64,000 bases of DNA from Haliovirga abyssi (GTDB lineage: Bacteria; Fusobacteriota; Fusobacteriia; Fusobacteriales; Haliovirgaceae). The notes below the pieces were generated by a model. That model did no database searches and was not told the DNA's origin. It saw only the letters and a list, made by a program, of their open reading frames with translations. Positions 1 to 64,000 of this stretch are shown here, one piece after another (the first letter of the stretch is position 1; every line of letters begins with the position of its first letter). The stretch spans positions 186,001-250,000 of the forward strand of contig NZ_AP027059.1 of assembly GCF_030295325.1 (NCBI RefSeq), written 5' to 3'. The translations under genes were made by a program, and so were the position numbers.

Positions 1-127
1 AAAAGGTGGGACAGGACTTGGATTAGCGATGGTTAAAAAAATAATTGAAGATCATAAAGGAAATATAAAAATAACAAAAGGGTTAGAAAAAGGAGCAGAA
101 TTTGTAATAGTATTGCCTATAAAATAG
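1..127 (+). CDS. Sensor histidine kinase, C-terminal fragment (gene starts upstream of window)
   Basis: The open frame beginning at base 2 encodes about 41 residues and stops at 125-127. It contains GGTGLGLAMVKK, the G2 box of a GHKL/HATPase_c ATP-binding fold, followed by the usual ending in which 'GxIxI...GxEFVIVLPI' closes the domain. It is therefore the last part of a sensor kinase catalytic domain. Its sensor type and partner regulator lie outside the window. A palindromic element follows at 184, so co-transcription with murD is uncertain. Confidence 0.85.
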   Translation, partial: KGGTGLGLAMVKKIIEDHKGNIKITKGLEKGAEFVIVLPIK

Positions 128-183
128 GGAATGTTATAAAAAAGTTTATTTTTTTACTAGGAGAGTATAAATTTGTTTAGAAA

Positions 184-290
184 ATAAGCTACGCTGTTTC
201 TTTGAAATATGCGATTTTTCAAAGCAAAATTTTTCAGAATCTAAAAATTTAGAAAAACATTTATGTTTTACCAGATGAAGCGTAGCTTAT
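184..290. repeat. 107-bp palindromic repeat element, copy 1
   Basis: The ends are perfect 12-bp inverted repeats, ATAAGCTACGCT at 184-195 and AGCGTAGCTTAT at 279-290. An internal hairpin pairs CTTTGAAA with TTTTCAAAG near 200-224. A closely similar copy lies at 24194-24296 and a right-half copy near 44850-44890. There is no coding potential. It fills most of the 195-bp gap between the kinase tail and murD. The trailing T run could let it act as a terminator, but that is inference. Confidence 0.8.
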
Positions 291-322
291 TTTTTTATTA
301 GAAATTTTTTAAGGAGAAATAA

Positions 323-1639
323 ATGAAAAAAGTATTGGTTTATGGAAATGGAAAAAGTGGAAAAGCAGTAACCAAATTATTAAATAAAAAAAAATATATA
401 GTAGATATTATAGATGATAGAATTGGGTATGATAAAGATGAAATATTAAAAAAAATAGGAAATTATGAATTTATTGTAAAAAGCCCTGGAATATCAAATG
501 AAAATTTACTTATAGATATATTGAATAAAAAAAGAATAAAAATATTAGATGAAACAGAAGTAGCAGCCAAATATATAGATAATTCAAAAATAATAGCAAT
601 AACAGGTACAAATGGAAAGACTACAACAACTACAAAAATAACAGAAATGTTAAATTTTGCAGGATATAAAGCAATTAGTGCTGGGAATATAGGTGTTCCA
701 TTTTCAGAAATTATAGAAAAAGAAAAGGAGTATGATTATATAGTTTTGGAATTAAGTAGCTATCAATTAGAATATATAGATGAGATGAATCCATTTATAG
801 CTATGGTTATAAATTTAACTCCTGATCATATGAATAGATATGAAAGTTTAGAAAGTTATTATAGTACAAAATTTAATATTTTTAAAAATCAAACAAAAGA
901 GGAGCATTCAATAATAAATTTGGATGATGAAAATAGTGGATCTATTTTAAAAAAATTAAATATAGAAAGTGAAATGCTAACAGTTACAAAAGGAGATAGG
1001 TTAACTGAAAAAGCAGATTTATATGTAAAAGATGATCTGTTATTTTATAAAAATGAAAATATTTTAGATATAAATAAACTTACACTAAAAGGAATTCCAA
1101 ATTTAGAAAACACACTATTTATAGTTGGAGTTGCGAAAATAATTGGAATAAAAAACAGTATTATAAAAGAATTTTTGTATAATAATAAAGGGTTAGAGCA
1201 TAGAATGGAAGAATTTTTAAAAATTAAAAATACAGTTTTTATAAATGATTCAAAAGGAACAAATACTGATTCAACAATAAAAGCTTTGCAAGGATATAAA
1301 GAAAGAATAACTTTAATTTGTGGTGGGAAAGATAAAAAATTAGATTTAGTTCCATTGTGTAATGAGATTTTAAGACATACAAAGGAAGTTTATCTAATAG
1401 GTGAAACAAAACAATTATTAGAAAAGATACTAATAAAAATAGGATATGATAAAAATAAAATTTATAATTTAGAAATTTTGGAGAATGTAATAAAAAAATT
1501 AAAGGAAAATTTAGATATAAATAAAAAAAATATAGTAGTTTTTTCTCCTGCAGCTTCTAGTTTTGATCAGTTTAATAGCTTTGAAGAGAGGGGAAAAATT
1601 TTTAAGAAACTTGTTATGGAGAATTTTATGGAGGAATAA
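323..1639 (+). CDS. murD: UDP-N-acetylmuramoyl-L-alanine--D-glutamate ligase
   Basis: MurD adds D-glutamate to UDP-MurNAc-L-Ala in the cytoplasmic part of peptidoglycan synthesis. The 438 residues match the usual family length. The Mur ligase P-loop GTNGKTT lies at about residues 95-101. The central domain carries the ELSSYQLE and NLTPDHMNRY stretches, and the C-terminal domain has NDSKGTN and FSPAASSFDQF, all typical of MurD rather than MurC/E/F. An AAGGAG site sits 7 bases before the ATG. The gene opens the dcw cluster seen here and its stop overlaps the ftsW start by one base. mraY, murE and murF are not in view. Confidence 0.97.
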   Translation: MKKVLVYGNGKSGKAVTKLLNKKKYIVDIIDDRIGYDKDEILKKIGNYEFIVKSPGISNENLLIDILNKKRIKILDETEVAAKYIDNSKIIAITGTNGKTTTTTKITEMLNFAGYKAISAGNIGVPFSEIIEKEKEYDYIVLELSSYQLEYIDEMNPFIAMVINLTPDHMNRYESLESYYSTKFNIFKNQTKEEHSIINLDDENSGSILKKLNIESEMLTVTKGDRLTEKADLYVKDDLLFYKNENILDINKLTLKGIPNLENTLFIVGVAKIIGIKNSIIKEFLYNNKGLEHRMEEFLKIKNTVFINDSKGTNTDSTIKALQGYKERITLICGGKDKKLDLVPLCNEILRHTKEVYLIGETKQLLEKILIKIGYDKNKIYNLEILENVIKKLKENLDINKKNIVVFSPAASSFDQFNSFEERGKIFKKLVMENFMEE

Positions 1640-2733
1640 TGACGAATAATAAAAAACTAATAAGAGGCATATTAATAATAATAATTATACTTGCAGTAAT
1701 TAGTTTTATGTTTATTTATAGTTCAAGTGCATATATTGCAGAAGAAAAAAATTTAGGACAATGGTATTTTGTTAAAAAACAGGCTATATGGTATATGTTA
1801 GGATTTGCTTTGATGATGATATTTAGACATATTGATTACAAAAGATACAAGCACAATCAAATAAAAATATTTTTGATTGGATTTTTTTTACTATTAGCTG
1901 TTTTAATGTTTGGGAAAACTGTAAATGGTTCTAGAAGATGGCTTGCAATTTTTAAATATACGATTCAACCATCAGAGTTTGCAAAAATATTATATATTTT
2001 ATTTTTTGCTTCATTAATAGAAAAGTATAAAATGAAAAAAAGGACAGATCCTGAACTTATTATAGCTGGATTAACAACATTAGGAATTTATGCAGGATTA
2101 ATATTTTTAGAAAAAGATTTAAGTACAACGTTTCATTTGATATTGATATCTGCAATAATGTTTTTTGCGACAGATATTAAAATAAAGTATGTAATAACTG
2201 GATTTTTTGTATCAATATCAGGAGCAGTTTTATCAATAGTATCAAGTAAAAATAGAGCAAGAAGAGTAATAGAGTACTGGGAAGGGATAAAAAAAACAGG
2301 TGTTGGAGGAGGAGGACAAGTAAAGCAATCTATTATTGGAATAGGAAATGGAGGCTTATTTGGAACTGGTTTTGGAAAAGGATTGCAAAAGTATAATTTT
2401 TTACCAGAACAACATACTGATTTTATATTCTCAATTATAGCGGAAGAGTTAGGATTTATATTAACAACAATATTATTGACAATATACTTAGTGTTTATAA
2501 CGATAGGCGGAGTTGCTATTTTTAGGGTGAAAAGTTATTATGGAAAATTTGTGATTTTAGGAATATTTTCAATGATTATTACGCAGGTTCTTTTAAATAT
2601 ATTTGTTGCATTAGGAATTATTCCAGCTACAGGAATTCCATTGCCATTTATAAGTGCAGGTGGAAGTTCAATAGTTGCTCTTTTAATAGGAATGGGAATA
2701 GTTTTTAATATTTTAAGTGAGGGAGAAAATTAA
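1639..2733 (+). CDS. ftsW: Peptidoglycan polymerase, SEDS family (FtsW)
   Basis: This is a multi-pass SEDS glycosyltransferase that polymerises lipid II at the septum with a class B PBP. It shows about ten hydrophobic segments over 364 residues. Family signatures are NGSRRWL (96-102), QPSEFAK (110-116), EKDLST, the QHTDFIFSIIAEELGF loop and GIPLPFISAGGSS near the C-terminus. The ATG overlaps the murD stop by one base and a GGAGGA site precedes it. RodA is the close paralogue, but the position between murD and murG favours FtsW. Confidence 0.93.
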   Translation: MTNNKKLIRGILIIIIILAVISFMFIYSSSAYIAEEKNLGQWYFVKKQAIWYMLGFALMMIFRHIDYKRYKHNQIKIFLIGFFLLLAVLMFGKTVNGSRRWLAIFKYTIQPSEFAKILYILFFASLIEKYKMKKRTDPELIIAGLTTLGIYAGLIFLEKDLSTTFHLILISAIMFFATDIKIKYVITGFFVSISGAVLSIVSSKNRARRVIEYWEGIKKTGVGGGGQVKQSIIGIGNGGLFGTGFGKGLQKYNFLPEQHTDFIFSIIAEELGFILTTILLTIYLVFITIGGVAIFRVKSYYGKFVILGIFSMIITQVLLNIFVALGIIPATGIPLPFISAGGSSIVALLIGMGIVFNILSEGEN

Positions 2734-3797
2734 TGAAAAAGGTTTTAATTGCAGCAGGTGGAACTGGCGGACATATATATCCAGCATTAGCAGTAGCAAA
2801 TGAGCTAAGGAAAAAGGATATTGAAGTTATATTTGTAGGGACGAAGACTCGAATGGAAAAAGATATTATTCCAGCGAATAATTTTAAGTTTGTGGGATTG
2901 GATATAATACCATTTAGAAAATTAAAATCGTTATTTAAAGCGTTAAAAGCGACAATAAAAATAATGAAGATTATAAAAAAAGAAAAAATTGAAAATGTAA
3001 TTGGATTTGGAAATTATATATCAGTTCCAGCGATACTTGCAGGATTAATATATAAAAAAAATATATATTTACATGAGCAAAATGTAAAGATGGGACAAGC
3101 TAATAGATGGTTTTATAGATTTTCTAAAAAAACATTTGTTAGTTTTGATGATACATTTGAAGAGATGCCTTTGAAATATCAAGATAAAGTTATAGTGACT
3201 GGAAATCCTTTGAGAGAAGAATTTTATAATGTGAATAGATTAGAGGAAAGAAAAAGATTAAAAATTAGTGAAAATGAAAAAGTTATATTAATTACAGGTG
3301 GAAGTTTAGGAGCAAAAAGTATAAATGAATTTGTTTTGAAAAATTGGGAAAGATTTTTTAAAGAAAAAGATTTTAGAGTATATTGGGCTACAGGGAAAAT
3401 AAATTTTGATGAAATAAACAATAAAATTACTAAGTTAAAGAACAATGATGTCATTAAGCCATATTTTGAAAATATGCACTCTATTATGGAAGTAGCGGAT
3501 ATTGTGATTAGTAGAGCAGGAGCTAGTATAATTTCTGAATTAATAGAGCTTAGTAAGCCATCTATTTTAATACCATATAATTTTGTGGGGCAATATGAAA
3601 ATGCTAAAATATTAGAAGATATAGGGGCAACCGTTCTTTTTAAAGATGAAGAGATAGATAGTGCAATGGATTATATATTTGAGCTCGGAAATGATAGAAA
3701 AAAATTATTGGAAATATCAAATAATATAAAAAAGTTAAAAAAGGGAAACAGTACAAGAAAAATCGTGGAAGAGTTAGATATATGGAGGAAAATTTAG
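2733..3797 (+). CDS. murG: UDP-GlcNAc--lipid I GlcNAc transferase
   Basis: MurG converts lipid I to lipid II on the inner face of the membrane. The 354-residue GT-B protein has the N-terminal glycine loop GGTGGH at 9-14, the membrane-associating basic stretch near FRKLKSLFKALKAT, GGSLGAKSIN in the linker region, and SRAGASIISEL with the Q-x-x-NA element in the C-terminal donor-binding domain. It overlaps ftsW by one base and abuts murC directly (stop at 3797, next ATG at 3798), indicating translational coupling. Confidence 0.97.
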   Translation: MKKVLIAAGGTGGHIYPALAVANELRKKDIEVIFVGTKTRMEKDIIPANNFKFVGLDIIPFRKLKSLFKALKATIKIMKIIKKEKIENVIGFGNYISVPAILAGLIYKKNIYLHEQNVKMGQANRWFYRFSKKTFVSFDDTFEEMPLKYQDKVIVTGNPLREEFYNVNRLEERKRLKISENEKVILITGGSLGAKSINEFVLKNWERFFKEKDFRVYWATGKINFDEINNKITKLKNNDVIKPYFENMHSIMEVADIVISRAGASIISELIELSKPSILIPYNFVGQYENAKILEDIGATVLFKDEEIDSAMDYIFELGNDRKKLLEISNNIKKLKKGNSTRKIVEELDIWRKI

Positions 3798-5147
3798 ATG
3801 AAAAAAGTTTTTTTTATAGGAATTAGTGGAATTGGAATGAGCGGATTAGCTAAAATAATGCTAAAAAAAGGGTATGAAGTATACGGCTCAGATATAAGCG
3901 AGAAGGATGTAACAAGTGAATTAGTGAAATTAGGAGCTGTAATATATAAAAAACATATAGACTTAAATGCTAAAAAAATGGATTTAGTTGTTTATTCAAC
4001 TGCTATAAAAAAAAGTAATCCAGAATATATATTTGCAAAATTAAATGGAATAAAATTATTAAAAAGAGGAGAGCTTCTAGCTGAGCTATTTAATGAAAAA
4101 AAAGGAATTGCAGTAGCTGGAACTCATGGAAAAACAACTACTAGTTCTATGCTTGGAGTTTCACTATTTGATATTAATCCAACAATTATAGTTGGTGGGA
4201 TAATACCAGAAATAGGAAGTAATTCTAAATTTGGGAAAAGTGAATATATGGTTGTAGAAGCAGATGAAAGCGACAATTCGTTTCTATATTTAAATCCAGA
4301 GTATTCGATAATAACAAATATAGAAGCAGACCATTTAGAGAAACATGGAACTTTTGAAAATATAAAAAAATCATTTTTAAAATTTATGGAGAAAACAAAA
4401 AAAGAAGTTATTGTTTGCAAGGATTGTGAAGTTTTAGATGAATTAGCAAAACAAATTTCAGAAAGAGATGAAGAAAAAAAAATAATAACATATAGTCTTA
4501 AAGATAAAACAGCAAATATATATTGCGAAAATATTTACATAAAAAATGGGATAACACATTATACAGTTATAGAAAATGGAGAAGAAATTGGAGAATTTGA
4601 ATTAAAAATACCTGGAGAACATAATATTTTAAATAGTTTAGGAGTCATATATATAGCTAGGAAATTAAAAATAGAAAAAGAAAAATTAAAAAATAAATTA
4701 AAAAATTTTAAAGGAGCAAAAAGAAGGTTTGATATTTTATATGAAAATAGTGTTAGAATAATTGATGATTATGCACATCACCCAACAGAAATAAAAGCTA
4801 CATTAACTGCAGCAAGAGAGATATATAAAGATAGAATAATAGCAATTTTTCAACCGCATAGATACAGTAGAACGAAATTTTTAATGGATTCTTTTGAAGG
4901 TGCATTTGGAAATGCAGATAAAGTTATTTTGCTTCCAATTTATAGTGCTGGAGAAAAAAATATATATGATATTAATGAAAATATTTTAGCGGATAAAATA
5001 AATAATAATGTAAAAATAATTAGAAATAGAGAAGAGATAACAAAAACAATTTTAGATGATAAAGTTAAAGGAGATACGTATATATTTATGGGTGCAGGAG
5101 ATATATATAAGTTGGCTTATGAAATGAAAGAAATTTTGGAAAGATAA
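3798..5147 (+). CDS. murC: UDP-N-acetylmuramate--L-alanine ligase
   Basis: MurC adds the first L-alanine to UDP-MurNAc. The 449-residue protein has an N-terminal Rossmann-like GISGIGMSGLA motif, the ATP-binding GTHGKTT at about 108-114, the VEADESD motif and the C-terminal DDYAHHPTEI signature, which together separate MurC from MurD/E/F. It starts on the base after the murG stop, and the murB start follows after a 29-base gap. Confidence 0.97.
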   Translation: MKKVFFIGISGIGMSGLAKIMLKKGYEVYGSDISEKDVTSELVKLGAVIYKKHIDLNAKKMDLVVYSTAIKKSNPEYIFAKLNGIKLLKRGELLAELFNEKKGIAVAGTHGKTTTSSMLGVSLFDINPTIIVGGIIPEIGSNSKFGKSEYMVVEADESDNSFLYLNPEYSIITNIEADHLEKHGTFENIKKSFLKFMEKTKKEVIVCKDCEVLDELAKQISERDEEKKIITYSLKDKTANIYCENIYIKNGITHYTVIENGEEIGEFELKIPGEHNILNSLGVIYIARKLKIEKEKLKNKLKNFKGAKRRFDILYENSVRIIDDYAHHPTEIKATLTAAREIYKDRIIAIFQPHRYSRTKFLMDSFEGAFGNADKVILLPIYSAGEKNIYDINENILADKINNNVKIIRNREEITKTILDDKVKGDTYIFMGAGDIYKLAYEMKEILER

Positions 5148-5176
5148 AAAAATAAAGAAATATTTTAGGAGATAAA

Positions 5177-6022
5177 ATGCAGATAATAAAAAATGCAAAT
5201 ATAAAAAAATATTCTTATATAAAAATAGGTGGAGAATTAAGAGAGTTAATAATTATAGAAAAAAAAGATGAATTAAAAGAATTAGAAAATATTTTTACCG
5301 GAAATAATTTTATAATTATTGGAAAAGGTTCTAATATACTTTTTTCAGATGAAAAAATAGATAAAACGGCAATATATTTAAAAGGATTAAAAAAGATAAA
5401 AGAAGTTTTTACAAATATAATAAAGGTAGAAAGTGGAGTGTTAGCAAGTGAATTAATAGGTTATATGAGAGAACATAATTTTTCTGGAATAGAAGAATTA
5501 GCAGGAATACCTGGAACTATTGGTGGAATGTTAGTTATGAATGCAGGAGCTAATGGAAAAGAGATATTTGATGTGGTGAAAGAAGTAGAACTGTTTGACA
5601 CTTTAAATATGAAATTTATAAATTTAAAAAAAGAAGATATAGATTTTGGATATAGATATACAAATTTATTAAATGACAAAATAATAACTTCTGTAAAAAT
5701 AAAATTAGAAAAAGGATTTAAAAACAGTGTAGTAGAGAGTGTATTAAAAAAAAGAGCTGAAAAACAGCCATTGGAGTATCCAAATTTAGGCAGTGTATTT
5801 AAAAATCCAGATAAAGATTATGCAGGAAGATTAATAGAAGAAGTGGGATTAAAAGGATTTAGAATAGGAGATGTTCAAATTGCTAATAAACATGCCAATT
5901 TTATTGTTAATTTAGGAAATGGAAAATCTAAAGATATGATTTCACTAATAGATATAATAAAATCTAAAATAAAAGATAAATTTAATATAGAATTAAAGGA
6001 AGAGATAAAAAAAATAGATTAA
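5177..6022 (+). CDS. murB: UDP-N-acetylenolpyruvoylglucosamine reductase
   Basis: MurB is the FAD enzyme that reduces enolpyruvyl-UDP-GlcNAc with NADPH to give UDP-MurNAc. FAD-binding motifs GKGSNIL (49-55), PGTIGG (112-117) and MNAGANG (121-127) are visible. GSVFKNP at 205-211 carries the family's catalytic serine (S206). The 281-residue length fits the shorter type without extra insertions. A TTAGGAG site precedes the ATG. It sits between murC and ddl. Confidence 0.96.
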   Translation: MQIIKNANIKKYSYIKIGGELRELIIIEKKDELKELENIFTGNNFIIIGKGSNILFSDEKIDKTAIYLKGLKKIKEVFTNIIKVESGVLASELIGYMREHNFSGIEELAGIPGTIGGMLVMNAGANGKEIFDVVKEVELFDTLNMKFINLKKEDIDFGYRYTNLLNDKIITSVKIKLEKGFKNSVVESVLKKRAEKQPLEYPNLGSVFKNPDKDYAGRLIEEVGLKGFRIGDVQIANKHANFIVNLGNGKSKDMISLIDIIKSKIKDKFNIELKEEIKKID

Positions 6023-6042
6023 AATTAAAGGAGAAAACAGGA

Positions 6043-6912
6043 ATGAGAATAGCAGTTTTAATGGGAGGAATATCAGCAGAAAGAGAAATTTCATTAAAAA
6101 CAGGAAGAGCTGTATTAAAAAAATTATTGGAATTAGGATATGATGCTTTTGAAGTTAATTTAACAAAAGAAAATATAGTTTCAGAATTAACAAGAGATGA
6201 TTATGATATTGCGTTTATAGCGTTACATGGAGAGTTTGGAGAAGATGGAAGAGTTCAGGCATTTTTAGATATAGTAGGTAAAAAATATACTGGAAGTGGA
6301 TTCATCGCAAGTGCAATTTCAATAGATAAAGAGATTACTAAAAAAATCATAAAAAACATAGGAATATGTATACCTAAAAGCTATATGAATATAGAAGAAG
6401 TTAAAAAATTTCCAGTAATTGTGAAGCCGGCATTTGAAGGTTCAAGTATAGGATTGCATATTTGTAAAAATAGAGATGAATTAGAGAAAGCTGTTAATAA
6501 TTTGAAGTCAAAAAAAATATTAATAGAAGAATTTATAGAAGGAGAAGAACTTACTATTGGAGTGTTAAATAGAGAAGGGTTAGGAGTTGTAAAAATAAAA
6601 CCTAAAAGTGGCGTATATGATTATAAATCTAAATATACTAAAGGCGAAACGGAATTTGAAGTTCCAGCAAAAATAAAAAAAGAAATTTATGATAAAGCAG
6701 TTTTATATTCAGAAATAATTTATAAAGAGTTGGAATTAAAAGGCGCAATAAGAGTAGATATGATTTTGTCAGAAGATAAACTTTATTTTTTAGAGGTAAA
6801 TACTATACCAGGAATGACAGAAACAAGTCTTTTGCCAAAATTAGCTAATTTAAAAGGGTATTCATTTGGAGATTTATTAAAAAAAATTATAGAACCGATT
6901 GCAAAAAACTAA
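6043..6912 (+). CDS. ddl: D-alanine--D-alanine ligase
   Basis: Ddl is the ATP-grasp enzyme that makes the D-Ala-D-Ala dipeptide for MurF. It shows GGISAERE at 8-15, HGEFGEDGRVQ, the ATP-grasp lysine in KPAFEGSSIG, and the C-terminal metal-binding and substrate region NTIPGMTETSLLP. At 289 residues it belongs to the short DdlB-like group. An AAAGGAG site precedes the ATG. ftsQ follows 42 bases downstream of its stop, as in many dcw clusters. Confidence 0.96.
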   Translation: MRIAVLMGGISAEREISLKTGRAVLKKLLELGYDAFEVNLTKENIVSELTRDDYDIAFIALHGEFGEDGRVQAFLDIVGKKYTGSGFIASAISIDKEITKKIIKNIGICIPKSYMNIEEVKKFPVIVKPAFEGSSIGLHICKNRDELEKAVNNLKSKKILIEEFIEGEELTIGVLNREGLGVVKIKPKSGVYDYKSKYTKGETEFEVPAKIKKEIYDKAVLYSEIIYKELELKGAIRVDMILSEDKLYFLEVNTIPGMTETSLLPKLANLKGYSFGDLLKKIIEPIAKN

Positions 6913-6954
6913 AAAAAATGTTATATTATTATGAATGATTGCGGGTGAGTGATA

Positions 6955-7641
6955 TTGGATAAGAAAAAAAAAGCGAGAAAATTTTTTTCTATTTTTTTTC
7001 TAATTGTTTTAATAAGTCTATTTTTTATGGAAAAAAAAATATATGATTTTTTGGAAAAAAGTTATTTTACAGTTACTAATATAAATTTATCCGGAAATAC
7101 TAATTTAACTGTAGACATTATAAAAAAATTAGAAAAGTTAAAAGGAAAAAATATATTCTATATAGATACTAAAAAATTAGAACTTTTTTTTAATAATGAT
7201 ATAAGAGTAGAAAAAATAAAAATAAAAAAAGAGATACCAGATACTATTGATATAGAAATTAAAGAAAGAACTCCATATATATATATTAATTATAATAAAA
7301 AAATATTGATAGCAGATAAAAATTGTAAGATTTATGCAAATTATAACGAATATCAAAATTTTGATTTTATAATTTTGACAATTTCTGATTTGAAATTATT
7401 AAGAAATGGTTATAACATATTAGAATTATTGCCTCAAAATTTAAAAAATATTGTATCAGAAATAATTATAAATGAAAAAGAACCAGAAATTATTTTAAAA
7501 GATGGAACGATTTTTAAGATAGATAAAGATGTAGATAGAGAAAAATATTTAATAGGATTAAAATTATATAAAAAATTAAAATTAGATGGAAAAAATATAA
7601 AATATATCGATTTGAGATTTTCTGATTATATTGTAATGTAG
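6955..7641 (+). CDS. ftsQ: Cell division protein FtsQ/DivIB
   Basis: This single-pass division protein links the early and late divisome. A short basic N-terminus is followed by one hydrophobic segment (about residues 10-24), then a POTRA domain with the FTVTNINLSGN start and the KEIPDTIDIEIKER strand. I chose the TTG at 6955 because GGGTGAG (6943-6949) lies five bases upstream. A GTG at 6949 is in frame but overlaps that site, and an in-frame stop sits just before it. Sequence is poorly conserved, as is normal for FtsQ; position between ddl and ftsA supports the call. Confidence 0.87.
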   Translation: MDKKKKARKFFSIFFLIVLISLFFMEKKIYDFLEKSYFTVTNINLSGNTNLTVDIIKKLEKLKGKNIFYIDTKKLELFFNNDIRVEKIKIKKEIPDTIDIEIKERTPYIYINYNKKILIADKNCKIYANYNEYQNFDFIILTISDLKLLRNGYNILELLPQNLKNIVSEIIINEKEPEIILKDGTIFKIDKDVDREKYLIGLKLYKKLKLDGKNIKYIDLRFSDYIVM

Positions 7642-7653
7642 GAGGGGTGGAAT

Positions 7654-8928
7654 ATGAATAACCAAAATATAGTAGTGTCTATAGATGTGGGAACTACAAA
7701 AATATTTGTAATTGTATCAGAAATAGATAGAGAAACAGAAAAATTTAAAATTCTAGGATATGGTATGAGTGCTTCAAATGGGGGATTAAATAAAGGTAGA
7801 GTAGTAGATATAGATAGAGCTGCAAAAGATATAGAATCGGCAATTAAAGCAGCAGAAATAATGTCATCTGTTCCAATAACAAAAGCGTTTGTTGGAATAG
7901 CGGGAAGACATATTGAATCTCTCGAAAGTTCAGGTATAATAACTTTATCAGAAAATGAACCAAGAGAAATTACAAAAGCAGATAAAAGAAGATTGGAAGA
8001 TATAGCTGAAAATAAGGTTGTCCCAGTGGAAAGGACTGTTATTCATAGAATTGGGTATAATTATAGAATAGATGATTCAGGTATTATAAAAAATCCTATT
8101 GGAATGAGAGGGTGTAAATTAGAAGGAACAGTTCATGTGGTTACAGGAATGATTAATACAATTGATGCATTAATAAAAAGTGTAAATAAATTATCAATTG
8201 AGGTAGAAGATGTGGTGTTAGAACCGTATGCTTCAGGAAAAGCAGTTCTTACTGATACAGAAAAAAGGACAGGAGTTATATTAGTAGATATTGGTGGGGG
8301 GACCACAGATATAGCGGTGTTTAAAAACGAAAAATTAATATATACTTCTGTTTTACCTTTAGGTGGAGAATATTTCACAAGTGATATAGCAACACTTTTA
8401 GGGATAGAAACTAGAGTAGCTGATAATTTAAAAAAAGATTTTAGTATAAATAATGAAGATTATAAAATGGATGAAGTAGTGGAAATACCTAATTATGATA
8501 GATATACTGAAAAAAAAGAAGTAGAAGTAAAACATTTAAAAGAGATAATAGATAGCAGAACAGAAGAAATTTTAGAAAATATAGAGAAAAAAATAGAGGC
8601 TTCAGGAGTAAAACATCAGGTTTATAATGGAATTGTATTTACTGGGGGTTCATCTAAAATAGCAGGATTAAAGGAACGAGCAGAAAAATATTTTGATATG
8701 CCAGTAAGATTTGCAGTTCCAATAAAAAAAGATGGGCTTTCAGATCAAATGTTAAAGCCTGAAGATGCAACAGGAGTTGGATTATTGTTATATGGTGTAG
8801 AAAAGTCATTAGAAGGAAAAGTAATATCTTTGAATGAAGAGGAGCAAGAAGGAAAAAAATCTATGTTTGATGTAATAATTGGAAAATTAAAAAAAGGATT
8901 TGATATATTTTTTAGTGATAGTGAATAA
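7654..8928 (+). CDS. ftsA: Cell division protein FtsA (actin-like)
   Basis: FtsA is the actin-fold ATPase that tethers FtsZ to the membrane. The phosphate-1 loop is in VSIDVGTTKIFVIV near residue 8. The 1C insertion domain follows (ITKAFVGIAGRHIES onward). The second phosphate loop is VDIGGGTTDIAVF, and the adenosine motif is FTGGSSKIAGL. The C-terminus KKGFDIFFSD is the expected amphipathic membrane-targeting helix. Length is 424 residues. An AGGAGGGG site precedes the ATG, and ftsZ follows at 19 bases. Confidence 0.96.
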   Translation: MNNQNIVVSIDVGTTKIFVIVSEIDRETEKFKILGYGMSASNGGLNKGRVVDIDRAAKDIESAIKAAEIMSSVPITKAFVGIAGRHIESLESSGIITLSENEPREITKADKRRLEDIAENKVVPVERTVIHRIGYNYRIDDSGIIKNPIGMRGCKLEGTVHVVTGMINTIDALIKSVNKLSIEVEDVVLEPYASGKAVLTDTEKRTGVILVDIGGGTTDIAVFKNEKLIYTSVLPLGGEYFTSDIATLLGIETRVADNLKKDFSINNEDYKMDEVVEIPNYDRYTEKKEVEVKHLKEIIDSRTEEILENIEKKIEASGVKHQVYNGIVFTGGSSKIAGLKERAEKYFDMPVRFAVPIKKDGLSDQMLKPEDATGVGLLLYGVEKSLEGKVISLNEEEQEGKKSMFDVIIGKLKKGFDIFFSDSE

Positions 8929-8947
8929 GCTTGGAGGAGGGGGAGCA

Positions 8948-10048
8948 ATGACAGAAATTAATGTATATGAAAATGTTGCAAAGATTAAAGTAATTGGAAT
9001 TGGTGGAGCAGGCGGAAATGCTATAAATAATATGATAGAAAGCGGAATAAATGGAGTAGAATTTATAGCGGCAAATACTGATTCTCAAGATTTGCTAAAA
9101 TCAAAAGCAGAAGTAAAAATACAATTAGGAGAAAAACTTACAAAAGGTCTTGGAGCTGGAGCAAATCCAGAAGTAGGAAAACTTGCAGCAGAGGAAGATA
9201 AAGAAAAAATAAGAGAACATCTTGAGGGGACAGATTTACTTTTTATTACAGCAGGAATGGGTGGAGGTACAGGGACAGGAGCTGCACCGGTAATAGCTGA
9301 AATAGCAAAAGAATTAAATATATTAACAGTATCAATAGTAACTAAACCTTTTAGATTTGAAGGGTTAAAAAGAAAGAGAAATTCAGAATCTGGAATAATG
9401 GAATTAGAAAATAAAGTTGATACTTTAGTAGTTATTCCAAATGAGAAATTATTAGAAAATACTGATAGAAAAGTATCTATAAAAAATGCTTTTGAAGGAG
9501 CGGATGACGTATTAAAGATAGGAATTAAAGGTATTTCTGAGTTGATAACAACAGAAGGTTTCATAAACCTTGATTTTGCAGATGTGAGATCAACAATGAG
9601 TAATTCAGGAATAGCAATGCTTGGATTTGGATATGCTGAAGGGGAAGATAAAGCAAGAGTAGCTGCAGAAGCAGCGTTATCAAGCAATCTATTAGAAAGA
9701 GATATTCATGGTGCAAGTAAAATTTTATTGAATATAACTGGTGGAATGGATTTAACACTTAATGAAGCTAGTGAAATAGCACAAAGAGTAACAGAAGCAG
9801 CTGGGGAAAGAACGACTGATGTTATTTTTGGAACAGTAATAGATGAAAGTATGGAAGGAAGTATAAAAATAACAGTAATTGCAACATCATTTGAAGATAA
9901 TAAAAAAGAATATATAGAAGAAATAGATGGAATAAATTCAGAAGAAAAAGAGCCAGAAGAAAGAGTAATAGAATCAAAAAAAATGTCTGTAAATGATGAA
10001 TATAAAGATTTAGATATACCTGCATTTATTAGAAGGAAAAAAAATTAG
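8948..10048 (+). CDS. ftsZ: Cell division protein FtsZ (tubulin-like GTPase)
   Basis: FtsZ polymerises into the division ring. The GTP-binding GGGTGTG loop is at 105-111, preceded by the N-terminal GIGGAGGNAINNM and followed by the T7 synergy loop near NLDFADVRS. A variable linker leads to the conserved C-terminal peptide DIPAFIRRK that binds FtsA. I start at the ATG at 8948, which has a GGAGGAGG site. The longer in-frame start at 8900 would overlap ftsA and has no such site. The protein is 366 residues. Confidence 0.97.
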   Translation: MTEINVYENVAKIKVIGIGGAGGNAINNMIESGINGVEFIAANTDSQDLLKSKAEVKIQLGEKLTKGLGAGANPEVGKLAAEEDKEKIREHLEGTDLLFITAGMGGGTGTGAAPVIAEIAKELNILTVSIVTKPFRFEGLKRKRNSESGIMELENKVDTLVVIPNEKLLENTDRKVSIKNAFEGADDVLKIGIKGISELITTEGFINLDFADVRSTMSNSGIAMLGFGYAEGEDKARVAAEAALSSNLLERDIHGASKILLNITGGMDLTLNEASEIAQRVTEAAGERTTDVIFGTVIDESMEGSIKITVIATSFEDNKKEYIEEIDGINSEEKEPEERVIESKKMSVNDEYKDLDIPAFIRRKKN

Positions 10049-10077
10049 TTGAAATAGATATAGAAGTATGATATACT
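10049..10077 (+). promoter_or_regulatory. Sigma70-type promoter for rpsF-ssb-rpsR
   Basis: TTGAAA at 10049-10054 and TATACT at 10072-10077 are separated by 17 bases. The -35 begins on the base after the ftsZ stop. Transcription would start near 10084, just before the hairpin leader of rpsF. Confidence 0.75.
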
Positions 10078-10082
10078 TATAA

Positions 10083-10130
10083 AAGTCCCTGCTTTATAAA
10101 ATTATAAGGCAGAATCCATAGGGAGGAGGT
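10083..10130 (+). promoter_or_regulatory. Structured leader of rpsF, candidate S6:S18 autoregulatory RNA
   Basis: CTGCTTTATAA (10089-10099) pairs with TTATAAGGCAG (10102-10112) apart from one wobble. The outer TCC/GGA around the bulge 'AATCCAT' can close a second stem that reaches the AGGGAGGAGG ribosome site. Other bacteria use an mRNA leader bound by the S6:S18 complex in this position. I do not see an obvious CCG box, so this assignment is tentative. Confidence 0.45.
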
Positions 10131-10136
10131 GTAGGA

Positions 10137-10424
10137 ATGAAAAAAAATTACGAATTAATGTTCATCGTTGTTCCTGAAATAACAGAAGAAGAAAGAGATG
10201 CAGTAATTACTTCTGTAGAAGAGGTGTTAAAAAGAGCTGAAGCTCAAGATGTTATAACAGAAAAAATGGGTGAAAAAAAATTAGCGTATGCCATTGATAA
10301 AAAAACAACAGGTTTTTATGTATTAATTAAGTTTGCAGTAGAAGGAGTTAACTTAGTTGATGTTGAAAAAAGATTAAATATCAATGAAAAACTTATGAGA
10401 TATATTCTTGTAAAACAAGGGTAG
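10137..10424 (+). CDS. rpsF: 30S ribosomal protein S6
   Basis: S6 binds 16S rRNA of the platform together with S18. The 95-residue protein begins KKNYELMFIVVPEIT and contains the KKLAYAIDKKTTGFYVLIKF strand pair and the C-terminal LNINEKLMRYILVK, all typical of bacterial S6. It has a strong GGAGGAGG site and lies in the classic rpsF-ssb-rpsR operon, eight bases upstream of ssb. Confidence 0.97.
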   Translation: MKKNYELMFIVVPEITEEERDAVITSVEEVLKRAEAQDVITEKMGEKKLAYAIDKKTTGFYVLIKFAVEGVNLVDVEKRLNINEKLMRYILVKQG

Positions 10425-10432
10425 GTGAAGAG

Positions 10433-10828
10433 ATGAATATTGCAATTTTAGTGGGAAGATTAACTAGTGATCCAGAATTAAAATATGGGCAAAGCGGAAA
10501 AGCTTTTGCAAAGTTTTCTTTGGCAGTTGCGAGAACATTTAATAGAAATGAAGTTGACTTTATAAATTGTGTTGCTTTTGGAAAAACTGCAGAACTAATA
10601 GCAGAATATTTGAGAAAAGGAAATAAAGCTGGAGTTCAAGGTGAAATCAGAGTAAGCAGTTATGAAAATAGTGAAGGTCAAAAAATAAGAAGAACAGAAA
10701 TAATAGTAGGGAATATAGAGTTTTTAGAAAGCAAAGGGACTAAAGATAGATATAATGATAATCAACCATCAGGGGCAGAAGTTGAAAAAACTTCAAAACC
10801 TTCTGATGATGATGAATTTCCATTTTAA
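10433..10828 (+). CDS. ssb: Single-stranded DNA-binding protein
   Basis: SSB coats single-stranded DNA in replication and repair. The OB fold occupies about residues 1-105, starting with [17 protein letters not shown] and including [22 protein letters not shown] short polar linker ends in the acidic DDDEFPF tip, which recruits partner proteins. Length 131 is normal for a short SSB. It sits between rpsF and rpsR in the same operon. Confidence 0.97.
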
Positions 10829-10842
10829 GGAAGGAGGGAATT

Positions 10843-11079
10843 ATGAGAAGAGAAAATGATTCAAGAAAAAGAAAAAAGAAACAATGTGATTTTTGTAAAA
10901 ATAAAAAAGCAAAAATAGATTATAAAAATGTAGATATGTTAAAAAGATATTTGTCAGATAAAGGTAAAATTTCACCAGCAAGAGTTACAGGTGCTTGTGC
11001 AAAACATCAAAGAGCATTAACTCAAGCTATAAAAAGAGCAAGAAATATTGCATTATTACCTTATACAGTTGAAAACTAA
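10843..11079 (+). CDS. rpsR: 30S ribosomal protein S18
   Basis: S18 is the platform protein that pairs with S6. The 78-residue product shows [19 protein letters not shown], then [32 protein letters not shown], the family signature. The CxxC pair near the N-terminus is of the zinc-ribbon-like type seen in some S18 proteins. A GGAAGGAGG site precedes the ATG, and a terminator follows 22 bases after the stop. Confidence 0.97.
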
Positions 11080-11101
11080 AAAATATTAAAATAAAGAAAA
11101 T

Positions 11102-11128
11102 CGGCAATTTAATTTTGCCGGTTTTTTA
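11102..11128 (+). terminator. Rho-independent terminator of rpsF-ssb-rpsR
   Basis: CGGCAA at 11102-11107 pairs perfectly with TTGCCG at 11115-11120, leaving a seven-base loop, and is followed by GTTTTTTATTTTT. Confidence 0.85.
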
Positions 11129-11183
11129 TTTTTCTTGGGATTGATATTTTGAAAAAACTACACTTTTTTATTTCAAACAATTA

Positions 11184-11192
11184 TGGTATAAT
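11184..11192 (+). promoter_or_regulatory. Extended -10 promoter for the YgiQ-type gene and der
   Basis: TGGTATAAT at 11184-11192 matches the extended -10 consensus TGnTATAAT. No good -35 is present at the right distance. The predicted transcript start is about 20 bases before the AGGAGG site of the gene at 11219. Confidence 0.6.
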
Positions 11193-11218
11193 GGAGAGTA
11201 AATTATAGGAGGAAAATA

Positions 11219-12934
11219 ATGTTTTTACCTACGACAAAAGCTGAAATGAAAAAATTAGGTTGGAATAAATTAGATGTAATTTTGGTTACAGGAGATACTT
11301 ATATAGATAGTTCTTATATAGGGGCAGCTGTAATTGGAAAAACTTTATTTAATGCAGGCTATAAAGTTGGAATAATAGCACAACCCAATATAGATAATGC
11401 AGAGGATATTACAAGATTAGGAGAGCCAGAGCTGTTTTGGGGAGTTACAGCTGGATCAATAGATTCTATGGTGGCTAATTATACAGCATTAAAGAAGAAA
11501 AGAAGAAATGATGATTTTACTCCAGGTGGAGAAAATAATAGAAGACCTGATAGAGCTACAATTGTATATTCTAATTTAATAAAAAGGTATTTTAAAGGTG
11601 GAAAACCTATAGTACTTGGTGGCATAGAAGCTAGTTTAAGAAGAATAGCACATTATGATTATTGGAGCAAAAAAATAAGAAAGTCGATATTATTTGATGC
11701 AAAAGCAGATATATTATTATATGGTATGGGAGAAAAAACAGTATTAGAACTTACAAAAGCTATAAAAAACAGCGAAAGTATTAAAAATATAAAAGGAATT
11801 TGTTATATATCCAAAAATGGAGAAGATGAAATAGAGAAAACAGATAAATATATAATATTACCATCTTTTGAGAGTGTTAAACAAGATAAAATAGAATTTA
11901 TAAAAATGTTTAATCTTTTTTATGTTAATCAAGATCCAAAAACTGCAAAAGGGTTAATTCAAAAACAAGATACAAGATATTTAATTCATAATCCACCACA
12001 AAATTATCTTACGCAAAGTGAATTAGATGAAATTTATAATATAGAGTATGAAAGAGATGTTCATCCATTTTATAAAAAAATGGGAAAAACAAAAGCTTTA
12101 GAAACAATTAAATTTTCTATTACAACTCATAGAGGGTGTTATGGAGAGTGTAATTTTTGTGCAATAGCAGTCCATCAAGGAAGAACTATTAGAAGTAGAA
12201 GTGAAGAATCAATACTAAAAGAAGCAAAAGAGATTGTAGGAAGAAAAGATTTTAAAGGGTATATAAATGATGTAGGAGGACCTACTGCAAATATGTATCA
12301 AATAGAATGTTTGAAAAAAGAAAATTATGGAAGCTGTGAAAATAAAAGGTGTTTGTATCCTAAAAAGTGTAAGACATTAACAGTGAGCCATAAAAAACAG
12401 ATAGAGTTATTAAAAAAATTAAGAAGTTTAGAAAATATAAAAAAAGTTTTTGTGGCATCAGGAATAAGATATGATTTGATTTTAGAAGATAAAAAGTATG
12501 GAATGGAATATTTAAAAGAGATAGTAGAGCATCATGTGTCAGGACAAATGAAAATAGCTCCAGAACACATAGAAGACAATACGTTGGATAAAATGGGTAA
12601 ACCTGGTAAAGAGTATTTAAAACAATTTAAGGATAAATTTTACGAATTAAATGAAAAAACAGGGAAAAAACAGTTTTTAACTTATTATTTTATAGCAGCA
12701 CATCCAGGGACAACAGAAAAAGAGATGAAAAAATTAAAAACATTTGTAAGTAAAGAATTAAGAATGAATCCAGAGCAAGTTCAAATATTTACACCGACTC
12801 CAATGACATATTCGACGTTAATGTATTATACTGAAATGAATCCATTTACAGGAGAAAAATTGTTTGTGGAGAAAGATATGAATAAAAAAAGAAAACAAAA
12901 AGATATAGTAGTGCAAAAAGGAGGAAGAAGATGA
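11219..12934 (+). CDS. YgiQ-family radical SAM protein
   Basis: This 571-residue protein carries the radical SAM cluster motif with C307, C311 and C314 (GCYGECNFC). An N-terminal region of about 290 residues contains GDTYIDSSYIGAAVIG and GGIEASLRRIAHYDYW, which define the YgiQ family. The C-terminal part includes KIAPEHIEDNTLDKMGKP and QVQIFTPTPMTYSTLMYYT. The YgiQ family is widespread; its substrate is not established to my knowledge. An AGGAGG site precedes the ATG. The stop overlaps the der start by four bases, so the two are translationally coupled. Confidence 0.93.
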   Translation: MFLPTTKAEMKKLGWNKLDVILVTGDTYIDSSYIGAAVIGKTLFNAGYKVGIIAQPNIDNAEDITRLGEPELFWGVTAGSIDSMVANYTALKKKRRNDDFTPGGENNRRPDRATIVYSNLIKRYFKGGKPIVLGGIEASLRRIAHYDYWSKKIRKSILFDAKADILLYGMGEKTVLELTKAIKNSESIKNIKGICYISKNGEDEIEKTDKYIILPSFESVKQDKIEFIKMFNLFYVNQDPKTAKGLIQKQDTRYLIHNPPQNYLTQSELDEIYNIEYERDVHPFYKKMGKTKALETIKFSITTHRGCYGECNFCAIAVHQGRTIRSRSEESILKEAKEIVGRKDFKGYINDVGGPTANMYQIECLKKENYGSCENKRCLYPKKCKTLTVSHKKQIELLKKLRSLENIKKVFVASGIRYDLILEDKKYGMEYLKEIVEHHVSGQMKIAPEHIEDNTLDKMGKPGKEYLKQFKDKFYELNEKTGKKQFLTYYFIAAHPGTTEKEMKKLKTFVSKELRMNPEQVQIFTPTPMTYSTLMYYTEMNPFTGEKLFVEKDMNKKRKQKDIVVQKGGRR

Positions 12935-14250
12935 AACCAGTAGTAGCAATAGTAGGGAGACCTAATGTAGGAAAATCAACACTTTTTAATAAATTAATAG
13001 GTGAAAGAGCGGCAATAGTAAAAGATGTACCAGGAGTAACAAGAGATAGATTATATAGAGATATAGAGTGGAGTGGGCATGAATTTTTACTTGTGGATAC
13101 AGGAGGATTAGAGCCAAATACAAAAGATTATATTATGAGTAAAGTTAGATATCAAGCAGAAGTTGCAATTGAAGAAGCAGATGTGGTTGTATTTATAGTA
13201 GATGGACAAGCAGGAGTAACGGCATTAGATGAAGAAGTTGCATATGTATTAAGGAAAAAAAATAAACATGTAATTCTTGCAGTAAATAAAATAGATAATT
13301 TAGAGAAACATAGTGAATTAGTATATGAATTTTATGGATTGGGATTTGAAAATTTCATTGCTATATCTGGTGAACATAAACAGAATTTAGGGGATCTTTT
13401 GGATTTGGTAATTGAAAAATTTAAAGATATAGAATTAATAGAAGAGGAAGAAGGATTAAGAATTGCAGTAATAGGAAGACCAAATGTAGGAAAATCTTCA
13501 TTAGTAAATAAGTTAATGGGAGAAGAAAGAACAATTGTAAGTAATATTGCTGGGACTACAAGAGATGCAATTGATACGAAATTTGAATATGATGGAAATA
13601 GTTATGTGTTAATTGACACAGCTGGAATAAGAAGAAAATCTAAAGTTGAGGAATCGCTTGAATATTATAGTGTGTTAAGAGCCATAAAATCAATAAAAAG
13701 AGCAAATATATGTTTTGTGTTAATAGATTCAAAAGAAGGGGTTACAGATCAAGATAAAAGAATTGCTGGACTTGCTTTTGAAGAAAAAAAGCCAATAATA
13801 ATAGTTATAAATAAGTGGGATTTAGTAAAAAAAGATAATTATACAATGAAAGATTATGAAAAAGAAGTGAAAGATCAATTGCCATTCTTGAGTTATGCAC
13901 CGGTAATATTTATATCTGCATTAACTGGTCAAAGAGTGTTAAAATTAATAGAAAAATCTGAACAGATATTTGCAGAATATACAAAGAAAATAACAACAGG
14001 TGTTTTAAATCAAGTATTAAAAGAAGCCATGATGTTAAATCCTGTACCAACAAGAAAAGGAAGAGTAGTTAAAATAAATTATGCAACTCAAATTAGAACA
14101 GCTCCACCGAAGTTTGTGTTATTTGCTAATAATCCTGATTTATTGCATTTTTCATATTTGAGATATTTGGAAAATAAAATTAGGGAAGCTTTTGGATTTG
14201 AAGGAAGTCCAATTGAATTTACAGTAAGAAGAAAAGGAAAAGATGATTAG
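12931..14250 (+). CDS. der: Ribosome biogenesis GTPase Der (EngA)
   Basis: Der is an essential GTPase with tandem G domains that acts in 50S subunit assembly. The first P-loop GRPNVGKST is at 9-17 and the second GRPNVGKSS at 182-190. NKID and NKWD base-recognition motifs follow in each, and a KH-like domain with INYATQIRTAPPKFVLFANNP closes the 439-residue protein. It overlaps the upstream YgiQ gene by ATGA. Its stop codon touches a dispersed repeat (14250). Confidence 0.97.
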   Translation: MKPVVAIVGRPNVGKSTLFNKLIGERAAIVKDVPGVTRDRLYRDIEWSGHEFLLVDTGGLEPNTKDYIMSKVRYQAEVAIEEADVVVFIVDGQAGVTALDEEVAYVLRKKNKHVILAVNKIDNLEKHSELVYEFYGLGFENFIAISGEHKQNLGDLLDLVIEKFKDIELIEEEEGLRIAVIGRPNVGKSSLVNKLMGEERTIVSNIAGTTRDAIDTKFEYDGNSYVLIDTAGIRRKSKVEESLEYYSVLRAIKSIKRANICFVLIDSKEGVTDQDKRIAGLAFEEKKPIIIVINKWDLVKKDNYTMKDYEKEVKDQLPFLSYAPVIFISALTGQRVLKLIEKSEQIFAEYTKKITTGVLNQVLKEAMMLNPVPTRKGRVVKINYATQIRTAPPKFVLFANNPDLLHFSYLRYLENKIREAFGFEGSPIEFTVRRKGKDD

Positions 14251-14398
14251 GAATGGCTTAAAAATAACATTCCCATTTTGTTATAAAATACGCAATGATT
14301 CAAGCGTTTTTATAACAAAATATAAAAAAATATTTTTTAAATGTTCTTTAAGCGTTTTTATAACAAAATATGAGAACATTATTTTTTAAACGTTCCTT
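14250..14398 (+). repeat. 149-bp element with inverted ends at the der stop codon (copy A)
   Basis: Left end GGAATGGCTTAAAAATAA starts at the last base of the der stop. The right end TTATTTTTTAAACGTTCC (14379-14396) is its near inverted repeat. Inside, a 22-bp unit starting AAGCGTTTTTATAACA occurs at 14302 and 14350 (48-bp period). ATTTTGTTATAAAA near 14274 forms a hairpin with the first unit. Related copies lie at 23745-23791, 58699-58846 and partly at 61328-61388. It has no coding potential. Confidence 0.8.
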
Positions 14399-14427
14399 AA
14401 AGAATTAATTATTGTATAAAAATAGAT

Positions 14428-14455
14428 TTTAGAAATCATCTTTTAGAAATATAAT
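14428..14455 (+). promoter_or_regulatory. Possible promoter for the 14525 gene
   Basis: TTTAGA at 14428-14433 and TATAAT at 14450-14455 are 16 bases apart. The -10 is perfect and the -35 moderate. The predicted leader would be about 63 bases. Confidence 0.45.
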
Positions 14456-14524
14456 AACTAATAGATATATTAAAGGTTATAAAAAAATTGTTATTAGAAA
14501 TTATAAAAGAAAGGGGCTTTTAAA

Positions 14525-14923
14525 ATGAAAGAAGAAAGTAATTTCAAAGGGATAGAAGATGATCTATTACAAGAATTAGAGGATTTCAAAAGAGATAAAG
14601 AAAGAATTAGAAAAATAATAGGGAATATTGGTGGAAAAGCATACTCTAAATTAGATATGACAATAAATATAGTTTTTCTGGGGATAATATTGGTTATATT
14701 TTTATTAGAGATGACAATACATTTATTACCAGCATTTACATCATTAGAAATAGGTGTACTTTTGGTCTCTATTAAAATTGCTTTTATGATACATTCACAA
14801 CAACGTTTTAACCATTTTCAATTTTGGATTTTGAGTTCTATGGAATTTAAAATAAATGAAATAGATAAAAAAGTAAAACAGATAGAAAAGAGAACGAGAG
14901 AGGAAAAGATAATTAATAAGTAA
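14525..14923 (+). CDS. Small membrane protein with coiled-coil ends, unknown function
   Basis: I do not recognise a named family for this 132-residue protein. The first 40 residues are charged and helical (DDLLQELEDFKRDKERIRKI). Two hydrophobic segments follow at about 46-66 and 69-92, separated by TIHLLPAF. The C-terminal 40 residues are again charged and predicted coiled coil (EFKINEIDKKVKQIEKRT). Both ends probably lie on the same side of the membrane. A GAAAGGGG site lies upstream of the ATG. Its neighbour is an AAA/PD-(D/E)XK protein 48 bases downstream. Codon use looks like that of its neighbours. Confidence 0.7.
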   Translation: MKEESNFKGIEDDLLQELEDFKRDKERIRKIIGNIGGKAYSKLDMTINIVFLGIILVIFLLEMTIHLLPAFTSLEIGVLLVSIKIAFMIHSQQRFNHFQFWILSSMEFKINEIDKKVKQIEKRTREEKIINK

Positions 14924-14971
14924 AAGATAAATAAAATTAATTTTTGATTGGAAATGAGGTGAATATATCTT

Positions 14972-16663
14972 ATGGAGAAAAATAAAAAAAAGAGATTACC
15001 AATAGGGATAAGTGATTTTAAAACAGTAATAGAAAAAGATATGTATTACGTGGATAAAAGTATGTTTATAAAAGATGTAATAGACAGTGGACAAGTAATA
15101 TTAATAACAAGACCTAGAAGATTTGGGAAAACTTTAAATCAATCAATGATGAAATATTTTTTTAATATACAAGAAGAGAATAGTGAACTATTCAAGAATT
15201 TAAAAATATATAAAGATAAAGAGATAATAGAAGAATATATGAATAAGTATCCAGTGATATATTTAACATTTAAAGATATGAAAGCTTTAGATATACAAGC
15301 TATGATGAATAAAATGAAAATGGAGTTATCCAGCCTGTATATAGAGCATGATTATTTATTAAATGATAAAATATTGAAAGATGTAGAAAAAAATGTTTAT
15401 AATAAGATAATGAATTTGGATGAAAATAATCAATTATATGAAAGTAGTATAAAAAAATTATCAGAATATATGTATAGATATTATAGAAAAAAAGTAATAT
15501 TAATAATAGATGAATACGATACAGCAATTCAACAAAGTTATTTGAATGGATATTACAAAGAGTTCATAATGTTTATGAGTAATTTGTTAGGAAGCGGATT
15601 AAAAGATAATAAGTATTTGGAAAAAGGTGTTCTTACAGGAATAACAAGGGTATCAAAAGAGAGTATATTTACAGGAGTAAATAATTTAAAGGTATCAACA
15701 ATATTAGATGAGTTGTTTAATGATAAATTTGGAATGTTAAAAGAGGAAATGGAAGATATATTAAAATATTATAATTTAGAATATGAAGAAAAAGATGTGA
15801 TGACTTGGTATGATGGTTATAATTTTGGAAGAGTGGGGATATATAATCCTTTTTCAATAATAAATTTAGTAGATAATAAAGGGAAGATAAAGCCATATTG
15901 GGTGAATACAAGTGGAAATAAATTAATAAAAGATTTAATAAGAAAAGGGAATGTGAGTATAAAAAAGAAAATAGAATTGTTATTATCAGGCGAAACTATA
16001 GAGAGTTCAATAGAAGAAGCTATGATATATAATGATTTATCAACAGAAAATGAAAGTTATGTCTGGACACTATTTTTATTTAGTGGATATTTGAAATGGG
16101 TAGAAAAAGTAGAAGAGAGTATATATAAATTAAAAATACCAAATAAAGAAACAGAAGGATTCTATAGAAAAATTTTAAGGAACATATTAGACGATAAAAA
16201 TATAGATATAGAAAATATATTAGAAAAGCTAATATTAGGGAAAATAAAAGGATTTAAAAAAGATTTTAAGAAGTTAGTGATGGGAACATTAAGCTATTTT
16301 GACGTAAAAGGAGATGAACCAGAAAGATTTTATCATGGATTAATATTGGGAATGATAGTAAGCTTAAATAAAAAATATGTAGTAAAAAGTAATAGAGAAA
16401 GTGGATTAGGAAGAGCGGATTTATTGTTAATACCACGAGATAAAAAAGACAAGGGAATAGTAATAGAATTTAAGAAATATGATGAAGATGTAGATAAAGA
16501 TTTAGTAGATAGTGCCAAAAGAGGGATAAAACAGATAGAATTTAAGAAATACGAAGAAGAGATAAAAAGCTATGGAGTAGAAGAGGTAATAAAAGTTGGT
16601 ATTGCATTTGAAGGAAAAGAACTTGAAATTGTGAGTAACTTAGAAAATATAATAGATAATTAA
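14972..16663 (+). CDS. AAA-ATPase-like / PD-(D/E)XK nuclease protein
   Basis: The 563-residue protein matches the AAA-ATPase_like plus C-terminal PD-(D/E)XK architecture common in anaerobes. KRLPIGISDFKTVIEKDMYYVDKS is the family's N-terminal signature. The P-loop-like RPRRFGKT is at 47-54, and a Walker B motif VILIIDEYD places D180-E181. The C-terminal region has GRADLLLIP and GIVIEFKKY, which supply the D...ExK nuclease residues. Such genes occur in multiple copies per genome. Proposed roles include mobile or defence functions, but none is proven. The ATG at 14972 is preceded by GAGGTG at a somewhat long spacing. Confidence 0.85.
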   Translation: MEKNKKKRLPIGISDFKTVIEKDMYYVDKSMFIKDVIDSGQVILITRPRRFGKTLNQSMMKYFFNIQEENSELFKNLKIYKDKEIIEEYMNKYPVIYLTFKDMKALDIQAMMNKMKMELSSLYIEHDYLLNDKILKDVEKNVYNKIMNLDENNQLYESSIKKLSEYMYRYYRKKVILIIDEYDTAIQQSYLNGYYKEFIMFMSNLLGSGLKDNKYLEKGVLTGITRVSKESIFTGVNNLKVSTILDELFNDKFGMLKEEMEDILKYYNLEYEEKDVMTWYDGYNFGRVGIYNPFSIINLVDNKGKIKPYWVNTSGNKLIKDLIRKGNVSIKKKIELLLSGETIESSIEEAMIYNDLSTENESYVWTLFLFSGYLKWVEKVEESIYKLKIPNKETEGFYRKILRNILDDKNIDIENILEKLILGKIKGFKKDFKKLVMGTLSYFDVKGDEPERFYHGLILGMIVSLNKKYVVKSNRESGLGRADLLLIPRDKKDKGIVIEFKKYDEDVDKDLVDSAKRGIKQIEFKKYEEEIKSYGVEEVIKVGIAFEGKELEIVSNLENIIDN

Positions 16664-16732
16664 AAGATAAAAGATAAAAAATAAAAGATAAAATTAAAAT
16701 AATATGGTAATTTATTATTTGGAGGAAAAAGA

Positions 16733-18745
16733 GTGAAAGATATATCTGAAAAAATATTAAGCGAGATAAAGGAATTAAGAGAATTAATAGATAAGTATAA
16801 TTATTTTTATTATGCAAAAGATGAGTCTATAATATCAGATTATGAATATGATATGTTGACAAAAAAATTAGAAAAATATGAAAAAGAATATCCAGAATTA
16901 ATAAATGAATTTTCTCCAACTCAATTAGTGGGAAAATTGGATAAAAATAGTAAATTTAAAAAGGTAGAGCATAAAGTTCCAATGTTAAGTTTAGCTAATA
17001 CATATGGAATAAATGATATAAAAAATTTTAATGATAGAGTATTAAAAATAATAGAACGAGATAACATAGAATATGTTTTGGAACTGAAATTAGATGGCTT
17101 ATCAATTAGTTTGAATTATGAAAATGGAAAGCTTAAAAGGGGTGTAACTCGTGGAGATGGGAAAATAGGCGAGGATGTTACAGAAAATATATTACAAATA
17201 AATTCGATACCAAAATATTTAAAAGAAAATATAAATATAGAAGTAAGAGGAGAAGTAATATTACCTTTGGATAAATTTAAAAAAATAAATAAAGAAAGAA
17301 TTGAAAAAGGACAAGAAGTTTTTGCAAATCCAAGAAATGCAGCAGCAGGTACATTAAGACAATTAGATAGTAAAATTGTAAAAGAGAGAGAATTAGATTG
17401 TTATGTATATTATTTAGTGAATTCTGAAAATTATAATTTGGAAAAACATTCACAAAGTTTGGAATATATGAAAAAGTTAGGATTTAAAGTTAATGATAAT
17501 TATAAAATAGTAAATAATATATTTGAAATAACAGATTTTATAAAAGAATGGGAAGAAAAAAGAAAAGAATTGAATTATGAAACAGATGGCTTAGTTATAA
17601 AAGTTAATGAATATATGTTCTATGAGGAATTAGGATATACAACTAAAAGTCCTAGATGGGCAATAGCTTATAAATTTCCAACAACACAAGTTACTACGAA
17701 ATTAATAAGCATTACGTATCAAATAGGAAGAACAGGAGTAATAACACCAGTTGCTAATTTAGAACCTGTAAGAATATCAGGGTCAATGGTTAGGCGGGCA
17801 ACGTTGCATAATTTTGAAGAGATAGCGAGAAAAGATATAAGAATAGGTGATATAGTTTTTGTAGAAAAAGCAGCTGAAATAATACCACAAGTAGTAAAAC
17901 CAGTAATAGAACTTCGTACAGGAGAAGAAAAAGAAGTAGAGATGCCAACTATATGTCCTTCTTGTAGAGAAAAATTATATAAAGATGAAAATGAAGTTGC
18001 CCTAAAATGTGTGAATAATAGCTGTCCTGAAAAATTAAAAAGAAAAATAGAATATTTTGTATCAAGAGATGCTATGAATATAGAGGGGTTAGGGCCTAAA
18101 TTAATAGAAAGATTTATAAATGAAGGGTATATAAAAAATATTTGTGATATATATAAATTAGAAGATAAATTTAACGAAATTTCTGAAATGGAAAATTTTG
18201 GAATAAAAAGTATAGAGAATTTGTTAGAAAGTATAAACAAAAGTAAAACTAGAGAGTACAATAAAGTTTTATATAGTTTAGGAATTCCTTATGTTGGTAA
18301 ATTTTTAGCAGATACTTTGTCAAATTATAGTAAAAATATAGTTTTTTTAATGCAGATGAGCAAAGAAGAGCTTTTGGAAATTGATGGTGTTGGAGAAAAG
18401 GTAGCTTCATCAGTTATTAAATTTTTTCAAGATGAAAACAACAGAGAAATAATAGAAAAATTAAAACAGATTGGACTTAATTTTGAATTTTTAGAAAAAG
18501 ATAATCAAGATGAAGATTTAAAAAAATTAATTGGGAAAACATTTTTAGTTACAGGAACTTTAAAAAATTATAAGAGAAGTGAATTAAAAGATATAATAGA
18601 AAAAAATGGTGGAAAAAATGTTTCGAGTGTAAGTAAAAAATTAAATTATTTAATTGTAGGAGAAAATCCAGGAAGTAAATTTAAAAAAGCAGAGGTATTA
18701 GGTATTCCAATTATTAATGAAGATGAATTTTTTAAAATGATATAA
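16733..18745 (+). CDS. ligA: NAD+-dependent DNA ligase
   Basis: LigA seals nicks in replication and repair using NAD+. The 670-residue protein has the Ia domain with YxxDxxI-like YYAKDESIISDYEYD, and the adenylation lysine K119 in LELKLDG. The OB fold is followed by a zinc finger (CPSC...CVNNSCP), helix-hairpin-helix repeats and a C-terminal BRCT domain beginning LIGKTFLVTGTL. The start is GTG at 16733 with a GGAGG site. AAAAGAT-type short direct repeats lie just upstream (16664-16695). Confidence 0.97.
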   Translation: MKDISEKILSEIKELRELIDKYNYFYYAKDESIISDYEYDMLTKKLEKYEKEYPELINEFSPTQLVGKLDKNSKFKKVEHKVPMLSLANTYGINDIKNFNDRVLKIIERDNIEYVLELKLDGLSISLNYENGKLKRGVTRGDGKIGEDVTENILQINSIPKYLKENINIEVRGEVILPLDKFKKINKERIEKGQEVFANPRNAAAGTLRQLDSKIVKERELDCYVYYLVNSENYNLEKHSQSLEYMKKLGFKVNDNYKIVNNIFEITDFIKEWEEKRKELNYETDGLVIKVNEYMFYEELGYTTKSPRWAIAYKFPTTQVTTKLISITYQIGRTGVITPVANLEPVRISGSMVRRATLHNFEEIARKDIRIGDIVFVEKAAEIIPQVVKPVIELRTGEEKEVEMPTICPSCREKLYKDENEVALKCVNNSCPEKLKRKIEYFVSRDAMNIEGLGPKLIERFINEGYIKNICDIYKLEDKFNEISEMENFGIKSIENLLESINKSKTREYNKVLYSLGIPYVGKFLADTLSNYSKNIVFLMQMSKEELLEIDGVGEKVASSVIKFFQDENNREIIEKLKQIGLNFEFLEKDNQDEDLKKLIGKTFLVTGTLKNYKRSELKDIIEKNGGKNVSSVSKKLNYLIVGENPGSKFKKAEVLGIPIINEDEFFKMI

Positions 18746-18833
18746 ATATGAATGATAACATCTGTAGGGACTAACCTATGTGTTGCCCAAATTTTAAAAT
18801 AATTAAATTAAATTATAATTTTTGGAGGATAAA

Positions 18834-19649
18834 ATGATTACAGTTAATGATATTTTGTCAAAAAAGGGAAAAGAAAAAATAACTATGATAACAGCATATG
18901 ACTACCAAACTTCAAAATTGGCAGATGAAGCTGAAATAGATATGATATTAGTAGGAGATTCATTAGGAATGGTAGTTCTGGGATATGAATCTACTCTTCC
19001 TGTAACTATGGATGAAATGATACATCATGCAAAAGCTGTTAATAGAGGTAGGAAAAACAGTTTTTTAGTTGTGGATATGCCATATTTATCGTATAATGTA
19101 GATATGAAAGATTCATTATATAATGCAGGTAGAATAATAAAAGAGACTGGAGCAAATGCAGTAAAATTAGAAGGTGGAAAAAGAACAATTGAAACAATAA
19201 AAAGGATAATTGATTTAGAAATTCCTGTAGTTGGACATTTAGGATTAACTCCTCAATCTGTAAATAAAATGGGCGGATATAAAATACAAGGAAAAGAAAA
19301 AACAGCTGCAGAAGAGATGATAGAAGATGCAAAAGAATTAGAAAAAGCAGGAGTATTAGCAATAGTTTTAGAAGGAGTTCCTGAAAATTTAGCTAAATTA
19401 ATAACAAAAGAAGTAAATATACCGACAATAGGTATTGGCGCTGGAATATACACAGATGGACAAGTACTTGTAATTTATGATATGTTAGGATATAATGAAT
19501 TAGTGCCTAAATTTGTGAAAAAATATGCCACTCTAAAAGAAAATTCAATAGCTGCAATAAAAAAATATATAGAAGATGTTAAAAATGGGGATTTTCCATC
19601 AAAAGAGTATATTTATAAAGCACAATCTAAAATAGAAAAAATATATTAA
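18834..19649 (+). CDS. panB: 3-methyl-2-oxobutanoate hydroxymethyltransferase
   Basis: PanB makes ketopantoate, the first committed step to pantothenate and CoA. Signatures are MITAYDYQTSKLADEAEID, VGDSLGMVVLGYESTLPVTMDEM, GHLGLTPQSVNKMGGYKIQG and GIGAGIYTDGQVLVIYDMLG. I start at the ATG at 18834, seven bases after GGAGG (18824-18828); the earlier in-frame TTG lies inside that site. The protein is 271 residues. panC and panD are not nearby, so it stands alone here. Confidence 0.96.
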   Translation: MITVNDILSKKGKEKITMITAYDYQTSKLADEAEIDMILVGDSLGMVVLGYESTLPVTMDEMIHHAKAVNRGRKNSFLVVDMPYLSYNVDMKDSLYNAGRIIKETGANAVKLEGGKRTIETIKRIIDLEIPVVGHLGLTPQSVNKMGGYKIQGKEKTAAEEMIEDAKELEKAGVLAIVLEGVPENLAKLITKEVNIPTIGIGAGIYTDGQVLVIYDMLGYNELVPKFVKKYATLKENSIAAIKKYIEDVKNGDFPSKEYIYKAQSKIEKIY

Positions 19650-19745
19650 TATGATTACAAAAAGTTTTTAGGAAACTAGTTTTTTGTGTGCAACTTATTA
19701 ATAAAATTATTTGTTATTTTAAAATAAGCTTAAGGGGGAGAATAG

Positions 19746-20042
19746 ATGTATAAAGAGATGTTTCATACAGAAGATTTAGAAAATGTAATTGAAGAATTGG
19801 TTTTTAAAGAGTTACATAAGATTATTTCAGAAAAGTCTGTTGAATTTTGTACTTGTAAAATATGTTTACAGGACATAGCAGCAATTGTTCTAAATAGAAT
19901 ACCTCCAAGATATAAAAATAGTATTATAGATAAAATGTATCCTAATAAAAGAGAAGAGGAAAAATTAGAAAAATTGGAAAATTTAATAGATGAGCAGTTA
20001 TTAGTGGCAATAGAAAAAATAAAAGAAAATCCACATCATTAA
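19746..20042 (+). CDS. ComFB-family protein
   Basis: This 98-residue protein matches the late-competence ComFB family (Pfam ComFB). CTCKICLQDIAAIVLNRIPPRY, with C35, C37 and C40, is the family core, preceded by an ENVIEELVF helix. Members are small, probably metal-binding, and some have been linked to nucleotide second messengers; no role can be fixed from this sequence. An AAGGGGG site precedes the ATG. It lies upstream of an XRE-cupin regulator with a 39-base gap, so an operon is possible. Confidence 0.85.
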   Translation: MYKEMFHTEDLENVIEELVFKELHKIISEKSVEFCTCKICLQDIAAIVLNRIPPRYKNSIIDKMYPNKREEEKLEKLENLIDEQLLVAIEKIKENPHH

Positions 20043-20081
20043 AGAATAAAAATTATAAAGGTAAAAAAGGGAGAAATCATT

Positions 20082-20630
20082 ATGACATTGGGTGATAGAA
20101 TAAAAAAAATAAGGAATGAAAAAGGATATTCTTTAAGAGAATTAGCAGAAAAAGTAGAAGTTTCGGCAAGTTTTTTATCCCAAATAGAACAAGGAAAAGC
20201 ATCTCCTTCAATAGAAAATTTAAAAAAAATAGCAAACGAATTAGAAGTAAGAGTGAGTTATTTAATAGAGGATGAAGATGTTAAAAAAGATGCTGTTTTT
20301 ACAAAAAAAGAAGATAGATATATAGTGGAAAGTTTGAATTCGAAAACAACAATATCTCTTCTTACAACTCCAGATATAGATAAAAATATGGAGCCTATAT
20401 TTTATGAGATAGAACCTGGTGGAGAAAGTGGGAAAGGATATTATTATCATCCAGGAGAAGAGTTTGTATTTGTGATAGCAGGAGAATTAGATGTTTATAT
20501 AAATGAAAAAAAATATATTTTAAAAAAAGGCGATAGTTTGTATTTTAAATCTACTCAAAAACATAAATTTAAAAATAGTTCAAAATTAAAAGCAAAAGTT
20601 TTATGGGTTGTAACTCCGCCAACATTTTAA
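20082..20630 (+). CDS. XRE-family transcriptional regulator with C-terminal cupin domain
   Basis: Residues 5-60 form a Cro/CI-type helix-turn-helix (RIKKIRNEKGYSLRELAEK, then SASFLSQIEQGKASPS). Residues about 105-180 form a cupin barrel with the GYYYHPGEEFVFVIAGELDV and KKGDSLYFKSTQKHKF motifs. This is the PuuR/SutR-like architecture, in which the cupin senses a small ligand. The ligand cannot be told from sequence. It is 182 residues long, starts with ATG at 20082, and is followed by kdsC after 20 bases. Confidence 0.92.
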   Translation: MTLGDRIKKIRNEKGYSLRELAEKVEVSASFLSQIEQGKASPSIENLKKIANELEVRVSYLIEDEDVKKDAVFTKKEDRYIVESLNSKTTISLLTTPDIDKNMEPIFYEIEPGGESGKGYYYHPGEEFVFVIAGELDVYINEKKYILKKGDSLYFKSTQKHKFKNSSKLKAKVLWVVTPPTF

Positions 20631-20650
20631 AAAATTAGGAGAGTATAAAG

Positions 20651-21154
20651 ATGACAGAAAATATAAAATTAATAGTTTTAGATGTAGATGGGACATTAAC
20701 AAACGGCACCATATATATTGGAAATTCAGGAGAAGAATTAAAAGGATTTAATGTGAAAGATGGATTTGCAATAGTAAAAGCACAAAAAGTAGGATATAAG
20801 TTTGCTATAATTACAGGGAGAAAATCTGTTATTGTAGAGAAAAGGGCAAAAGAATTGAGTATTAATGAAATTCATCAAGGAATAGAGAATAAAAGAGATA
20901 AGCTAAAAGAAGTACTAGATAAATACAATATGAATATGAAAAATGTAGCATATATAGGAGATGATATAAACGATTTACCTGCAATGAAAGATGTAGGATT
21001 AGTAGGAGTTCCATATGATGGGGCACAGGAAGTAAAAAAAATATCAGATTTTATTAGTAGCAAAAAAGGCGGGCAAGGAGCTGTTCGAGAATTTATAGAG
21101 TATATTTTAAGGAATAATGGAGATTGGGAAAAAATTTTAAGAGATTATAAATGA
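20651..21154 (+). CDS. kdsC: Kdo-8-phosphate phosphatase-type HAD hydrolase
   Basis: The 167-residue HAD protein fits KdsC, which makes free Kdo for LPS inner core. The nucleophile motif DVDGTLTNG has D11 and D13. FNVKDGFAIVKAQK and the GDDINDLPAMKDVGLVGVP acidic loop are typical of the C0-type (cap-less, tetrameric) KdsC/YrbI group. kdsA, kdsB and kdsD are not adjacent, and related N-acylneuraminate-9-phosphatases look similar, so the substrate is inferred. If correct it implies an outer membrane. Confidence 0.85.
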   Translation: MTENIKLIVLDVDGTLTNGTIYIGNSGEELKGFNVKDGFAIVKAQKVGYKFAIITGRKSVIVEKRAKELSINEIHQGIENKRDKLKEVLDKYNMNMKNVAYIGDDINDLPAMKDVGLVGVPYDGAQEVKKISDFISSKKGGQGAVREFIEYILRNNGDWEKILRDYK

Positions 21155-21259
21155 AAAATTATTTTGTAATATTTAAAAAACAAATTTTTTATGTTTTGTC
21201 ATAAAAACAATTAAAATATTACATATGTTGTGTTAGATTATTTTTATTAGGAGGAAATT

Positions 21260-23746
21260 TTGGGAATTAAATATATAAATGCAATAAGATTAAAAAAAAT
21301 GTTAATAGCTGGAAGTAGATGGTTGGTAAAGCATCAAGATATATTAAACGAATTAAACATTTATCCAGTTCCAGATGGAGATACTGGTACAAATATGTCT
21401 ATGACAGTAAAATCAATAGAAGAAGAATTAAATAAATTTAATGAAAAACAAGATATGGATTCATTAATAAATGTAGTATCAGAAACAGTTTTATTAGGGG
21501 CAAGAGGAAATTCAGGAACAATATTATCTCAAATAATACATGGATTTTTAAAACCATTAGAAGGAAAAGAGAAAATTTATGCAAAAGATATAGCTGTATC
21601 TTTGGATTCTGCACAAAAGACAGCATATGAAGCTGTACAAGAGCCAGTAGAGGGAACAATTTTAACAGTAGTGAGAATAGTTTCTGAAAAAGCTAATGAA
21701 TTTGTAAAAACGAACAATGATTTAATAGAATTGTTGGAATATATAAAAAGAATAGCTGAAAAAGAGGTAGAAAATACAAAAAATTTATTGCCTAAATTAA
21801 AAGAAGCAGATGTAGTTGATGCAGGAGCAAAAGGATTTTTCTATATTTTAGAAGGATTTGAAAAATTAATAAAAGATGGAATTATAATTGAGGAAATAGA
21901 AGAAAATATAACTACAAAAGAGTTATCTGGAATTTTTAATTTGTCTAATAGTGAAGAGGAGTTAAAATATAAATATTGTACTGAGTTTATAATTAATGGT
22001 TCAGATTTTGATTTTGAGGAGTTTAAAGATAAGTTATCAGAATTAGGGGACTCAATGGTAGCGGTGCAAGTTGCAAATAAAACTAAAGCACACATACATA
22101 CAAATAATCCAGGACTTGCAATAGAATTTGCGTTAAAGCATGGCGAATTAATTATGATAAAGATAGATAATATGGGAGTACAGCATAAAAGTGTAGTAAT
22201 AAAAGATAAAGTTGAAAAAATAATGATTAATAAAATTCAAAATAAAGAAGATGGATATATCGCTGTTGCAGATACTATTGAAATAGCAAATTTGTTTTTA
22301 AAATTAGGGGCTAATGCAGTAATTGTAGGAGGACAATCAAATAATCCAAGTGTAGCAGATATTTCAGAAGCAATATCTAAAATAGATGCTAAAAGAATTG
22401 TGTTACTTCCAAATAATAAAAATATAATATCTACAGCTAATTTAGCAAGTCAAAGAGCAGGTAAAAATAGTTTAGTAATGGACACTAAAAGTATTGTAGA
22501 GGGCTATTTTATATTAAGAAATAAAATTGAAAATATAGAAGATTTATTAAATGCGTTAAAAAGAAATTATTCAATAGAAGTGACTCAAGCTGTAAAAGAT
22601 ACAAAAATTAATGATTTAGCAATAAAAAAAGGAGATTATATAGCGCTAGTTAATAATAAAATAGAAATAGCAGAGAAAAAGCTTGAAGATATTATAGAAA
22701 AAATATCTGAGAAATATATTGATAATAAAACTATTCAGGTTTCTATTTTTAAAGGGGAAAACGTAACCCAAAAAAGCGAAACAAAAATAAAAGATAAATT
22801 TAAAAATATAAAAACAGAATGTTTTACAGGAAATCAAAAAAATTATTTTTATTATATGTATATAGAAAATAGAGATGAAGAATTACCAGAAATAGCAATA
22901 GTTACAGATTCCACATCGGATTTGGAACAAGAGATGATTAATGGATTGCCTGTTTATATTGTGCCTTTAAAAGTTAATTTAGATGGAGAATATAAAAAAG
23001 AAAAAGAGGAGATTACTAAAGGACAATTTTGGAAAAGTTTGTTAGAGATGGATGGATTACCCAAAACATCACAACCTTCTCCAGCAGAATTTAAAAATTT
23101 ATATAAAAAATTATTAGAAAAAGGATATAAAAAAATAATTTCTATACATATATCTGGGAAATTAAGTGGAACTCATCAAGCAGCGAGAGTGGCTAGAAAT
23201 ATGATTGGAAAAAATGAAAATGATATAAAAATAATTGATAGTAAAACAGTTATGAGTAGTCTTGGACATTTAGTAATTGAGGCAGGGAAAAAAGCAGTAG
23301 AAAAAGAAAATTTTGAACAAATTATAGAGTGGGTAGAAAAAACAAAAGATAAAGGTTTACTTATAGGCTCAGTATCTAGCTTAAAATATTTAGAAAAAGG
23401 CGGAAGAATAGGAAAAGCGGCTTCTTTAATTGGCGGGATATTAAAAATGCATCCAATTGTAAAAATAGAAGATGGAGAAGTTTATAGTGCTAAAAAAGTA
23501 ATAGGAGATTTAGGAGTATATAATTATTTTGAGAAAATTTTAAAAGAGGAGATGAAAAAAGGTCCAATTATAGTGTATAATTTATGGGGAGGAACAGCAA
23601 CAGAATTAGCAAATGCTAAAAAATTATTTAAATTAGAAGAAAAATATGATAAGATAACTGTAAGAGGAGTAGTTGAGACTGGCTCTGTGGTAGGAAGTCA
23701 TGTGGGACCAATTTATGGATTGGTAATTTATCCAAAGTTAAATTAA
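21260..23746 (+). CDS. Fused fatty-acid kinase: DAK2 (FakA-type) and DegV (FakB-type) domains
   Basis: Residues 1-200 are a DhaL/DAK2 ATP-binding domain: NIYPVPDGDTGTNMSMT carries D39 and D41, and GARGNSGTILSQI follows. The middle, to about residue 540, matches the FakA/YloV body. From about residue 544 a complete DegV domain begins (EIAIVTDSTSDLEQ), with TSQPSPAEF, ISGKLSGTHQAAR and KGGRIGKAASLIGG as lipid-binding motifs. In the Staphylococcus system FakA phosphorylates fatty acids held by separate FakB proteins. Here both are one 828-residue chain. The start is TTG at 21260, five bases after AGGAGG; no ATG lies closer. Its stop touches a dispersed repeat. Confidence 0.88.
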   Translation: MGIKYINAIRLKKMLIAGSRWLVKHQDILNELNIYPVPDGDTGTNMSMTVKSIEEELNKFNEKQDMDSLINVVSETVLLGARGNSGTILSQIIHGFLKPLEGKEKIYAKDIAVSLDSAQKTAYEAVQEPVEGTILTVVRIVSEKANEFVKTNNDLIELLEYIKRIAEKEVENTKNLLPKLKEADVVDAGAKGFFYILEGFEKLIKDGIIIEEIEENITTKELSGIFNLSNSEEELKYKYCTEFIINGSDFDFEEFKDKLSELGDSMVAVQVANKTKAHIHTNNPGLAIEFALKHGELIMIKIDNMGVQHKSVVIKDKVEKIMINKIQNKEDGYIAVADTIEIANLFLKLGANAVIVGGQSNNPSVADISEAISKIDAKRIVLLPNNKNIISTANLASQRAGKNSLVMDTKSIVEGYFILRNKIENIEDLLNALKRNYSIEVTQAVKDTKINDLAIKKGDYIALVNNKIEIAEKKLEDIIEKISEKYIDNKTIQVSIFKGENVTQKSETKIKDKFKNIKTECFTGNQKNYFYYMYIENRDEELPEIAIVTDSTSDLEQEMINGLPVYIVPLKVNLDGEYKKEKEEITKGQFWKSLLEMDGLPKTSQPSPAEFKNLYKKLLEKGYKKIISIHISGKLSGTHQAARVARNMIGKNENDIKIIDSKTVMSSLGHLVIEAGKKAVEKENFEQIIEWVEKTKDKGLLIGSVSSLKYLEKGGRIGKAASLIGGILKMHPIVKIEDGEVYSAKKVIGDLGVYNYFEKILKEEMKKGPIIVYNLWGGTATELANAKKLFKLEEKYDKITVRGVVETGSVVGSHVGPIYGLVIYPKLN

Positions 23747-23791
23747 TGGCTTAAAAATAGATATGATAATATTATTTTTTAAGCGTTCCTA
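23745..23791 (+). repeat. Short copy of the inverted-end element at a stop codon (copy B)
   Basis: AATGGCTTAAAAATA begins inside the stop codon of the DAK2-DegV gene, and TATTTTTTAAGCGTTCCTA ends at 23791. The ends match the 14250 element, but the roughly 100-bp centre is missing, leaving a 47-bp hairpin. It lies just before the AAGGAGG of the next gene. Confidence 0.7.
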
Positions 23792-23801
23792 AGGAGGAAT
23801 A

Positions 23802-24122
23802 ATGAAAATAAAATTGATATTATTAATAATGACTATAGCAATAATAACTGGGTGTTCTGCTGATGTAACAGTAAATACTCTTGATGCAAGAGGAGGTATT
23901 GTTTCAAGTGCATTAGTAAATATTTATGATAAAAAAAATAATTTAATTGCATCCAATGGAAGTGGCCCAGATGGAGTTTTAAAAGTTAATTTAGATTATA
24001 ATGAGTATATAATTAAAGTTACAAGAGATGGATATAATTCAGCTCAAGGAAATGTGCAGGTTAATTTAATAGGAGCGTTAAGTGGGATTTCACTTGACAT
24101 CCCATTAGTTAGAGCAAAATAA
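23802..24122 (+). CDS. Small lipoprotein with a carboxypeptidase-regulatory-like (beta-sandwich) domain
   Basis: The 106-residue product has a signal peptide ending in the lipobox IITGC with C18 as the acylated residue. The remainder, VTVNTLDARGGIVSSALVNIYDKKNNLI followed by GPDGVLKVNLDYNEYIIKVTRDGYNS, matches CarboxypepD_reg-like or PEGA-like surface domains. It is probably anchored to the cell envelope. Function is unknown. It has an AAGGAGG site and its own terminator 9 bases after the stop. Confidence 0.8.
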   Translation: MKIKLILLIMTIAIITGCSADVTVNTLDARGGIVSSALVNIYDKKNNLIASNGSGPDGVLKVNLDYNEYIIKVTRDGYNSAQGNVQVNLIGALSGISLDIPLVRAK

Positions 24123-24130
24123 AAATATAA

Positions 24131-24159
24131 AAAGTGCCTATTTTTAAAGGCACTTTTTT
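24131..24159 (+). terminator. Rho-independent terminator after the 23802 lipoprotein
   Basis: AAAGTGCCT (24131-24139) pairs with AGGCACTTT (24148-24156), and a T run continues to 24159. Confidence 0.9.
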
Positions 24160-24193
24160 GTTTACTAATAAAATATAAATTTATTCAGAAAAG

Positions 24194-24296
24194 AAGCTAC
24201 GCTATTTTTTTGAAATATGCGATTTTTCAAAGCGAAATTTTTCAGAAGCCAAAAATTTAGAAAAACATTTATACTTTATGGGATGAAGCGTAGCTT
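24194..24296. repeat. Palindromic repeat element, copy 2
   Basis: Ends are AAGCTACGCT (24194-24203) and AGCGTAGCTT (24287-24296). The interior closely follows copy 1 at 184-290, including the GAAATATGCGATTTTTCAAAGC core. It occupies the 373-base gap 24123-24495 together with a terminator (24131-24159) and a promoter (24369-24397); I see nothing else in that gap. Confidence 0.8.
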
Positions 24297-24368
24297 ATTT
24301 TTTGTTTAATTATTAATCTAAAATTTTTCTTAATCATAAGTAATTAAGAAAATGGTTAAATTTTACTC

Positions 24369-24397
24369 TTGAAAATTAAATTTTTGAGGAGTATAAT
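24369..24397 (+). promoter_or_regulatory. Consensus sigma70 promoter for the EIIA-CBS/transporter operon
   Basis: TTGAAA (24369-24374) and TATAAT (24392-24397) have a 17-base spacer. The leader would be about 92 bases to the ATG at 24496. Confidence 0.8.
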
Positions 24398-24495
24398 AAA
24401 ATTAAAAGAGACAATAAATGATTATGTCACATAAAATTAAATACTTTTTTGTGCCTAATCAATCAATTGTCTTTAAACTTTGGGAGGGTGAAAAT

Positions 24496-25413
24496 ATGAG
24501 ACTGTCAAGTTTTTTAGATTCTGAATTAATATTTGTGAATCTAAATGAAAAAGGGAAAGATCAAATAATAGAAACTATGGTGGAAAAAGCTGCATTAGTT
24601 GATGAGAAGTTAAAAAAGAGAAAAAGAGAAATTGAAGATGCAGTATTAAAAAGAGAACATGAAATATCAACTGCTATGGGAAATCATATAGCAATACCTC
24701 ATGCTAGAATTGAAGGTTATGATGACGTAATGGTGATAGTTGGGATTTTAAGTAATGATCTGGAATGTGAAACAGCAATTCATACGAAAGATAGCATTAA
24801 AATGATATTTATGATTATTGCAGGACAAACTAAAAATAAACTTGTCTTACAATTAATGAAAGGGATAATGAAGCTTTCAACAAAACAAGATGTATTAAAA
24901 AAAATAAGTAATTTAAAAGATGCAGAAAAGATAATATCAATTATAAAAGATGAAGAGATTGAAGTAAGTGAAAGAATAACAGCAGAGGATGTAATGAGCA
25001 CAGATGTAGAACCTGCAAAATTAACAGATACTTTGGAAGAAATTGCTAAAAGATTTGTGGTAGAAGAGCTAAGAGGAGTACCTGTTACAGATAATAAAGG
25101 AAAATTTATAGGAGAAATAACACAAAGAGAATTAATACAATATGGAATGCCTAAATATACATCTTTAATGGGAGATTTAGGGTTTATGACAGTTGGAGAA
25201 CCATTTGAAGAATATTTTAAAAATGAAAAAAAAGTTACAGTAAAAGAGTTATATAGAAAAAATCCAATAACTGTAGATAAAAAAGCATCAATTATGGAAG
25301 TTAGTTTTTTAATGGTTACAAAAGGAAATACCAGAATTTATGTGGTGGAAAATGGGAAATATTATGGAATGATATTAAGATCAGATATTATAAAGAAAAT
25401 TTTACATGTATAG
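24496..25413 (+). CDS. PTS EIIA (fructose/nitrogen type) fused to a CBS-domain pair
   Basis: Residues 1-150 form an EIIA-2 domain (LSSFLDSELIFVNLNEKGKDQIIETM) with the phospho-acceptor histidine H69 in IPHARI. Residues about 160-305 form two CBS motifs (ITAEDVMSTDVEPAK and ELYRKNPITVDKKASIMEVS), which normally bind adenosyl nucleotides. No PTS permease is nearby. The next gene, 11 bases downstream, is an ion transporter, so the protein probably controls that transporter. I start at ATG 24496 with GGGAGGGTG just upstream; an in-frame ATG at 24418 lacks a ribosome site. Confidence 0.87.
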   Translation: MRLSSFLDSELIFVNLNEKGKDQIIETMVEKAALVDEKLKKRKREIEDAVLKREHEISTAMGNHIAIPHARIEGYDDVMVIVGILSNDLECETAIHTKDSIKMIFMIIAGQTKNKLVLQLMKGIMKLSTKQDVLKKISNLKDAEKIISIIKDEEIEVSERITAEDVMSTDVEPAKLTDTLEEIAKRFVVEELRGVPVTDNKGKFIGEITQRELIQYGMPKYTSLMGDLGFMTVGEPFEEYFKNEKKVTVKELYRKNPITVDKKASIMEVSFLMVTKGNTRIYVVENGKYYGMILRSDIIKKILHV

Positions 25414-25423
25414 GAGGAATTAG

Positions 25424-26719
25424 ATGAATACTTTAGTAATAGCATTAATAATATTTTTAGTTACATATTTATTTATTATTACAGAATGGATACCAGCTTC
25501 TACCGCAGCATTTTTAGGTGGAATTGCAATGGTGGGGACAAGAGTTTTAACTCAAGAAGAGGCATTTCATTCAATTGATTTAGGTGTAATATTTTTATTA
25601 ACAGGAATGATGATGATTGTATTTGTTATGTCAGAAACAGGAGTCTTTCAATGGGTAGCCATAAAAATAGCACAGTTAGTAAAAGGAGAACCATTTGCAT
25701 TAATGGCTGTTTTATCAATTGTTACAGCGGTATTTTCTGCATTTTTAGATAATGTAACAACAGTTCTATTAATAGCTCCAGTTTCAATTTTACTTGCAGA
25801 GCAGTTAGAGCTTGATGCAGTACCATTTCTTATTACAGAAGCAATAGCATCAAATATTGGTGGAACAGCTACATTAATAGGTGACCCTCCAAATATTTTG
25901 ATAGGAACTGCGGCACATATATCATTTAATGACTTTTTAATACAATTAGGACCAGTAATATTATTAAATTTGGTATTTTTAGTTATAACTTTATGGTTTT
26001 TATTTGGAAAAAATATGCATGTATCGAGAGATTTAAAAGCAAAAATTATGGAATTAGATTCAAGCAGAGCAATTAAAGATAAAAAAATGTTAAAATTTAG
26101 TTTAGTTGTAATGGGATTAGTTATATTAGGATTTTTGACTCATCCATTTACAGGATTAGAACCAGCAGTAATAGCAATGACAGGTGGAATTATATTAATA
26201 GTTTTATCAGGAAAACATCCAGAAGAGATATATAAAGAAGCTGAATGGGATACACTGTTTTTCTTTATGGGATTATTTATGTTAGTAGACGGAGTAGTGA
26301 AAGTAGGATTATTAAAAATAATGGCAGATAGAGCGTTAGCATTGACAGGAGGAGATTTAGGTGTAACATCTATGTTGATTTTATGGCTTTCAGGAATAGC
26401 TTCAGCAGTTGTAAATAATATACCTTATACAGCTACAATGATTCCTATGATAAAAGAGATAATACCTCAAATTGCAGCACATAGCACTGTTCCGCTAAAA
26501 GATATAGGATACGCTTTATGGTGGGCATTGGCATTGGGAGCATGTCTTGGAGGAAATGGAACATTGGTAGGAGCATCAGCAAATGTAGTAGCAGCAGGAA
26601 TAGCAACAAAAAGTGGAAAGCCAATATCATTTATGAGATTTACAAAATATGGAGCTATAATAACATTAGAATCTTTAGTGGTAAGTAGTGTTTATATATT
26701 AATAAGATATATTAAATAA
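25424..26719 (+). CDS. ArsB/NhaD/SLC13-type ion transporter
   Basis: The 431-residue protein has about eleven hydrophobic segments and belongs to the ion transporter superfamily (CitMHS/ArsB/NhaD). The halves share the characteristic re-entrant motifs: SAFLDNVTTVLLIAPV with TATLIGDPPNILIG in the first, and SAVVNNIPYTATMIPM with GGNGTLVGASANVVAAGIA in the second. Substrate could be Na+/H+, arsenite, or a dicarboxylate; sequence alone does not decide. It is co-transcribed with the EIIA-CBS protein at 24496 and followed by a terminator. Confidence 0.88.
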   Translation: MNTLVIALIIFLVTYLFIITEWIPASTAAFLGGIAMVGTRVLTQEEAFHSIDLGVIFLLTGMMMIVFVMSETGVFQWVAIKIAQLVKGEPFALMAVLSIVTAVFSAFLDNVTTVLLIAPVSILLAEQLELDAVPFLITEAIASNIGGTATLIGDPPNILIGTAAHISFNDFLIQLGPVILLNLVFLVITLWFLFGKNMHVSRDLKAKIMELDSSRAIKDKKMLKFSLVVMGLVILGFLTHPFTGLEPAVIAMTGGIILIVLSGKHPEEIYKEAEWDTLFFFMGLFMLVDGVVKVGLLKIMADRALALTGGDLGVTSMLILWLSGIASAVVNNIPYTATMIPMIKEIIPQIAAHSTVPLKDIGYALWWALALGACLGGNGTLVGASANVVAAGIATKSGKPISFMRFTKYGAIITLESLVVSSVYILIRYIK

Positions 26720-26757
26720 TTTAGATTTAAAAAGAGTAGTTTAATAATTATAATAAG

Positions 26758-26807
26758 CCCTATATAATCAACAGATAAAAAGTTGAATTATATAGGGTGT
26801 TTGTTTT
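26758..26807 (+). terminator. Rho-independent terminator after the transporter
   Basis: CCCTATATAATCAAC at 26758-26772 pairs with GTTGAATTATATAGGG at 26782-26797 with one bulged base, followed by a T-rich stretch. Confidence 0.85.
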
Positions 26808-26842
26808 TATAGTTATTTAAATTTATGATAAAAGTAATTATA

Positions 26843-26871
26843 GTGACATTTTTATAAAAATATAGTAAAAT
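26843..26871 (+). promoter_or_regulatory. Probable promoter of the rseP-type gene
   Basis: GTGACA (26843-26848) and TAAAAT (26866-26871) have a 17-base spacer, about 37 bases before the ATG. Confidence 0.6.
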
Positions 26872-26908
26872 ATATATAATAAAAAATACAGACAAATAGG
26901 AGGGTTTT

Positions 26909-27928
26909 ATGGTTTATTTATTAATAACTTTATTAATGCTTACATTAATAGCATTTGTTCATGAATTAGGTCATTTTACTATGGCAAAATTTTTTAAAGT
27001 TCCTGTTTCAGAATTTTCATTGGGGATGGGGCCAAAACTGTTTAGCAAAAAAAAGAATGAAACAGTTTATAGCCTTAGAGCGTTACCAATAGGTGGTTTT
27101 GTAAATATTGATGGAATGGAACCAGATAATGAGATGGAAAATGGATTTAACACAAAAAAGCCATATCAAAAATTTATAATATTAGTAGCAGGTGTATTTA
27201 TGAATTTTGTGTTAGCGTATATTATATTGTTTTTTATGGCAATATTTATTGGAGAATTAAAGCCTAATAATAATCCAATAGTGGGGAATGTATCAAAAGA
27301 TTCTTCTGTGTATTCGACATTAAAAAAAGGCGATAGAATTATATCTATTGATAATGAAAAAGTTGAAACTTGGGATGATATAATAAAAAAATTATCTATA
27401 AAAAAAAGTGATGTTAATTTAATAATAAGTAGAAATAATAAAATTATAAAAATAAAAGGCAAAATGAAATATAATGAAAATGCAAAACGATATTTATTAG
27501 GTATATCTGGAGATGTTATTAATGTTAAATATGGAATTGGACAAAGTTTTATAAAGGCAGGAGATAATTTTATAAAAGTTTTTGATTTGACTTTTAAAGG
27601 ATTAAAAATGTTAGTAGCAGGAAAAGTAAAATCTAATGAAATCGCAGGACCAGTAGGAGTTGTGAAAGTTGTAAAAACTTTTTCAGCTTGGGGAGTATCT
27701 TCATTAATATTTTTAATAGCACTTTTATCGGTGAATATAGGAATAGTCAATCTTTTTCCTTTGCCGGCTTTAGATGGTGGAAGAATAATCTTTGTAATTT
27801 TAGAAGGATTAGGAATGAAAGTAAATAGAACTGTTGAAGAAAATATTCATAAAGTAGGATTTATATTACTATTAAGTTTGATAGTGTTATTAACTTTTAA
27901 TGATATAAAAAATATTTTTATAAAATAA
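26909..27928 (+). CDS. rseP: Site-2 intramembrane metalloprotease, RseP family
   Basis: RseP-type site-2 proteases cleave transmembrane segments of anti-sigma factors and remnant signal peptides. The zinc site HELGH is at 18-22 in the first membrane segment. The PGxG-like ALPIGGFVNIDGM motif, one PDZ domain (about residues 125-190, around KKGDRIISIDNEKVETWDDI) and the LFPLPALDGGRI segment follow in the usual order. At 339 residues it is the single-PDZ form. GGAGGG precedes the ATG. dxr and bamA, frequent neighbours, are not present. Confidence 0.93.
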   Translation: MVYLLITLLMLTLIAFVHELGHFTMAKFFKVPVSEFSLGMGPKLFSKKKNETVYSLRALPIGGFVNIDGMEPDNEMENGFNTKKPYQKFIILVAGVFMNFVLAYIILFFMAIFIGELKPNNNPIVGNVSKDSSVYSTLKKGDRIISIDNEKVETWDDIIKKLSIKKSDVNLIISRNNKIIKIKGKMKYNENAKRYLLGISGDVINVKYGIGQSFIKAGDNFIKVFDLTFKGLKMLVAGKVKSNEIAGPVGVVKVVKTFSAWGVSSLIFLIALLSVNIGIVNLFPLPALDGGRIIFVILEGLGMKVNRTVEENIHKVGFILLLSLIVLLTFNDIKNIFIK

Positions 27929-27937
27929 GTAGAAATT

Positions 27938-28036
27938 ATGGAACTGAAAAATTTAGAAAAAATATTTAAAACTTTTTCTGATAAAACAAGAATAAGAATA
28001 TTAAATATATTTTTTAAAGGTGGAAAATTTAGATAA
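27938..28036 (+). pseudogene. Remnant of an ArsR/SmtB-type regulator, N-terminal 32 codons
   Basis: An ATG at 27938 opens a 32-codon frame that reads LEKIFKTFSDKTRIRILNIFF, the first helices of the ArsR winged-helix family. The frame stops at 28034-28036, exactly where the dispersed AGGGGCAATTCATGAATTGCC palindrome begins, and the recognition helix and wing are missing. No good ribosome site is seen. I read it as a gene broken by repeat insertion or deletion. Confidence 0.65.
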
Positions 28037-28065
28037 ATAGGGGCAATTCATGAATTGCCATTACG
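28037..28065. repeat. GGCAATTCATGAATTGCC palindrome, copy 1
   Basis: A perfect 18-bp palindrome lies at 28042-28059, flanked by AATAGG and ATTACG. A second, longer copy lies at 52479-52506. It abuts the truncated ArsR frame. Confidence 0.75.
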
Positions 28066-28138
28066 GTTGTCGGAATGTGTCTGTATCTACCCGAAAAAAA
28101 CAAAATAAATACAAACAAAATGAAAAAAGGAGAAAAAG

Positions 28139-29860
28139 ATGAAAAAAATAATATTAGCAGTTTATATGATGGTAGGAATTGTTGCTTTTGGAGAAATTGT
28201 ATGGGTGAAGACAGATAAAATAACAGAGGATAGTGCTAAAATAATATTCGAAACAGATAAAAATGAAATTGGATATATAAATGGGTTAAAAATAGATGAA
28301 GTTCCAAAAAAATCTCACTATTTTTATTTGGATAATCTAGTACCTAATTCTTTAAATAAAGTTTTAATAAAAGCAGATGAAGATATAAAAACAATAGAAA
28401 TAAAAACAACAATAAAAAATATAGATTATTCAAAAACACCAGATTTTTTGAATAATGCGATATTTTATGAAATTTTTGTAAGGGCATTTGCAGATTCAAA
28501 TAATGATGGAATTGGAGATTTAAATGGAATAACAGAAAATTTAGATTATATAAAATCTTTGGGAGTTAATGGAATTTGGCTTATGCCAATAAATTCTAGT
28601 CCAAGTTATCACGGATATGATGTGACAGATTATTATTCTATTAATAAAGAATATGGAGATTTAGATGATTTTAAAAATTTAATAAAAGAAGCGCATAAAA
28701 AAGGGATAAAAATTTTAATGGATTTAGTATTAAATCACACATCTTCAAAACATCCATATTTTAAATTGGCAAGAAAATCTAAAAAGGCACCATATAGAGA
28801 TTGGTACGTGTGGAATGACAAACCCAAAAGTAGTGAATGGTATAAAAATAATGATGGAGAATTTTACTATTCTGCATTTTGGAGTGAAATGCCTGATTTG
28901 AATTATCATAATCCATTAGTGGTATCAGAAGCTAAAAATATATCTGATTATTGGCTAAATATGGGGGTAGATGGATTCAGATTAGATGCAGCAAAACATA
29001 TAGACGATACAGATAGTAAATTTACTCATGAGTTTTGGTACAGCTGGAGAAAAAGTATAAAAAATACAAATAAAAATGCAATAATAGTAGCTGAAAATTG
29101 GACTAACTCTAACGAAATAGCTCCATATTATAAAGAATTTGATATGAATTTTAATTTTGATTTAAGCAAAATGATGATAGATACAATTTCTAGAAAAAAA
29201 GATATGGGATTAGTAGATTTTATTAATGGAATATATAAAGAGTATAAAATGCAAAATCCAAATTTTGTAGATGCTCCATTTTTGACAAATCATGATATGA
29301 AAAGAATTATGAACCATTTTATAATAAAAAAATATAGAGACTTACAAATGAAACAAATTTCAACTATGTTATTTACTATGGGTGGAGTTCCTTTTATATA
29401 TTATGGTGAAGAGATAGGTCAAAGAGGAAATAAACCAGATGAGCATATTAGAGAGCCTTTTGACTGGTATAAAAATATGACAGGGCAATATATGGCAAAA
29501 TGGATAACTCCAAAAGATATTAAAGCAGATGATGGGGTATCTGTAGAAGAAGAAAAAGATATAAAATCTTCTTTGTTAAACCATTATAAAAAAATGATAA
29601 AATTAAGAAATAAATATAAAGTGTTAAGGAATTACAATATATCTTCGATAAACTTAAAGGAGAGAAAAATATATGGATATATTAAAAGTGATAATAAAGA
29701 AAAAATAATAATTTTATTTAATTTTGGGAGAAAAAATGCCGAAATTAAATTAGAAGATCTATTTAAGGAAAACGAATGTTATGATCTGTACAACAATAAA
29801 AAATTAATTAAAAAGGTAGAAATTCCAAAATATGGGTTTGCTATTTTAAAAAAGGAGTGA
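28139..29860 (+). CDS. Secreted GH13 alpha-amylase-family enzyme
   Basis: A signal peptide (KKIILAVYMMVGIVAFG, cleavage about residue 18) leads to an N-terminal beta domain and then a (beta/alpha)8 barrel starting FYEIFVRAFADSNNDGIGDLNG. Catalytic residues of the GH13 clan are in place: D283 in GFRLDAAKH, E319 in AENWT and D386 in TNHD. A C-terminal beta domain ends the 573-residue protein. It likely hydrolyses alpha-glucans in the periplasm or outside the cell; exact specificity (amylase, maltodextrin glucosidase or transferase) is open. It has an AAGGAG site, and its stop lies two bases before the hisC start. Confidence 0.92.
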   Translation: MKKIILAVYMMVGIVAFGEIVWVKTDKITEDSAKIIFETDKNEIGYINGLKIDEVPKKSHYFYLDNLVPNSLNKVLIKADEDIKTIEIKTTIKNIDYSKTPDFLNNAIFYEIFVRAFADSNNDGIGDLNGITENLDYIKSLGVNGIWLMPINSSPSYHGYDVTDYYSINKEYGDLDDFKNLIKEAHKKGIKILMDLVLNHTSSKHPYFKLARKSKKAPYRDWYVWNDKPKSSEWYKNNDGEFYYSAFWSEMPDLNYHNPLVVSEAKNISDYWLNMGVDGFRLDAAKHIDDTDSKFTHEFWYSWRKSIKNTNKNAIIVAENWTNSNEIAPYYKEFDMNFNFDLSKMMIDTISRKKDMGLVDFINGIYKEYKMQNPNFVDAPFLTNHDMKRIMNHFIIKKYRDLQMKQISTMLFTMGGVPFIYYGEEIGQRGNKPDEHIREPFDWYKNMTGQYMAKWITPKDIKADDGVSVEEEKDIKSSLLNHYKKMIKLRNKYKVLRNYNISSINLKERKIYGYIKSDNKEKIIILFNFGRKNAEIKLEDLFKENECYDLYNNKKLIKKVEIPKYGFAILKKE

Positions 29861-29862
29861 CG

Positions 29863-30936
29863 ATGTTGAAAAAATTAGTAAATGAGAATATAAAAAATTT
29901 AGAACCATATAAAGTTCCAGATTTAGATTATAATATAAAATTAGATGCAAATGAAAATCCTTATCCAATGCCTGAATTTTTAGGTGAAAACATAAAAATA
30001 GATATGGAAAAAGAGATTTTTAATGCTTTGTGGAATTATTATCCTGATGCACAATCTAAGGATTTAAGAGAAGAGCTAGCAAAAAAATTAAAATTAAAAA
30101 AAGAAAATATTATATTAGGTAATGGCTCTGATGAATTGATTTTAAATTTAATGTTGACTTATGTTTCAAAAGGTAAAAAGGTTTTAATTCATACTCCTAC
30201 ATTTGCTATGTATAAAATAACTACGCAAATAGTAAATGGTGAAGTAATAGAAGTGCCGTTAAATAGTGAAGATTTCTCTATAAATAAAGATGAAATGATA
30301 AAAAATGTTATAAAAGATGATGTAGCTATGACATTTATAACTTATCCAAATAATCCAACTGGAAATTTATTTGAAGAAAAATCTATAATTGAGATAATAG
30401 AAAAAGCAAAAGGATTAGTAGTTATTGATGAAGCTTATAGTGAATTTGCAGGTAAAAGTTTTGTAGATAAAGTATCAAAATATGAGAATATAGCTATACT
30501 TAGGACATTTTCAAAAGCATATGGTATAGCAGGTCTAAGAATAGGATATATGGTAGCAAGTGAAGAGGTAATAAATGAAGTGAATAAAGTGAGGTTGCCA
30601 TATAATATAAATAAAATAACCCAAATAATTGCATTAAAAGTTTTGAAAAATAGTGAGAATATGAAAAAAATAGTAAAAGATATTTTAGAAGAAAGAGAAA
30701 GAATGGAAAAAGAATTATCTGAAATAACAGAAATAAAATTATATAAATCTGATTCAAATGCACTGTTTTTTAAGACAGAAAAAGCAGAAATTATATTTAG
30801 TAAAATGTTAGAAAATAAGATATTAATAAGAAGATTTAAAGGAGATTTGAAAAATTTTATAAGGATTTCAATAGGTAGAAGAGATGAGAATGATAAAGTT
30901 TTAAATATAATAAAAGAGTTGTTTGGAAAAAATTAA
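29863..30936 (+). CDS. hisC: Histidinol-phosphate aminotransferase
   Basis: This class I/II PLP aminotransferase is 357 residues from the ATG at 29863. That ATG sits five bases after AAGGAG; an in-frame GTG at 29857 overlaps the site. Signatures are KLDANENPYPMP near the start, GNGSDELI, FITYPNNPTGN, VVIDEAYSEF and the Schiff-base lysine K218 in RTFSKAYGIAGLRIGY. These are HisC features. Other his genes are absent here, and HisC-like enzymes can act on other substrates. It follows the amylase gene closely, an unexpected pairing. Confidence 0.88.
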   Translation: MLKKLVNENIKNLEPYKVPDLDYNIKLDANENPYPMPEFLGENIKIDMEKEIFNALWNYYPDAQSKDLREELAKKLKLKKENIILGNGSDELILNLMLTYVSKGKKVLIHTPTFAMYKITTQIVNGEVIEVPLNSEDFSINKDEMIKNVIKDDVAMTFITYPNNPTGNLFEEKSIIEIIEKAKGLVVIDEAYSEFAGKSFVDKVSKYENIAILRTFSKAYGIAGLRIGYMVASEEVINEVNKVRLPYNINKITQIIALKVLKNSENMKKIVKDILEERERMEKELSEITEIKLYKSDSNALFFKTEKAEIIFSKMLENKILIRRFKGDLKNFIRISIGRRDENDKVLNIIKELFGKN

Positions 30937-30957
30937 GGAATGAATTAGGAACATCTT

Positions 30958-31020
30958 AAAATAAACATAACAAAAGGATGACAGTTATTATAATTGTCAT
31001 CCTTTTGTTATGTTTATTTT
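30958..31020. terminator. Bidirectional terminator between convergent hisC and Rpn gene
   Basis: A stem of about 30 bp with one wobble: AAAATAAACATAACAAAAGG (30958-30977) runs on into GATGACA and is matched by TGTCATCC continuing to TTTATTTT ending at 31020. T runs exist on both strands, which serves the two converging genes. Confidence 0.9.
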
Positions 31021-31035
31021 TTGTAAAGTTTAGTC

Positions 31036-31953
31036 TTATTTTTTTAAATTTAAAATCTCTGTCTCGCTCAGACCAGTTATTTTAGAGATCATTTCTAAAG
31101 ATAATCCATTTTTTAATGCTTCTTTTGCTGTGTTTTCAATACCCTTTTCAATACCCTGTTCAATGCCTTGTTCAATACCCTGTTCAATACCTTGTTCAAT
31201 GCCCTGTTCAATACCTTTCTCAATGCCCTTTTTAATTCCTTTAGCAAATCCCTTTTTTTCAGCTGTTTTTATTGCAGCTTCTTCATCTCTTAGCCATTTT
31301 AATCTTGCTTCATAACTTTCTCGTTCTTCATAATTTAATGACATATCATCTAACAATTCTACTGCTTTTTTTATACTTTCTACTTCTGCTAACTCTTTTG
31401 GTAATCTATTTTTATCATATCCTTCTGCTTTTTTTAAAAAATTAACCCATCTATCTAACATTGTACTCATCTTTTCATCATACTTTTCTAATTCTATAAA
31501 ATGTATCTCTAAATGGTCTATAAATTCTTTTCCACTTTCACTATTTATTATCTTATATATATTATGATATTTTTCTTCATCTAAACATCTAAAATTTAAT
31601 ATATTTATACTTATAGTTTTCTTTAAATTATCATAATTTACGCCAGCAGACAACTGTCCTGAGTACAATCTAGCCCAATAATATAAAGCTCTTTTATCAA
31701 AATATTCTTGATCAATTACTTGCATCTCTATATTATACCATTGCCCTCTTTGATCTGTTGCTTTTATATCCAATATAGACAATTTGTCATTTCTGAAATT
31801 TTTATCATTATATGGATTTTTTAATTCTAACTCTTTCACTTGATCTTCTTCTGATACTATTGAATTTATTAAATCTATTAATAATTTTTTGTTTGACTCT
31901 GTCCCAAATAATTTTTTGAACGCAAAATCTACCCTTGGATTTATTCTACACAT
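31036..31953 (-). CDS. Rpn-family PD-(D/E)XK nuclease (putative transposase family)
   Basis: The 305-residue product starts CRINPRVDFAFKKLFG, the signature of Rpn/PDDEXK_2 proteins. The nuclease core is in LDIKATDQRGQWYNIEMQ, giving the D...ExQ/K residues, followed by DKRALYYWARLYSGQL. Rpn proteins promote RecA-independent recombination in E. coli. Residues about 242-278 are a run of I-E-Q/K-G tetrapeptides, encoded by 12-bp DNA repeats. A TAGGAGG site precedes the ATG on the - strand. It is the only clear gene on that strand and often occurs as a mobile multi-copy family. Confidence 0.9.
   Translation of the reverse strand: MCRINPRVDFAFKKLFGTESNKKLLIDLINSIVSEEDQVKELELKNPYNDKNFRNDKLSILDIKATDQRGQWYNIEMQVIDQEYFDKRALYYWARLYSGQLSAGVNYDNLKKTISINILNFRCLDEEKYHNIYKIINSESGKEFIDHLEIHFIELEKYDEKMSTMLDRWVNFLKKAEGYDKNRLPKELAEVESIKKAVELLDDMSLNYEERESYEARLKWLRDEEAAIKTAEKKGFAKGIKKGIEKGIEQGIEQGIEQGIEQGIEQGIEKGIENTAKEALKNGLSLEMISKITGLSETEILNLKK
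31133..31243 (-). repeat. 12-bp tandem repeat inside the Rpn gene
   Basis: About nine 12-bp units of the GAATACCCTGTT / CAATGCCCTGTT type encode repeated IEQG or IEKG. Such a run can gain or lose units in frame. Confidence 0.85.
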
Positions 31954-31987
31954 AATAACCTCCTAGATTGTTTTATCTTACAATAGA

Positions 31988-31996
31988 ATTATAACA
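31988..31996 (-). promoter_or_regulatory. Probable extended -10 promoter of the Rpn gene
   Basis: Read on the - strand, TGTTATAAT matches TGnTATAAT, about 35 bases before the start codon at 31953. No convincing -35 is present. Confidence 0.45.
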
Positions 31997-32051
31997 TATT
32001 TTATATACAATTAAAATTATTTTTTATGATTTTTAAAGGAAAAAATAGAAA

Positions 32052-32080
32052 TTGAAGTATAACATTATATGAGATAATAA
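32052..32080 (+). promoter_or_regulatory. Probable promoter at the head of the chemosensory cluster
   Basis: TTGAAG (32052-32057) and TAATAA (32075-32080) with a 17-base spacer, 32 bases before the first receiver gene. Confidence 0.55.
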
Positions 32081-32112
32081 AAAAATATATAAAATTAAGA
32101 GGGGGAATAATA

Positions 32113-32502
32113 ATGAAATTTTTAGTTGTGGAGGATGATTTTGTTAGTAGAAATTTATTAGTAAGGTATTTAAGAAAATATGGAGAATCTGATGTAGCGG
32201 TTAATGGTAGAGAAGGGCTTGATATATATAAGCTTGAAGTTGAAGAAAAAAGGAGTTACGATCTAATTTTTTTAGATATAATGACTCCTGAGATGGATGG
32301 AATGGAATTTTTAGAAGAGATAAGAAAATTTGAAAAAGAAAAAGGGATACTTGGAATGAATGGAGCAAAGATTGTTATGACAACAGCATTAGGCGATATG
32401 GATCATGTGAAAAAAGCATTTAGGTATCAGGTAGAAAGTTACCTGATAAAACCAATTGAAGTATCGAAAATTGAAGAAATTATAAAAGGAATAACAGAAT
32501 AG
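32113..32502 (+). CDS. Stand-alone response regulator receiver
   Basis: The 129-residue protein is a single receiver domain. The acidic pocket is E7-D8-D9 and the phospho-acceptor is D55 in LIFLDIMTPEMDG. The switch threonine lies in MTTALG and the conserved lysine in YLIKPI. It has no output domain. It has a GAGGGGG site and lies 11 bases before the PAS/HD-GYP gene, so it may pass signals to that enzyme or act as a phosphate sink. Confidence 0.93.
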   Translation: MKFLVVEDDFVSRNLLVRYLRKYGESDVAVNGREGLDIYKLEVEEKRSYDLIFLDIMTPEMDGMEFLEEIRKFEKEKGILGMNGAKIVMTTALGDMDHVKKAFRYQVESYLIKPIEVSKIEEIIKGITE

Positions 32503-32513
32503 GAGAAGAAAAT

Positions 32514-33851
32514 ATGAAAAATTATTTTGATGATATAGAAGATAAAAATGAAGTTCAAAAATATTTAATAGGTACAATTGAGAATAATTTTGAAATTGTG
32601 ATTATAACTAATAATGATGGGGTGATTAGTTATATTAGTAAAAGCGGGGAAAACTATACAGGATATGAGTTAATAGATATAGAAGAAAAATCTATTTTTG
32701 ATTTTATAAAAGGCAAAACTATACGAGATAAATTTTTGAAAAAGAGTTTAAATAAAACAAGTGTTGAATTCAAATTAAAAAAAAGAGGTATAAGAAATTT
32801 TAAAATTACAATTTATAAAATAGAGACTAATAAATATATATGGTATTTTACAGATATAACTATGGAAGTAAAAAAAATAGAAACAATTTTAGAAAGTTTA
32901 TCATTGAGAAATATAATATATAATATTATGGAAGAATTTATTTTTAGTTTTCAAATATTAGTGGGAGATAAACTAACATCTCTTTACGAAGTAAACAGTT
33001 CATTAGAAAAAGTATTAGGATACAATAGAGAAGAATTATATAAAAAGAAAGTTGTTGATATAATAAAATGTGACTTTAATAAGATGATATCTAAATTATA
33101 TAGTGAAAAACAATTCACAGAAGAAACTTTATTAATCAAAAGTAATGGAGATGAGTTACCTATAAAGGCGAAGTTTATATTATTAGAAGGTTATGAACCC
33201 AAAACAGTTGTTGTAATCGCACGAGATATCTCTGTAGAGAAAGAAGTTAAGAGTTTATTATTAGAAAATATAAAAAACAATGACATAATGGTTGATAATA
33301 TAGTAGAAACAATGTCGAAAATCGTAGAAAAAAGGGACCCTTATACTGTTGGACATCAAAAATCTGTTTCAGAAATATCTGTGAAAATAGGAAAAGAGAT
33401 GGGATTTTCAAAAGATAGATTAAGAGGATTGGAAATAGCTGGAATTTTGCATGATTTAGGAAAAGTAGCTATTCCAATAGAAATATTAACTAAACCAGGA
33501 AAACTAATGGAAGAGGAATTTAACTTGATAAAAAAACATTCTGAAATTGGATATGATATATTAAAAGATATAAAATTTCCTTGGGAAATAGCAGAGTTTG
33601 TATTACAACATCATGAAAGAATTAATGGAAGTGGATACCCTTTAGGGTTAAAAGGAGATAATATTTCATTAGAAAGTAAAATATTAGCAGTAGCAGATGT
33701 GATTGATGCTATGGCATCTCATAGGCCGTATAGAGCAGCTTTAGGATTAAAATCTGCTATGGAAGAAATAGAGGGGAAAAAGGGAATTTTATATGATGAG
33801 AGAGTTGTGAATTCTGCAATAAAAGTTTTGGGAAAAGGGGAAAAATTATGA
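32514..33851 (+). CDS. PAS-domain HD-GYP cyclic-di-GMP phosphodiesterase
   Basis: Two PAS-like sensor domains occupy about residues 20-120 and 135-245 (VISYISKSGENYTGYELIDI, and SLEKVLGYNREELYKKKVVD). A full HD-GYP domain follows at about 255-440 with H313-D314 in LHDLGK, HHERINGSGYP giving G374-Y375-P376, and ADVIDAMASHRPYR. HD-GYP enzymes hydrolyse cyclic di-GMP. No membrane segment is seen, so it is cytoplasmic. The stop overlaps the next receiver gene by four bases. Receivers on both sides suggest control by phosphorylation. Confidence 0.92.
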   Translation: MKNYFDDIEDKNEVQKYLIGTIENNFEIVIITNNDGVISYISKSGENYTGYELIDIEEKSIFDFIKGKTIRDKFLKKSLNKTSVEFKLKKRGIRNFKITIYKIETNKYIWYFTDITMEVKKIETILESLSLRNIIYNIMEEFIFSFQILVGDKLTSLYEVNSSLEKVLGYNREELYKKKVVDIIKCDFNKMISKLYSEKQFTEETLLIKSNGDELPIKAKFILLEGYEPKTVVVIARDISVEKEVKSLLLENIKNNDIMVDNIVETMSKIVEKRDPYTVGHQKSVSEISVKIGKEMGFSKDRLRGLEIAGILHDLGKVAIPIEILTKPGKLMEEEFNLIKKHSEIGYDILKDIKFPWEIAEFVLQHHERINGSGYPLGLKGDNISLESKILAVADVIDAMASHRPYRAALGLKSAMEEIEGKKGILYDERVVNSAIKVLGKGEKL

Positions 33852-34240
33852 AAAAAATATTAGTTGTAGATGATGATTATTTAAGTAAAAATCTTTTGAG
33901 TAGAATATTTAAAGGAAGTTTTATAGTCGAAGGAGCTTCAAATGGAAAAGAAGCTATTGAGAAATTTAGAAGAGAAAATTATGATATTGTATTTTTAGAT
34001 ATAATGATGCCGTTGATGACAGGGATGGAGGTTCTTAAAAAAATTAGAGAATATGAAAAAGAAAAAAAAGTAATTGAATCAGAGAAATCAGTAATAATAA
34101 TAGTGACAGCATTAGGCGAAATAGAAAACATAGAAACAGCATATGAAATGGGATGTGATTTGTATTTGAAAAAACCAATTACAATAAAAAATTTAAGAGA
34201 AAAATTAGGAGAATTAGGGATTGAGTTAAAAAAAATATAG
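33848..34240 (+). CDS. Stand-alone response regulator receiver
   Basis: The 130-residue single receiver has the acidic triad D8-D9-D10 and phospho-acceptor D51 in IVFLDIMMPLMTGM. It contains VTALGE and the lysine in YLKKPI. It resembles the receiver at 32113 more than CheY. It overlaps the HD-GYP gene by ATGA and is therefore translationally coupled to it. Confidence 0.92.
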   Translation: MKKILVVDDDYLSKNLLSRIFKGSFIVEGASNGKEAIEKFRRENYDIVFLDIMMPLMTGMEVLKKIREYEKEKKVIESEKSVIIIVTALGEIENIETAYEMGCDLYLKKPITIKNLREKLGELGIELKKI

Positions 34241-34252
34241 GAGGATATAAAT

Positions 34253-34654
34253 ATGGATGAGAAAATAGGAGTAAAGGAAAATGGAATACCTTATAAAATA
34301 TTGATTGTAGATGATTCACCATTAATTCATAAAATGATAAAAAAGGGATTGTTGCCTTTAGGTTTTGAGGTAGTAGGAGATGCTAAAAATGGAAAAGAAG
34401 GGGTAGAATTGTATAAAAAGCTAAATCCAGATTTAGTAACAATGGATGTAACAATGCCAATAATGGATGGAGTGGCGGCTTCAGAAGAAATAATGAAAAT
34501 TAATCCAAATGCCAATATATTAATGTTAAGTGCTATGGGAGATAATGATATAAAAAAACAAGCTGAAGAAAAAGGAGTTAGAAATTTTATAACAAAACCA
34601 TTTAAGAAAGAAAATTTAGCTAAAAGTGTAATGGATACTTTAGGAATGGCTTAA
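34253..34654 (+). CDS. cheY: CheY-type response regulator
   Basis: The 133-residue receiver shows ILIVDDSPLIHKMIKKGL, the acidic pair D20-D21, phospho-acceptor D65 in VTMDVTMPIMDG, and the ITKPFKKENL lysine motif, close to CheY of other anaerobes. A 12-residue N-terminal extension precedes the fold. There are no flagellar motor genes in the window, so the target is unknown. A TAGGAGG site precedes the ATG. A long repeat-filled gap follows it. Confidence 0.88.
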   Translation: MDEKIGVKENGIPYKILIVDDSPLIHKMIKKGLLPLGFEVVGDAKNGKEGVELYKKLNPDLVTMDVTMPIMDGVAASEEIMKINPNANILMLSAMGDNDIKKQAEEKGVRNFITKPFKKENLAKSVMDTLGMA

Positions 34655-34693
34655 AATGTGTTATGACACTAAAATTTAGAAAGAATAAAATTA

Positions 34694-34990
34694 ACCCCCG
34701 TAGGGGTAGACCCCAATGTCATCAAGCTAAGGGGAATTAATGCAAATCAAAAGTCCAACTCCTTCCTTCTTAGCGTTTTCTCTTGGATAAGAGAAAACTA
34801 AAGTGCAGAATATTGGGAAAAAAGCATTAAAAAAGCCAAATATCCACGCTATAGGTTTCTCTTAGATAAGAGAAACCGACAACAAGGGAGGAGTAGAGTT
34901 TTTATAAAATCCTTAGCTTGATGACATTGCCCCTGTGTCTACCCTAAAATACCTTAAAACAAAAAAGGGCAAACACGGGGGGGCCTACGA
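34694..34990. repeat. Large composite inverted repeat with internal hairpins
   Basis: It occupies most of the 412-base gap 34655-35066. GGGTAGAC (34704-34711) and CAATGTCATCAAGCTAAGG (34714-34732) are mirrored by CCTTAGCTTGATGACATTG (34911-34929) and GTCTACCC (34937-34944). Outer ends CCCCCGT and ACGGGGG extend this. Inside are two perfect hairpins, GTTTTCTCTT/AAGAGAAAAC (34775-34798) and GGTTTCTCTT/AAGAGAAACC (34854-34877). There is no open reading frame. It may be a non-autonomous mobile element or a structured RNA. Confidence 0.75.
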
Positions 34991-35066
34991 GAACAAATAT
35001 CCATATACATAATTTAATATGGTGTTAAAAAATAATTTAATTATAATAGGGAGGAGAGGAATTTAT

Positions 35067-35546
35067 ATGGCTGTAAATTTAGAATATATTAATCCATTTT
35101 TAAGTTCAGTTATAAATGTTATGAATGAAATGATTGATGAAAAACCTATAAAAAGTGAAGTTAAAATGCAAAAAACTAATTTTAAATCAGAAGGGATATC
35201 TACTATTGTAGGGATTACTGAAGGCGGGAAAGGGAATATAATAATTGATATGAAACAAGAAACTGCAATAAAAATAGCAGAAATAGTAAATGAAGAAGAG
35301 TATGGCAAATTAACAGATTTTGTATTTATAACATTAGCTGAGATAGGCAATATGATAGCTGGAAATGGGATAACTGTGATTAATAATAAAAATTCAAAAT
35401 TAAATTTAAGATTAACTCCTCCAAGTATATTCGCAGGAGATGATTTAGAGATTGATTCCCCAAAATTATCATCAATAGGAGTTAAGTTTAAATTGAGTTT
35501 TGGAGAAATTTCTTTAAATGTTGCATTTGAAGGGGTGGAGGTGTAA
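35067..35546 (+). CDS. cheX: CheX-type chemotaxis phosphatase, paralogue 1
   Basis: The 159-residue product matches CheX, a CheC/CheX/FliY-family phosphatase of CheY-P. The active-site pair is E92 and N95 in LAEIGNMIAGNG. It starts VNLEYINPFLSSVINVM, the usual CheX opening. I use the ATG at 35067 with its GGGAGGAGAGG site rather than an upstream in-frame ATG at 35019 that lacks one. A second, divergent CheX follows two bases after its stop. Confidence 0.88.
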   Translation: MAVNLEYINPFLSSVINVMNEMIDEKPIKSEVKMQKTNFKSEGISTIVGITEGGKGNIIIDMKQETAIKIAEIVNEEEYGKLTDFVFITLAEIGNMIAGNGITVINNKNSKLNLRLTPPSIFAGDDLEIDSPKLSSIGVKFKLSFGEISLNVAFEGVEV

Positions 35547-35548
35547 TT

Positions 35549-36016
35549 ATGTCGATAAATGTAGAGTTGATAAACCCATTTATAAAGGGGACAAGTAATG
35601 TATTGGAACAATTTGGAATAATAGAAATAAAAAAAGGTAAAATTGTAAAAAAAAATAGATTAGATTCAAAATATCCAGTTACAATTGTTGTTGGGATTGT
35701 TGGAGAATTAAAAGGGAATATAACATATAATCTATCTTTAGAAACTTCAAAAAAATTAGTTTCCGCTATGATGATGGGAATGGAAGTTGTTGAAATGGAT
35801 GAAATGGCAAAAAGTGCATTATCAGAATTATCTAATATGATTACAGGTAATGCAGCATCAATTTTTGAGTCAATGGGAAAAGTAATAGATATTTCACCAC
35901 CTACTTTAATTACAGGAAAAAATATAATCGCTTGGATAAGTCAAGTTGAAACTATTGCGTTAGAACTTGTAATGCCTATTGGAATTATTGAGCTGAATAT
36001 AGGATTGGAGATTTAA
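35549..36016 (+). CDS. CheX-type chemotaxis phosphatase, paralogue 2
   Basis: The 155-residue protein is a second CheX with E93 and N96 in LSELSNMITGNA. The N-terminus INVELINPFIKGTSNVLEQ parallels the first copy, but the rest diverges considerably, so this is not a recent duplication. CheX proteins form dimers; the pair may form a heterodimer or serve different receivers in the cluster. The start overlaps the ribosome-site region of the upstream gene (GGGGTGGAGGTG). Confidence 0.87.
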   Translation: MSINVELINPFIKGTSNVLEQFGIIEIKKGKIVKKNRLDSKYPVTIVVGIVGELKGNITYNLSLETSKKLVSAMMMGMEVVEMDEMAKSALSELSNMITGNAASIFESMGKVIDISPPTLITGKNIIAWISQVETIALELVMPIGIIELNIGLEI

Positions 36017-36097
36017 ATTAGAAATAATCATTAAATGAAAATTCATAATTGATGGCAAAAGGAATGTGGTTTTTTAATATGCTTAAAGGAGAAAAGA

Positions 36098-37573
36098 ATG
36101 GATAATTTAATGAATTTCTTTGAAGAAAATTATGAGGCAATTATTGTTATGGATAAAACAGGTATTGTAGAGAATATAAATAAAGTTGGATTAAAACAAA
36201 TAGGATATAATAAAGAAGATATAATAGGACATCATCTTTCAAAATTCAGTAAAAATTATTCTGAAGAATTATATAATAAAATGTTGAGAAAAGTTATAAA
36301 AAATAAAAGATATAATGATATATTTTATTTCAGAGAAAAATCAGGGAAAGAAATTATTTGGGATTCGCATCTATATCTTTGGAGAAATTCAGGAGATGAA
36401 AAAATAGTAAAAGTGGCTAAAAATATTTCTAAAAAATTAAAATTAGAAGAGTGTTTGAGAGAATCGCACGAAAGATTTTTTCAAGCTTTTGAAAAATCAC
36501 CAATAGGAATAGTATTAATTTCTGAAGATATGAAAATAATAGAAGAAAATGAAAGTTTTAAAAATATATTAGAGATTAGTGATAATAGATATTTAAAAAG
36601 AAATTTTAAAAAAAATATATATGTAGATGATATAGAAAAAATAGAAAACGGTTTAAAAGAATCAAAGAAGTATGAAAATACAAAAAAAATAGATATTAGG
36701 ATAGTTACACAAAAAAGAAATTTAAGAGATATATCTTTAACCATAAGTTATACAAAACAAGTAGAAATAGAAAAAGAATTTTTTATTTTGCAACTAGAGG
36801 ATATTACAAATGAAAAAATTACAAATGAAAAATTAAAATTATTGATAAAAGAATCTCAATCTTTAAATAAAATAAAAGATAGTTTATTAAGTAATATTTC
36901 GCATGAATTTAGAACTCCATTAAATAGGATTTCAATAGCATTAGATTTATTAATTGAAGAGATAGGCAAAGGTACAGCAGAAAATGATTTGATACAAATA
37001 ATAAAAAAATCTATGAATAATATTTTGGAATATTTGGAAAATATAATTTTAATGAGTAAGATAGTTTCTAAAAGTTTAACATATAATCTTGAAAAGTTTC
37101 AAACAAAAGAGATAATTGATGGAATTTTAGATATAAAAGAAAAAAACATAGGAAATAAAAATGTGAAATTTGAAATTAATGATAAAAAATTAGGAGACAA
37201 AATTATTTGGGGAGATAAAGAAAAAATATTAAAGATAGTTTCAGAAATAGTTAAAAATAGTATAATATTTACTCAAATTGGATATATAAAAATAAATTTG
37301 GGAATAGTTGAAAATATGTTAGAAATTAAAGTAAAAGATACAGGAATAGGGATTCCAGAAGATATAAAAGAAAGAATGTTTAATATATTAGAACAAGGAG
37401 ATATGAGTTATAAAAAAAGTCATAGTGGGATAGGCATAGGTCTATCTATAACCAAAACATATGTTGAAGGATTAGGTGGAACAATAGATTTTATTACTGA
37501 AGTTGGAAAAGGTACAGAATTTAAAGTAATGATTCCTATAGAAATTATTAAAGTAGGCAAAATAGATATATAA
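36098..37573 (+). CDS. Cytoplasmic PAS-PAS sensor histidine kinase
   Basis: Two PAS domains cover about residues 5-115 and 125-245. The HisKA dimerisation domain has phospho-acceptor H269 in SHEFRTPLNR. The HATPase domain shows N-box IVKNSIIF, G1 DTGIGIP and G2 GIGIGLSI. The 491-residue protein has no membrane segment and no attached receiver. It could phosphorylate the stand-alone HPt protein 24 bases downstream only through a receiver, or it may act on one of the four receivers in the cluster. Confidence 0.93.
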   Translation: MDNLMNFFEENYEAIIVMDKTGIVENINKVGLKQIGYNKEDIIGHHLSKFSKNYSEELYNKMLRKVIKNKRYNDIFYFREKSGKEIIWDSHLYLWRNSGDEKIVKVAKNISKKLKLEECLRESHERFFQAFEKSPIGIVLISEDMKIIEENESFKNILEISDNRYLKRNFKKNIYVDDIEKIENGLKESKKYENTKKIDIRIVTQKRNLRDISLTISYTKQVEIEKEFFILQLEDITNEKITNEKLKLLIKESQSLNKIKDSLLSNISHEFRTPLNRISIALDLLIEEIGKGTAENDLIQIIKKSMNNILEYLENIILMSKIVSKSLTYNLEKFQTKEIIDGILDIKEKNIGNKNVKFEINDKKLGDKIIWGDKEKILKIVSEIVKNSIIFTQIGYIKINLGIVENMLEIKVKDTGIGIPEDIKERMFNILEQGDMSYKKSHSGIGIGLSITKTYVEGLGGTIDFITEVGKGTEFKVMIPIEIIKVGKIDI

Positions 37574-37597
37574 AGTATATGAAAGAGAGATGATTTT

Positions 37598-38761
37598 ATG
37601 GATATGAATATGTTTATGGATGAGTTTGTAAGTGATATAAGTGAAATATTAGAAAATTTAGAATTAGATACTATTGAATTAGAAAAAAATGGAAAAGATA
37701 AAGAGATATTAAATAGAATATTTCGTAGTTTTCATTCATTAAAAGGGATGTGTGGAACTATGGGATTTCATAAAATGGAGTCGACATCTCATCTTGTAGA
37801 AGATTTAATTCAAGATATTAGAGAAGATAAAATAGAATCAAATCAAGAAATAATTGATGTTATACTTTATGATAGAGATATAATAGAGAAATTATATAAA
37901 TCAATTATGGAAACTGGCAAAGAAAAAGAGATAGAGACAGAGACAGAAGAATTAAAATTGAAATTAGATAAAATAAGAGGGATTAATGATGACAAAAAAG
38001 ATGATAAAAAAAGCAGGGATATGGCTACAAATAGAGTGAAAATAAGGTTTATAGGAGATTCGTATAAAAAAGATATGATATCTTCTGCCTTGAAAATGGG
38101 ATTGAAATTACATGAAATGACAATTAAATTAAATAAAAATTCAGATATGCCTTTGGTAAGAGGGTTTATGGTATATTCATCTATATTGAAAGAGGCAAGA
38201 ATAATATATTCTAACCCTAGTTATGAGAGTTTATTAGAAGGTGAGGAGGTAGAGGAGACATTTGACTTTAAAGTTATATTTACTACAAACAAAAAAATAA
38301 TAGATTTAAAAAATAGGGTAAGAAAACTTGTAGATGTAGAGTCGATAAAAGTTTCGGAAGTTATTGAATATGGCAAAACTATAAAAGATAAATATTTGAT
38401 TAATGAAGAATGGGAATCGGGAAGTTTTAAGCCATTTACTCTTGAAGAGATAGTTGAGATGACAGATGAATTTGATTACGAATATGAAGAAAATTTAATA
38501 AAAGAATTAAAAATAAAAATTAGTAGTAGTGATGATAAAAAAACAGATTTAATGTTTATGCAGGAGATATATTCACGATTGCATCAAATAGAAAATATTT
38601 TTAAAATTTACAAAATAAAATTACTTGCAGACATATTTAAAGATTTAAAAATAAAGTTTGATAATAATATAAAAAATGAAAAAATAACAGAAAATATAAA
38701 AAAATTAATTATTTCTGGTTGTGAATTTTCTGAGCTTTACTTAGAAACGATTGGAAAATAG
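37598..38761 (+). CDS. Stand-alone HPt-domain protein (CheA P1-like)
   Basis: Residues 1-110 form an HPt bundle with phospho-acceptor H46 in FHSLKGMCGTMGF, as in the P1 domain of CheA. Residues about 145-235 resemble a CheA P2-like alpha/beta domain (VKIRFIGDSYKKDMISSALKMG). A charged C-terminal region follows. There is no kinase domain or CheW-like domain in the 387 residues. It may relay phosphate between the cluster's kinases and receivers. It sits between the PAS kinase and the HEAT protein. Confidence 0.85.
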   Translation: MDMNMFMDEFVSDISEILENLELDTIELEKNGKDKEILNRIFRSFHSLKGMCGTMGFHKMESTSHLVEDLIQDIREDKIESNQEIIDVILYDRDIIEKLYKSIMETGKEKEIETETEELKLKLDKIRGINDDKKDDKKSRDMATNRVKIRFIGDSYKKDMISSALKMGLKLHEMTIKLNKNSDMPLVRGFMVYSSILKEARIIYSNPSYESLLEGEEVEETFDFKVIFTTNKKIIDLKNRVRKLVDVESIKVSEVIEYGKTIKDKYLINEEWESGSFKPFTLEEIVEMTDEFDYEYEENLIKELKIKISSSDDKKTDLMFMQEIYSRLHQIENIFKIYKIKLLADIFKDLKIKFDNNIKNEKITENIKKLIISGCEFSELYLETIGK

Positions 38762-38785
38762 TCCTAAAAAAAGGAGGGTAAATTA

Positions 38786-39862
38786 ATGAAAGAATTACTA
38801 GAAAAGTTAGAAAATGGGAAAACAGAAGAAAAGCTAGATATAATAGAAGAAATTTTTGAAAAAAGAAATTTTGAAAATTATTTAGTTGAAATTGTAGATT
38901 ATTTGGAAAAGTCTAAAGAAGGGATAGTTAGAGAAAAGATAGTAAATTATTTGAAAAAATATAATAATCCTAAAATTGTGGATAAATTATTAAAATTTTA
39001 TGAAAGTAATGATATTTTTTTGAGAAATGTGGCGGTAGATATAATCTCTCAATTCTATGAATTGCCATTTGCTAATCTTACAAAAATGTTAAATCATGAG
39101 AATAAGCATGTAAGGAAGTTAGCATTAGATACATTATATAACACACATAATCCAATGGTAGCTGGATTTATATCAACAGCTCTTTATGATGACGAAGATA
39201 TAAATAATGTGATTACTGCAGTGGAATATTTAGGAAAGTTAAAAGCATATAAATATGCTGATGATATAGCAGAACTTTTAAAGGATGCAGAAGCTCCATT
39301 TTTAATTATAACAATTTTGGGGACATTATCTTTAATTGGTAATAAATATTCATATATGAAAGTAAAAGATATATATCCAGATATAGAAAAAGTAGATGCT
39401 CTATTTTTAGCACCATTATTGAAGTTTTATAAAAAATTTAATGGTGGAGAATTAATAGAAGAGATTTTAAAATTAAAATCAAAATACTCATTATTATATA
39501 AAGAAGTTATAGATATTGTAAAAGATTTTATTGATAATGGAAAACCGGAAGAGATAGATGAAAAAGGGGAGGATATTTATAATTTATTAAAAGAACTACT
39601 AGAAGAAAAAATACCAGAGGCTAATAAATATGAGGTTATTCATATATTAGCTCTTTTTGAAGGAGAAGAGGTAGAATATATTTTAGTTGAAAGCTTACAT
39701 AATGGTAGTGATATATTAAAAATTGGTGCTACAGAAGAACTTTTAAAAATAGATTTTAATAAATATAAAGATGAAATAAAAAAAGTGATAGAAGATGAAA
39801 AAGATGAAAATACAAAAGAGAATTTAATAATTCTGTTAGAAGGTGATAATAATGAAGCTTAG
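38786..39862 (+). CDS. HEAT-repeat scaffold protein
   Basis: The 358-residue protein is almost all alpha-helical, with repeated two-helix units such as NPKIVDKLLKFYESNDIFLR, NHENKHVRKLALDTLYNTHN and EVEYILVESLHNGSDILKI. No catalytic motif is seen. Such repeats mediate protein-protein contact, so it may act as a scaffold or adaptor for the neighbouring signalling proteins. It overlaps cheR by 11 bases. Confidence 0.8.
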   Translation: MKELLEKLENGKTEEKLDIIEEIFEKRNFENYLVEIVDYLEKSKEGIVREKIVNYLKKYNNPKIVDKLLKFYESNDIFLRNVAVDIISQFYELPFANLTKMLNHENKHVRKLALDTLYNTHNPMVAGFISTALYDDEDINNVITAVEYLGKLKAYKYADDIAELLKDAEAPFLIITILGTLSLIGNKYSYMKVKDIYPDIEKVDALFLAPLLKFYKKFNGGELIEEILKLKSKYSLLYKEVIDIVKDFIDNGKPEEIDEKGEDIYNLLKELLEEKIPEANKYEVIHILALFEGEEVEYILVESLHNGSDILKIGATEELLKIDFNKYKDEIKKVIEDEKDENTKENLIILLEGDNNEA

Positions 39863-40757
39863 AGCAAATAGATTTAATTTGAATAAAGTAGAAAATAAAG
39901 TTGAAATGGAATTCGGTTTAAATGAATTTAGACAAATAAGAGATATAATTTATGATTATGCAGGGATATATATAAATGAAAATAAATTATATTTTTTGAA
40001 AAAGCGTATAGAAGATAGAATGGAAATTCAAAATATGAATAATGTAAATGAGTATATTAATTTTCTGAAATATTTTGACAAAGCAAAAAAAGAGATGAAT
40101 GAATTGATGAATTCAGTTACAATAAATGAGACATATTTTTTTAGAGAATTTGAGCAATTAAAAGTTTTTGGAGAATATGGTATAGATGATGTTTTAAAAA
40201 ATAAAGGAAGATTTAATAAAAAAATAAGAGTATTATCGGCAGGATGTTCAACTGGAGCAGAACCATATACTTTATCTATAATATTAAAAGAATTATTAGA
40301 AGAGGATGAAGGAGTTGATTTTGAAATAGTAGGAATTGATATTGATGATAATGTTTTAGATAAAGCTAAAAAAGGTATATATGATAAAAGAAGTATAAAA
40401 TATGTTCCAATATCTTATTTGAAGAAATACTTTATTCAAGATGATGCTGAAACTTTTAGAGTTATTAATTCAATAAAAGAAAAAGTTAAATTTTATAAAA
40501 AAAATTTAACAGACTCTAACGGATTGCTTGCTTTAGGATATGATTTTGATTTTCTATTTTGTAGGAATGTACTTATATATTTTGATAGTGATTCAAGAAG
40601 AAAAGTTATTGAGACATATTATAAAATGATGAATGATGGAGGATATATATATTTGGGGCATTCGGAATCTTTATCAAGGATAACAACTGCATTTAAATTA
40701 AAAAGAATGGGTGGTCAGCTGGTATATCAAAAACCAATAAGAGGTGATGAAAAATGA
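39852..40757 (+). CDS. cheR: Chemoreceptor glutamate methyltransferase CheR
   Basis: CheR methylates receptor glutamates with S-adenosylmethionine. The N-terminal helical domain (FRQIRDIIYDYAGIYINENK, TINETYFFREFEQL) precedes the SAM-binding fold with VLSAGCSTGAEPYTLSI and FDFLFCRNVLIYFDSDSRRK. I start at ATG 39852, which has AAGGTG upstream. The gene overlaps the end of the HEAT gene and is followed by a receiver with a four-base overlap. Confidence 0.95.
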   Translation: MKLRANRFNLNKVENKVEMEFGLNEFRQIRDIIYDYAGIYINENKLYFLKKRIEDRMEIQNMNNVNEYINFLKYFDKAKKEMNELMNSVTINETYFFREFEQLKVFGEYGIDDVLKNKGRFNKKIRVLSAGCSTGAEPYTLSIILKELLEEDEGVDFEIVGIDIDDNVLDKAKKGIYDKRSIKYVPISYLKKYFIQDDAETFRVINSIKEKVKFYKKNLTDSNGLLALGYDFDFLFCRNVLIYFDSDSRRKVIETYYKMMNDGGYIYLGHSESLSRITTAFKLKRMGGQLVYQKPIRGDEK

Positions 40758-41125
40758 AAATAATGATAGTAGATGATTCTGAAATGACAAGAAATTTTCA
40801 CGCATATATATTAAGAACTGCAGGATTTGAAGTTATAGATGCTGTAGATGGTGCAGATGCTTTGGATAAATTATATAGATTTAGTGATGAGATTAAATTA
40901 GTTCTAACTGATTTGAATATGCCAATAATGGATGGGTACACTTTTATAAAAAAAGTTAGAGAAGATAAAATTTTTGATGAATTGCCAATTGGAATAATAA
41001 CAACTATTGATGAACAAAAAAATAGGGATGAAGGATATGAGGCTGGAGTAGATTTTTATTTGGTAAAACCAACAGAGCCATCAGTATTAATAGAAAGTAT
41101 AAAAATGGTTTTGGGTGGTGATTAA
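40754..41125 (+). CDS. CheY-type response regulator
   Basis: The 123-residue receiver shows D7-D8, phospho-acceptor D53 in LVLTDLNMPIMDGYTF and the lysine in YLVKPTEPS. It resembles the CheY-like receivers that sit beside CheA in non-flagellar chemosensory operons. It overlaps cheR by ATGA and lies two bases from cheA, so it is the best candidate for the direct CheA partner. Confidence 0.92.
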   Translation: MKIMIVDDSEMTRNFHAYILRTAGFEVIDAVDGADALDKLYRFSDEIKLVLTDLNMPIMDGYTFIKKVREDKIFDELPIGIITTIDEQKNRDEGYEAGVDFYLVKPTEPSVLIESIKMVLGGD

Positions 41126-41127
41126 TT

Positions 41128-43632
41128 ATGATGAAAAAATTTGATGAGGAAAATATAGAAATATTAGTTGATGTACTGGAAGAAATAGATATATATAAAG
41201 AAACAATAGAACGCTCTATATTGAAATTTGAAAAAGAGAGTAATAATGAGATAGTAGATGAACTTTTTAGAGCATATCATAGTATTAAAGGGATAGTAGG
41301 ATTTGCAAATTTGGACTCTATAGCAACTATTGCTTCTTTTACAGAAAAAATATTAAAAACTCTAAAAGATAAAAATGAGAATATAGAGAATAAAGATGAG
41401 ATAGTATCGCTTTTATTAGATTCAATAGATTTATTAAAAGAGATAGAAATGAAAATAAATGAAGCGTTGAGCAGTAAAGGAGATAAAAAAGAGATATCAA
41501 TAGATATAGTAGATATAGGAGAAGAAGAATTTAAAAAAAGAGTGTTGGATATTATTGGAGAAAAAGAGGAGAAATCAGAATTAGTTTTTGATAATTTAAA
41601 TTATGAATATGAAGATAAAATTATAAGCCAAAGTTTTGAAAAATATACTTATGAATTTGGAGATAATTTGAAAATTGCAGAAGAAAGTTTATTGAATTTA
41701 GAAAATAAATTTTCTGAAGAGGAAATTAATGTTTTAATGAGAGCATTCCATAGTATAAAAGGAGGAGCAGGCTTATTATTAATATTACAGACTAACGAAA
41801 ATACAAAAAAAATATTTAAATTAATAGAAAAAGTGGCTCATTCTTTAGAGGATTTAGTACAAGTAGCAGAATATGAAAACGATTCTAAAGATTTTGATTC
41901 TTTTTATAAAGGTATTGATATTTTAAAAGGTATATATCGATCTCTTTCTTCAAAAGAAAAAACTATAAAAATAAATAATGATTATTTAGAAAAAGTGAAT
42001 CGTGTATCTAAAGAAGAAAATAAAAAACAAAACGAAGATAAGCAAGAGGAAGATAAACAGGAAGAAAAAGATAAAAAAAAGATTGCAAAAATTAAAACAT
42101 TGAAAAATTTTAATAATCAATTTATTGAATATTTGAAAAAAAATGTTATTGAGAAAGAGGAGTATAATGTAGGAAAATCCAAAAGAATAAGTAAGGGATT
42201 AAGAGGAAGTTTGAAAAATTTAAAGTTTAATGAAAAACTAGATTTTATAAATGATATTATAAACAGTATAGAAAATGAAGAGATGCAAGAAATAAAAGAT
42301 AAGCTGGAAGAGCTAAAAAAATGGGATTTTGAAGTTGAAAAACCATTAAAAAATAAATCTCAAAATGAAGAAGCAGAAAAAAAGAATATAAATATTAAAT
42401 CAAATGGTAAAGGTGATAATGAAACCACTTTGAAAAAAGTAGCTACAAATAGATCGATAAGACTTAGTAAAGATAAAGTTGATAAAATGGTAAATTTGGT
42501 TAGTGAATTGCTTACTTTAAAAAATCAGCAGGCTAATTTGACAAAGGATGTATCAGGATATAAAGAAATCTCTGGAAAAATGAAAAAAGTATATGGAAAT
42601 TTTGAGAGACTTACATTAGAATTTCAAAATATAGTAATGTCTATGAGAATGGTAGGGATAGAAAATTTATTTAATAGATATAGAAGGACAGTAAGAGACA
42701 GTGCAAAAGCTTTAGGAAAAGAGGTAGAACTTATTATAGAAGGTGGAGAAACAGCAATAGATGAAGATATTATGGAATTGCTATCAGATCCACTTACTCA
42801 TATGGTAAGAAACTCTGTAGATCACGGATTAGGAATGCCAGAAGAAAGAGAAGAAAATGGAAAAACCAGAACTGGTCATGTAACGTTAAGAGCATACAAT
42901 AAAGGTGGCTTTATTTTTATTGAAGTAGAAGATGATGGAAGAGGATTAAATCACAATAAAATATTACAAAAAGCTGGGGAAAAAGAACTTATAAATGATA
43001 TTGATATAGAAAAATTAACACCAGAAGATATATATCAATTTATATTTTTACCAGGATTTAGTACATCAGAAAAAGTTACAAATTTATCTGGACGTGGAGT
43101 AGGGATGGATGTTGTGAAAACGAATATCACATCTTTAGGAGGAAGGATCATTATAAATTCTAAAGAAGGAGAAGGGACAAAATTTATATTAAAAATTCCT
43201 TTATCATTATCAATAATAAAAGGACTAATGGTGAAATTAGATAAAGGTAAATATATTTTACCTTTAGAAAATATAAGGGAAAATATAAAACTAAAAAAAT
43301 CAAATATTAGAAGATATAAAAATTCATATTTAGCAGTAATTAGAGATGAGCCTATTCCGTTAATTGACATAAAATTTTTAACAGGAAAGAGTTTAGGTGA
43401 AATTATAAATAAAGAATATTTTTATGATTTAATTCCAATAGTAGTTTTAGATATAGATGGAGAAAATTATGGAATAGTAGCAGATGGGTTTATAGAAGAA
43501 AATGAATATATGGTAAAACCTATACCTGATTTTTTGAAAGGGAATAATCTGTTTTCTGGTACAACAATATTAGGAGATGGCTCTTTAGTTTTGATATTAA
43601 ATCCAACAACGACTGTAACATTAAAGGAGTGA
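41128..43632 (+). CDS. cheA: CheA histidine kinase with two N-terminal HPt domains
   Basis: The 834-residue kinase has a first HPt domain with H51 (AYHSIKGIVGF) and a second with H208 (AFHSIKGGAGL). A long charged linker of about 160 residues follows, then the P3 dimerisation helices, the P4 ATPase (LTHMVRNSVDHGLGMPEER, DDGRGL, GRGVGMDVV) and a P5 CheW-like domain to the end. No clear P2 domain lies between them. Both histidines are intact, so either could be phosphorylated. It is flanked by a receiver and a ParA-type ATPase. Confidence 0.95.
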   Translation: MMKKFDEENIEILVDVLEEIDIYKETIERSILKFEKESNNEIVDELFRAYHSIKGIVGFANLDSIATIASFTEKILKTLKDKNENIENKDEIVSLLLDSIDLLKEIEMKINEALSSKGDKKEISIDIVDIGEEEFKKRVLDIIGEKEEKSELVFDNLNYEYEDKIISQSFEKYTYEFGDNLKIAEESLLNLENKFSEEEINVLMRAFHSIKGGAGLLLILQTNENTKKIFKLIEKVAHSLEDLVQVAEYENDSKDFDSFYKGIDILKGIYRSLSSKEKTIKINNDYLEKVNRVSKEENKKQNEDKQEEDKQEEKDKKKIAKIKTLKNFNNQFIEYLKKNVIEKEEYNVGKSKRISKGLRGSLKNLKFNEKLDFINDIINSIENEEMQEIKDKLEELKKWDFEVEKPLKNKSQNEEAEKKNINIKSNGKGDNETTLKKVATNRSIRLSKDKVDKMVNLVSELLTLKNQQANLTKDVSGYKEISGKMKKVYGNFERLTLEFQNIVMSMRMVGIENLFNRYRRTVRDSAKALGKEVELIIEGGETAIDEDIMELLSDPLTHMVRNSVDHGLGMPEEREENGKTRTGHVTLRAYNKGGFIFIEVEDDGRGLNHNKILQKAGEKELINDIDIEKLTPEDIYQFIFLPGFSTSEKVTNLSGRGVGMDVVKTNITSLGGRIIINSKEGEGTKFILKIPLSLSIIKGLMVKLDKGKYILPLENIRENIKLKKSNIRRYKNSYLAVIRDEPIPLIDIKFLTGKSLGEIINKEYFYDLIPIVVLDIDGENYGIVADGFIEENEYMVKPIPDFLKGNNLFSGTTILGDGSLVLILNPTTTVTLKE

Positions 43633-43636
43633 AGCT

Positions 43637-44428
43637 ATGAAAGAGATAATAGTTTTTTCTAATAGAAAAGGAGGCACAGGCAAATCTTCTTCTGTTTATA
43701 ATTTAGGATATTTTTTATCTGAAAAAAATAAAGTTTTATTAATAGACTTTGATTCACAAGGGCATTTAGGAGTTTGGGCAGGATTAAAACAATCAAAAGT
43801 AAAAGAAAAAAATATATATATAAGTTTAGTAAAATTCATAAAAAATAAAACTATTGATAAAGATGATGTTTTTAAAATAAAAGAAAATTTATATATATTA
43901 CCATCAAATCAAGATTTGTCAGCATTGGATATGGAACTTATGAATGTAGAAAATAATAAAACTGTTCTAAAAGATTTTATTATAGAGATAGAAGAAGATT
44001 ATGATTATATAATCATAGATACAGAACCAGCTTTTGGAATGACAGCTTTAAATGGATATGTAGCAGCTACACAATTAATAATTCCAATAAAAACAGACTA
44101 TTTATCAATGATAGGTGTTTCTCAATTAATGAGTCTGTATTATAAAGTAAAAAGTACAATGAACCCATCAATTGAATTTGTAGGAATTCTACCAACATTT
44201 TATAATAAAAGGACAAATTTAGCTAAAAATTTAATGAAAGAATTAATTGAAACTTTTGGAAAAGATAAAATTTTTTCACCAATAAGAAAAGATATAAAAT
44301 TATCAGAAGCACCATATTATGGAAAATCTATATTTGAGTTTGCAAAAAAATCTCATGGAGAACAGGATTATAGAAAATTTGGAGAAGAGTATCTGAAAAA
44401 AGCAGGTGAAAAAAATGGAATTAGGTAA
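43637..44428 (+). CDS. ParA/MinD-type ATPase of the chemosensory cluster
   Basis: The 263-residue protein has the deviant Walker A motif KGGTGKS with lysines K11 and K16, LLIDFDSQGHLG as the A' motif, and IIIDTEPAFG as Walker B. It belongs to the ParA family. In other bacteria ParA homologues inside chemotaxis operons (ParC in Vibrio, PpfA in Rhodobacter) position chemosensory arrays. There is no parB or parS evident here. The next gene encodes a small partner with a ParB-like N-terminal motif, overlapping it by 14 bases. Confidence 0.9.
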   Translation: MKEIIVFSNRKGGTGKSSSVYNLGYFLSEKNKVLLIDFDSQGHLGVWAGLKQSKVKEKNIYISLVKFIKNKTIDKDDVFKIKENLYILPSNQDLSALDMELMNVENNKTVLKDFIIEIEEDYDYIIIDTEPAFGMTALNGYVAATQLIIPIKTDYLSMIGVSQLMSLYYKVKSTMNPSIEFVGILPTFYNKRTNLAKNLMKELIETFGKDKIFSPIRKDIKLSEAPYYGKSIFEFAKKSHGEQDYRKFGEEYLKKAGEKNGIR

Positions 44429-44732
44429 AGGATTAAAACTATTTTTTGGTGAAATGGAAGAAAATTCAGAAGATGTAGAAGATATAAATAACTATTTTGA
44501 AAAAGCGAAAAAAGAAAAAAACCCTTTGATTTCGTTTGCTTATTATTTTCAAGTTATTTTAAAAAGTGAAGATGAAAAGTTAAAATCAAAAGCTTATAAT
44601 AATTTGGCTATAATATTATATCAAGAAGAATATGAAAAAAAAGCAATAGAATATCTAAAAAAAGCAATAGAATGTGACAACGAAAATATTAATGCAAAAG
44701 AGAATTTAGAGGAGATAGATAGCAATAGATGA
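44415..44732 (+). CDS. Small TPR protein with ParB-like N-terminal LGKGL motif
   Basis: From the ATG at 44415 (AGGTGA five bases upstream) this is 105 residues. It begins MELGKGLKLFFGE, closely like the N-terminal peptide by which ParB proteins stimulate ParA (LGKGLxxLF). The body has one clear TPR unit, KAYNNLAIILYQEEYEKKAIEYLKKAIECDNENINAKENLEEI, preceded by another weaker helical pair. I infer that it binds the ParA-type ATPase through the tip and another cluster protein through the TPR. I know of no named family with this combination. Confidence 0.75.
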   Translation: MELGKGLKLFFGEMEENSEDVEDINNYFEKAKKEKNPLISFAYYFQVILKSEDEKLKSKAYNNLAIILYQEEYEKKAIEYLKKAIECDNENINAKENLEEIDSNR

Positions 44733-44742
44733 GTCTAATTCA

Positions 44743-44971
44743 TTCAGCACAAAGATATAAAGTTCTCTAAGATACGATAGTGTAAAGTTTTTGTAAAGAA
44801 AATAATTTCAGCACAAAGACGCGAAGTACGCAAAGGTACACTAAGAAAACATTGATACTTTACCAGATTAAAGCGTATCTAATTTTTTTATTATATATTG
44901 GTAAAAATGGATTCTACCCATATATAAGTTTTTCTTTGTGATACTTTGTGTTCTCCTTTCTTTGTGCTGAA
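44743..44971. repeat. CACAAAGA-type inverted repeat with a nested half of the palindromic element
   Basis: It fills most of the 358-base gap 44733-45090. TTCAGCACAAAGA occurs at 44743-44755 and 44807-44819, and inverted as TCTTTGTGCTGAA at 44959-44971. The flanking sequence is also imperfectly palindromic. Between them, 44850-44890 matches the right half of the 184-290 element (TTTACCAGAT, AAGCGTA, T run). A TATAAT at 45043-45048 could be the -10 of the next gene, but no -35 is convincing. Confidence 0.7.
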
Positions 44972-45090
44972 TCTTTGTTTTTTAAATGGTTTGACTTAAA
45001 GAAACGATTATTAGCTTGATGCCATTAAGAATCAAAGAAGATTATAATACAAATAGATTAAGTATTTCGTGAAAAGGAGGGGAAGAAAAA

Positions 45091-46560
45091 TTGATTGGAA
45101 TTGATTTAGGAACAGTTAATTCATTAGTAGCCTACATTGGAGAAGACAATAAACCTAAAATTATATCCACTGAAAGAGGAGAAAAATTTACTCCTTCAGT
45201 AGTTTATTTCAAAAATTCTTTAGAAGTATTAATTGGAGAATTAGCAAAAAGTCAAATGTACCTTTATCCAGAGCGAACAATTAGATTTGTAAAAAGAGAT
45301 ATAGGAAAAGAGATAGATTATACGATATTTGATAGAAAATTTAACCCAGCAGAAATTTCAGCTCTGATATTAAGAAAATTAATGAAAATATCAGATGAGT
45401 ATTTTGGCAAAAAAAAAGAAGCTATAATAACAGTACCTGCATATTTTGATGATAATCAAAGATTTTATACTATAAATGCAGCAAAATTAGCAGGAATAGA
45501 AAAAGTGCATTTGTTAAATGAACCTGATGCTGCAGCAATTGCATATGGTATTTTTAATGATAATACAAATTTAATGGTTTTGGATATAGGTGGTGGAACT
45601 TTTGATATATCTCTTATGAATATCAAAGATGGAGTTTTTAAAGTTATAGGAAACGGAGGCGATACCAATTTTGGCGGACTGGATTTTGATAATGCAATTT
45701 CTGATTATATATTAAAAACAGTGCAGGAAACTCAAAATATAGATTTGTCAAAAGACCCAATTGCAATGCAGCAGATATTAATACATTCAGAAAAAGCAAA
45801 GTTGGATTTGAGCACAGTGGATGAAACAAATATTATGATACCGTATATATCACAAAATGATAATGGGCCTATTCACATAAATATAACAATTACAAAAGAT
45901 ATATTTTATAAATTAACAGAAAATCTTTTTAAAAAATTTGAAAAATTAATAGAAGAAACTTTATTAGAAAACAAGATAGAAGATAACTGGCTAAATAAAA
46001 TTATTTTTGTAGGAGGAACTTCACGTATAAAGAAATTTAAAGATATAATAAAAAATAAATTTCCAACAGTTGAAATAAAACAAGATATAAATCCTGAAGA
46101 TGTTGTAGCAGAAGGAGCAGCAATAAAAGCTGGAATTTTATCAGGAAAATTAAAAGATGTAGAGTTTAAAGATATATTATCCCATTCATATGGAATAATA
46201 AATGATGAAGGAGAATTTGTAGAAATTTTAAACAAAGGCAGAGAATATCCAACAGTGGAATCAAAACTATTTACAAATAGTTTTGATGAGCAAGATGAAA
46301 TAATTTTAGAAATAAGACAAAAAATAGCAGAAGAGATAATAAGTTTAGGTAGCTTTAAATTTAAATCTACAAAAAAATGGAAAAAAAATGAATCTAATAT
46401 TGAAGTTGTTTTTAATGTTGATATTAATGGAGTTTTAAATGTTACAGCAATAGATATAGATACTCATCAAAGTGAAGAGCTAATAATAGAAAATGCTTTG
46501 TATGGGAACAGAGAAAACGAAACACAGGTAAGAAGAGGAAAAGAGATAATAGTAAAATAA
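45091..46560 (+). CDS. Shortened Hsp70/DnaK-family protein in the chemosensory cluster
   Basis: The ATPase half is complete: GIDLGTVNSLVA near the start, VPAYFDDNQR, LNEPDAAAIAYG, LDIGGGTFDISLM and IFVGGTSRIKKFKDII. A short substrate-binding beta domain follows (to about 489 residues), but the helical lid of DnaK (normally to about 600-640 residues) and the acidic C-terminal tail are absent. No dnaJ or grpE is nearby. The start is TTG at 45091 with AAGGAGGGG. Its place between the ParA pair and the receptor suggests a client-specific role in the array. Confidence 0.9.
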   Translation: MIGIDLGTVNSLVAYIGEDNKPKIISTERGEKFTPSVVYFKNSLEVLIGELAKSQMYLYPERTIRFVKRDIGKEIDYTIFDRKFNPAEISALILRKLMKISDEYFGKKKEAIITVPAYFDDNQRFYTINAAKLAGIEKVHLLNEPDAAAIAYGIFNDNTNLMVLDIGGGTFDISLMNIKDGVFKVIGNGGDTNFGGLDFDNAISDYILKTVQETQNIDLSKDPIAMQQILIHSEKAKLDLSTVDETNIMIPYISQNDNGPIHINITITKDIFYKLTENLFKKFEKLIEETLLENKIEDNWLNKIIFVGGTSRIKKFKDIIKNKFPTVEIKQDINPEDVVAEGAAIKAGILSGKLKDVEFKDILSHSYGIINDEGEFVEILNKGREYPTVESKLFTNSFDEQDEIILEIRQKIAEEIISLGSFKFKSTKKWKKNESNIEVVFNVDINGVLNVTAIDIDTHQSEELIIENALYGNRENETQVRRGKEIIVK

Positions 46561-46581
46561 AAAGCGGAGGTGTAGTTTAAA

Positions 46582-48537
46582 ATGGTAAGAAAAATGGAAA
46601 GTCCAGAGGATTATAGTGAAAAAAAATATGTTACAACAGGAATTACAACAAAACAAACAAATGGAGACGATTCTTTAAAAAAACGAGAAACAGCAAAAAA
46701 ACTAGCGATTCAAAGAGCAAAAGCTAGAACAATGGCAAAGAGACAAGCCATGGCAGAAAAAATAGGGGCTGCAACTGCAGAGCTTGCAGCAAACGTGGAA
46801 CAAGTTTCAGAAAACGGAGAAAATTTAGCTAATGCAGTAGAAAAAATAGCAGCGGCATCTCATCAAGCGGCATCAGCAACACAAGAAGCGATAGGTTCAT
46901 CTAAAATGATAAATGAAAATGTAAAAGCATCTACAAAGGATATGATGGATTTAAACGAAACTATTAATGAGAATGAAAAAATGGTTCAAACTATGGTAGT
47001 AAGTGTAGGAGAATTAATTGAAAATATAAAAGATATAGTTGAAAAAAACAATGTATCGGTAAAAATGATACAAGAATTAGAAGATAAATCAAACAAAATA
47101 GGAGATATAGTTAAAACGGTGGTAATGATATCAGACCAGACAAATTTATTAGCATTAAATGCAGCAATAGAAGCAGCGAGAGCAGGAGAACATGGGACTG
47201 GATTTGCAGTTGTAGCTGATGAGGTTAGAAATTTAGCGGAAGTTTCTGAAAAATCAGCAAATACTATTAGAGACGTGGTTGATGAAATGAAAGTAGATAT
47301 TGATGGTATAGTAAAAGATATTAATGAAATAATAAATGATTCTAATAAACAAACTGAAAAAGGAGGAATTGTAACAGAAGCGTTAAGAAAATTTAGAGAA
47401 GATTTTGTTGAAATAATTAACAAAACAGAAGAAAATATAGGATTATTTAACGAAATTGATAAAATGTCAGAAAGAATAGTGAGCGAGTCAGAAACGGTAG
47501 CAGCTGCTACAGAACAAATGAGTGCGGCAACTTTAGAATCTGCAAAAGCAAATGAAGAGCAAGCAAAAGCTCTTGAAGAGATATCTATAGCTACAAGAGA
47601 ACTTATGGAGATAGCAGAAGAGTTAAAAACGTCTACAGATTCGGAAAAATCTGCTGAAATAGTAGCTTCTGCAGCAGAACAGCTTTCTTCTAATATAGAA
47701 GAAGTTACAGCAACATCTCATCAAATAATGAGTGGATTAGAACAGGTGTCAAAAGGAACGGAAGTAGTCGCTGCAGGTGCAGAGTTAGGGAAAAAAATTG
47801 TAATAGAAATTGAAGAAAAAATGAATATATTTCAAGAAAATATAAAAAAGGATTATGAAAATATAGAAAATGTAAAAAAAGAATTAAAAAATAATACAGG
47901 AATAATAAAAGAGATAGCTGTTGGGTTAGATGGTTCAGATAACTTGTTTCAAGAATTATCAGACAATATTTTGAATTTACAAGAAAAAGGATTTAATATA
48001 AACAAAACTGTAAACAAAATTGATAAAGTTACAATTCAAACAAATATGCTTGCAGTAAATGGTTTTGTGGAAGCGGCTCATGCAGGAGATTATGGAAAAG
48101 GTTTTAATGTAGTTTCAAATGATATAAGGAATTTGGCAAATGATTCAGGAGAAAATGCAGATCAAATTCAGGAATTAGTAGAAGGAATACAACGACAAAT
48201 TGGAAAAACAAGTGTAAATATAGCAGAGTCAACAAAATATACAGCAATAGGTGTGAAAGAATCGCATGGAACTCAAAAAATATTGACTGATATGGGAGAA
48301 AATATAGAAAGCTTAATAGGTGTATACAAAAATGTTTTGAATAATATGGAGATTATAAATAATGCTTTAGAAGAAGAAAAAACTGGAATAGTACAAATTG
48401 CATTGGCAGCTAAAGATTCAAATGAAGCTGTAAAAGCTGTAATGGAAGATGCAAAAAAACAATTTAAAACAATGGAAGAAATATCAATGGCGATAGAAGA
48501 TATTGCTACAATTGCCGATGAATTACAAACTGAATAA
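46582..48537 (+). CDS. Soluble methyl-accepting chemoreceptor with two signalling tips
   Basis: No membrane segment or periplasmic domain exists in the 651 residues. A basic N-terminal region ([20 protein letters not shown]) leads into helical coiled coil. A first, canonical MCP tip lies at about 184-220 ([20 protein letters not shown], then [13 protein letters not shown]). A second, divergent tip lies at about 484-520 ([20 protein letters not shown], then [13 protein letters not shown]). The two are 300 residues apart, so the gene looks internally duplicated. It is probably the receptor for this CheA, but its input is unknown. Confidence 0.9.
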
Positions 48538-48550
48538 GGGGGCTCGGAAG

Positions 48551-50074
48551 ATGAAAACAACTAAAGAAGGACAAAGTATTGTTTTTGAAATAAAAGATGA
48601 GAATTACGCAGTCCCTCTTATTTATGTAAAAGAGATAATAAGAGTTCCAGAAATAACAGAGCTTCCAATGTCTGAGGAATCTTTAAAAGGGATAATAAAT
48701 TTAAGGGGGATTATAGTTCCGGTTATATCAATAAGAGAAAAATTTGGAATTGAAAAAAGCATTGAAAATAAGGAACAAGAAAGAATAGTTATTTTAGAAA
48801 AAGAGGGTACTCAATTTGGAGTAACTGTAGATAAAATGAGAGGTGTAATTAATGTAAATGAAAATGAAATTGAAGAGAATGATGGAAATTTTGAAAGTGA
48901 ATTTATAAAAAATGTTATAAAAAAAGATAAAGAAATTTATATGGAACTAAATTTAGAAAAATTAATTGAAATAAAAACATTTGGAAACAGTGCAAATGGA
49001 AATTTAGGTAATTCAAACAAAAGTACAGAAAACAGACAAAATATTTTAGAGGTAAGAGAAAAATTTGTAACATTTAAAATAGGTGAAAATGACTATGGTT
49101 TTAATATTGAAGATGTAAAAGAGATAATAAGATATATAAAACCAAGGGAAGTGCCAGCAGAATCAGAATATATGCTAGGAGTAATAAAATTAAGAGAAGA
49201 AATTTTACCAATTTCAGATTTAAGAATAAAGTTGGGAGCAGAAAAAACAGAAGTAGATGAATTTACGAAAGTAGTAGTAATTGAAAGTAAAAATCATAAA
49301 ATAGGGTATGTGGTAGATAGAATAGAAGAGGTAATTAATATTGAAAAAGATAAAATATTGCCACCGCCGTTATATTTGAAAACACAAGGGAATGATGAAA
49401 TAAAATCAATAATAAAAGATAAAAATGAAAATATAACAATAATATTGGATATAGAAAAATTAATGGCAGATGTTTCGGAAAATTTAGACAAACTATCTGA
49501 AACGAAAAACTCTATTAAAGAAAATGAATCTAATATAAAAAAAGATGAAGATGTGCAATTTATAATATTTGAATTAGAAAAAACGCTTTATGGGATAGAA
49601 ATTGAAGACGTTAGAGAAATAAATAGGCTATCAAATATTACAAAAATTCCTAAAGCTCCTGAATTTGTAGAAGGAATAATAAATTTAAGAGGAGATGTTA
49701 TTGCAGTAGTAGATTTGAGGAAAAGATTTAGTTTAAACAAAAAAGAGATAGGAGAATTTACAAGAATAATAATATCAGAAGTAAAAGGAGTAAGTATAGG
49801 ATTTATAGTTGATTATGTAAAATATGTGTCAAAAGTTAATAGAAATGAAATTTTACCAGTTGAAACCCTTGGATTTGTTAATAATGACTTTTTAAAAGGC
49901 GTTTACAAAAACAAAGATAATAATAGCATGGTTTTAATATTAAATTTTGAAAATGTTATGACAGAAAAAGAGGTTAAAGATTTAGGGAAAATAGGTTCTA
50001 AACCGGTAACTAAAAAGAGAGAAACTAAGAAAAAAGTGCCTAAAAAGAAAAAAACTTTAAAAATTAATGAATGA
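48551..50074 (+). CDS. Coupling protein with three CheW domains
   Basis: Three successive CheW folds each begin with the family strand pattern: FEIKDENYAVPLIYVKEIIR (about 10), FKIGENDYGFNIEDVKEIIR (about 178) and FELEKTLYGIEIEDVREINR (about 338). Each also has the GIINLRG or GVIKLRE motif. The 507-residue protein ends in a lysine-rich tail (TKKRETKKKVPKKKKTLK). I use ATG 48551; a start at 48503 would overlap the receptor gene and lacks a ribosome site. A single CheW is about 150 residues, so this is a linear triple. Confidence 0.92.
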   Translation: MKTTKEGQSIVFEIKDENYAVPLIYVKEIIRVPEITELPMSEESLKGIINLRGIIVPVISIREKFGIEKSIENKEQERIVILEKEGTQFGVTVDKMRGVINVNENEIEENDGNFESEFIKNVIKKDKEIYMELNLEKLIEIKTFGNSANGNLGNSNKSTENRQNILEVREKFVTFKIGENDYGFNIEDVKEIIRYIKPREVPAESEYMLGVIKLREEILPISDLRIKLGAEKTEVDEFTKVVVIESKNHKIGYVVDRIEEVINIEKDKILPPPLYLKTQGNDEIKSIIKDKNENITIILDIEKLMADVSENLDKLSETKNSIKENESNIKKDEDVQFIIFELEKTLYGIEIEDVREINRLSNITKIPKAPEFVEGIINLRGDVIAVVDLRKRFSLNKKEIGEFTRIIISEVKGVSIGFIVDYVKYVSKVNRNEILPVETLGFVNNDFLKGVYKNKDNNSMVLILNFENVMTEKEVKDLGKIGSKPVTKKRETKKKVPKKKKTLKINE

Positions 50075-50107
50075 TAATATGTAATAGTATAATTTGTAAG
50101 GGAGCCC

Positions 50108-50191
50108 CCCCTGTCATCAAGATAAGAACTGGGCTTGCCAACGGCAAGCCCCTACAGTATTAATTCATTTTATAATGTAGGGGCTTTATTT
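50108..50191 (+). promoter_or_regulatory. Two mutually exclusive hairpins between the triple-CheW gene and cheB
   Basis: GGGCTTGCC (50131-50139) pairs with GGCAAGCCC (50143-50151). Alternatively AAGCCCCTACA (50146-50156) pairs perfectly with TGTAGGGGCTT (50176-50186), followed by TATTT. The shared AAGCCC segment makes them exclusive, as in an attenuator. TGTCATCAAGATAAG at 50112 is shared with the 34694 element, so a dispersed repeat is an equally good reading. Confidence 0.4.
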
Positions 50192-50238
50192 ATAACGCCA
50201 AAATAAAAAAAATTAAACCAAAAAAGAGGTGTAAACTA

Positions 50239-51333
50239 ATGAACGAAATAAGGGTTATAGTCGCTGATGATTCTGCATTAATGAGAAGGACTTTAAAAAA
50301 AATTATAGAAATGGATAGTCGACTAGTTGTTATTGAAACAGCAAGAGATGGAGAGGATGCAGTAAATAAAGTAAAAGAATTAAAACCAGATGTTGTAACA
50401 ATGGATATAAATATGCCTAAGATGGATGGACTTACCGCATTACAAATAATAATCGAAGAAGATATATGCCCTATAGTTGTAGTTTCATCCTTGTCACAAA
50501 GAGGAGCACTAACAACATATGAAGCATTAGAGCTAGGAGCATTTGCCTGTGTAGGGAAGCCTGGAGGGACTGTTAGTACAAATATGGCTGATGTTCAAAA
50601 AGAACTATGTGATGTTCTTTATGAAGCAGCTTTAATTGGACATAATGGAGAAAAGCTAAAAAGATTATCTAATAAGATGAAAACTATAAAAAAAATTAGA
50701 AAAGAAGAAGAAGTTTTATTAAATGAAATAGAAGTAAAAGTAAAAAAAGGGGGAATATTAAAAGCTGTAGCACTAGGAATATCAACTGGAGGGCCTAAAA
50801 ATATTTATGATGTATTACCTTTATTACCTAAAAACTTAAATGCAGCTATATTTGTGGTTCAACATATGCCGCCTAATTTTACAGAATCTTATGCTAAAAG
50901 ATTAAATAAATATTGTGATATGGAAGTTGTAGAGGCTAAAAATGGAATGCTAGTAGAAAGAGGAGTTATATATATAGGAAAAGGTGGTTATCATATTAGG
51001 ACTAGAAAAAATTTTAATAATGATTTAGTAATTAGACTTTCTAGAGTTCCAAAACATATGTTTATGCCATCTGTTGGAATTATGATGGAATCAATCTTAG
51101 ATAGTTTTGGTGAAAATACGTTAGGTGTACTTATGACTGGAATGGGAGATGACGGCGCTAACGGAATGGTAAAAATAAAACAAGCAGGAGGTTATACAAT
51201 AGCAGAAGCAGAAGAAACGTGTATTGTATTTGGAATGCCACAAGAAGCTATAAAAAGAGGTGGTGCAGATATAGTATTACCATCATATAAAATTGCAAAA
51301 GAGATAATAAATAAAGTGGGATTATATAAGTGA
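50239..51333 (+). CDS. cheB: Chemoreceptor methylesterase CheB
   Basis: CheB removes receptor methyl groups when phosphorylated. The N-terminal receiver has D10-D11 and phospho-acceptor D56 in VVTMDINMPKMDG. The C-terminal esterase has the catalytic serine S182 in GISTGGP, the histidine in VVQHMPPNF and the aspartate in MTGMGDDGANG. The length of 364 is normal. It follows the triple-CheW gene after a 164-base gap with hairpins, and a tRNA operon promoter starts 45 bases after its stop. Confidence 0.96.
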   Translation: MNEIRVIVADDSALMRRTLKKIIEMDSRLVVIETARDGEDAVNKVKELKPDVVTMDINMPKMDGLTALQIIIEEDICPIVVVSSLSQRGALTTYEALELGAFACVGKPGGTVSTNMADVQKELCDVLYEAALIGHNGEKLKRLSNKMKTIKKIRKEEEVLLNEIEVKVKKGGILKAVALGISTGGPKNIYDVLPLLPKNLNAAIFVVQHMPPNFTESYAKRLNKYCDMEVVEAKNGMLVERGVIYIGKGGYHIRTRKNFNNDLVIRLSRVPKHMFMPSVGIMMESILDSFGENTLGVLMTGMGDDGANGMVKIKQAGGYTIAEAEETCIVFGMPQEAIKRGGADIVLPSYKIAKEIINKVGLYK

Positions 51334-51377
51334 TTTTAGTTATTATTTATTTTTTAAAAATAAATAATAAAAAAGTG

Positions 51378-51406
51378 TTGACAAATACTTGGAAATGTTA
51401 TATAAT
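51378..51406 (+). promoter_or_regulatory. Consensus sigma70 promoter of the tRNA operon
   Basis: TTGACA (51378-51383), a 17-base spacer, and TATAAT (51401-51406): both hexamers are perfect. Transcription would start near 51413, 17 bases before the first tRNA. Confidence 0.92.
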
Positions 51407-51429
51407 CATTCTCGCCTTAAGTGGTAGTT

Positions 51430-51506
51430 CGGAGCATAGCGCAGTCCGGTAGCGCACCTGCCTTGGGAGCAGGGGGTCGTAGGTTCAAATCCTACTGTTC
51501 CGACCA
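51430..51506 (+). tRNA. tRNA-Pro(UGG)
   Basis: Acceptor CGGAGCA pairs with TGTTCCG, and CCA is encoded. The anticodon loop CTTGGGA gives UGG. Confidence 0.95.
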
Positions 51507-51509
51507 TAT

Positions 51510-51585
51510 GCGGGAATAGCTCAGATGGTAGAGCGTCAGCCTTCCAAGCTGAATGTCGCGAGTTCGACCCTCGTTTCCCGCTCCA
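51510..51585 (+). tRNA. tRNA-Gly(UCC)
   Basis: Acceptor GCGGGAA pairs with TTCCCGC, and CCA is encoded. The loop CTTCCAA gives UCC. Confidence 0.95.
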
Positions 51586-51590
51586 ATTAT

Positions 51591-51667
51591 GTGCCCGTAG
51601 CTCAGCTGGATAGAGCAACGGCCTTCTAAGCCGTAGGTCATGGGTTCGAATCCCGTCGGGCACACCA
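51591..51667 (+). tRNA. tRNA-Arg(UCU)
   Basis: Acceptor GTGCCCG pairs with CGGGCAC, and CCA is encoded. The loop around CTTCTAA gives UCU. Confidence 0.95.
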
Positions 51668-51695
51668 TTTTTAAAATTATAAATTTTTTTAAGAT

Positions 51696-51772
51696 GGTGG
51701 TTGTAGCTCAGTTGGTAGAGCACAGGATTGTGGCTCCTGTGGTCGCGGGTTCGATCCCCGTCATCCACCCCA
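51696..51772 (+). tRNA. tRNA-His(GUG)
   Basis: The loop TTGTGGC gives GUG. The extra 5' G at 51696 pairs with C73, the His identity element, and CCA is encoded. One acceptor position looks like a T-T mismatch. Confidence 0.93.
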
Positions 51773-51812
51773 ACAGATTTTAGATACAACCCACAAGATA
51801 GCACACAATGAT

Positions 51813-51889
51813 ACGCCTGTGGCTCAATTGGATAGAGCAACGGACTTCGAATCCGTGTGTTGCAGGTTCAAATCCTGTCAGGCGTGCCA
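51813..51889 (+). tRNA. tRNA-Arg(UCG)
   Basis: Acceptor ACGCCTG pairs with CAGGCGT, and CCA is encoded. The loop CTTCGAA gives UCG. Confidence 0.94.
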
Positions 51890-51933
51890 GTATGCCTGAA
51901 AAAAGTATTAACTTGATATTATTTAAACTTTAT

Positions 51934-52009
51934 GCGCTATTAGCTCAGTTGGTAGAGCACACGACTTTTAATCGTGTTGTCACAGGTTCGACCCCTGTAT
52001 AGCGCACCA
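51934..52009 (+). tRNA. tRNA-Lys(UUU)
   Basis: Acceptor GCGCTAT pairs with ATAGCGC, and CCA is encoded. The loop CTTTTAA gives UUU. Confidence 0.95.
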
Positions 52010-52049
52010 TTTTAATTTTAAAATTTAATTATAGCACAACATATTGTGT

Positions 52050-52133
52050 GCGAGGATGGCGGAATTGGCAGACGCACTAGACTTAGGATCTAGCGCCTAT
52101 GGCGTGAGGGTTCGACTCCCTCTCTTCGCACCA
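52050..52133 (+). tRNA. tRNA-Leu(UAG)
   Basis: Acceptor GCGAGGA pairs with TCTTCGC. A long variable arm (GCGCCTATGGCGT) marks a class II tRNA. The loop CTTAGGA gives UAG, and CCA is encoded. Confidence 0.95.
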
Positions 52134-52155
52134 TTTTTTTATTTCTGAGTTAGTT

Positions 52156-52231
52156 GCGAAAGTAGCTCAGTTGGTAGAGCACTTCCTTGCCAAGGAAGGG
52201 GTCGCGAGTTCGAATCTCGTCTTTCGCTCCA
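52156..52231 (+). tRNA. tRNA-Gly(GCC)
   Basis: Acceptor GCGAAAG pairs with CTTTCGC, and CCA is encoded. The loop TTGCCAA gives GCC. It is the second glycine isoacceptor in this operon. Confidence 0.95.
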
Positions 52232-52243
52232 AAATAAAATTAT

Positions 52244-52319
52244 GGACCATTAGCTCAGTTGGCAGAGCAACCGACTCTTAATCGGTAGGTCACAGGTTCG
52301 AGGCCTGTATGGTCCACCA
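52244..52319 (+). tRNA. tRNA-Lys(CUU)
   Basis: Acceptor GGACCAT pairs with ATGGTCC, and CCA is encoded. The loop CTCTTAA gives CUU. It is the last gene of the tRNA operon. Confidence 0.94.
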
Positions 52320-52331
52320 TATGAAAAATAT

Positions 52332-52366
52332 AACTACCTATTATTTTATAGGTGGTTTTTTATTTT
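52332..52366 (+). terminator. Rho-independent terminator of the tRNA operon
   Basis: AACTACCTAT (52332-52341) pairs with ATAGGTGGTT (52347-52356) with one wobble, followed by a T run. Confidence 0.9.
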
Positions 52367-52730
52367 TTGGATTTGAAAAGATAGTAAAGAGGTATATTTT
52401 ATGTAAAAGAATAAAAAATAAAAGAGTAAAAGAATAATATGAATACTAGTTTTTGGCGACGTTGAAAACATAATCCATGTAGGGGCAATTCATGAATTGC
52501 CCTTACTTGTAATAGCTTGTACACCCAGTCTTTGACATTAGAAAAAGTTTCTTTTCTGAAAAAACATGTTCTTTTGCCGAATGAAAAAACGTGAACAATC
52601 AGAACAAAAACAGTCTAAAATTAATCGTCCCATTCAGCAGGTACAATATTTATATAATATATATAGGGATGATATGTCATAGTTCAAATATATATGTGTA
52701 TAATAATTATAGTACAGTTCTCAAAAAAAC
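52367..52730. other. Non-coding gap with dispersed-repeat remnants
   Basis: The gap between the tRNA terminator and the oppA promoter has no supported gene. It holds short A/G-rich direct repeats (AAAAGAATAAAAAATAAAAG, near 52410), the palindrome at 52479-52506, and a stretch near 52540-52590 (GAAAAAACATGTTCTTTTGCC) that weakly recalls the right half of the 184-290 element. A 61-codon frame at 52591 lacks a ribosome site and family similarity. Confidence 0.6.
52479..52506. repeat. GGGCAATTCATGAATTGCCC palindrome, copy 2
   Basis: A 20-bp perfect palindrome at 52483-52502, extended to GTAGG...CTTAC. It shares its core with the repeat at 28042. Similar palindromes are scattered in many bacterial genomes. 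Confidence 0.75.
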
Positions 52731-52759
52731 TTTACAAGTGTTCAAAAATATGGTATACT
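52731..52759 (+). promoter_or_regulatory. Sigma70 promoter of oppA
   Basis: TTTACA (52731-52736) and TATACT (52754-52759) with a 17-base spacer and an upstream TG for an extended -10. Confidence 0.8.
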
Positions 52760-52804
52760 TGTTCCAATGTAAATAATGTTATAAAATTCTAAGGAGGAGA
52801 TTGT

Positions 52805-54424
52805 ATGAAGAAAAGAGTATTGAGTATCGCATTATTGATGACGTTTGTTTCAGCGGTGTCATTTGGAGGCATTTTTGATTTCTTATTGGGCAAAAAGAAA
52901 GAGGTTAAAAATTTAAAAGCAATTACAGTAAATTTAGGGCAAGAACCTGGATCAATGGATCCACAATTATTAACAGATTCAGTGGCAATACAAGTAAAAG
53001 GATTGACTTCAGAAGGATTAACAAGAATTGGTAAAGATGGTGGAATTATGCCAGGAATGGCAAAAAGTTGGGAAATAAAAGGGAACAAATGGTTTTTTCA
53101 TTTAAGAGATGCAAAATGGTCAAATGGAGATTCAGTAACAGCTAATGATTTTTATTTCGGAATAAAAAGAGCAATAGATCCAGCAACAGCTTCAGAGTAT
53201 GCATATATGACTTATTATATAAAAGGAGCTCAAGAGTTTAACGAAGGTAAATTAAAAGATTTTAGTCAAGTTGGAGTGAAAGTTATAGATGATAAAACAT
53301 TGGAAATAGAATTATCTAAACCAGCAGCATATTTCGCTTCTGTTACAGCTTTTCCTACATATTTACCAGTAAATGAAAAGTTTTATAATGCACATAAAGA
53401 AGAGTTTGCGTTAGAAGCAGATGCATTATTATTTGAGGGTCCATTTATTTTAAAGAGATGGGATCATGATAGCAAAATGATTTTAGTTAAAAATCCAAAT
53501 TATTGGAATAAAGATAATATAAAATTAGATCAAGTTACATTTGTAATGGTTAATGATACAAATACAGCTTTAAATATGTATAAAAATGGAGAATTAGATA
53601 TAGCTGGATTAAGTGGAGATCAATTACCAGCTTATAAAGATAGTAAAGATCTAAGAACATATAGTGATGGTTCAGTTTGGTATTTTGAATTTAATACTAC
53701 TGATAAATTATTTAAAAATGTAAAAATAAGAAAAGCTATAGCTTTAGCAATAGATAGAGAAGCATTAGTAAATAAAATAAAAAAAGATGGTTCTAAAGCT
53801 GGAACAGGAATGGTTCCATTTGGATTCCCTGGTAAAACTGCCAAAGGATTTAGAGGAGATTATGGAAATCAATTATATAGCTATAATCCAGTAGAAGCTA
53901 AAAAGTTATTTGCTGAAGGATTGAAAGAAGTTGGATATACAGGACCAGTTGTAGTAAGTATGTTAACAGGAACAAGTGATGGAGCTACAAAAGAAGCTCA
54001 ATTTTATCAAGAACAATTAAGAACAAACCTTGGAATAGAAGCTAAAATAGAACAAGTAACATTCCAAATTAGACTTCAAAGAATGAGTTCTAAAGATTTT
54101 CAAATAGTTCTTGCAGGATGGGGACCTGATTATTTAGACCCAATGACATATATGGATTTATGGGTAACAGGTGGAGGAAACAACCAAACTTCTTGGAGTA
54201 ATCCAGAATATGACAAATATATAGAAACTGCTCAAAAATCATCTGATAATGCAGTTAGAATGGATGCAATGGCTGCAGCAGAAAAAATACTTGCAAAAGA
54301 TTTTCCTGTAGCAGTAACATTCTATAGAAATAGAAATAGATTAGTTAATCCAAAATTAAAAGGAGTTAAATTTAGATCAGTTGGATCGGAAACAGATCTT
54401 TATTGGGCATATTTAGAGGATTAA
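52805..54424 (+). CDS. oppA: Oligopeptide ABC transporter substrate-binding protein
   Basis: The 539-residue SBP_bac_5 family protein captures peptides in the periplasm. The signal peptide (KKRVLSIALLMTFVSAVSFG) has no lipobox cysteine, so it is probably free rather than lipid-anchored. Family motifs include NLGQEPGSMDPQLLTDSV, GLTRIGKDGGIMPGMAKSWE, FHLRDAKWSNGDSVTANDF and VRKAIALAID-like IRKAIALAIDREALVNKI. A TAAGGAGG site precedes the ATG. It has its own terminator, and the permease genes follow after a 387-base gap. Confidence 0.94.
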   Translation: MKKRVLSIALLMTFVSAVSFGGIFDFLLGKKKEVKNLKAITVNLGQEPGSMDPQLLTDSVAIQVKGLTSEGLTRIGKDGGIMPGMAKSWEIKGNKWFFHLRDAKWSNGDSVTANDFYFGIKRAIDPATASEYAYMTYYIKGAQEFNEGKLKDFSQVGVKVIDDKTLEIELSKPAAYFASVTAFPTYLPVNEKFYNAHKEEFALEADALLFEGPFILKRWDHDSKMILVKNPNYWNKDNIKLDQVTFVMVNDTNTALNMYKNGELDIAGLSGDQLPAYKDSKDLRTYSDGSVWYFEFNTTDKLFKNVKIRKAIALAIDREALVNKIKKDGSKAGTGMVPFGFPGKTAKGFRGDYGNQLYSYNPVEAKKLFAEGLKEVGYTGPVVVSMLTGTSDGATKEAQFYQEQLRTNLGIEAKIEQVTFQIRLQRMSSKDFQIVLAGWGPDYLDPMTYMDLWVTGGGNNQTSWSNPEYDKYIETAQKSSDNAVRMDAMAAAEKILAKDFPVAVTFYRNRNRLVNPKLKGVKFRSVGSETDLYWAYLED

Positions 54425-54498
54425 TTTAGTTGAAAAATATAAGAAGAATGTTTTAAAAGTCAGTTTATAAAATTAATTTTGTAATGAAAAGTATAGAG

Positions 54499-54521
54499 TG
54501 ACCACTTCGGTGGTCATTTTT
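54499..54521 (+). terminator. Rho-independent terminator between oppA and oppB
   Basis: TGACCAC and GTGGTCA enclose a TTCG tetraloop (54499-54516), followed by TTTTT. It would end or reduce transcription before oppBCDF, raising the relative level of the binding protein. Confidence 0.9.
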
Positions 54522-54751
54522 ATGCTGATATACAATAATGAATAAAATATAATATTTTATCTGTAAAAAGAGATTTAGTTTTCTTAGCACCACTACAGAT
54601 AGTGCTTAAATGTTTTGACGATACTATATATAGTGGTATTAAGAAAACTGTCTTTTAATTGAAAGGTGGATTCAATTCCCCGCTGTTTGCGGAGAGGTGT
54701 TTATTTGCATAAGTAATAAAATTAATAATTTAAAAACGGATTAAAAATAAT
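54522..54751 (+). other. Structured non-coding stretch between oppA and oppB
   Basis: AGTTTTCTTAGCACCACTA (54577-54595) and TAGTGGTATTAAGAAAACT (54631-54649) form an imperfect inverted repeat with two mismatches. A small hairpin CCGC-TGTTT-GCGG follows at 54680-54692. No open frame is convincing. It could be a degraded mobile element or a structured RNA; nothing decides. Confidence 0.5.
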
Positions 54752-54780
54752 TTGCCATTTTTTATATGATGAATTATTCT
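54752..54780 (+). promoter_or_regulatory. Promoter of oppBCDF
   Basis: TTGCCA (54752-54757) and TATTCT (54775-54780) with a 17-base spacer, 31 bases before oppB. Confidence 0.6.
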
Positions 54781-54811
54781 TAACGTTTATAATAAAGAGA
54801 GGAAGAGATAA

Positions 54812-55756
54812 ATGTTAAAATTTATACTAAAAAGAATATTATCTGGAGTGGTTACACTTTGGATTGTTACAACAATTACATTTTTTTTGATGCATGCCTT
54901 ACCAGGAGATCCTTTTGCAAGTGAAAAGGCAATTCCGCCTAAAATAAAGGCTAATTTAATGAAGAAATATCATTTAGATAAACCATTAGTGGTTCAATAT
55001 GTCTATTATTTAGGTGGCATAGTAAAGGGCGATTTTGGAATGTCTATGAAAGTAAGAGGTAGAAAAGTAAGTAGAATAATAGCTAGAGCATATCCTATTT
55101 CCTTAGACTTAGGTATGAGAGCTATAATTTTTGCATTTATATTTGGAATATTTTTTGGAATAATAGGAGCATTTAACCGTGGCAAATGGGAAGACACGGG
55201 AGCAATGGCAGTGGCTATTATAGGAGTTTCAGTTCCAAGTTTTATAATTGCAGGAACTTTACAATGGATAGATATATTTGTAAGTAAAAAAGCGGGTATT
55301 AGTTTACTTCCTGTAGCAGGATATGATTCTCCAGCACATAAAATAATGCCAACAATAGCGCTAGGTCTTATGGCAGTAGCTGTAATTGCTAGAATGATGA
55401 GAGCTTCTATGATAGAAGTTTTAAATCAAGATTATATAAAAACAGCAAAATCAAAAGGGCTAGCTTCTAAAATAGTGATTTGGAAACATGCTTTTAGAAA
55501 TGCAATCATGCCAGTTATTACTTATTTAGGGCCTTTAATCGCAGCAATTACAACAGGTTCTTTTGTAATTGAAAAGGTTTTCGCAATTCCTGGATTGGGG
55601 AAATATTACGTAGAAAGTATTTATAACAGAGATTATACAATGGTATTGGGAATTACAGTTTTTTACTCACTTCTTCTAATAGTAATGGTTTTAATAGTTG
55701 ATATTTTATATGGATTTATTGATCCTAGAGTAAGAATTGGGAAAGGAAGGGAGTAA
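54812..55756 (+). CDS. oppB: Oligopeptide ABC transporter permease OppB
   Basis: The 314-residue integral membrane protein has about six segments and the OppB/DppB opening LKFILKRILSGVVTLWIVTTITFFLMHALPGDP. The EAA loop that contacts the ATPase is seen in DYIKTAKSKGLASKIVIWKHAFRNAIMPV. It ends with VDILYGFIDPRVRIG, typical of this subfamily. Three bases separate it from oppC. Confidence 0.95.
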   Translation: MLKFILKRILSGVVTLWIVTTITFFLMHALPGDPFASEKAIPPKIKANLMKKYHLDKPLVVQYVYYLGGIVKGDFGMSMKVRGRKVSRIIARAYPISLDLGMRAIIFAFIFGIFFGIIGAFNRGKWEDTGAMAVAIIGVSVPSFIIAGTLQWIDIFVSKKAGISLLPVAGYDSPAHKIMPTIALGLMAVAVIARMMRASMIEVLNQDYIKTAKSKGLASKIVIWKHAFRNAIMPVITYLGPLIAAITTGSFVIEKVFAIPGLGKYYVESIYNRDYTMVLGITVFYSLLLIVMVLIVDILYGFIDPRVRIGKGRE

Positions 55757-55759
55757 TAG

Positions 55760-56683
55760 ATGAAAAATTTGGATTTTACATTAGTTGGAAAAAATTTAGA
55801 AGAGAGCGAGAAAATATACAAGCCGAGTTTGACATATTGGAAAGATGTTTGGAGAAGATTAAAACAGAATAAAGCAGCAATGTTTTTCTTAGTTTCTTTA
55901 GTAGTACTAATAATAATGGCAATAATAGGTCCATATTTAAATAAATATGATTTTAGAGAACAACATCTAGATTGGCAATATAAATTTTGGGATAAAGCAA
56001 GTTTTGAAAAAGGATTTTTCTTCGGAACAGATGATTTTGGAAGAGATATGTTTACTAGAATATGGGAAGGTGGAAGAATCTCATTTACAATAGCGTTTGT
56101 AGTTGTTTTTATAGAGGGGGTAGTTGGGACTCTTTATGGAGGGATTGCAGGATATTTTGGTGGAAAAATAGATTTTTATATGATGAGATTTGTAGAGATA
56201 ATGATGGCTGTACCAAGTATAATATATATAATATTATTAATGGTAGTTATGGGAGCTGGAGTTAATACAATTATTATAGCAATGGGACTTACAACATGGA
56301 TGGTAATGGCTATGATTGTAAGAGGAGAAGTTATAAAGATAAAGCAGCAAGAGTTTGTTATGGCATCAGTGGCTTTAGGAGCAAGTTCATTTAGAATTAT
56401 ATTAAGGCATCTTATACCAAATGCTATGGGGCAAATAATTGTACGTTTGACACTAGATATACCATCAGCGATATTTACAGAAGCGTTTTTGAGTTTCATA
56501 GGTATAGGAGTTCCTGCACCAATAGCATCATGGGGTAGTTTAGCAAATAATGGATATCAATTATTAGCAGTTGCACCACATCTATTTATTTTGCCAGCAC
56601 TGTTTATATCGTTTACTACAATGGCATTTAATATTGTTGGAGATGCATTAAGAGATGCAATGGATCCTAAATTAAGAAAATAA
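55760..56683 (+). CDS. oppC: Oligopeptide ABC transporter permease OppC
   Basis: The 307-residue permease has the long cytoplasmic N-terminus and DVWRRLKQNKAAMFFLVSLV typical of OppC. FFGTDDFGRDMFTRIWEGGRIS is the family signature, and the EAA loop is QEFVMASVALGASSFRIILRHLIPNAM. It pairs with OppB to form the channel. It is followed by oppD after 18 bases. Confidence 0.95.
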   Translation: MKNLDFTLVGKNLEESEKIYKPSLTYWKDVWRRLKQNKAAMFFLVSLVVLIIMAIIGPYLNKYDFREQHLDWQYKFWDKASFEKGFFFGTDDFGRDMFTRIWEGGRISFTIAFVVVFIEGVVGTLYGGIAGYFGGKIDFYMMRFVEIMMAVPSIIYIILLMVVMGAGVNTIIIAMGLTTWMVMAMIVRGEVIKIKQQEFVMASVALGASSFRIILRHLIPNAMGQIIVRLTLDIPSAIFTEAFLSFIGIGVPAPIASWGSLANNGYQLLAVAPHLFILPALFISFTTMAFNIVGDALRDAMDPKLRK

Positions 56684-56701
56684 GATGAGGAGAAGATTAA
56701 G

Positions 56702-57733
56702 ATGGTTAAAGATAAAATATTAGATGTTAAAGATTTATATGTTTCATTTGATACTTACGCTGGGGAAGTTCAAGCGATAAGAGGTGTTAGCTTTGATCTT
56801 AAAAGAGGAGAATCATTGGCAATTGTTGGTGAATCTGGTTCTGGAAAGTCAGTTACAGTTCAAACAATAATGAAATTAATACCTATGCCGCCAGGTAGGG
56901 TAAAATCAGGAGAGATAATTTTTGAGGGCGAAGATATAGCAAAGAAATCTGAACATGATATGCAAAACATAAGAGGTGGAAAAATTGGGATGATATTTCA
57001 AGACCCAATGTCTTCATTAAACCCAACAATGAGTGTAGGAGCACAAATAGCGGAAGGAATAATAAAACATCAAAGATTATCAAAAAAAGAAGCTAAAATA
57101 AAAGCGTTAGAGATGTTAAAACTTGTAGGAATTCCAAATGCTGAAAAAAGAATAAAACAATATCCACATGAATTTAGTGGTGGAATGAGACAAAGAGTTA
57201 TGATAGGAATAGCATTATCTTGTAATCCTGATCTACTGATAGCTGATGAACCAACAACAGCATTAGATGTAACTATACAGGCACAAATTTTAGATTTGAT
57301 GAAAGATTTAAAATCAAAATTAGGTACAGCTATTATTTTAATAACACATGATTTGGGAGTTGTAGCAGATATTGCAGAAAGAGTTGTTGTGATGTATGGT
57401 GGAGAAATAATGGAAGAAGCAGATGTTAAAACTATTTTTTATGCTCCGAAACATCCGTACACTTGGGGATTGTTACAATCTATGCCAAGATTAGATTTAG
57501 GAAAAGATGAGGAAGAAACATTAAGATCAATAGAAGGGACTCCACCAGATTTATTCAATCCACCAAAAGGGTGTCCATTTGCTCCAAGGTGTGAATATGC
57601 AATGAAAGTATGTTTAGAAAAAAAACCACATTTTTTTGAAATTGAAGAAGGACATAAAGCTGCATGTTGGTTATTGCATGAAGATGCTCCAAATATAGAA
57701 TCTCCAATAGAAAGCAGGAGGAAAAAGATATGA
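56702..57733 (+). CDS. oppD: Oligopeptide ABC transporter ATPase OppD
   Basis: The 343-residue ATPase has Walker A GESGSGKS, the FSGGMRQRV signature, Walker B LLIADEPTTALD and the H-loop THDLGVVADI. The C-terminal oligopeptide/dipeptide domain includes the cysteine-rich GCPFAPRCEYAMKVC cluster, which in several members binds an iron-sulfur centre. The stop overlaps oppF by four bases. Confidence 0.95.
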   Translation: MVKDKILDVKDLYVSFDTYAGEVQAIRGVSFDLKRGESLAIVGESGSGKSVTVQTIMKLIPMPPGRVKSGEIIFEGEDIAKKSEHDMQNIRGGKIGMIFQDPMSSLNPTMSVGAQIAEGIIKHQRLSKKEAKIKALEMLKLVGIPNAEKRIKQYPHEFSGGMRQRVMIGIALSCNPDLLIADEPTTALDVTIQAQILDLMKDLKSKLGTAIILITHDLGVVADIAERVVVMYGGEIMEEADVKTIFYAPKHPYTWGLLQSMPRLDLGKDEEETLRSIEGTPPDLFNPPKGCPFAPRCEYAMKVCLEKKPHFFEIEEGHKAACWLLHEDAPNIESPIESRRKKI

Positions 57734-58698
57734 GCAAAGAAAAATTAGTAGAAATAAAAGAGTTGAAAAAACATTTTGACGTAGGTCATAAGCAAATATT
57801 AAAAGCTGTAGATGGAGTTAGTTTTGATATATATAAAGGAGAAACACTTGGTTTAGTAGGGGAATCAGGGTGTGGAAAAACTACATTAGGTAGAACTTTG
57901 ACAGTATTATATAAGAAAACAGCTGGAAATATATTTTATAAAGGAGAAAATGTAGATAAAATTTCATATAAAGAGTTTGCTAAAAAAGTGCAAATGATAT
58001 TTCAAGATCCACAAGCTTCTCTAAACCCAAGAATGACAGTTGGAGATATTATAGCTGAGGGATTAGATATTCACGAAATGTACACAACTAAAGAAGAAAG
58101 GAATAAAATAGTTTTTGAACTATTAGAAAAAGTTGGATTAAATAGAGAACATGCAAGTAGATTTCCACATGAATTTAGTGGAGGACAAAGACAAAGGATA
58201 GGAATAGCAAGAGCATTAGCTATAAAACCAGAATTTATAGTATGCGATGAACCTATTTCAGCGTTAGACGTATCAATACAAGCGCAAGTTGTAAATTTAT
58301 TAAAAGATTTGCAAAAAGAACAACAGTTGACATATTTATTTATAGCTCATGATTTGAGTATGGTAAAATATATATCTGATAGAATAGCTGTAATGTATTT
58401 AGGAGATATGGTTGAGTTAGCTGCAACAGATGAACTATATAATAAACCGTTACATCCTTATAGTGAAGCTTTGTTGTCTGCGGTACCAATAGCTGATCCA
58501 GAAGCAGAGATAACTAAAAATAGAATAAAATTAGAAGGAGAATTACCAAGTCCAATAAATCCTCCTGTGGGATGTAAATTTTCTACAAGATGTAGATATG
58601 CAGATGAGACTTGTATGGCTGAAAGACCAAAATTAAGAGAAATAATTCCAGGAAGACTAGCAGCATGTCATTATGCAGAAAGATTTTTAGATAAATAA
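57730..58698 (+). CDS. oppF: Oligopeptide ABC transporter ATPase OppF
   Basis: The 322-residue partner ATPase has Walker A GESGCGKT, FSGGQRQRIGIARALA, Walker B FIVCDEPISALD and AHDLSMVKYIS. It ends with the oligo_HPY domain GCKFSTRCRYADETC. GAGGAAAAAGAT precedes the ATG at 57730. The stop codon ends on the base before the third copy of the inverted-end element (58699), and a strong terminator follows. Confidence 0.95.
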   Translation: MSKEKLVEIKELKKHFDVGHKQILKAVDGVSFDIYKGETLGLVGESGCGKTTLGRTLTVLYKKTAGNIFYKGENVDKISYKEFAKKVQMIFQDPQASLNPRMTVGDIIAEGLDIHEMYTTKEERNKIVFELLEKVGLNREHASRFPHEFSGGQRQRIGIARALAIKPEFIVCDEPISALDVSIQAQVVNLLKDLQKEQQLTYLFIAHDLSMVKYISDRIAVMYLGDMVELAATDELYNKPLHPYSEALLSAVPIADPEAEITKNRIKLEGELPSPINPPVGCKFSTRCRYADETCMAERPKLREIIPGRLAACHYAERFLDK

Positions 58699-58846
58699 GG
58701 AATAGCTTAAAAATAATTCAGCTGTTTTGTTTTAAAAGGTTCAAGGTTCTTTTATGAAAATTACATAAAAAACTACGCCTAACATATGCAACGTTTCAAC
58801 CATTTTTATAACAAAAAATGAGAAAATTATTTTTTAAACGTTCCTA
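58699..58846 (+). repeat. 148-bp inverted-end element directly after the oppF stop (copy C)
   Basis: Left end GGAATAGCTTAAAAATAA starts on the base after the stop codon. The right end ATTATTTTTTAAACGTTCCTA matches copy A over more than 40 bases, including TTTTTATAACAAAA. Length is nearly the same as copy A. The 342-base gap 58699-59040 also holds a terminator (58860-58908) and a promoter (58944-58972). Confidence 0.8.
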
Positions 58847-58859
58847 ATTATTATATTTT

Positions 58860-58908
58860 ATGAGAGAAATTTAAATGAAAAAATTCATATAAATTTCTCT
58901 CATTTTTA
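58860..58908 (+). terminator. Rho-independent terminator of the opp operon
   Basis: TGAGAGAAATTT (58861-58872) pairs with AAATTTCTCTCA (58891-58902). AATGAA and TTCAT extend the stem inward, and TTTTTATA follows. Confidence 0.9.
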
Positions 58909-58943
58909 TATTATAAATAAAAAAACTAAAATTTAAAATTATT

Positions 58944-58972
58944 TTGACACAAAAGGATAGAAGTGTTATAAT
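58944..58972 (+). promoter_or_regulatory. Consensus promoter of the 59041 lipoprotein gene
   Basis: TTGACA (58944-58949), a 17-base spacer and TATAAT (58967-58972): both are perfect, with an upstream TG. The leader is about 60 bases. Confidence 0.9.
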
Positions 58973-59040
58973 GCAAATGTTCATTATTGAATCAGACAGT
59001 GATTAGATAATGTTCTTAAAAAGAAAAGGAGGTTTTTGAA

Positions 59041-59993
59041 TGAAAAAGGTAATATTTGTTTTTTTAATAATTTTATTTGTAGGATGTAGTAATGAAGAGA
59101 TAAGAAAAGGTGGGACTAGTTGGGATAAAATAAATATTCCAAAAGAAAAAAATTATTATGATTCAAATGGTAGTTTATTAGAAAAAATTGTTTACAATGG
59201 AAAAATAGAGGGGATGCTAGATAAGAAGGTAATAGTGGAAGGAAAAATAATAGATTATAAAAAAAAAGAAATTGGAAAAATTAGAAATAGTTATTCAATG
59301 GAAAACAAAATATTAGAAGAAAAAATGTTTGATAGAGCAGGAGAAGTTATAAAAAATATAAAATATATATATTCGAAAGATGGTAAATTAATATCAAAAA
59401 CTATAATTGGGAAAAATTATAAATTAGAGAATGTATACTCTGGAGACAATGGATTAGATATAAAAAAGACAGGGAAAAATGGAGGAGATTTAATTTTAAA
59501 TATAAGAGAAGAAAAATATGATTTAAAGGGAAATTTAATAAAAGATTATTATGAAGATAATAATGGAAATTTATTGTTAGGATATGATTATAAATATAAA
59601 TATGATTTAAAAGGAAGATTGGTAGAAAAAATAATTACTAGAAATGATGGATTTGAATTTAATCAAAGTTATGAAACTGAATTAAATAGAGATGAAAAAG
59701 TAACATCAATTGCAGAATATGACTCTGATGGAAGAGTGAAAAAATATACAGAATATGCTTATGATGATTTGGGGAAACTTTCTAGTAAAATAATAAAAGA
59801 TGAGTTAGAGGAAATAAAAGAAAAAGAAGATTATGATTTGAATGGAAATATTTCTAACAAAATATTTTATTATCAAGATGGGAGTAAAATTTATGAAATT
59901 CATAAAGAATATGATGATAAAAATAGAATTGTGTTAGAGGATAAAAAAGACAGTAAAGGCAATAAAATTTTAACAATAACATATATTTATTAG
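59041..59993 (+). CDS. Lipoprotein with YD-like repeats, unknown function
   Basis: The signal peptide ends at the lipobox LFVGC, with C16 as the modified residue. The rest of the 317 residues is beta-rich with repeated units of the type YDLKGNLIKDYYEDNNGN, YDLKGRLVEKIITRNDG and YDLNGNISNKIFYYQDG, resembling RHS/YD-type repeats found in surface and secreted proteins. I cannot assign a function. It has an AAGGAGG site and a consensus promoter, which suggests strong expression. The downstream gene follows after 11 bases. Confidence 0.78.
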
Positions 59994-60004
59994 GAGGAAT
60001 TATA

Positions 60005-61261
60005 ATGAAAAAAATAAGTTATATATTAATTTTTATTTTATTTTCAATATCAATTTTTGCCAAAACGAACCTTCTGTTTTGGCATGGAATGGAAAAAGGT
60101 GCTAATGAAGAGCTATTAAAAAGGAAAGTAGCGGAATTTGAAAGTAAAAATCCTGAGATAACAGTAACTTTAGAAAATTATGGAGAACAAGATTATTTGG
60201 AAAAAAAATTAAATAAAAAATTATTATCTAATGAAGGACCAGATATGTTATGGTTGGGACCTCAAATGTTAGGTAAATTAGTAAACACAGGGAAATTATT
60301 AAGTTTAGATAAATATATGGAAAATGATGACATATTTTCAGATTTCGACGTTTACAGAAGTTTAATAGAAGGAACAAAATATAATGGGAAGACATATTCT
60401 TTACCATTTGATGGAAATAATTTAGAACTATCTTATAATAAAGAGATATTTAAAAAACTAGGAATAGATGCAAAAAAAATAAAAACTTGGAATGATTTTT
60501 TGAAAGCTGCTAAAAGAGCAACGATAGATACTACAGGAGATGGGAAAATAGATCAGTATGGATTTTTAATTCCATTTGGGGATAAAGAGTGGACAGTTTG
60601 GATTTGGCAAACTTTTTTATGGGGAAATGGTGGAGAGTTTTTAAGTGATGATAATAAGACACCTCTTTTTAATTCAGGAGCAGGGATAAAAGCTTTGGAG
60701 TTTTGGAAAAATTTAATTTATAAAGAGAAAGTAGCAAAACTTTCAGATTATAACAAAGGGTGGGATATATCAAGCTTTATAAATGGAAAAGTTGCAATGG
60801 TTATAAATGGACCTTGGAATTTTATGAAACTTCAAAAAGAATTTAAGGGGAAATATGGAGCAATATATTTACCAACTAATGATAAGAGAGTGACAAATAT
60901 AGGCGGGGAAAATTTATATATTTTTAAATCAAATAAGGAAAAAGAAGATGCAGCTTGGAGATTTGGGAAATATATTCTTTCAGATAATTTTCAAGTGGAA
61001 TGGGCTACAAAAACAGGATATTTACCAGTTACAAATAGTGCTGTAAATACAACAACATACAAGAAATTCTTATCAGGAAATGATTTTTTGAAAATATATG
61101 TAGAACAAATGAGATATGGAAAAATGAGACCAACTATTCCGGAGTATGATAATATTTCTTCTTATTTAGGATACCAATTAAAAACAGTATTAGAAGATAA
61201 AATACCTGTAGAAATAGGTCTAGAAAATGCTGAAGAATTTGCTAATGATATATTAAATTAA
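60005..61261 (+). CDS. Family 1 extracellular solute-binding protein (sugar type), orphan
   Basis: The 418-residue protein has a signal peptide ending near SISIFA (cleavage about residue 20, no lipobox) and the SBP_bac_1 pattern: TNLLFWHGMEKGANEELLK at the mature N-terminus, GPDMLWLGPQMLGKLVNTGKL and YNKEIFKKLGIDAKKIKTWNDF. Such proteins bind sugars or glycerol-phosphate for an ABC importer, but no permease or ATPase gene is adjacent. It has a TAGGAGG site and ends in a terminator. Confidence 0.88.
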   Translation: MKKISYILIFILFSISIFAKTNLLFWHGMEKGANEELLKRKVAEFESKNPEITVTLENYGEQDYLEKKLNKKLLSNEGPDMLWLGPQMLGKLVNTGKLLSLDKYMENDDIFSDFDVYRSLIEGTKYNGKTYSLPFDGNNLELSYNKEIFKKLGIDAKKIKTWNDFLKAAKRATIDTTGDGKIDQYGFLIPFGDKEWTVWIWQTFLWGNGGEFLSDDNKTPLFNSGAGIKALEFWKNLIYKEKVAKLSDYNKGWDISSFINGKVAMVINGPWNFMKLQKEFKGKYGAIYLPTNDKRVTNIGGENLYIFKSNKEKEDAAWRFGKYILSDNFQVEWATKTGYLPVTNSAVNTTTYKKFLSGNDFLKIYVEQMRYGKMRPTIPEYDNISSYLGYQLKTVLEDKIPVEIGLENAEEFANDILN

Positions 61262-61288
61262 GAAAGCCGCTTGGCTTTCTTTTTATTT
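61261..61288 (+). terminator. Rho-independent terminator after the 60005 gene
   Basis: AGAAAGCC and GGCTTTCT enclose a GCTT loop (61261-61280), followed by a T-rich tail; the stem begins inside the stop codon. Confidence 0.88.
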
Positions 61289-61295
61289 TGATTTA

Positions 61296-61304
61296 TGATA
61301 TAAT
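61296..61304 (+). promoter_or_regulatory. Extended -10 promoter, probable for pyrK-pyrD
   Basis: TGATATAAT (61296-61304) fits TGnTATAAT. The -35 region (TTTCTT) is weak and lies in the preceding terminator. The leader would be about 115 bases and contains a partial repeat. Confidence 0.5.
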
Positions 61305-61327
61305 ATTTTTATTTGAAAAAAATATAC

Positions 61328-61388
61328 CCAATGCGTGTAGTGGTTTAACCATTTTTATAACAAAATATAAGAAAATTATTTTTTATAA
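61328..61388 (+). repeat. Partial copy of the inverted-end element (copy D)
   Basis: TTTAACCATTTTTATAACAA and the following AAATATAAGAAAATTATTTTTTATAAAT match the right part of copies A and C. The left end and the terminal ACGTTCC are missing. Confidence 0.6.
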
Positions 61389-61426
61389 ATAAATCATAAT
61401 TTTAAAAATATTCGAGGGGTGATGTT

Positions 61427-62209
61427 GTGAGGTTAGAAGATATTATTATAAAAGAAAATAAAAAAGTAGCACATGATACTTATTTACTTTCTTTTGTTAG
61501 TTCGGATATGGCAAAAGAAATTTTGCCAGGTCAATTTTTAGAAATAAAAGTTGGAGAAGGATTAAACAATCTATTGAGGTTACCAATAAGTATTCATGAT
61601 GTTATTGATGATACAATATATATGTTGTATAAAGTAATAGGAAATGGGACGAAAGATTTAACAGAATATAAAACAGGTGCAAAAATAAGTGCGTTGGGAC
61701 CTTTAGGAAATGGATTTCCAAAATTAGAAGGCGAGAAAGAAGTTTTGCTTGTAGCAGGCGGCATAGGATATGGACCATTTCCATTAGTAATAAGAAATAA
61801 TAATAACTATAAGTTGTTTTATGGAGTGTCTACAAAAAATGAAATAGCAAAAGATACAACATTCAAGTTAGAAAATGATAAAGTAAATGTAGCTACAGTT
61901 GATGGAAGCGAAGGACATAAAGGATTTGTAACTGATATTTTGGAAGAATATATATTGAAAAATGGAGAAAAAGATAAGATTATTTTTTCATGTGGCCCAG
62001 AAATAATGATGAAAAAAGTAGCTCAAATAGCAAATAAATATAATATAGAGAGCTATTTATCTTTAGAAGAATATATGGCGTGTGGAATAGGAGCATGTGT
62101 AGGTTGCGTAAAAAAAATAAAAAATAGTGAAAAAAAAGAGGGGTGGGAATATAAGAAAGTATGTAAAGATGGCCCTATTTTTAAAGGCGACGAGGTGATA
62201 TGGGAATGA
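61427..62209 (+). CDS. pyrK: Dihydroorotate dehydrogenase electron-transfer subunit
   Basis: PyrK carries FAD and a [2Fe-2S] cluster and passes electrons from class 1B PyrD to NAD+. The FAD motif RLPISIHDV and NAD-binding LVAGGIGYGPFPLV are present. The cluster ligands are C219, C224, C227 and C246. The 260-residue length is normal. The start is GTG at 61427 with GAGGGGTGAT upstream. It overlaps pyrD by four bases (ATGA). Confidence 0.95.
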   Translation: MRLEDIIIKENKKVAHDTYLLSFVSSDMAKEILPGQFLEIKVGEGLNNLLRLPISIHDVIDDTIYMLYKVIGNGTKDLTEYKTGAKISALGPLGNGFPKLEGEKEVLLVAGGIGYGPFPLVIRNNNNYKLFYGVSTKNEIAKDTTFKLENDKVNVATVDGSEGHKGFVTDILEEYILKNGEKDKIIFSCGPEIMMKKVAQIANKYNIESYLSLEEYMACGIGACVGCVKKIKNSEKKEGWEYKKVCKDGPIFKGDEVIWE

Positions 62210-63111
62210 ATATGAAAGTAAAATTGGGAAATATAATATTACAAAATCCAATTATGACAGCCTCTGGAACTTTTGGTTATGGAGATGAATTTAAAGAATT
62301 GGTAGATTTAAATAGAATAGGTGGAATTTGTGTAAAAGGAACAACATTAGAAGAAAGGCAAGGGAATCCTACTCCAAGGATATTAGAAACGCCTGGTGGT
62401 ATGTTAAATGCTATTGGCTTTCAAAATGTAGGAATAGATAGATTTAAAAAAGAAAAATATTCTTTTTTAAAAGAGCTAAAAGCCAAAACATTTGTAAATA
62501 TAACTGCTAATACGATAGAAGAGTTTGGAATTTTAGCGAATAAATTAAATGATATAGAAATAGGTGGAATAGAAATAAATATATCTTGCCCAAATATTAA
62601 AGCCGGTGGAATAAATATGGGAACAGATCCTGATATGGCATTTAAAGTAGTGAAAGAAGTAAAAAAGAATACAAAACATCACGTTATGGTAAAACTTACG
62701 CCAAATGTAACGGATATAAAAGTGATAGCAAAAGCTGTAGAAGATGCAGGCGCAGATTCGATATCTCTCATAAATACATTGGTAGGAATGGCAGTAGATA
62801 TAAAAACTAGAAAACCAAAAATTAAAAATATAATAGCTGGATTATCTGGACCAGCGATAAAACCAGTTGCATTAAGATTAGTTTGGGAAGTAGCTAAAAC
62901 AGTTAAAATCCCAATAGTTGGAATGGGTGGGATTAGTAATTTTGAGGATGTATTAGAATTTTTAATAGTTGGAGCAACTGCTGTACAAATAGGAACTGCA
63001 AATTTTTATAATCCGAGAGTTACAATGGATATTTTAGATGGGTTAGAAAAATATATGAAAGAAAATGAGATTAAAGATATAAATGAAATTGTAGGTAGTT
63101 TTAAAATTTAA
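62206..63111 (+). CDS. pyrD: Dihydroorotate dehydrogenase, class 1B catalytic subunit
   Basis: PyrD oxidises dihydroorotate to orotate in pyrimidine synthesis. Signatures are NPIMTASGTFGYGDEF, GNPTPRILETPGGMLNAIGFQN, the catalytic cysteine C128 in NISCPN, and VGMGGISNFEDVLEFLIVGAT with AVQIGTANF. I use the ATG at 62206, which overlaps the pyrK stop and lies eight bases after GAGGTG; an ATG at 62200 is too close. The 301-residue length and the pyrK pairing fix the 1B class. Confidence 0.95.
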   Translation: MNMKVKLGNIILQNPIMTASGTFGYGDEFKELVDLNRIGGICVKGTTLEERQGNPTPRILETPGGMLNAIGFQNVGIDRFKKEKYSFLKELKAKTFVNITANTIEEFGILANKLNDIEIGGIEINISCPNIKAGGINMGTDPDMAFKVVKEVKKNTKHHVMVKLTPNVTDIKVIAKAVEDAGADSISLINTLVGMAVDIKTRKPKIKNIIAGLSGPAIKPVALRLVWEVAKTVKIPIVGMGGISNFEDVLEFLIVGATAVQIGTANFYNPRVTMDILDGLEKYMKENEIKDINEIVGSFKI

Positions 63112-63156
63112 TATTAAAAAAATGCTAAAATCATATACGTATAAGGAGTGATAAGA

Positions 63157-64000
63157 GTGAAAGAATATAAGTTTAGTGAAATTGAATCAAAATGGCAAAA
63201 AGAATGGGAAGAACAAAAGATATTTAAAACTGAAAATAAAGATGAAAATAGAGAAAATTATTATCTGTTAGAGATGTTTCCGTATCCATCAGGAAAAATT
63301 CATATGGGACATGTTAGAAATTATAGTATTGGGGATGTAATAGCTAGATATAAAAAAATGAATGGGTATAATGTTTTACATCCAATTGGATGGGATTCTT
63401 TTGGATTACCAGCTGAAAATGCAGCTATACAAAATGGAGTAGATCCAAAAAAGTGGACGTTAGAAAATATTGAAAGTATGAAAAAACAGTTAAAAAAACT
63501 TGGCTTTTCATATGATTGGGATAGAGAGATAGCAACTTGTAAAGAGGATTATTATAAATGGAATCAATGGATATTTACAAAACTGTATGAAAAAGGTTTG
63601 GTGTATAAGAAAAAGTCTTATGTTAATTGGTGCGATAGTTGTAAAACAGTGTTAGCTAATGAGCAAGTTGAAGATGGTAAGTGTTGGAGATGTGGAAATG
63701 AAGTACATCAAAAAGATTTGGAACAATGGTTTTTTAAGATAACTGATTATGCAGAAGAACTATTAGAGGGACATAAAGAATTAAAGGGAAATTGGCCGGA
63801 TAAAGTAATAGCTATGCAAAAAAATTGGATAGGAAAAAGTTATGGAACAGAGGTAAATTTTAAATTAGAAAATAGTGACATAGATGTTCCTGTATTTACA
63901 ACAAGAGTAGATACGATATTTGGTGTAACTTATATGGTTTTAGCACCAGAACATCCATTAGTAGAAGAGATATTAAAAGAGAATAAAGATATAAAAGAAA
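63157..64000 (+). CDS. leuS: Leucyl-tRNA synthetase, N-terminal part (runs off the window)
   Basis: Starting at GTG 63157 (TAAGGAGTG upstream), 281 codons are present without a stop. The class I HIGH motif is H49-M-G-H52 in [36 protein letters not shown] is the LeuS signature. A zinc-type CDSC...CWRCG knuckle and the start of the CP1 editing domain ([20 protein letters not shown]) follow. The KMSKS motif lies beyond the window. No T-box or other leader fits in the 45-base gap after pyrD. Confidence 0.96.

What the first reader, a model, noticed from the sequence alone, without database searches (positions are those of the whole stretch)
32113..51333. Self-contained cytoplasmic chemosensory supercluster with unusual parts
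About nineteen kilobases on one strand encode receptor, CheA, triple CheW, CheR, CheB, two CheX, four receivers, a PAS kinase, a stand-alone HPt, a c-di-GMP phosphodiesterase, a HEAT protein, a ParA pair and an Hsp70. No flagellar or pilus gene and no membrane receptor is present. The set looks like one soluble array with its own adaptation, positioning and chaperone parts, rather than standard flagellar chemotaxis. The output is unknown; c-di-GMP is one candidate. I know of no described system with this exact set.
Basis: partly seen in the sequence, partly recalled or inferred. Interest (0 to 1): 0.85.

Follow-up and report, generated by a model that had tools for sequence, protein, structure and literature searches.

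The report
Soluble chemosensory array with dedicated chaperone
This is a bacterial signalling array that floats in the cytoplasm, of a known class (F9, the DosM arrays of the cholera bacterium), but it carries its own chaperone and positioning proteins, an add-on conserved in several distant bacterial groups that I found nowhere described.

Summary
The gene list is right: 18 same-strand genes (32113-51333). The system is not unknown. The two-tip soluble receptor and the three-domain CheW are the published signatures of F9 chemosensory systems (DosM + CheW3; PMC9321776, PMC7534058), which form two-layered cytoplasmic arrays in Vibrio cholerae. Receptor next to CheW3 occurs in 85 of 88 compared loci, and the tip-to-tip distance is 300 residues in the window and 57 of 59 measurable relatives. 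The new element is a block between CheA and receptor: ParA, a TPR protein with a ParB-like LGKGL peptide, and a lidless Hsp70. This Hsp70 is a clade of its own (100/100), apart from both other Hsp70s of the genome; it sits in F9 clusters of five other lineages (Bacillota, Thermotogota, Atribacterota, Synergistota, Myxococcota), always with ParA-TPR. The block is optional: absent from a cluster in the same order and from most Proteobacteria. The genome has a separate flagellar che locus; 47 of 49 carrier genomes have flagella. Best explanation: an F9 array placed on the nucleoid by ParA-TPR, assembled or remodelled by its own Hsp70, reporting an internal state to motility and perhaps c-di-GMP. 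Class and synteny are shown; positioning, chaperone role and output are inferred.

The parts
32113..32502 (+). Stand-alone receiver (RR1), phospho-acceptor residues intact by inspection
   Evidence: PF00072 67 bits; alignment
32514..33851 (+). PAS-PAS-HD-GYP, predicted c-di-GMP phosphodiesterase (HHE...GSGYP present)
   Evidence: HD_5 1.5e-39, PAS_9; 38% full-length homologue directly upstream of HEAT in the G069 cluster
33848..34240 (+). Stand-alone receiver (RR2)
   Evidence: PF00072 86.6 bits
34253..34654 (+). CheY3: CheY with N-terminal extension; 47-50% to the CheY next to CheX in Bacillota F9 clusters, 44% to the flagellar-locus CheY of the same genome
34655..35018 (.). Intergenic gap holding a ~210-bp inverted-repeat (MITE-like) element, ends TGTCATCAAGCTAAG
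35019..35546 (+). CheX1, CheY-P phosphatase (E..N motif present)
   Evidence: PF13690 54 bits
35549..36016 (+). CheX2, CheY-P phosphatase
   Evidence: PF13690 63 bits; NF041094 4.7e-33
36098..37573 (+). Soluble PAS-PAS histidine kinase
   Evidence: HisKA, HATPase_c, PAS
37598..38761 (+). HPt-P2 protein with a second HPt-like stretch (RLHQIEN) near the C-terminus: likely phosphotransfer shuttle for a CheA without P2
   Evidence: PF01627, PF07194; motif scan
38786..39862 (+). HEAT-repeat protein, conserved upstream neighbour of CheR in F9 clusters
   Evidence: PF13646 56 bits; HEAT-CheR-CheY in 61 of 88 loci
39843..40757 (+). CheR methyltransferase
   Evidence: PF01739 2.6e-54
40754..41125 (+). 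CheY4, F9 core receiver (53-56% to those of Bacillota and G069)
41128..43632 (+). CheA with two HPt domains (both with His), P3-P4-P5, no recognised P2
   Evidence: tree
43637..44428 (+). ParA-type ATPase (KGGTGKS deviant Walker A)
   Evidence: PF13614 1.2e-42; homologous to cluster ParAs elsewhere
44406..44732 (+). Small TPR protein with N-terminal ELGKGLKLFF peptide like the own chromosomal ParB (RLGKGLNALI)
44733..45090 (.). Intergenic gap with repeated/inverted TTCAGCACAAAGA motifs
45091..46560 (+). Lidless Hsp70 (ATPase domain + SBD-beta + short RRGKEIIVK tail), distinct clade
   Evidence: PF00012 414 bits
46582..48537 (+). DosM-type receptor: soluble, two signalling tips 300 residues apart, basic N-terminal tail
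   Evidence: PF00015 x2
48503..50074 (+). CheW3: three CheW domains in one chain
   Evidence: PF01584, 3 stretches, 324 bits
50239..51333 (+). CheB methylesterase with receiver
   Evidence: PF01339 2.9e-59, PF00072

Best explanation
This is a full F9-class chemosensory system with a ParA-TPR-Hsp70 block. Shown: gene content, F9 signatures, synteny, and the tip-to-tip ruler. Inferred: DosM-type rods span two CheA/CheW3 baseplates to make a two-layered cytoplasmic sheet. The receptor has no sensor domain and is the only MCP of the genome without a predicted membrane helix, so it probably reads an internal state through its mid-rod, HEAT or PAS partners. CheR and CheB adapt it. CheA and the HPt-P2 shuttle pass phosphate to the receivers; CheX1/2 reset CheY3. 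ParA rides on the nucleoid and is stimulated by the ParB-like peptide of the TPR protein, which ties the array to ParA so that it is positioned and shared at division. The lidless Hsp70 assembles or remodels the array. Output most likely reaches motility through the flagellar-CheY-like CheY3, with c-di-GMP turnover by the HD-GYP protein as a second branch.
For: F9 signatures: published definition; double MCP and CheW3 here; 85 of 88 loci have receptor next to CheW3; tip spacing 300 residues in the window and 57 of 59 measurable relatives; modelled helix 29-650 with its one break at 351-353, midway between the tips. The Azospirillum B510 locus, a species listed as having F9, has the same core order. 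ParA-TPR-Hsp70-MCP order in seven other loci, five of them directly behind CheA. Hsp70 clade 100/100 with catalytic residues kept, lid absent, changed linker and J-contact position. LGxGL peptide in most TPR homologues and in the own ParB. R. sphaeroides precedent: PpfA (ParA) segregates a cytoplasmic array. Flagella in 47/49 carriers and in both carriers of the order, where 5 of 96 genomes are flagellated (Fisher p 0.002).
Against: No array was seen and no interaction tested. F9 CheA deletion in V. cholerae has no detectable phenotype, so a motility output is not established; in R. sphaeroides a cytoplasmic array of another type does control the motor. Flagella could co-occur simply because che genes generally do. 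DosM arrays in V. cholerae need a second soluble receptor, and this genome appears to have none. In most other F9 loci Hsp70 and TPR are absent, so they are not needed for array formation in general. One TPR homologue (L077) has lost the LGxGL peptide.
Confidence: 0.6

Rival explanations
1. An ordinary F9 system in which the Hsp70-ParA-TPR genes are passengers with unrelated functions (general chaperone, plasmid-like partition remnant).
For: The block is absent from the same-order cluster G069 and from most F9 loci.
Against: Same block in seven other loci from five lineages; a monophyletic Hsp70 family separate from both other Hsp70s of the genome; TPR and Hsp70 altered in shared ways; cluster Hsp70 never seen without ParA-TPR.
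Confidence: 0.12
2. The array's output is not motility: an F9 system controlling c-di-GMP, transcription or stress physiology through the PAS-HD-GYP, PAS kinase and receivers.
For: V. cholerae F9 cheA mutants show no detectable phenotype and the arrays form under low oxygen or stress. A full-length PAS-HD-GYP homologue is directly upstream of HEAT in G069; HD-GYP genes also lie beside L076 and L141.
Against: 47/49 carriers flagellated (97% in PMC9321776); CheY3 is the receiver nearest to the flagellar CheY; HD-GYP genes detected in only 5 of 88 loci.
Confidence: 0.35
3. The system is a hybrid: membrane receptors elsewhere use this CheA, or the DosM/CheW3 sheet feeds the flagellar CheA.
For: Partial F9 sets that probably borrow another CheA are described; the genome has 15 other MCPs, three other CheA proteins and no CheR seen in its flagellar locus.
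Against: A full CheA, CheR and CheB are encoded in the cluster; most other receptors have different C-terminal arm lengths; two further CheR genes exist.
Confidence: 0.2

Closest known systems
F9 chemosensory class, Vibrio cholerae cluster I (DosM VC1403, CheW3 VC1402, CheA VC1397)
   Same: Soluble two-tip receptor, concatenated triple CheW, own CheA/CheR/CheB/CheY, no membrane receptor, coexists with another flagellar class
   Different: Here also Hsp70, ParA, LGKGL-TPR, two CheX, HPt-P2, PAS-HD-GYP and PAS kinase; the two gene blocks are in swapped order compared with the Proteobacteria seen here
F9-type clusters of Syntrophomonas, a Thermotogae MAG and Caldatribacterium (L129, L135, L147, L073, L074)
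   Same: Order CheA-ParA-TPR-Hsp70-MCPx2(-CheWx3); where the contig reaches far enough also HEAT-CheR-CheY upstream and CheB-CheY3-CheX downstream
   Different: No HPt-P2 or PAS-HD-GYP found beside the gene set; only L129 covers the whole region
Rhodobacter sphaeroides cytoplasmic cluster (TlpT/PpfA)
   Same: ParA homologue positions a soluble array on the chromosome; ParB-like stimulation
   Different: Single-tip TlpT carries the ParA contact itself; CheA3/CheA4 split; no Hsp70 named in the passages read
Myxococcus xanthus Frz (FrzCD)
   Same: Soluble receptor with basic N-terminal tail; the FrzCD tail binds DNA
   Different: FrzCD is described as a standard-length cytoplasmic receptor, not a DosM/CheW3 system; direct DNA binding not tested for the present receptor
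DnaK (Hsp70)
   Same: Catalytic residues and SBD-beta, 343 bits to a truncated DnaK in the PDB
   Different: No lid, altered interdomain linker and J-contact position, conserved C-terminal tail, separate clade

Membership tests
F9 chemosensory class | Receptor with two signalling domains in tandem (DosM) | tested here: met
   Two MCPsignal matches, no membrane helix, spacing 300 aa
F9 chemosensory class | Concatenated triple CheW (CheW3) | tested here: met
   Three CheW matches in one 523-aa chain
F9 chemosensory class | cheA, cheY, cheR and cheB in the same cluster (full rather than partial F9) | tested here: met
F9 chemosensory class | CheA groups with F9 CheA | tested here: inconclusive
   Quick tree puts it nearest CheAs of Thermotogae and Syntrophomonas F9-type clusters, away from the own flagellar CheA (99), but long branches from other systems intrude; no V. 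cholerae sequence or F9 class model available
F9 chemosensory class | Two-layered cytoplasmic array | not testable with these tools
   Needs cryo-electron tomography
F9 chemosensory class | Coexistence with another F class and flagella (typical, 97%) | tested here: met
Canonical DnaK | C-terminal helical lid | tested here: not met
   Chain ends at 489 aa after SBD-beta
Canonical DnaK | Groups with DnaK | tested here: not met
   Separate clade 100/100
Hsp70 superfamily | Catalytic residues of the ATPase domain | tested here: met
   Lys, Glu and Thr equivalent to DnaK K70, E171, T199 present (numbering from general knowledge)
ParA/ParB-type positioning | Deviant Walker A ATPase | tested here: met
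   NRKGGTGKS, PF13614
ParA/ParB-type positioning | Partner with ParB-like N-terminal peptide | tested here: met
   Sequence only: LGKGL as in the own ParB; stimulation of ParA not tested

The most novel reading that the evidence does not exclude
A dedicated, lidless Hsp70 family works with a ParA and a ParB-peptide TPR adaptor as an ATP-driven assembly, remodelling and partition machine for cytoplasmic chemosensory sheets: a chaperone specialised for a signalling array.
Probability: 0.4. Interest if true: 0.72.

Novelty: new variant of a known kind. Interest (0 to 1): 0.5.

Why it matters
F9 cytoplasmic arrays are known by structure but their function is unknown, also in V. cholerae. This variant gives handles: an Hsp70 clade of its own, a ParA-TPR pair and, in one strain, separate genes for phosphotransfer, dephosphorylation and c-di-GMP. 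If the Hsp70 acts on the array, it would be a chaperone dedicated to building or taking apart a chemosensory lattice, and would make testable how soluble arrays are assembled, placed on the nucleoid and inherited. The held papers that describe F9 do not mention Hsp70 in the passages read; supplementary tables of gene order could not be read.

Tried and rejected
(1) HPt-P2 as a synteny probe: hits are the P1-P2 parts of other CheAs; abandoned. (2) Single-protein scan of viral contigs with the MCP: none. (3) Reading the cluster as unique: rejected after the plasmid and genome scans. (4) Reading it as flagellar chemotaxis proper: rejected, the flagellar che locus is elsewhere. (5) The small ORF between CheA and ParA in Proteobacteria as TPR counterpart: it is weakly STAS-like and only 15-26% identical; not taken as homologous. 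(6) The flank-ORF picker mis-called GC-rich loci; replaced by tblastn. (7) The CheA and MCP trees are quick trees with long branches; used only for broad placement. (8) V. cholerae DosM could not be fetched for a direct comparison; paper PMC5027440 is not held. (9) Paper searches for Hsp70/DnaK with chemosensory clusters gave only HtpG-CheA in E. coli.
Full report
Observation. The 19.2-kb stretch encodes 18 genes, all on the + strand and mostly overlapping or within 100 bp. Pfam and NCBIfam identify them as receiver, PAS-HD-GYP, receiver, CheY, CheX, CheX, PAS histidine kinase, HPt-P2, HEAT, CheR, CheY, CheA, ParA, TPR, Hsp70, double MCP, CheW x3 and CheB. The TPR protein is below Pfam's cut-off but its C-terminal helices are predicted with good confidence. 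Three larger gaps carry repeat sequences, one a MITE-like element whose end occurs 14 times in the genome. The finding's gene list is therefore correct, with small corrections given under the observation check.

Genome context. The genome (2.73 Mb, two contigs; organism not named by the tools) has a flagellar locus with CheY, CheB, CheA, CheW, CheC and CheD (CheC and CheD recognised from sequence), two more CheA loci, two further CheR genes, 16 MCP proteins, 15 of them with predicted membrane helices and only the cluster's receptor without, and two PilT proteins. The absence of motility genes inside the cluster is thus no sign of a non-motile cell.

What it is. tblastn against plasmids found that the double MCP and triple CheW lie side by side in Alpha- and Betaproteobacteria, followed by CheB, HEAT, CheR, CheY, CheA, a small weakly STAS-like protein and sometimes ParA. 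A scan of 84,980 species genomes with the second tip returned 80 loci from Pseudomonadota, Acidobacteriota, Actinomycetota, Bacillota, Thermotogota, Atribacterota, Synergistota and others. Receptor and CheW3 are neighbours in 85 of 88 loci compared and HEAT-CheR-CheY is kept in 61. The literature names exactly these two proteins as unique to class F9, DosM and CheW3, which in V. cholerae form two baseplates about 35 nm apart with receptors between them. Azospirillum sp. B510, a species listed with F9, has the same core order on a plasmid. I therefore file the system under F9; that its CheA clusters with F9 CheA is only weakly tested.

The ruler. The distance between the two tips is 300 residues in the window and in 57 of 59 measurable homologues (the other two 301), and the C-terminal arm is 165-168 residues. 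AlphaFold models the window receptor as helix from 29 to 650 with one break at 351-353, midway between the tips. By geometry the rod is about 45 nm from tip to tip if fully helical (inference, 1.5 A per residue) and both arms end near the middle, from which the basic N-terminal tail emerges. The relation to the 35 nm baseplate distance of V. cholerae is plausible but not computed.

The unusual block. In the window and in Syntrophomonas (L129, L147), Firmicutes HGW-15 (L135), a Thermotogae MAG (L073) and Caldatribacterium (L074) CheA is followed by ParA, TPR, Hsp70 and the receptor; in a Myxococcota MAG (L090) and a Synergistaceae MAG (L077) ParA-TPR-Hsp70 precedes the receptor but CheA lies elsewhere in the cluster. 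Three loci have ParA with a TPR protein but no Hsp70 (L095, L119, L130), and the cluster Hsp70 was never seen without ParA-TPR. A locus of the same order (G069) has PAS-HD-GYP, HEAT, CheR, CheY, CheA, receptor, CheW3 and CheB but no ParA, TPR or Hsp70, and a Syntrophomonadaceae locus (L107) also lacks the block. The block is conserved but optional; whether it was gained several times or lost cannot be told from the quick receptor tree, which needs at least five changes.

The Hsp70. Seven cluster Hsp70s form one side of a branch with 100/100 support against nine other Hsp70s from the same genomes, including two of the window's own genome. They keep the catalytic residues, end after SBD-beta at 489-513 residues, share a changed linker (VELxDV..H-type instead of VLLLDVTPL), replace the Arg that contacts J-proteins in DnaK (role from general knowledge) by Lys or His in all but one, and mostly end in an RRGxxLxVL-like tail. 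A dedicated chaperone that works without a lid and with altered J-protein contact is inferred; the client is not known. In E. coli, HtpG acts on CheA in a DnaJ-dependent way, a precedent for chaperone help in array assembly.

ParA and TPR. The TPR protein begins with LGKGL, as does the own chromosomal ParB (RLGKGLNALI), and the peptide recurs in most homologues but not in L077. In ParB this region stimulates ParA (general knowledge). PpfA in R. sphaeroides does a comparable job for a cytoplasmic array through TlpT. The positioning role is inferred.

Output. 47 of 49 carrier genomes have FlhA, in line with the published 97%; in the window's order 5 of 96 genomes are flagellated and both carriers are among them (Fisher p 0.002, not corrected for kinship). 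CheY3 is nearer to flagellar CheYs (44-50%) than the other receivers are, and is paired with CheX as in Syntrophomonas. On the other hand the V. cholerae F9 CheA deletion has no detectable phenotype. I give motility about 0.5 and c-di-GMP or other physiology about 0.35.

Verdict. The Hsp70-ParA-TPR block is, as far as the held papers show, undescribed, and is the part worth following.

Noticed in passing
L158 1032-9305 (G000:C1 about 986031-994304): A second chemosensory-type locus without CheA: receiver-DUF2225, two-domain KaiC-like ATPase, 824-aa protein with nine HEAT repeats, CheR, CheY and CheB in a row.
   Followed up: partly
window 34655-35018 and 50075-50238; genome-wide: MITE-like repeat with inverted ends TGTCATCAAGCTAAG; 14 exact ends in the genome, three pairs 195 bp apart, control zero.
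   Followed up: partly
window 44733-45090: A different repeat with inverted TTCAGCACAAAGA motifs in the gap before the Hsp70.
   Followed up: no
window 51430-52319: Nine tRNA genes directly downstream of the cluster; the - strand ORF 51406-51840 across them is spurious.
   Followed up: yes
window 31036-31953 (-): PD-(D/E)XK family transposase-type protein with a repetitive GIEQ tail next to the cluster.
   Followed up: no
L058 14986-19101 (G000:C1 834986-839101): Another CheA lies between two CheW genes and beside STAS- and anti-sigma-like proteins, away from the flagellar locus.
   Followed up: no
L095, L130: The only two carrier genomes without FlhA have a related variant: ParA, a 142-aa TPR protein without a clear LGKGL peptide, no Hsp70 and a 670-aa CheW3.
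   Followed up: partly
L102: A MAG labelled Klebsiella pneumoniae carries an F9 locus nearly identical to a betaproteobacterial one, probably a mislabelled bin.
   Followed up: no
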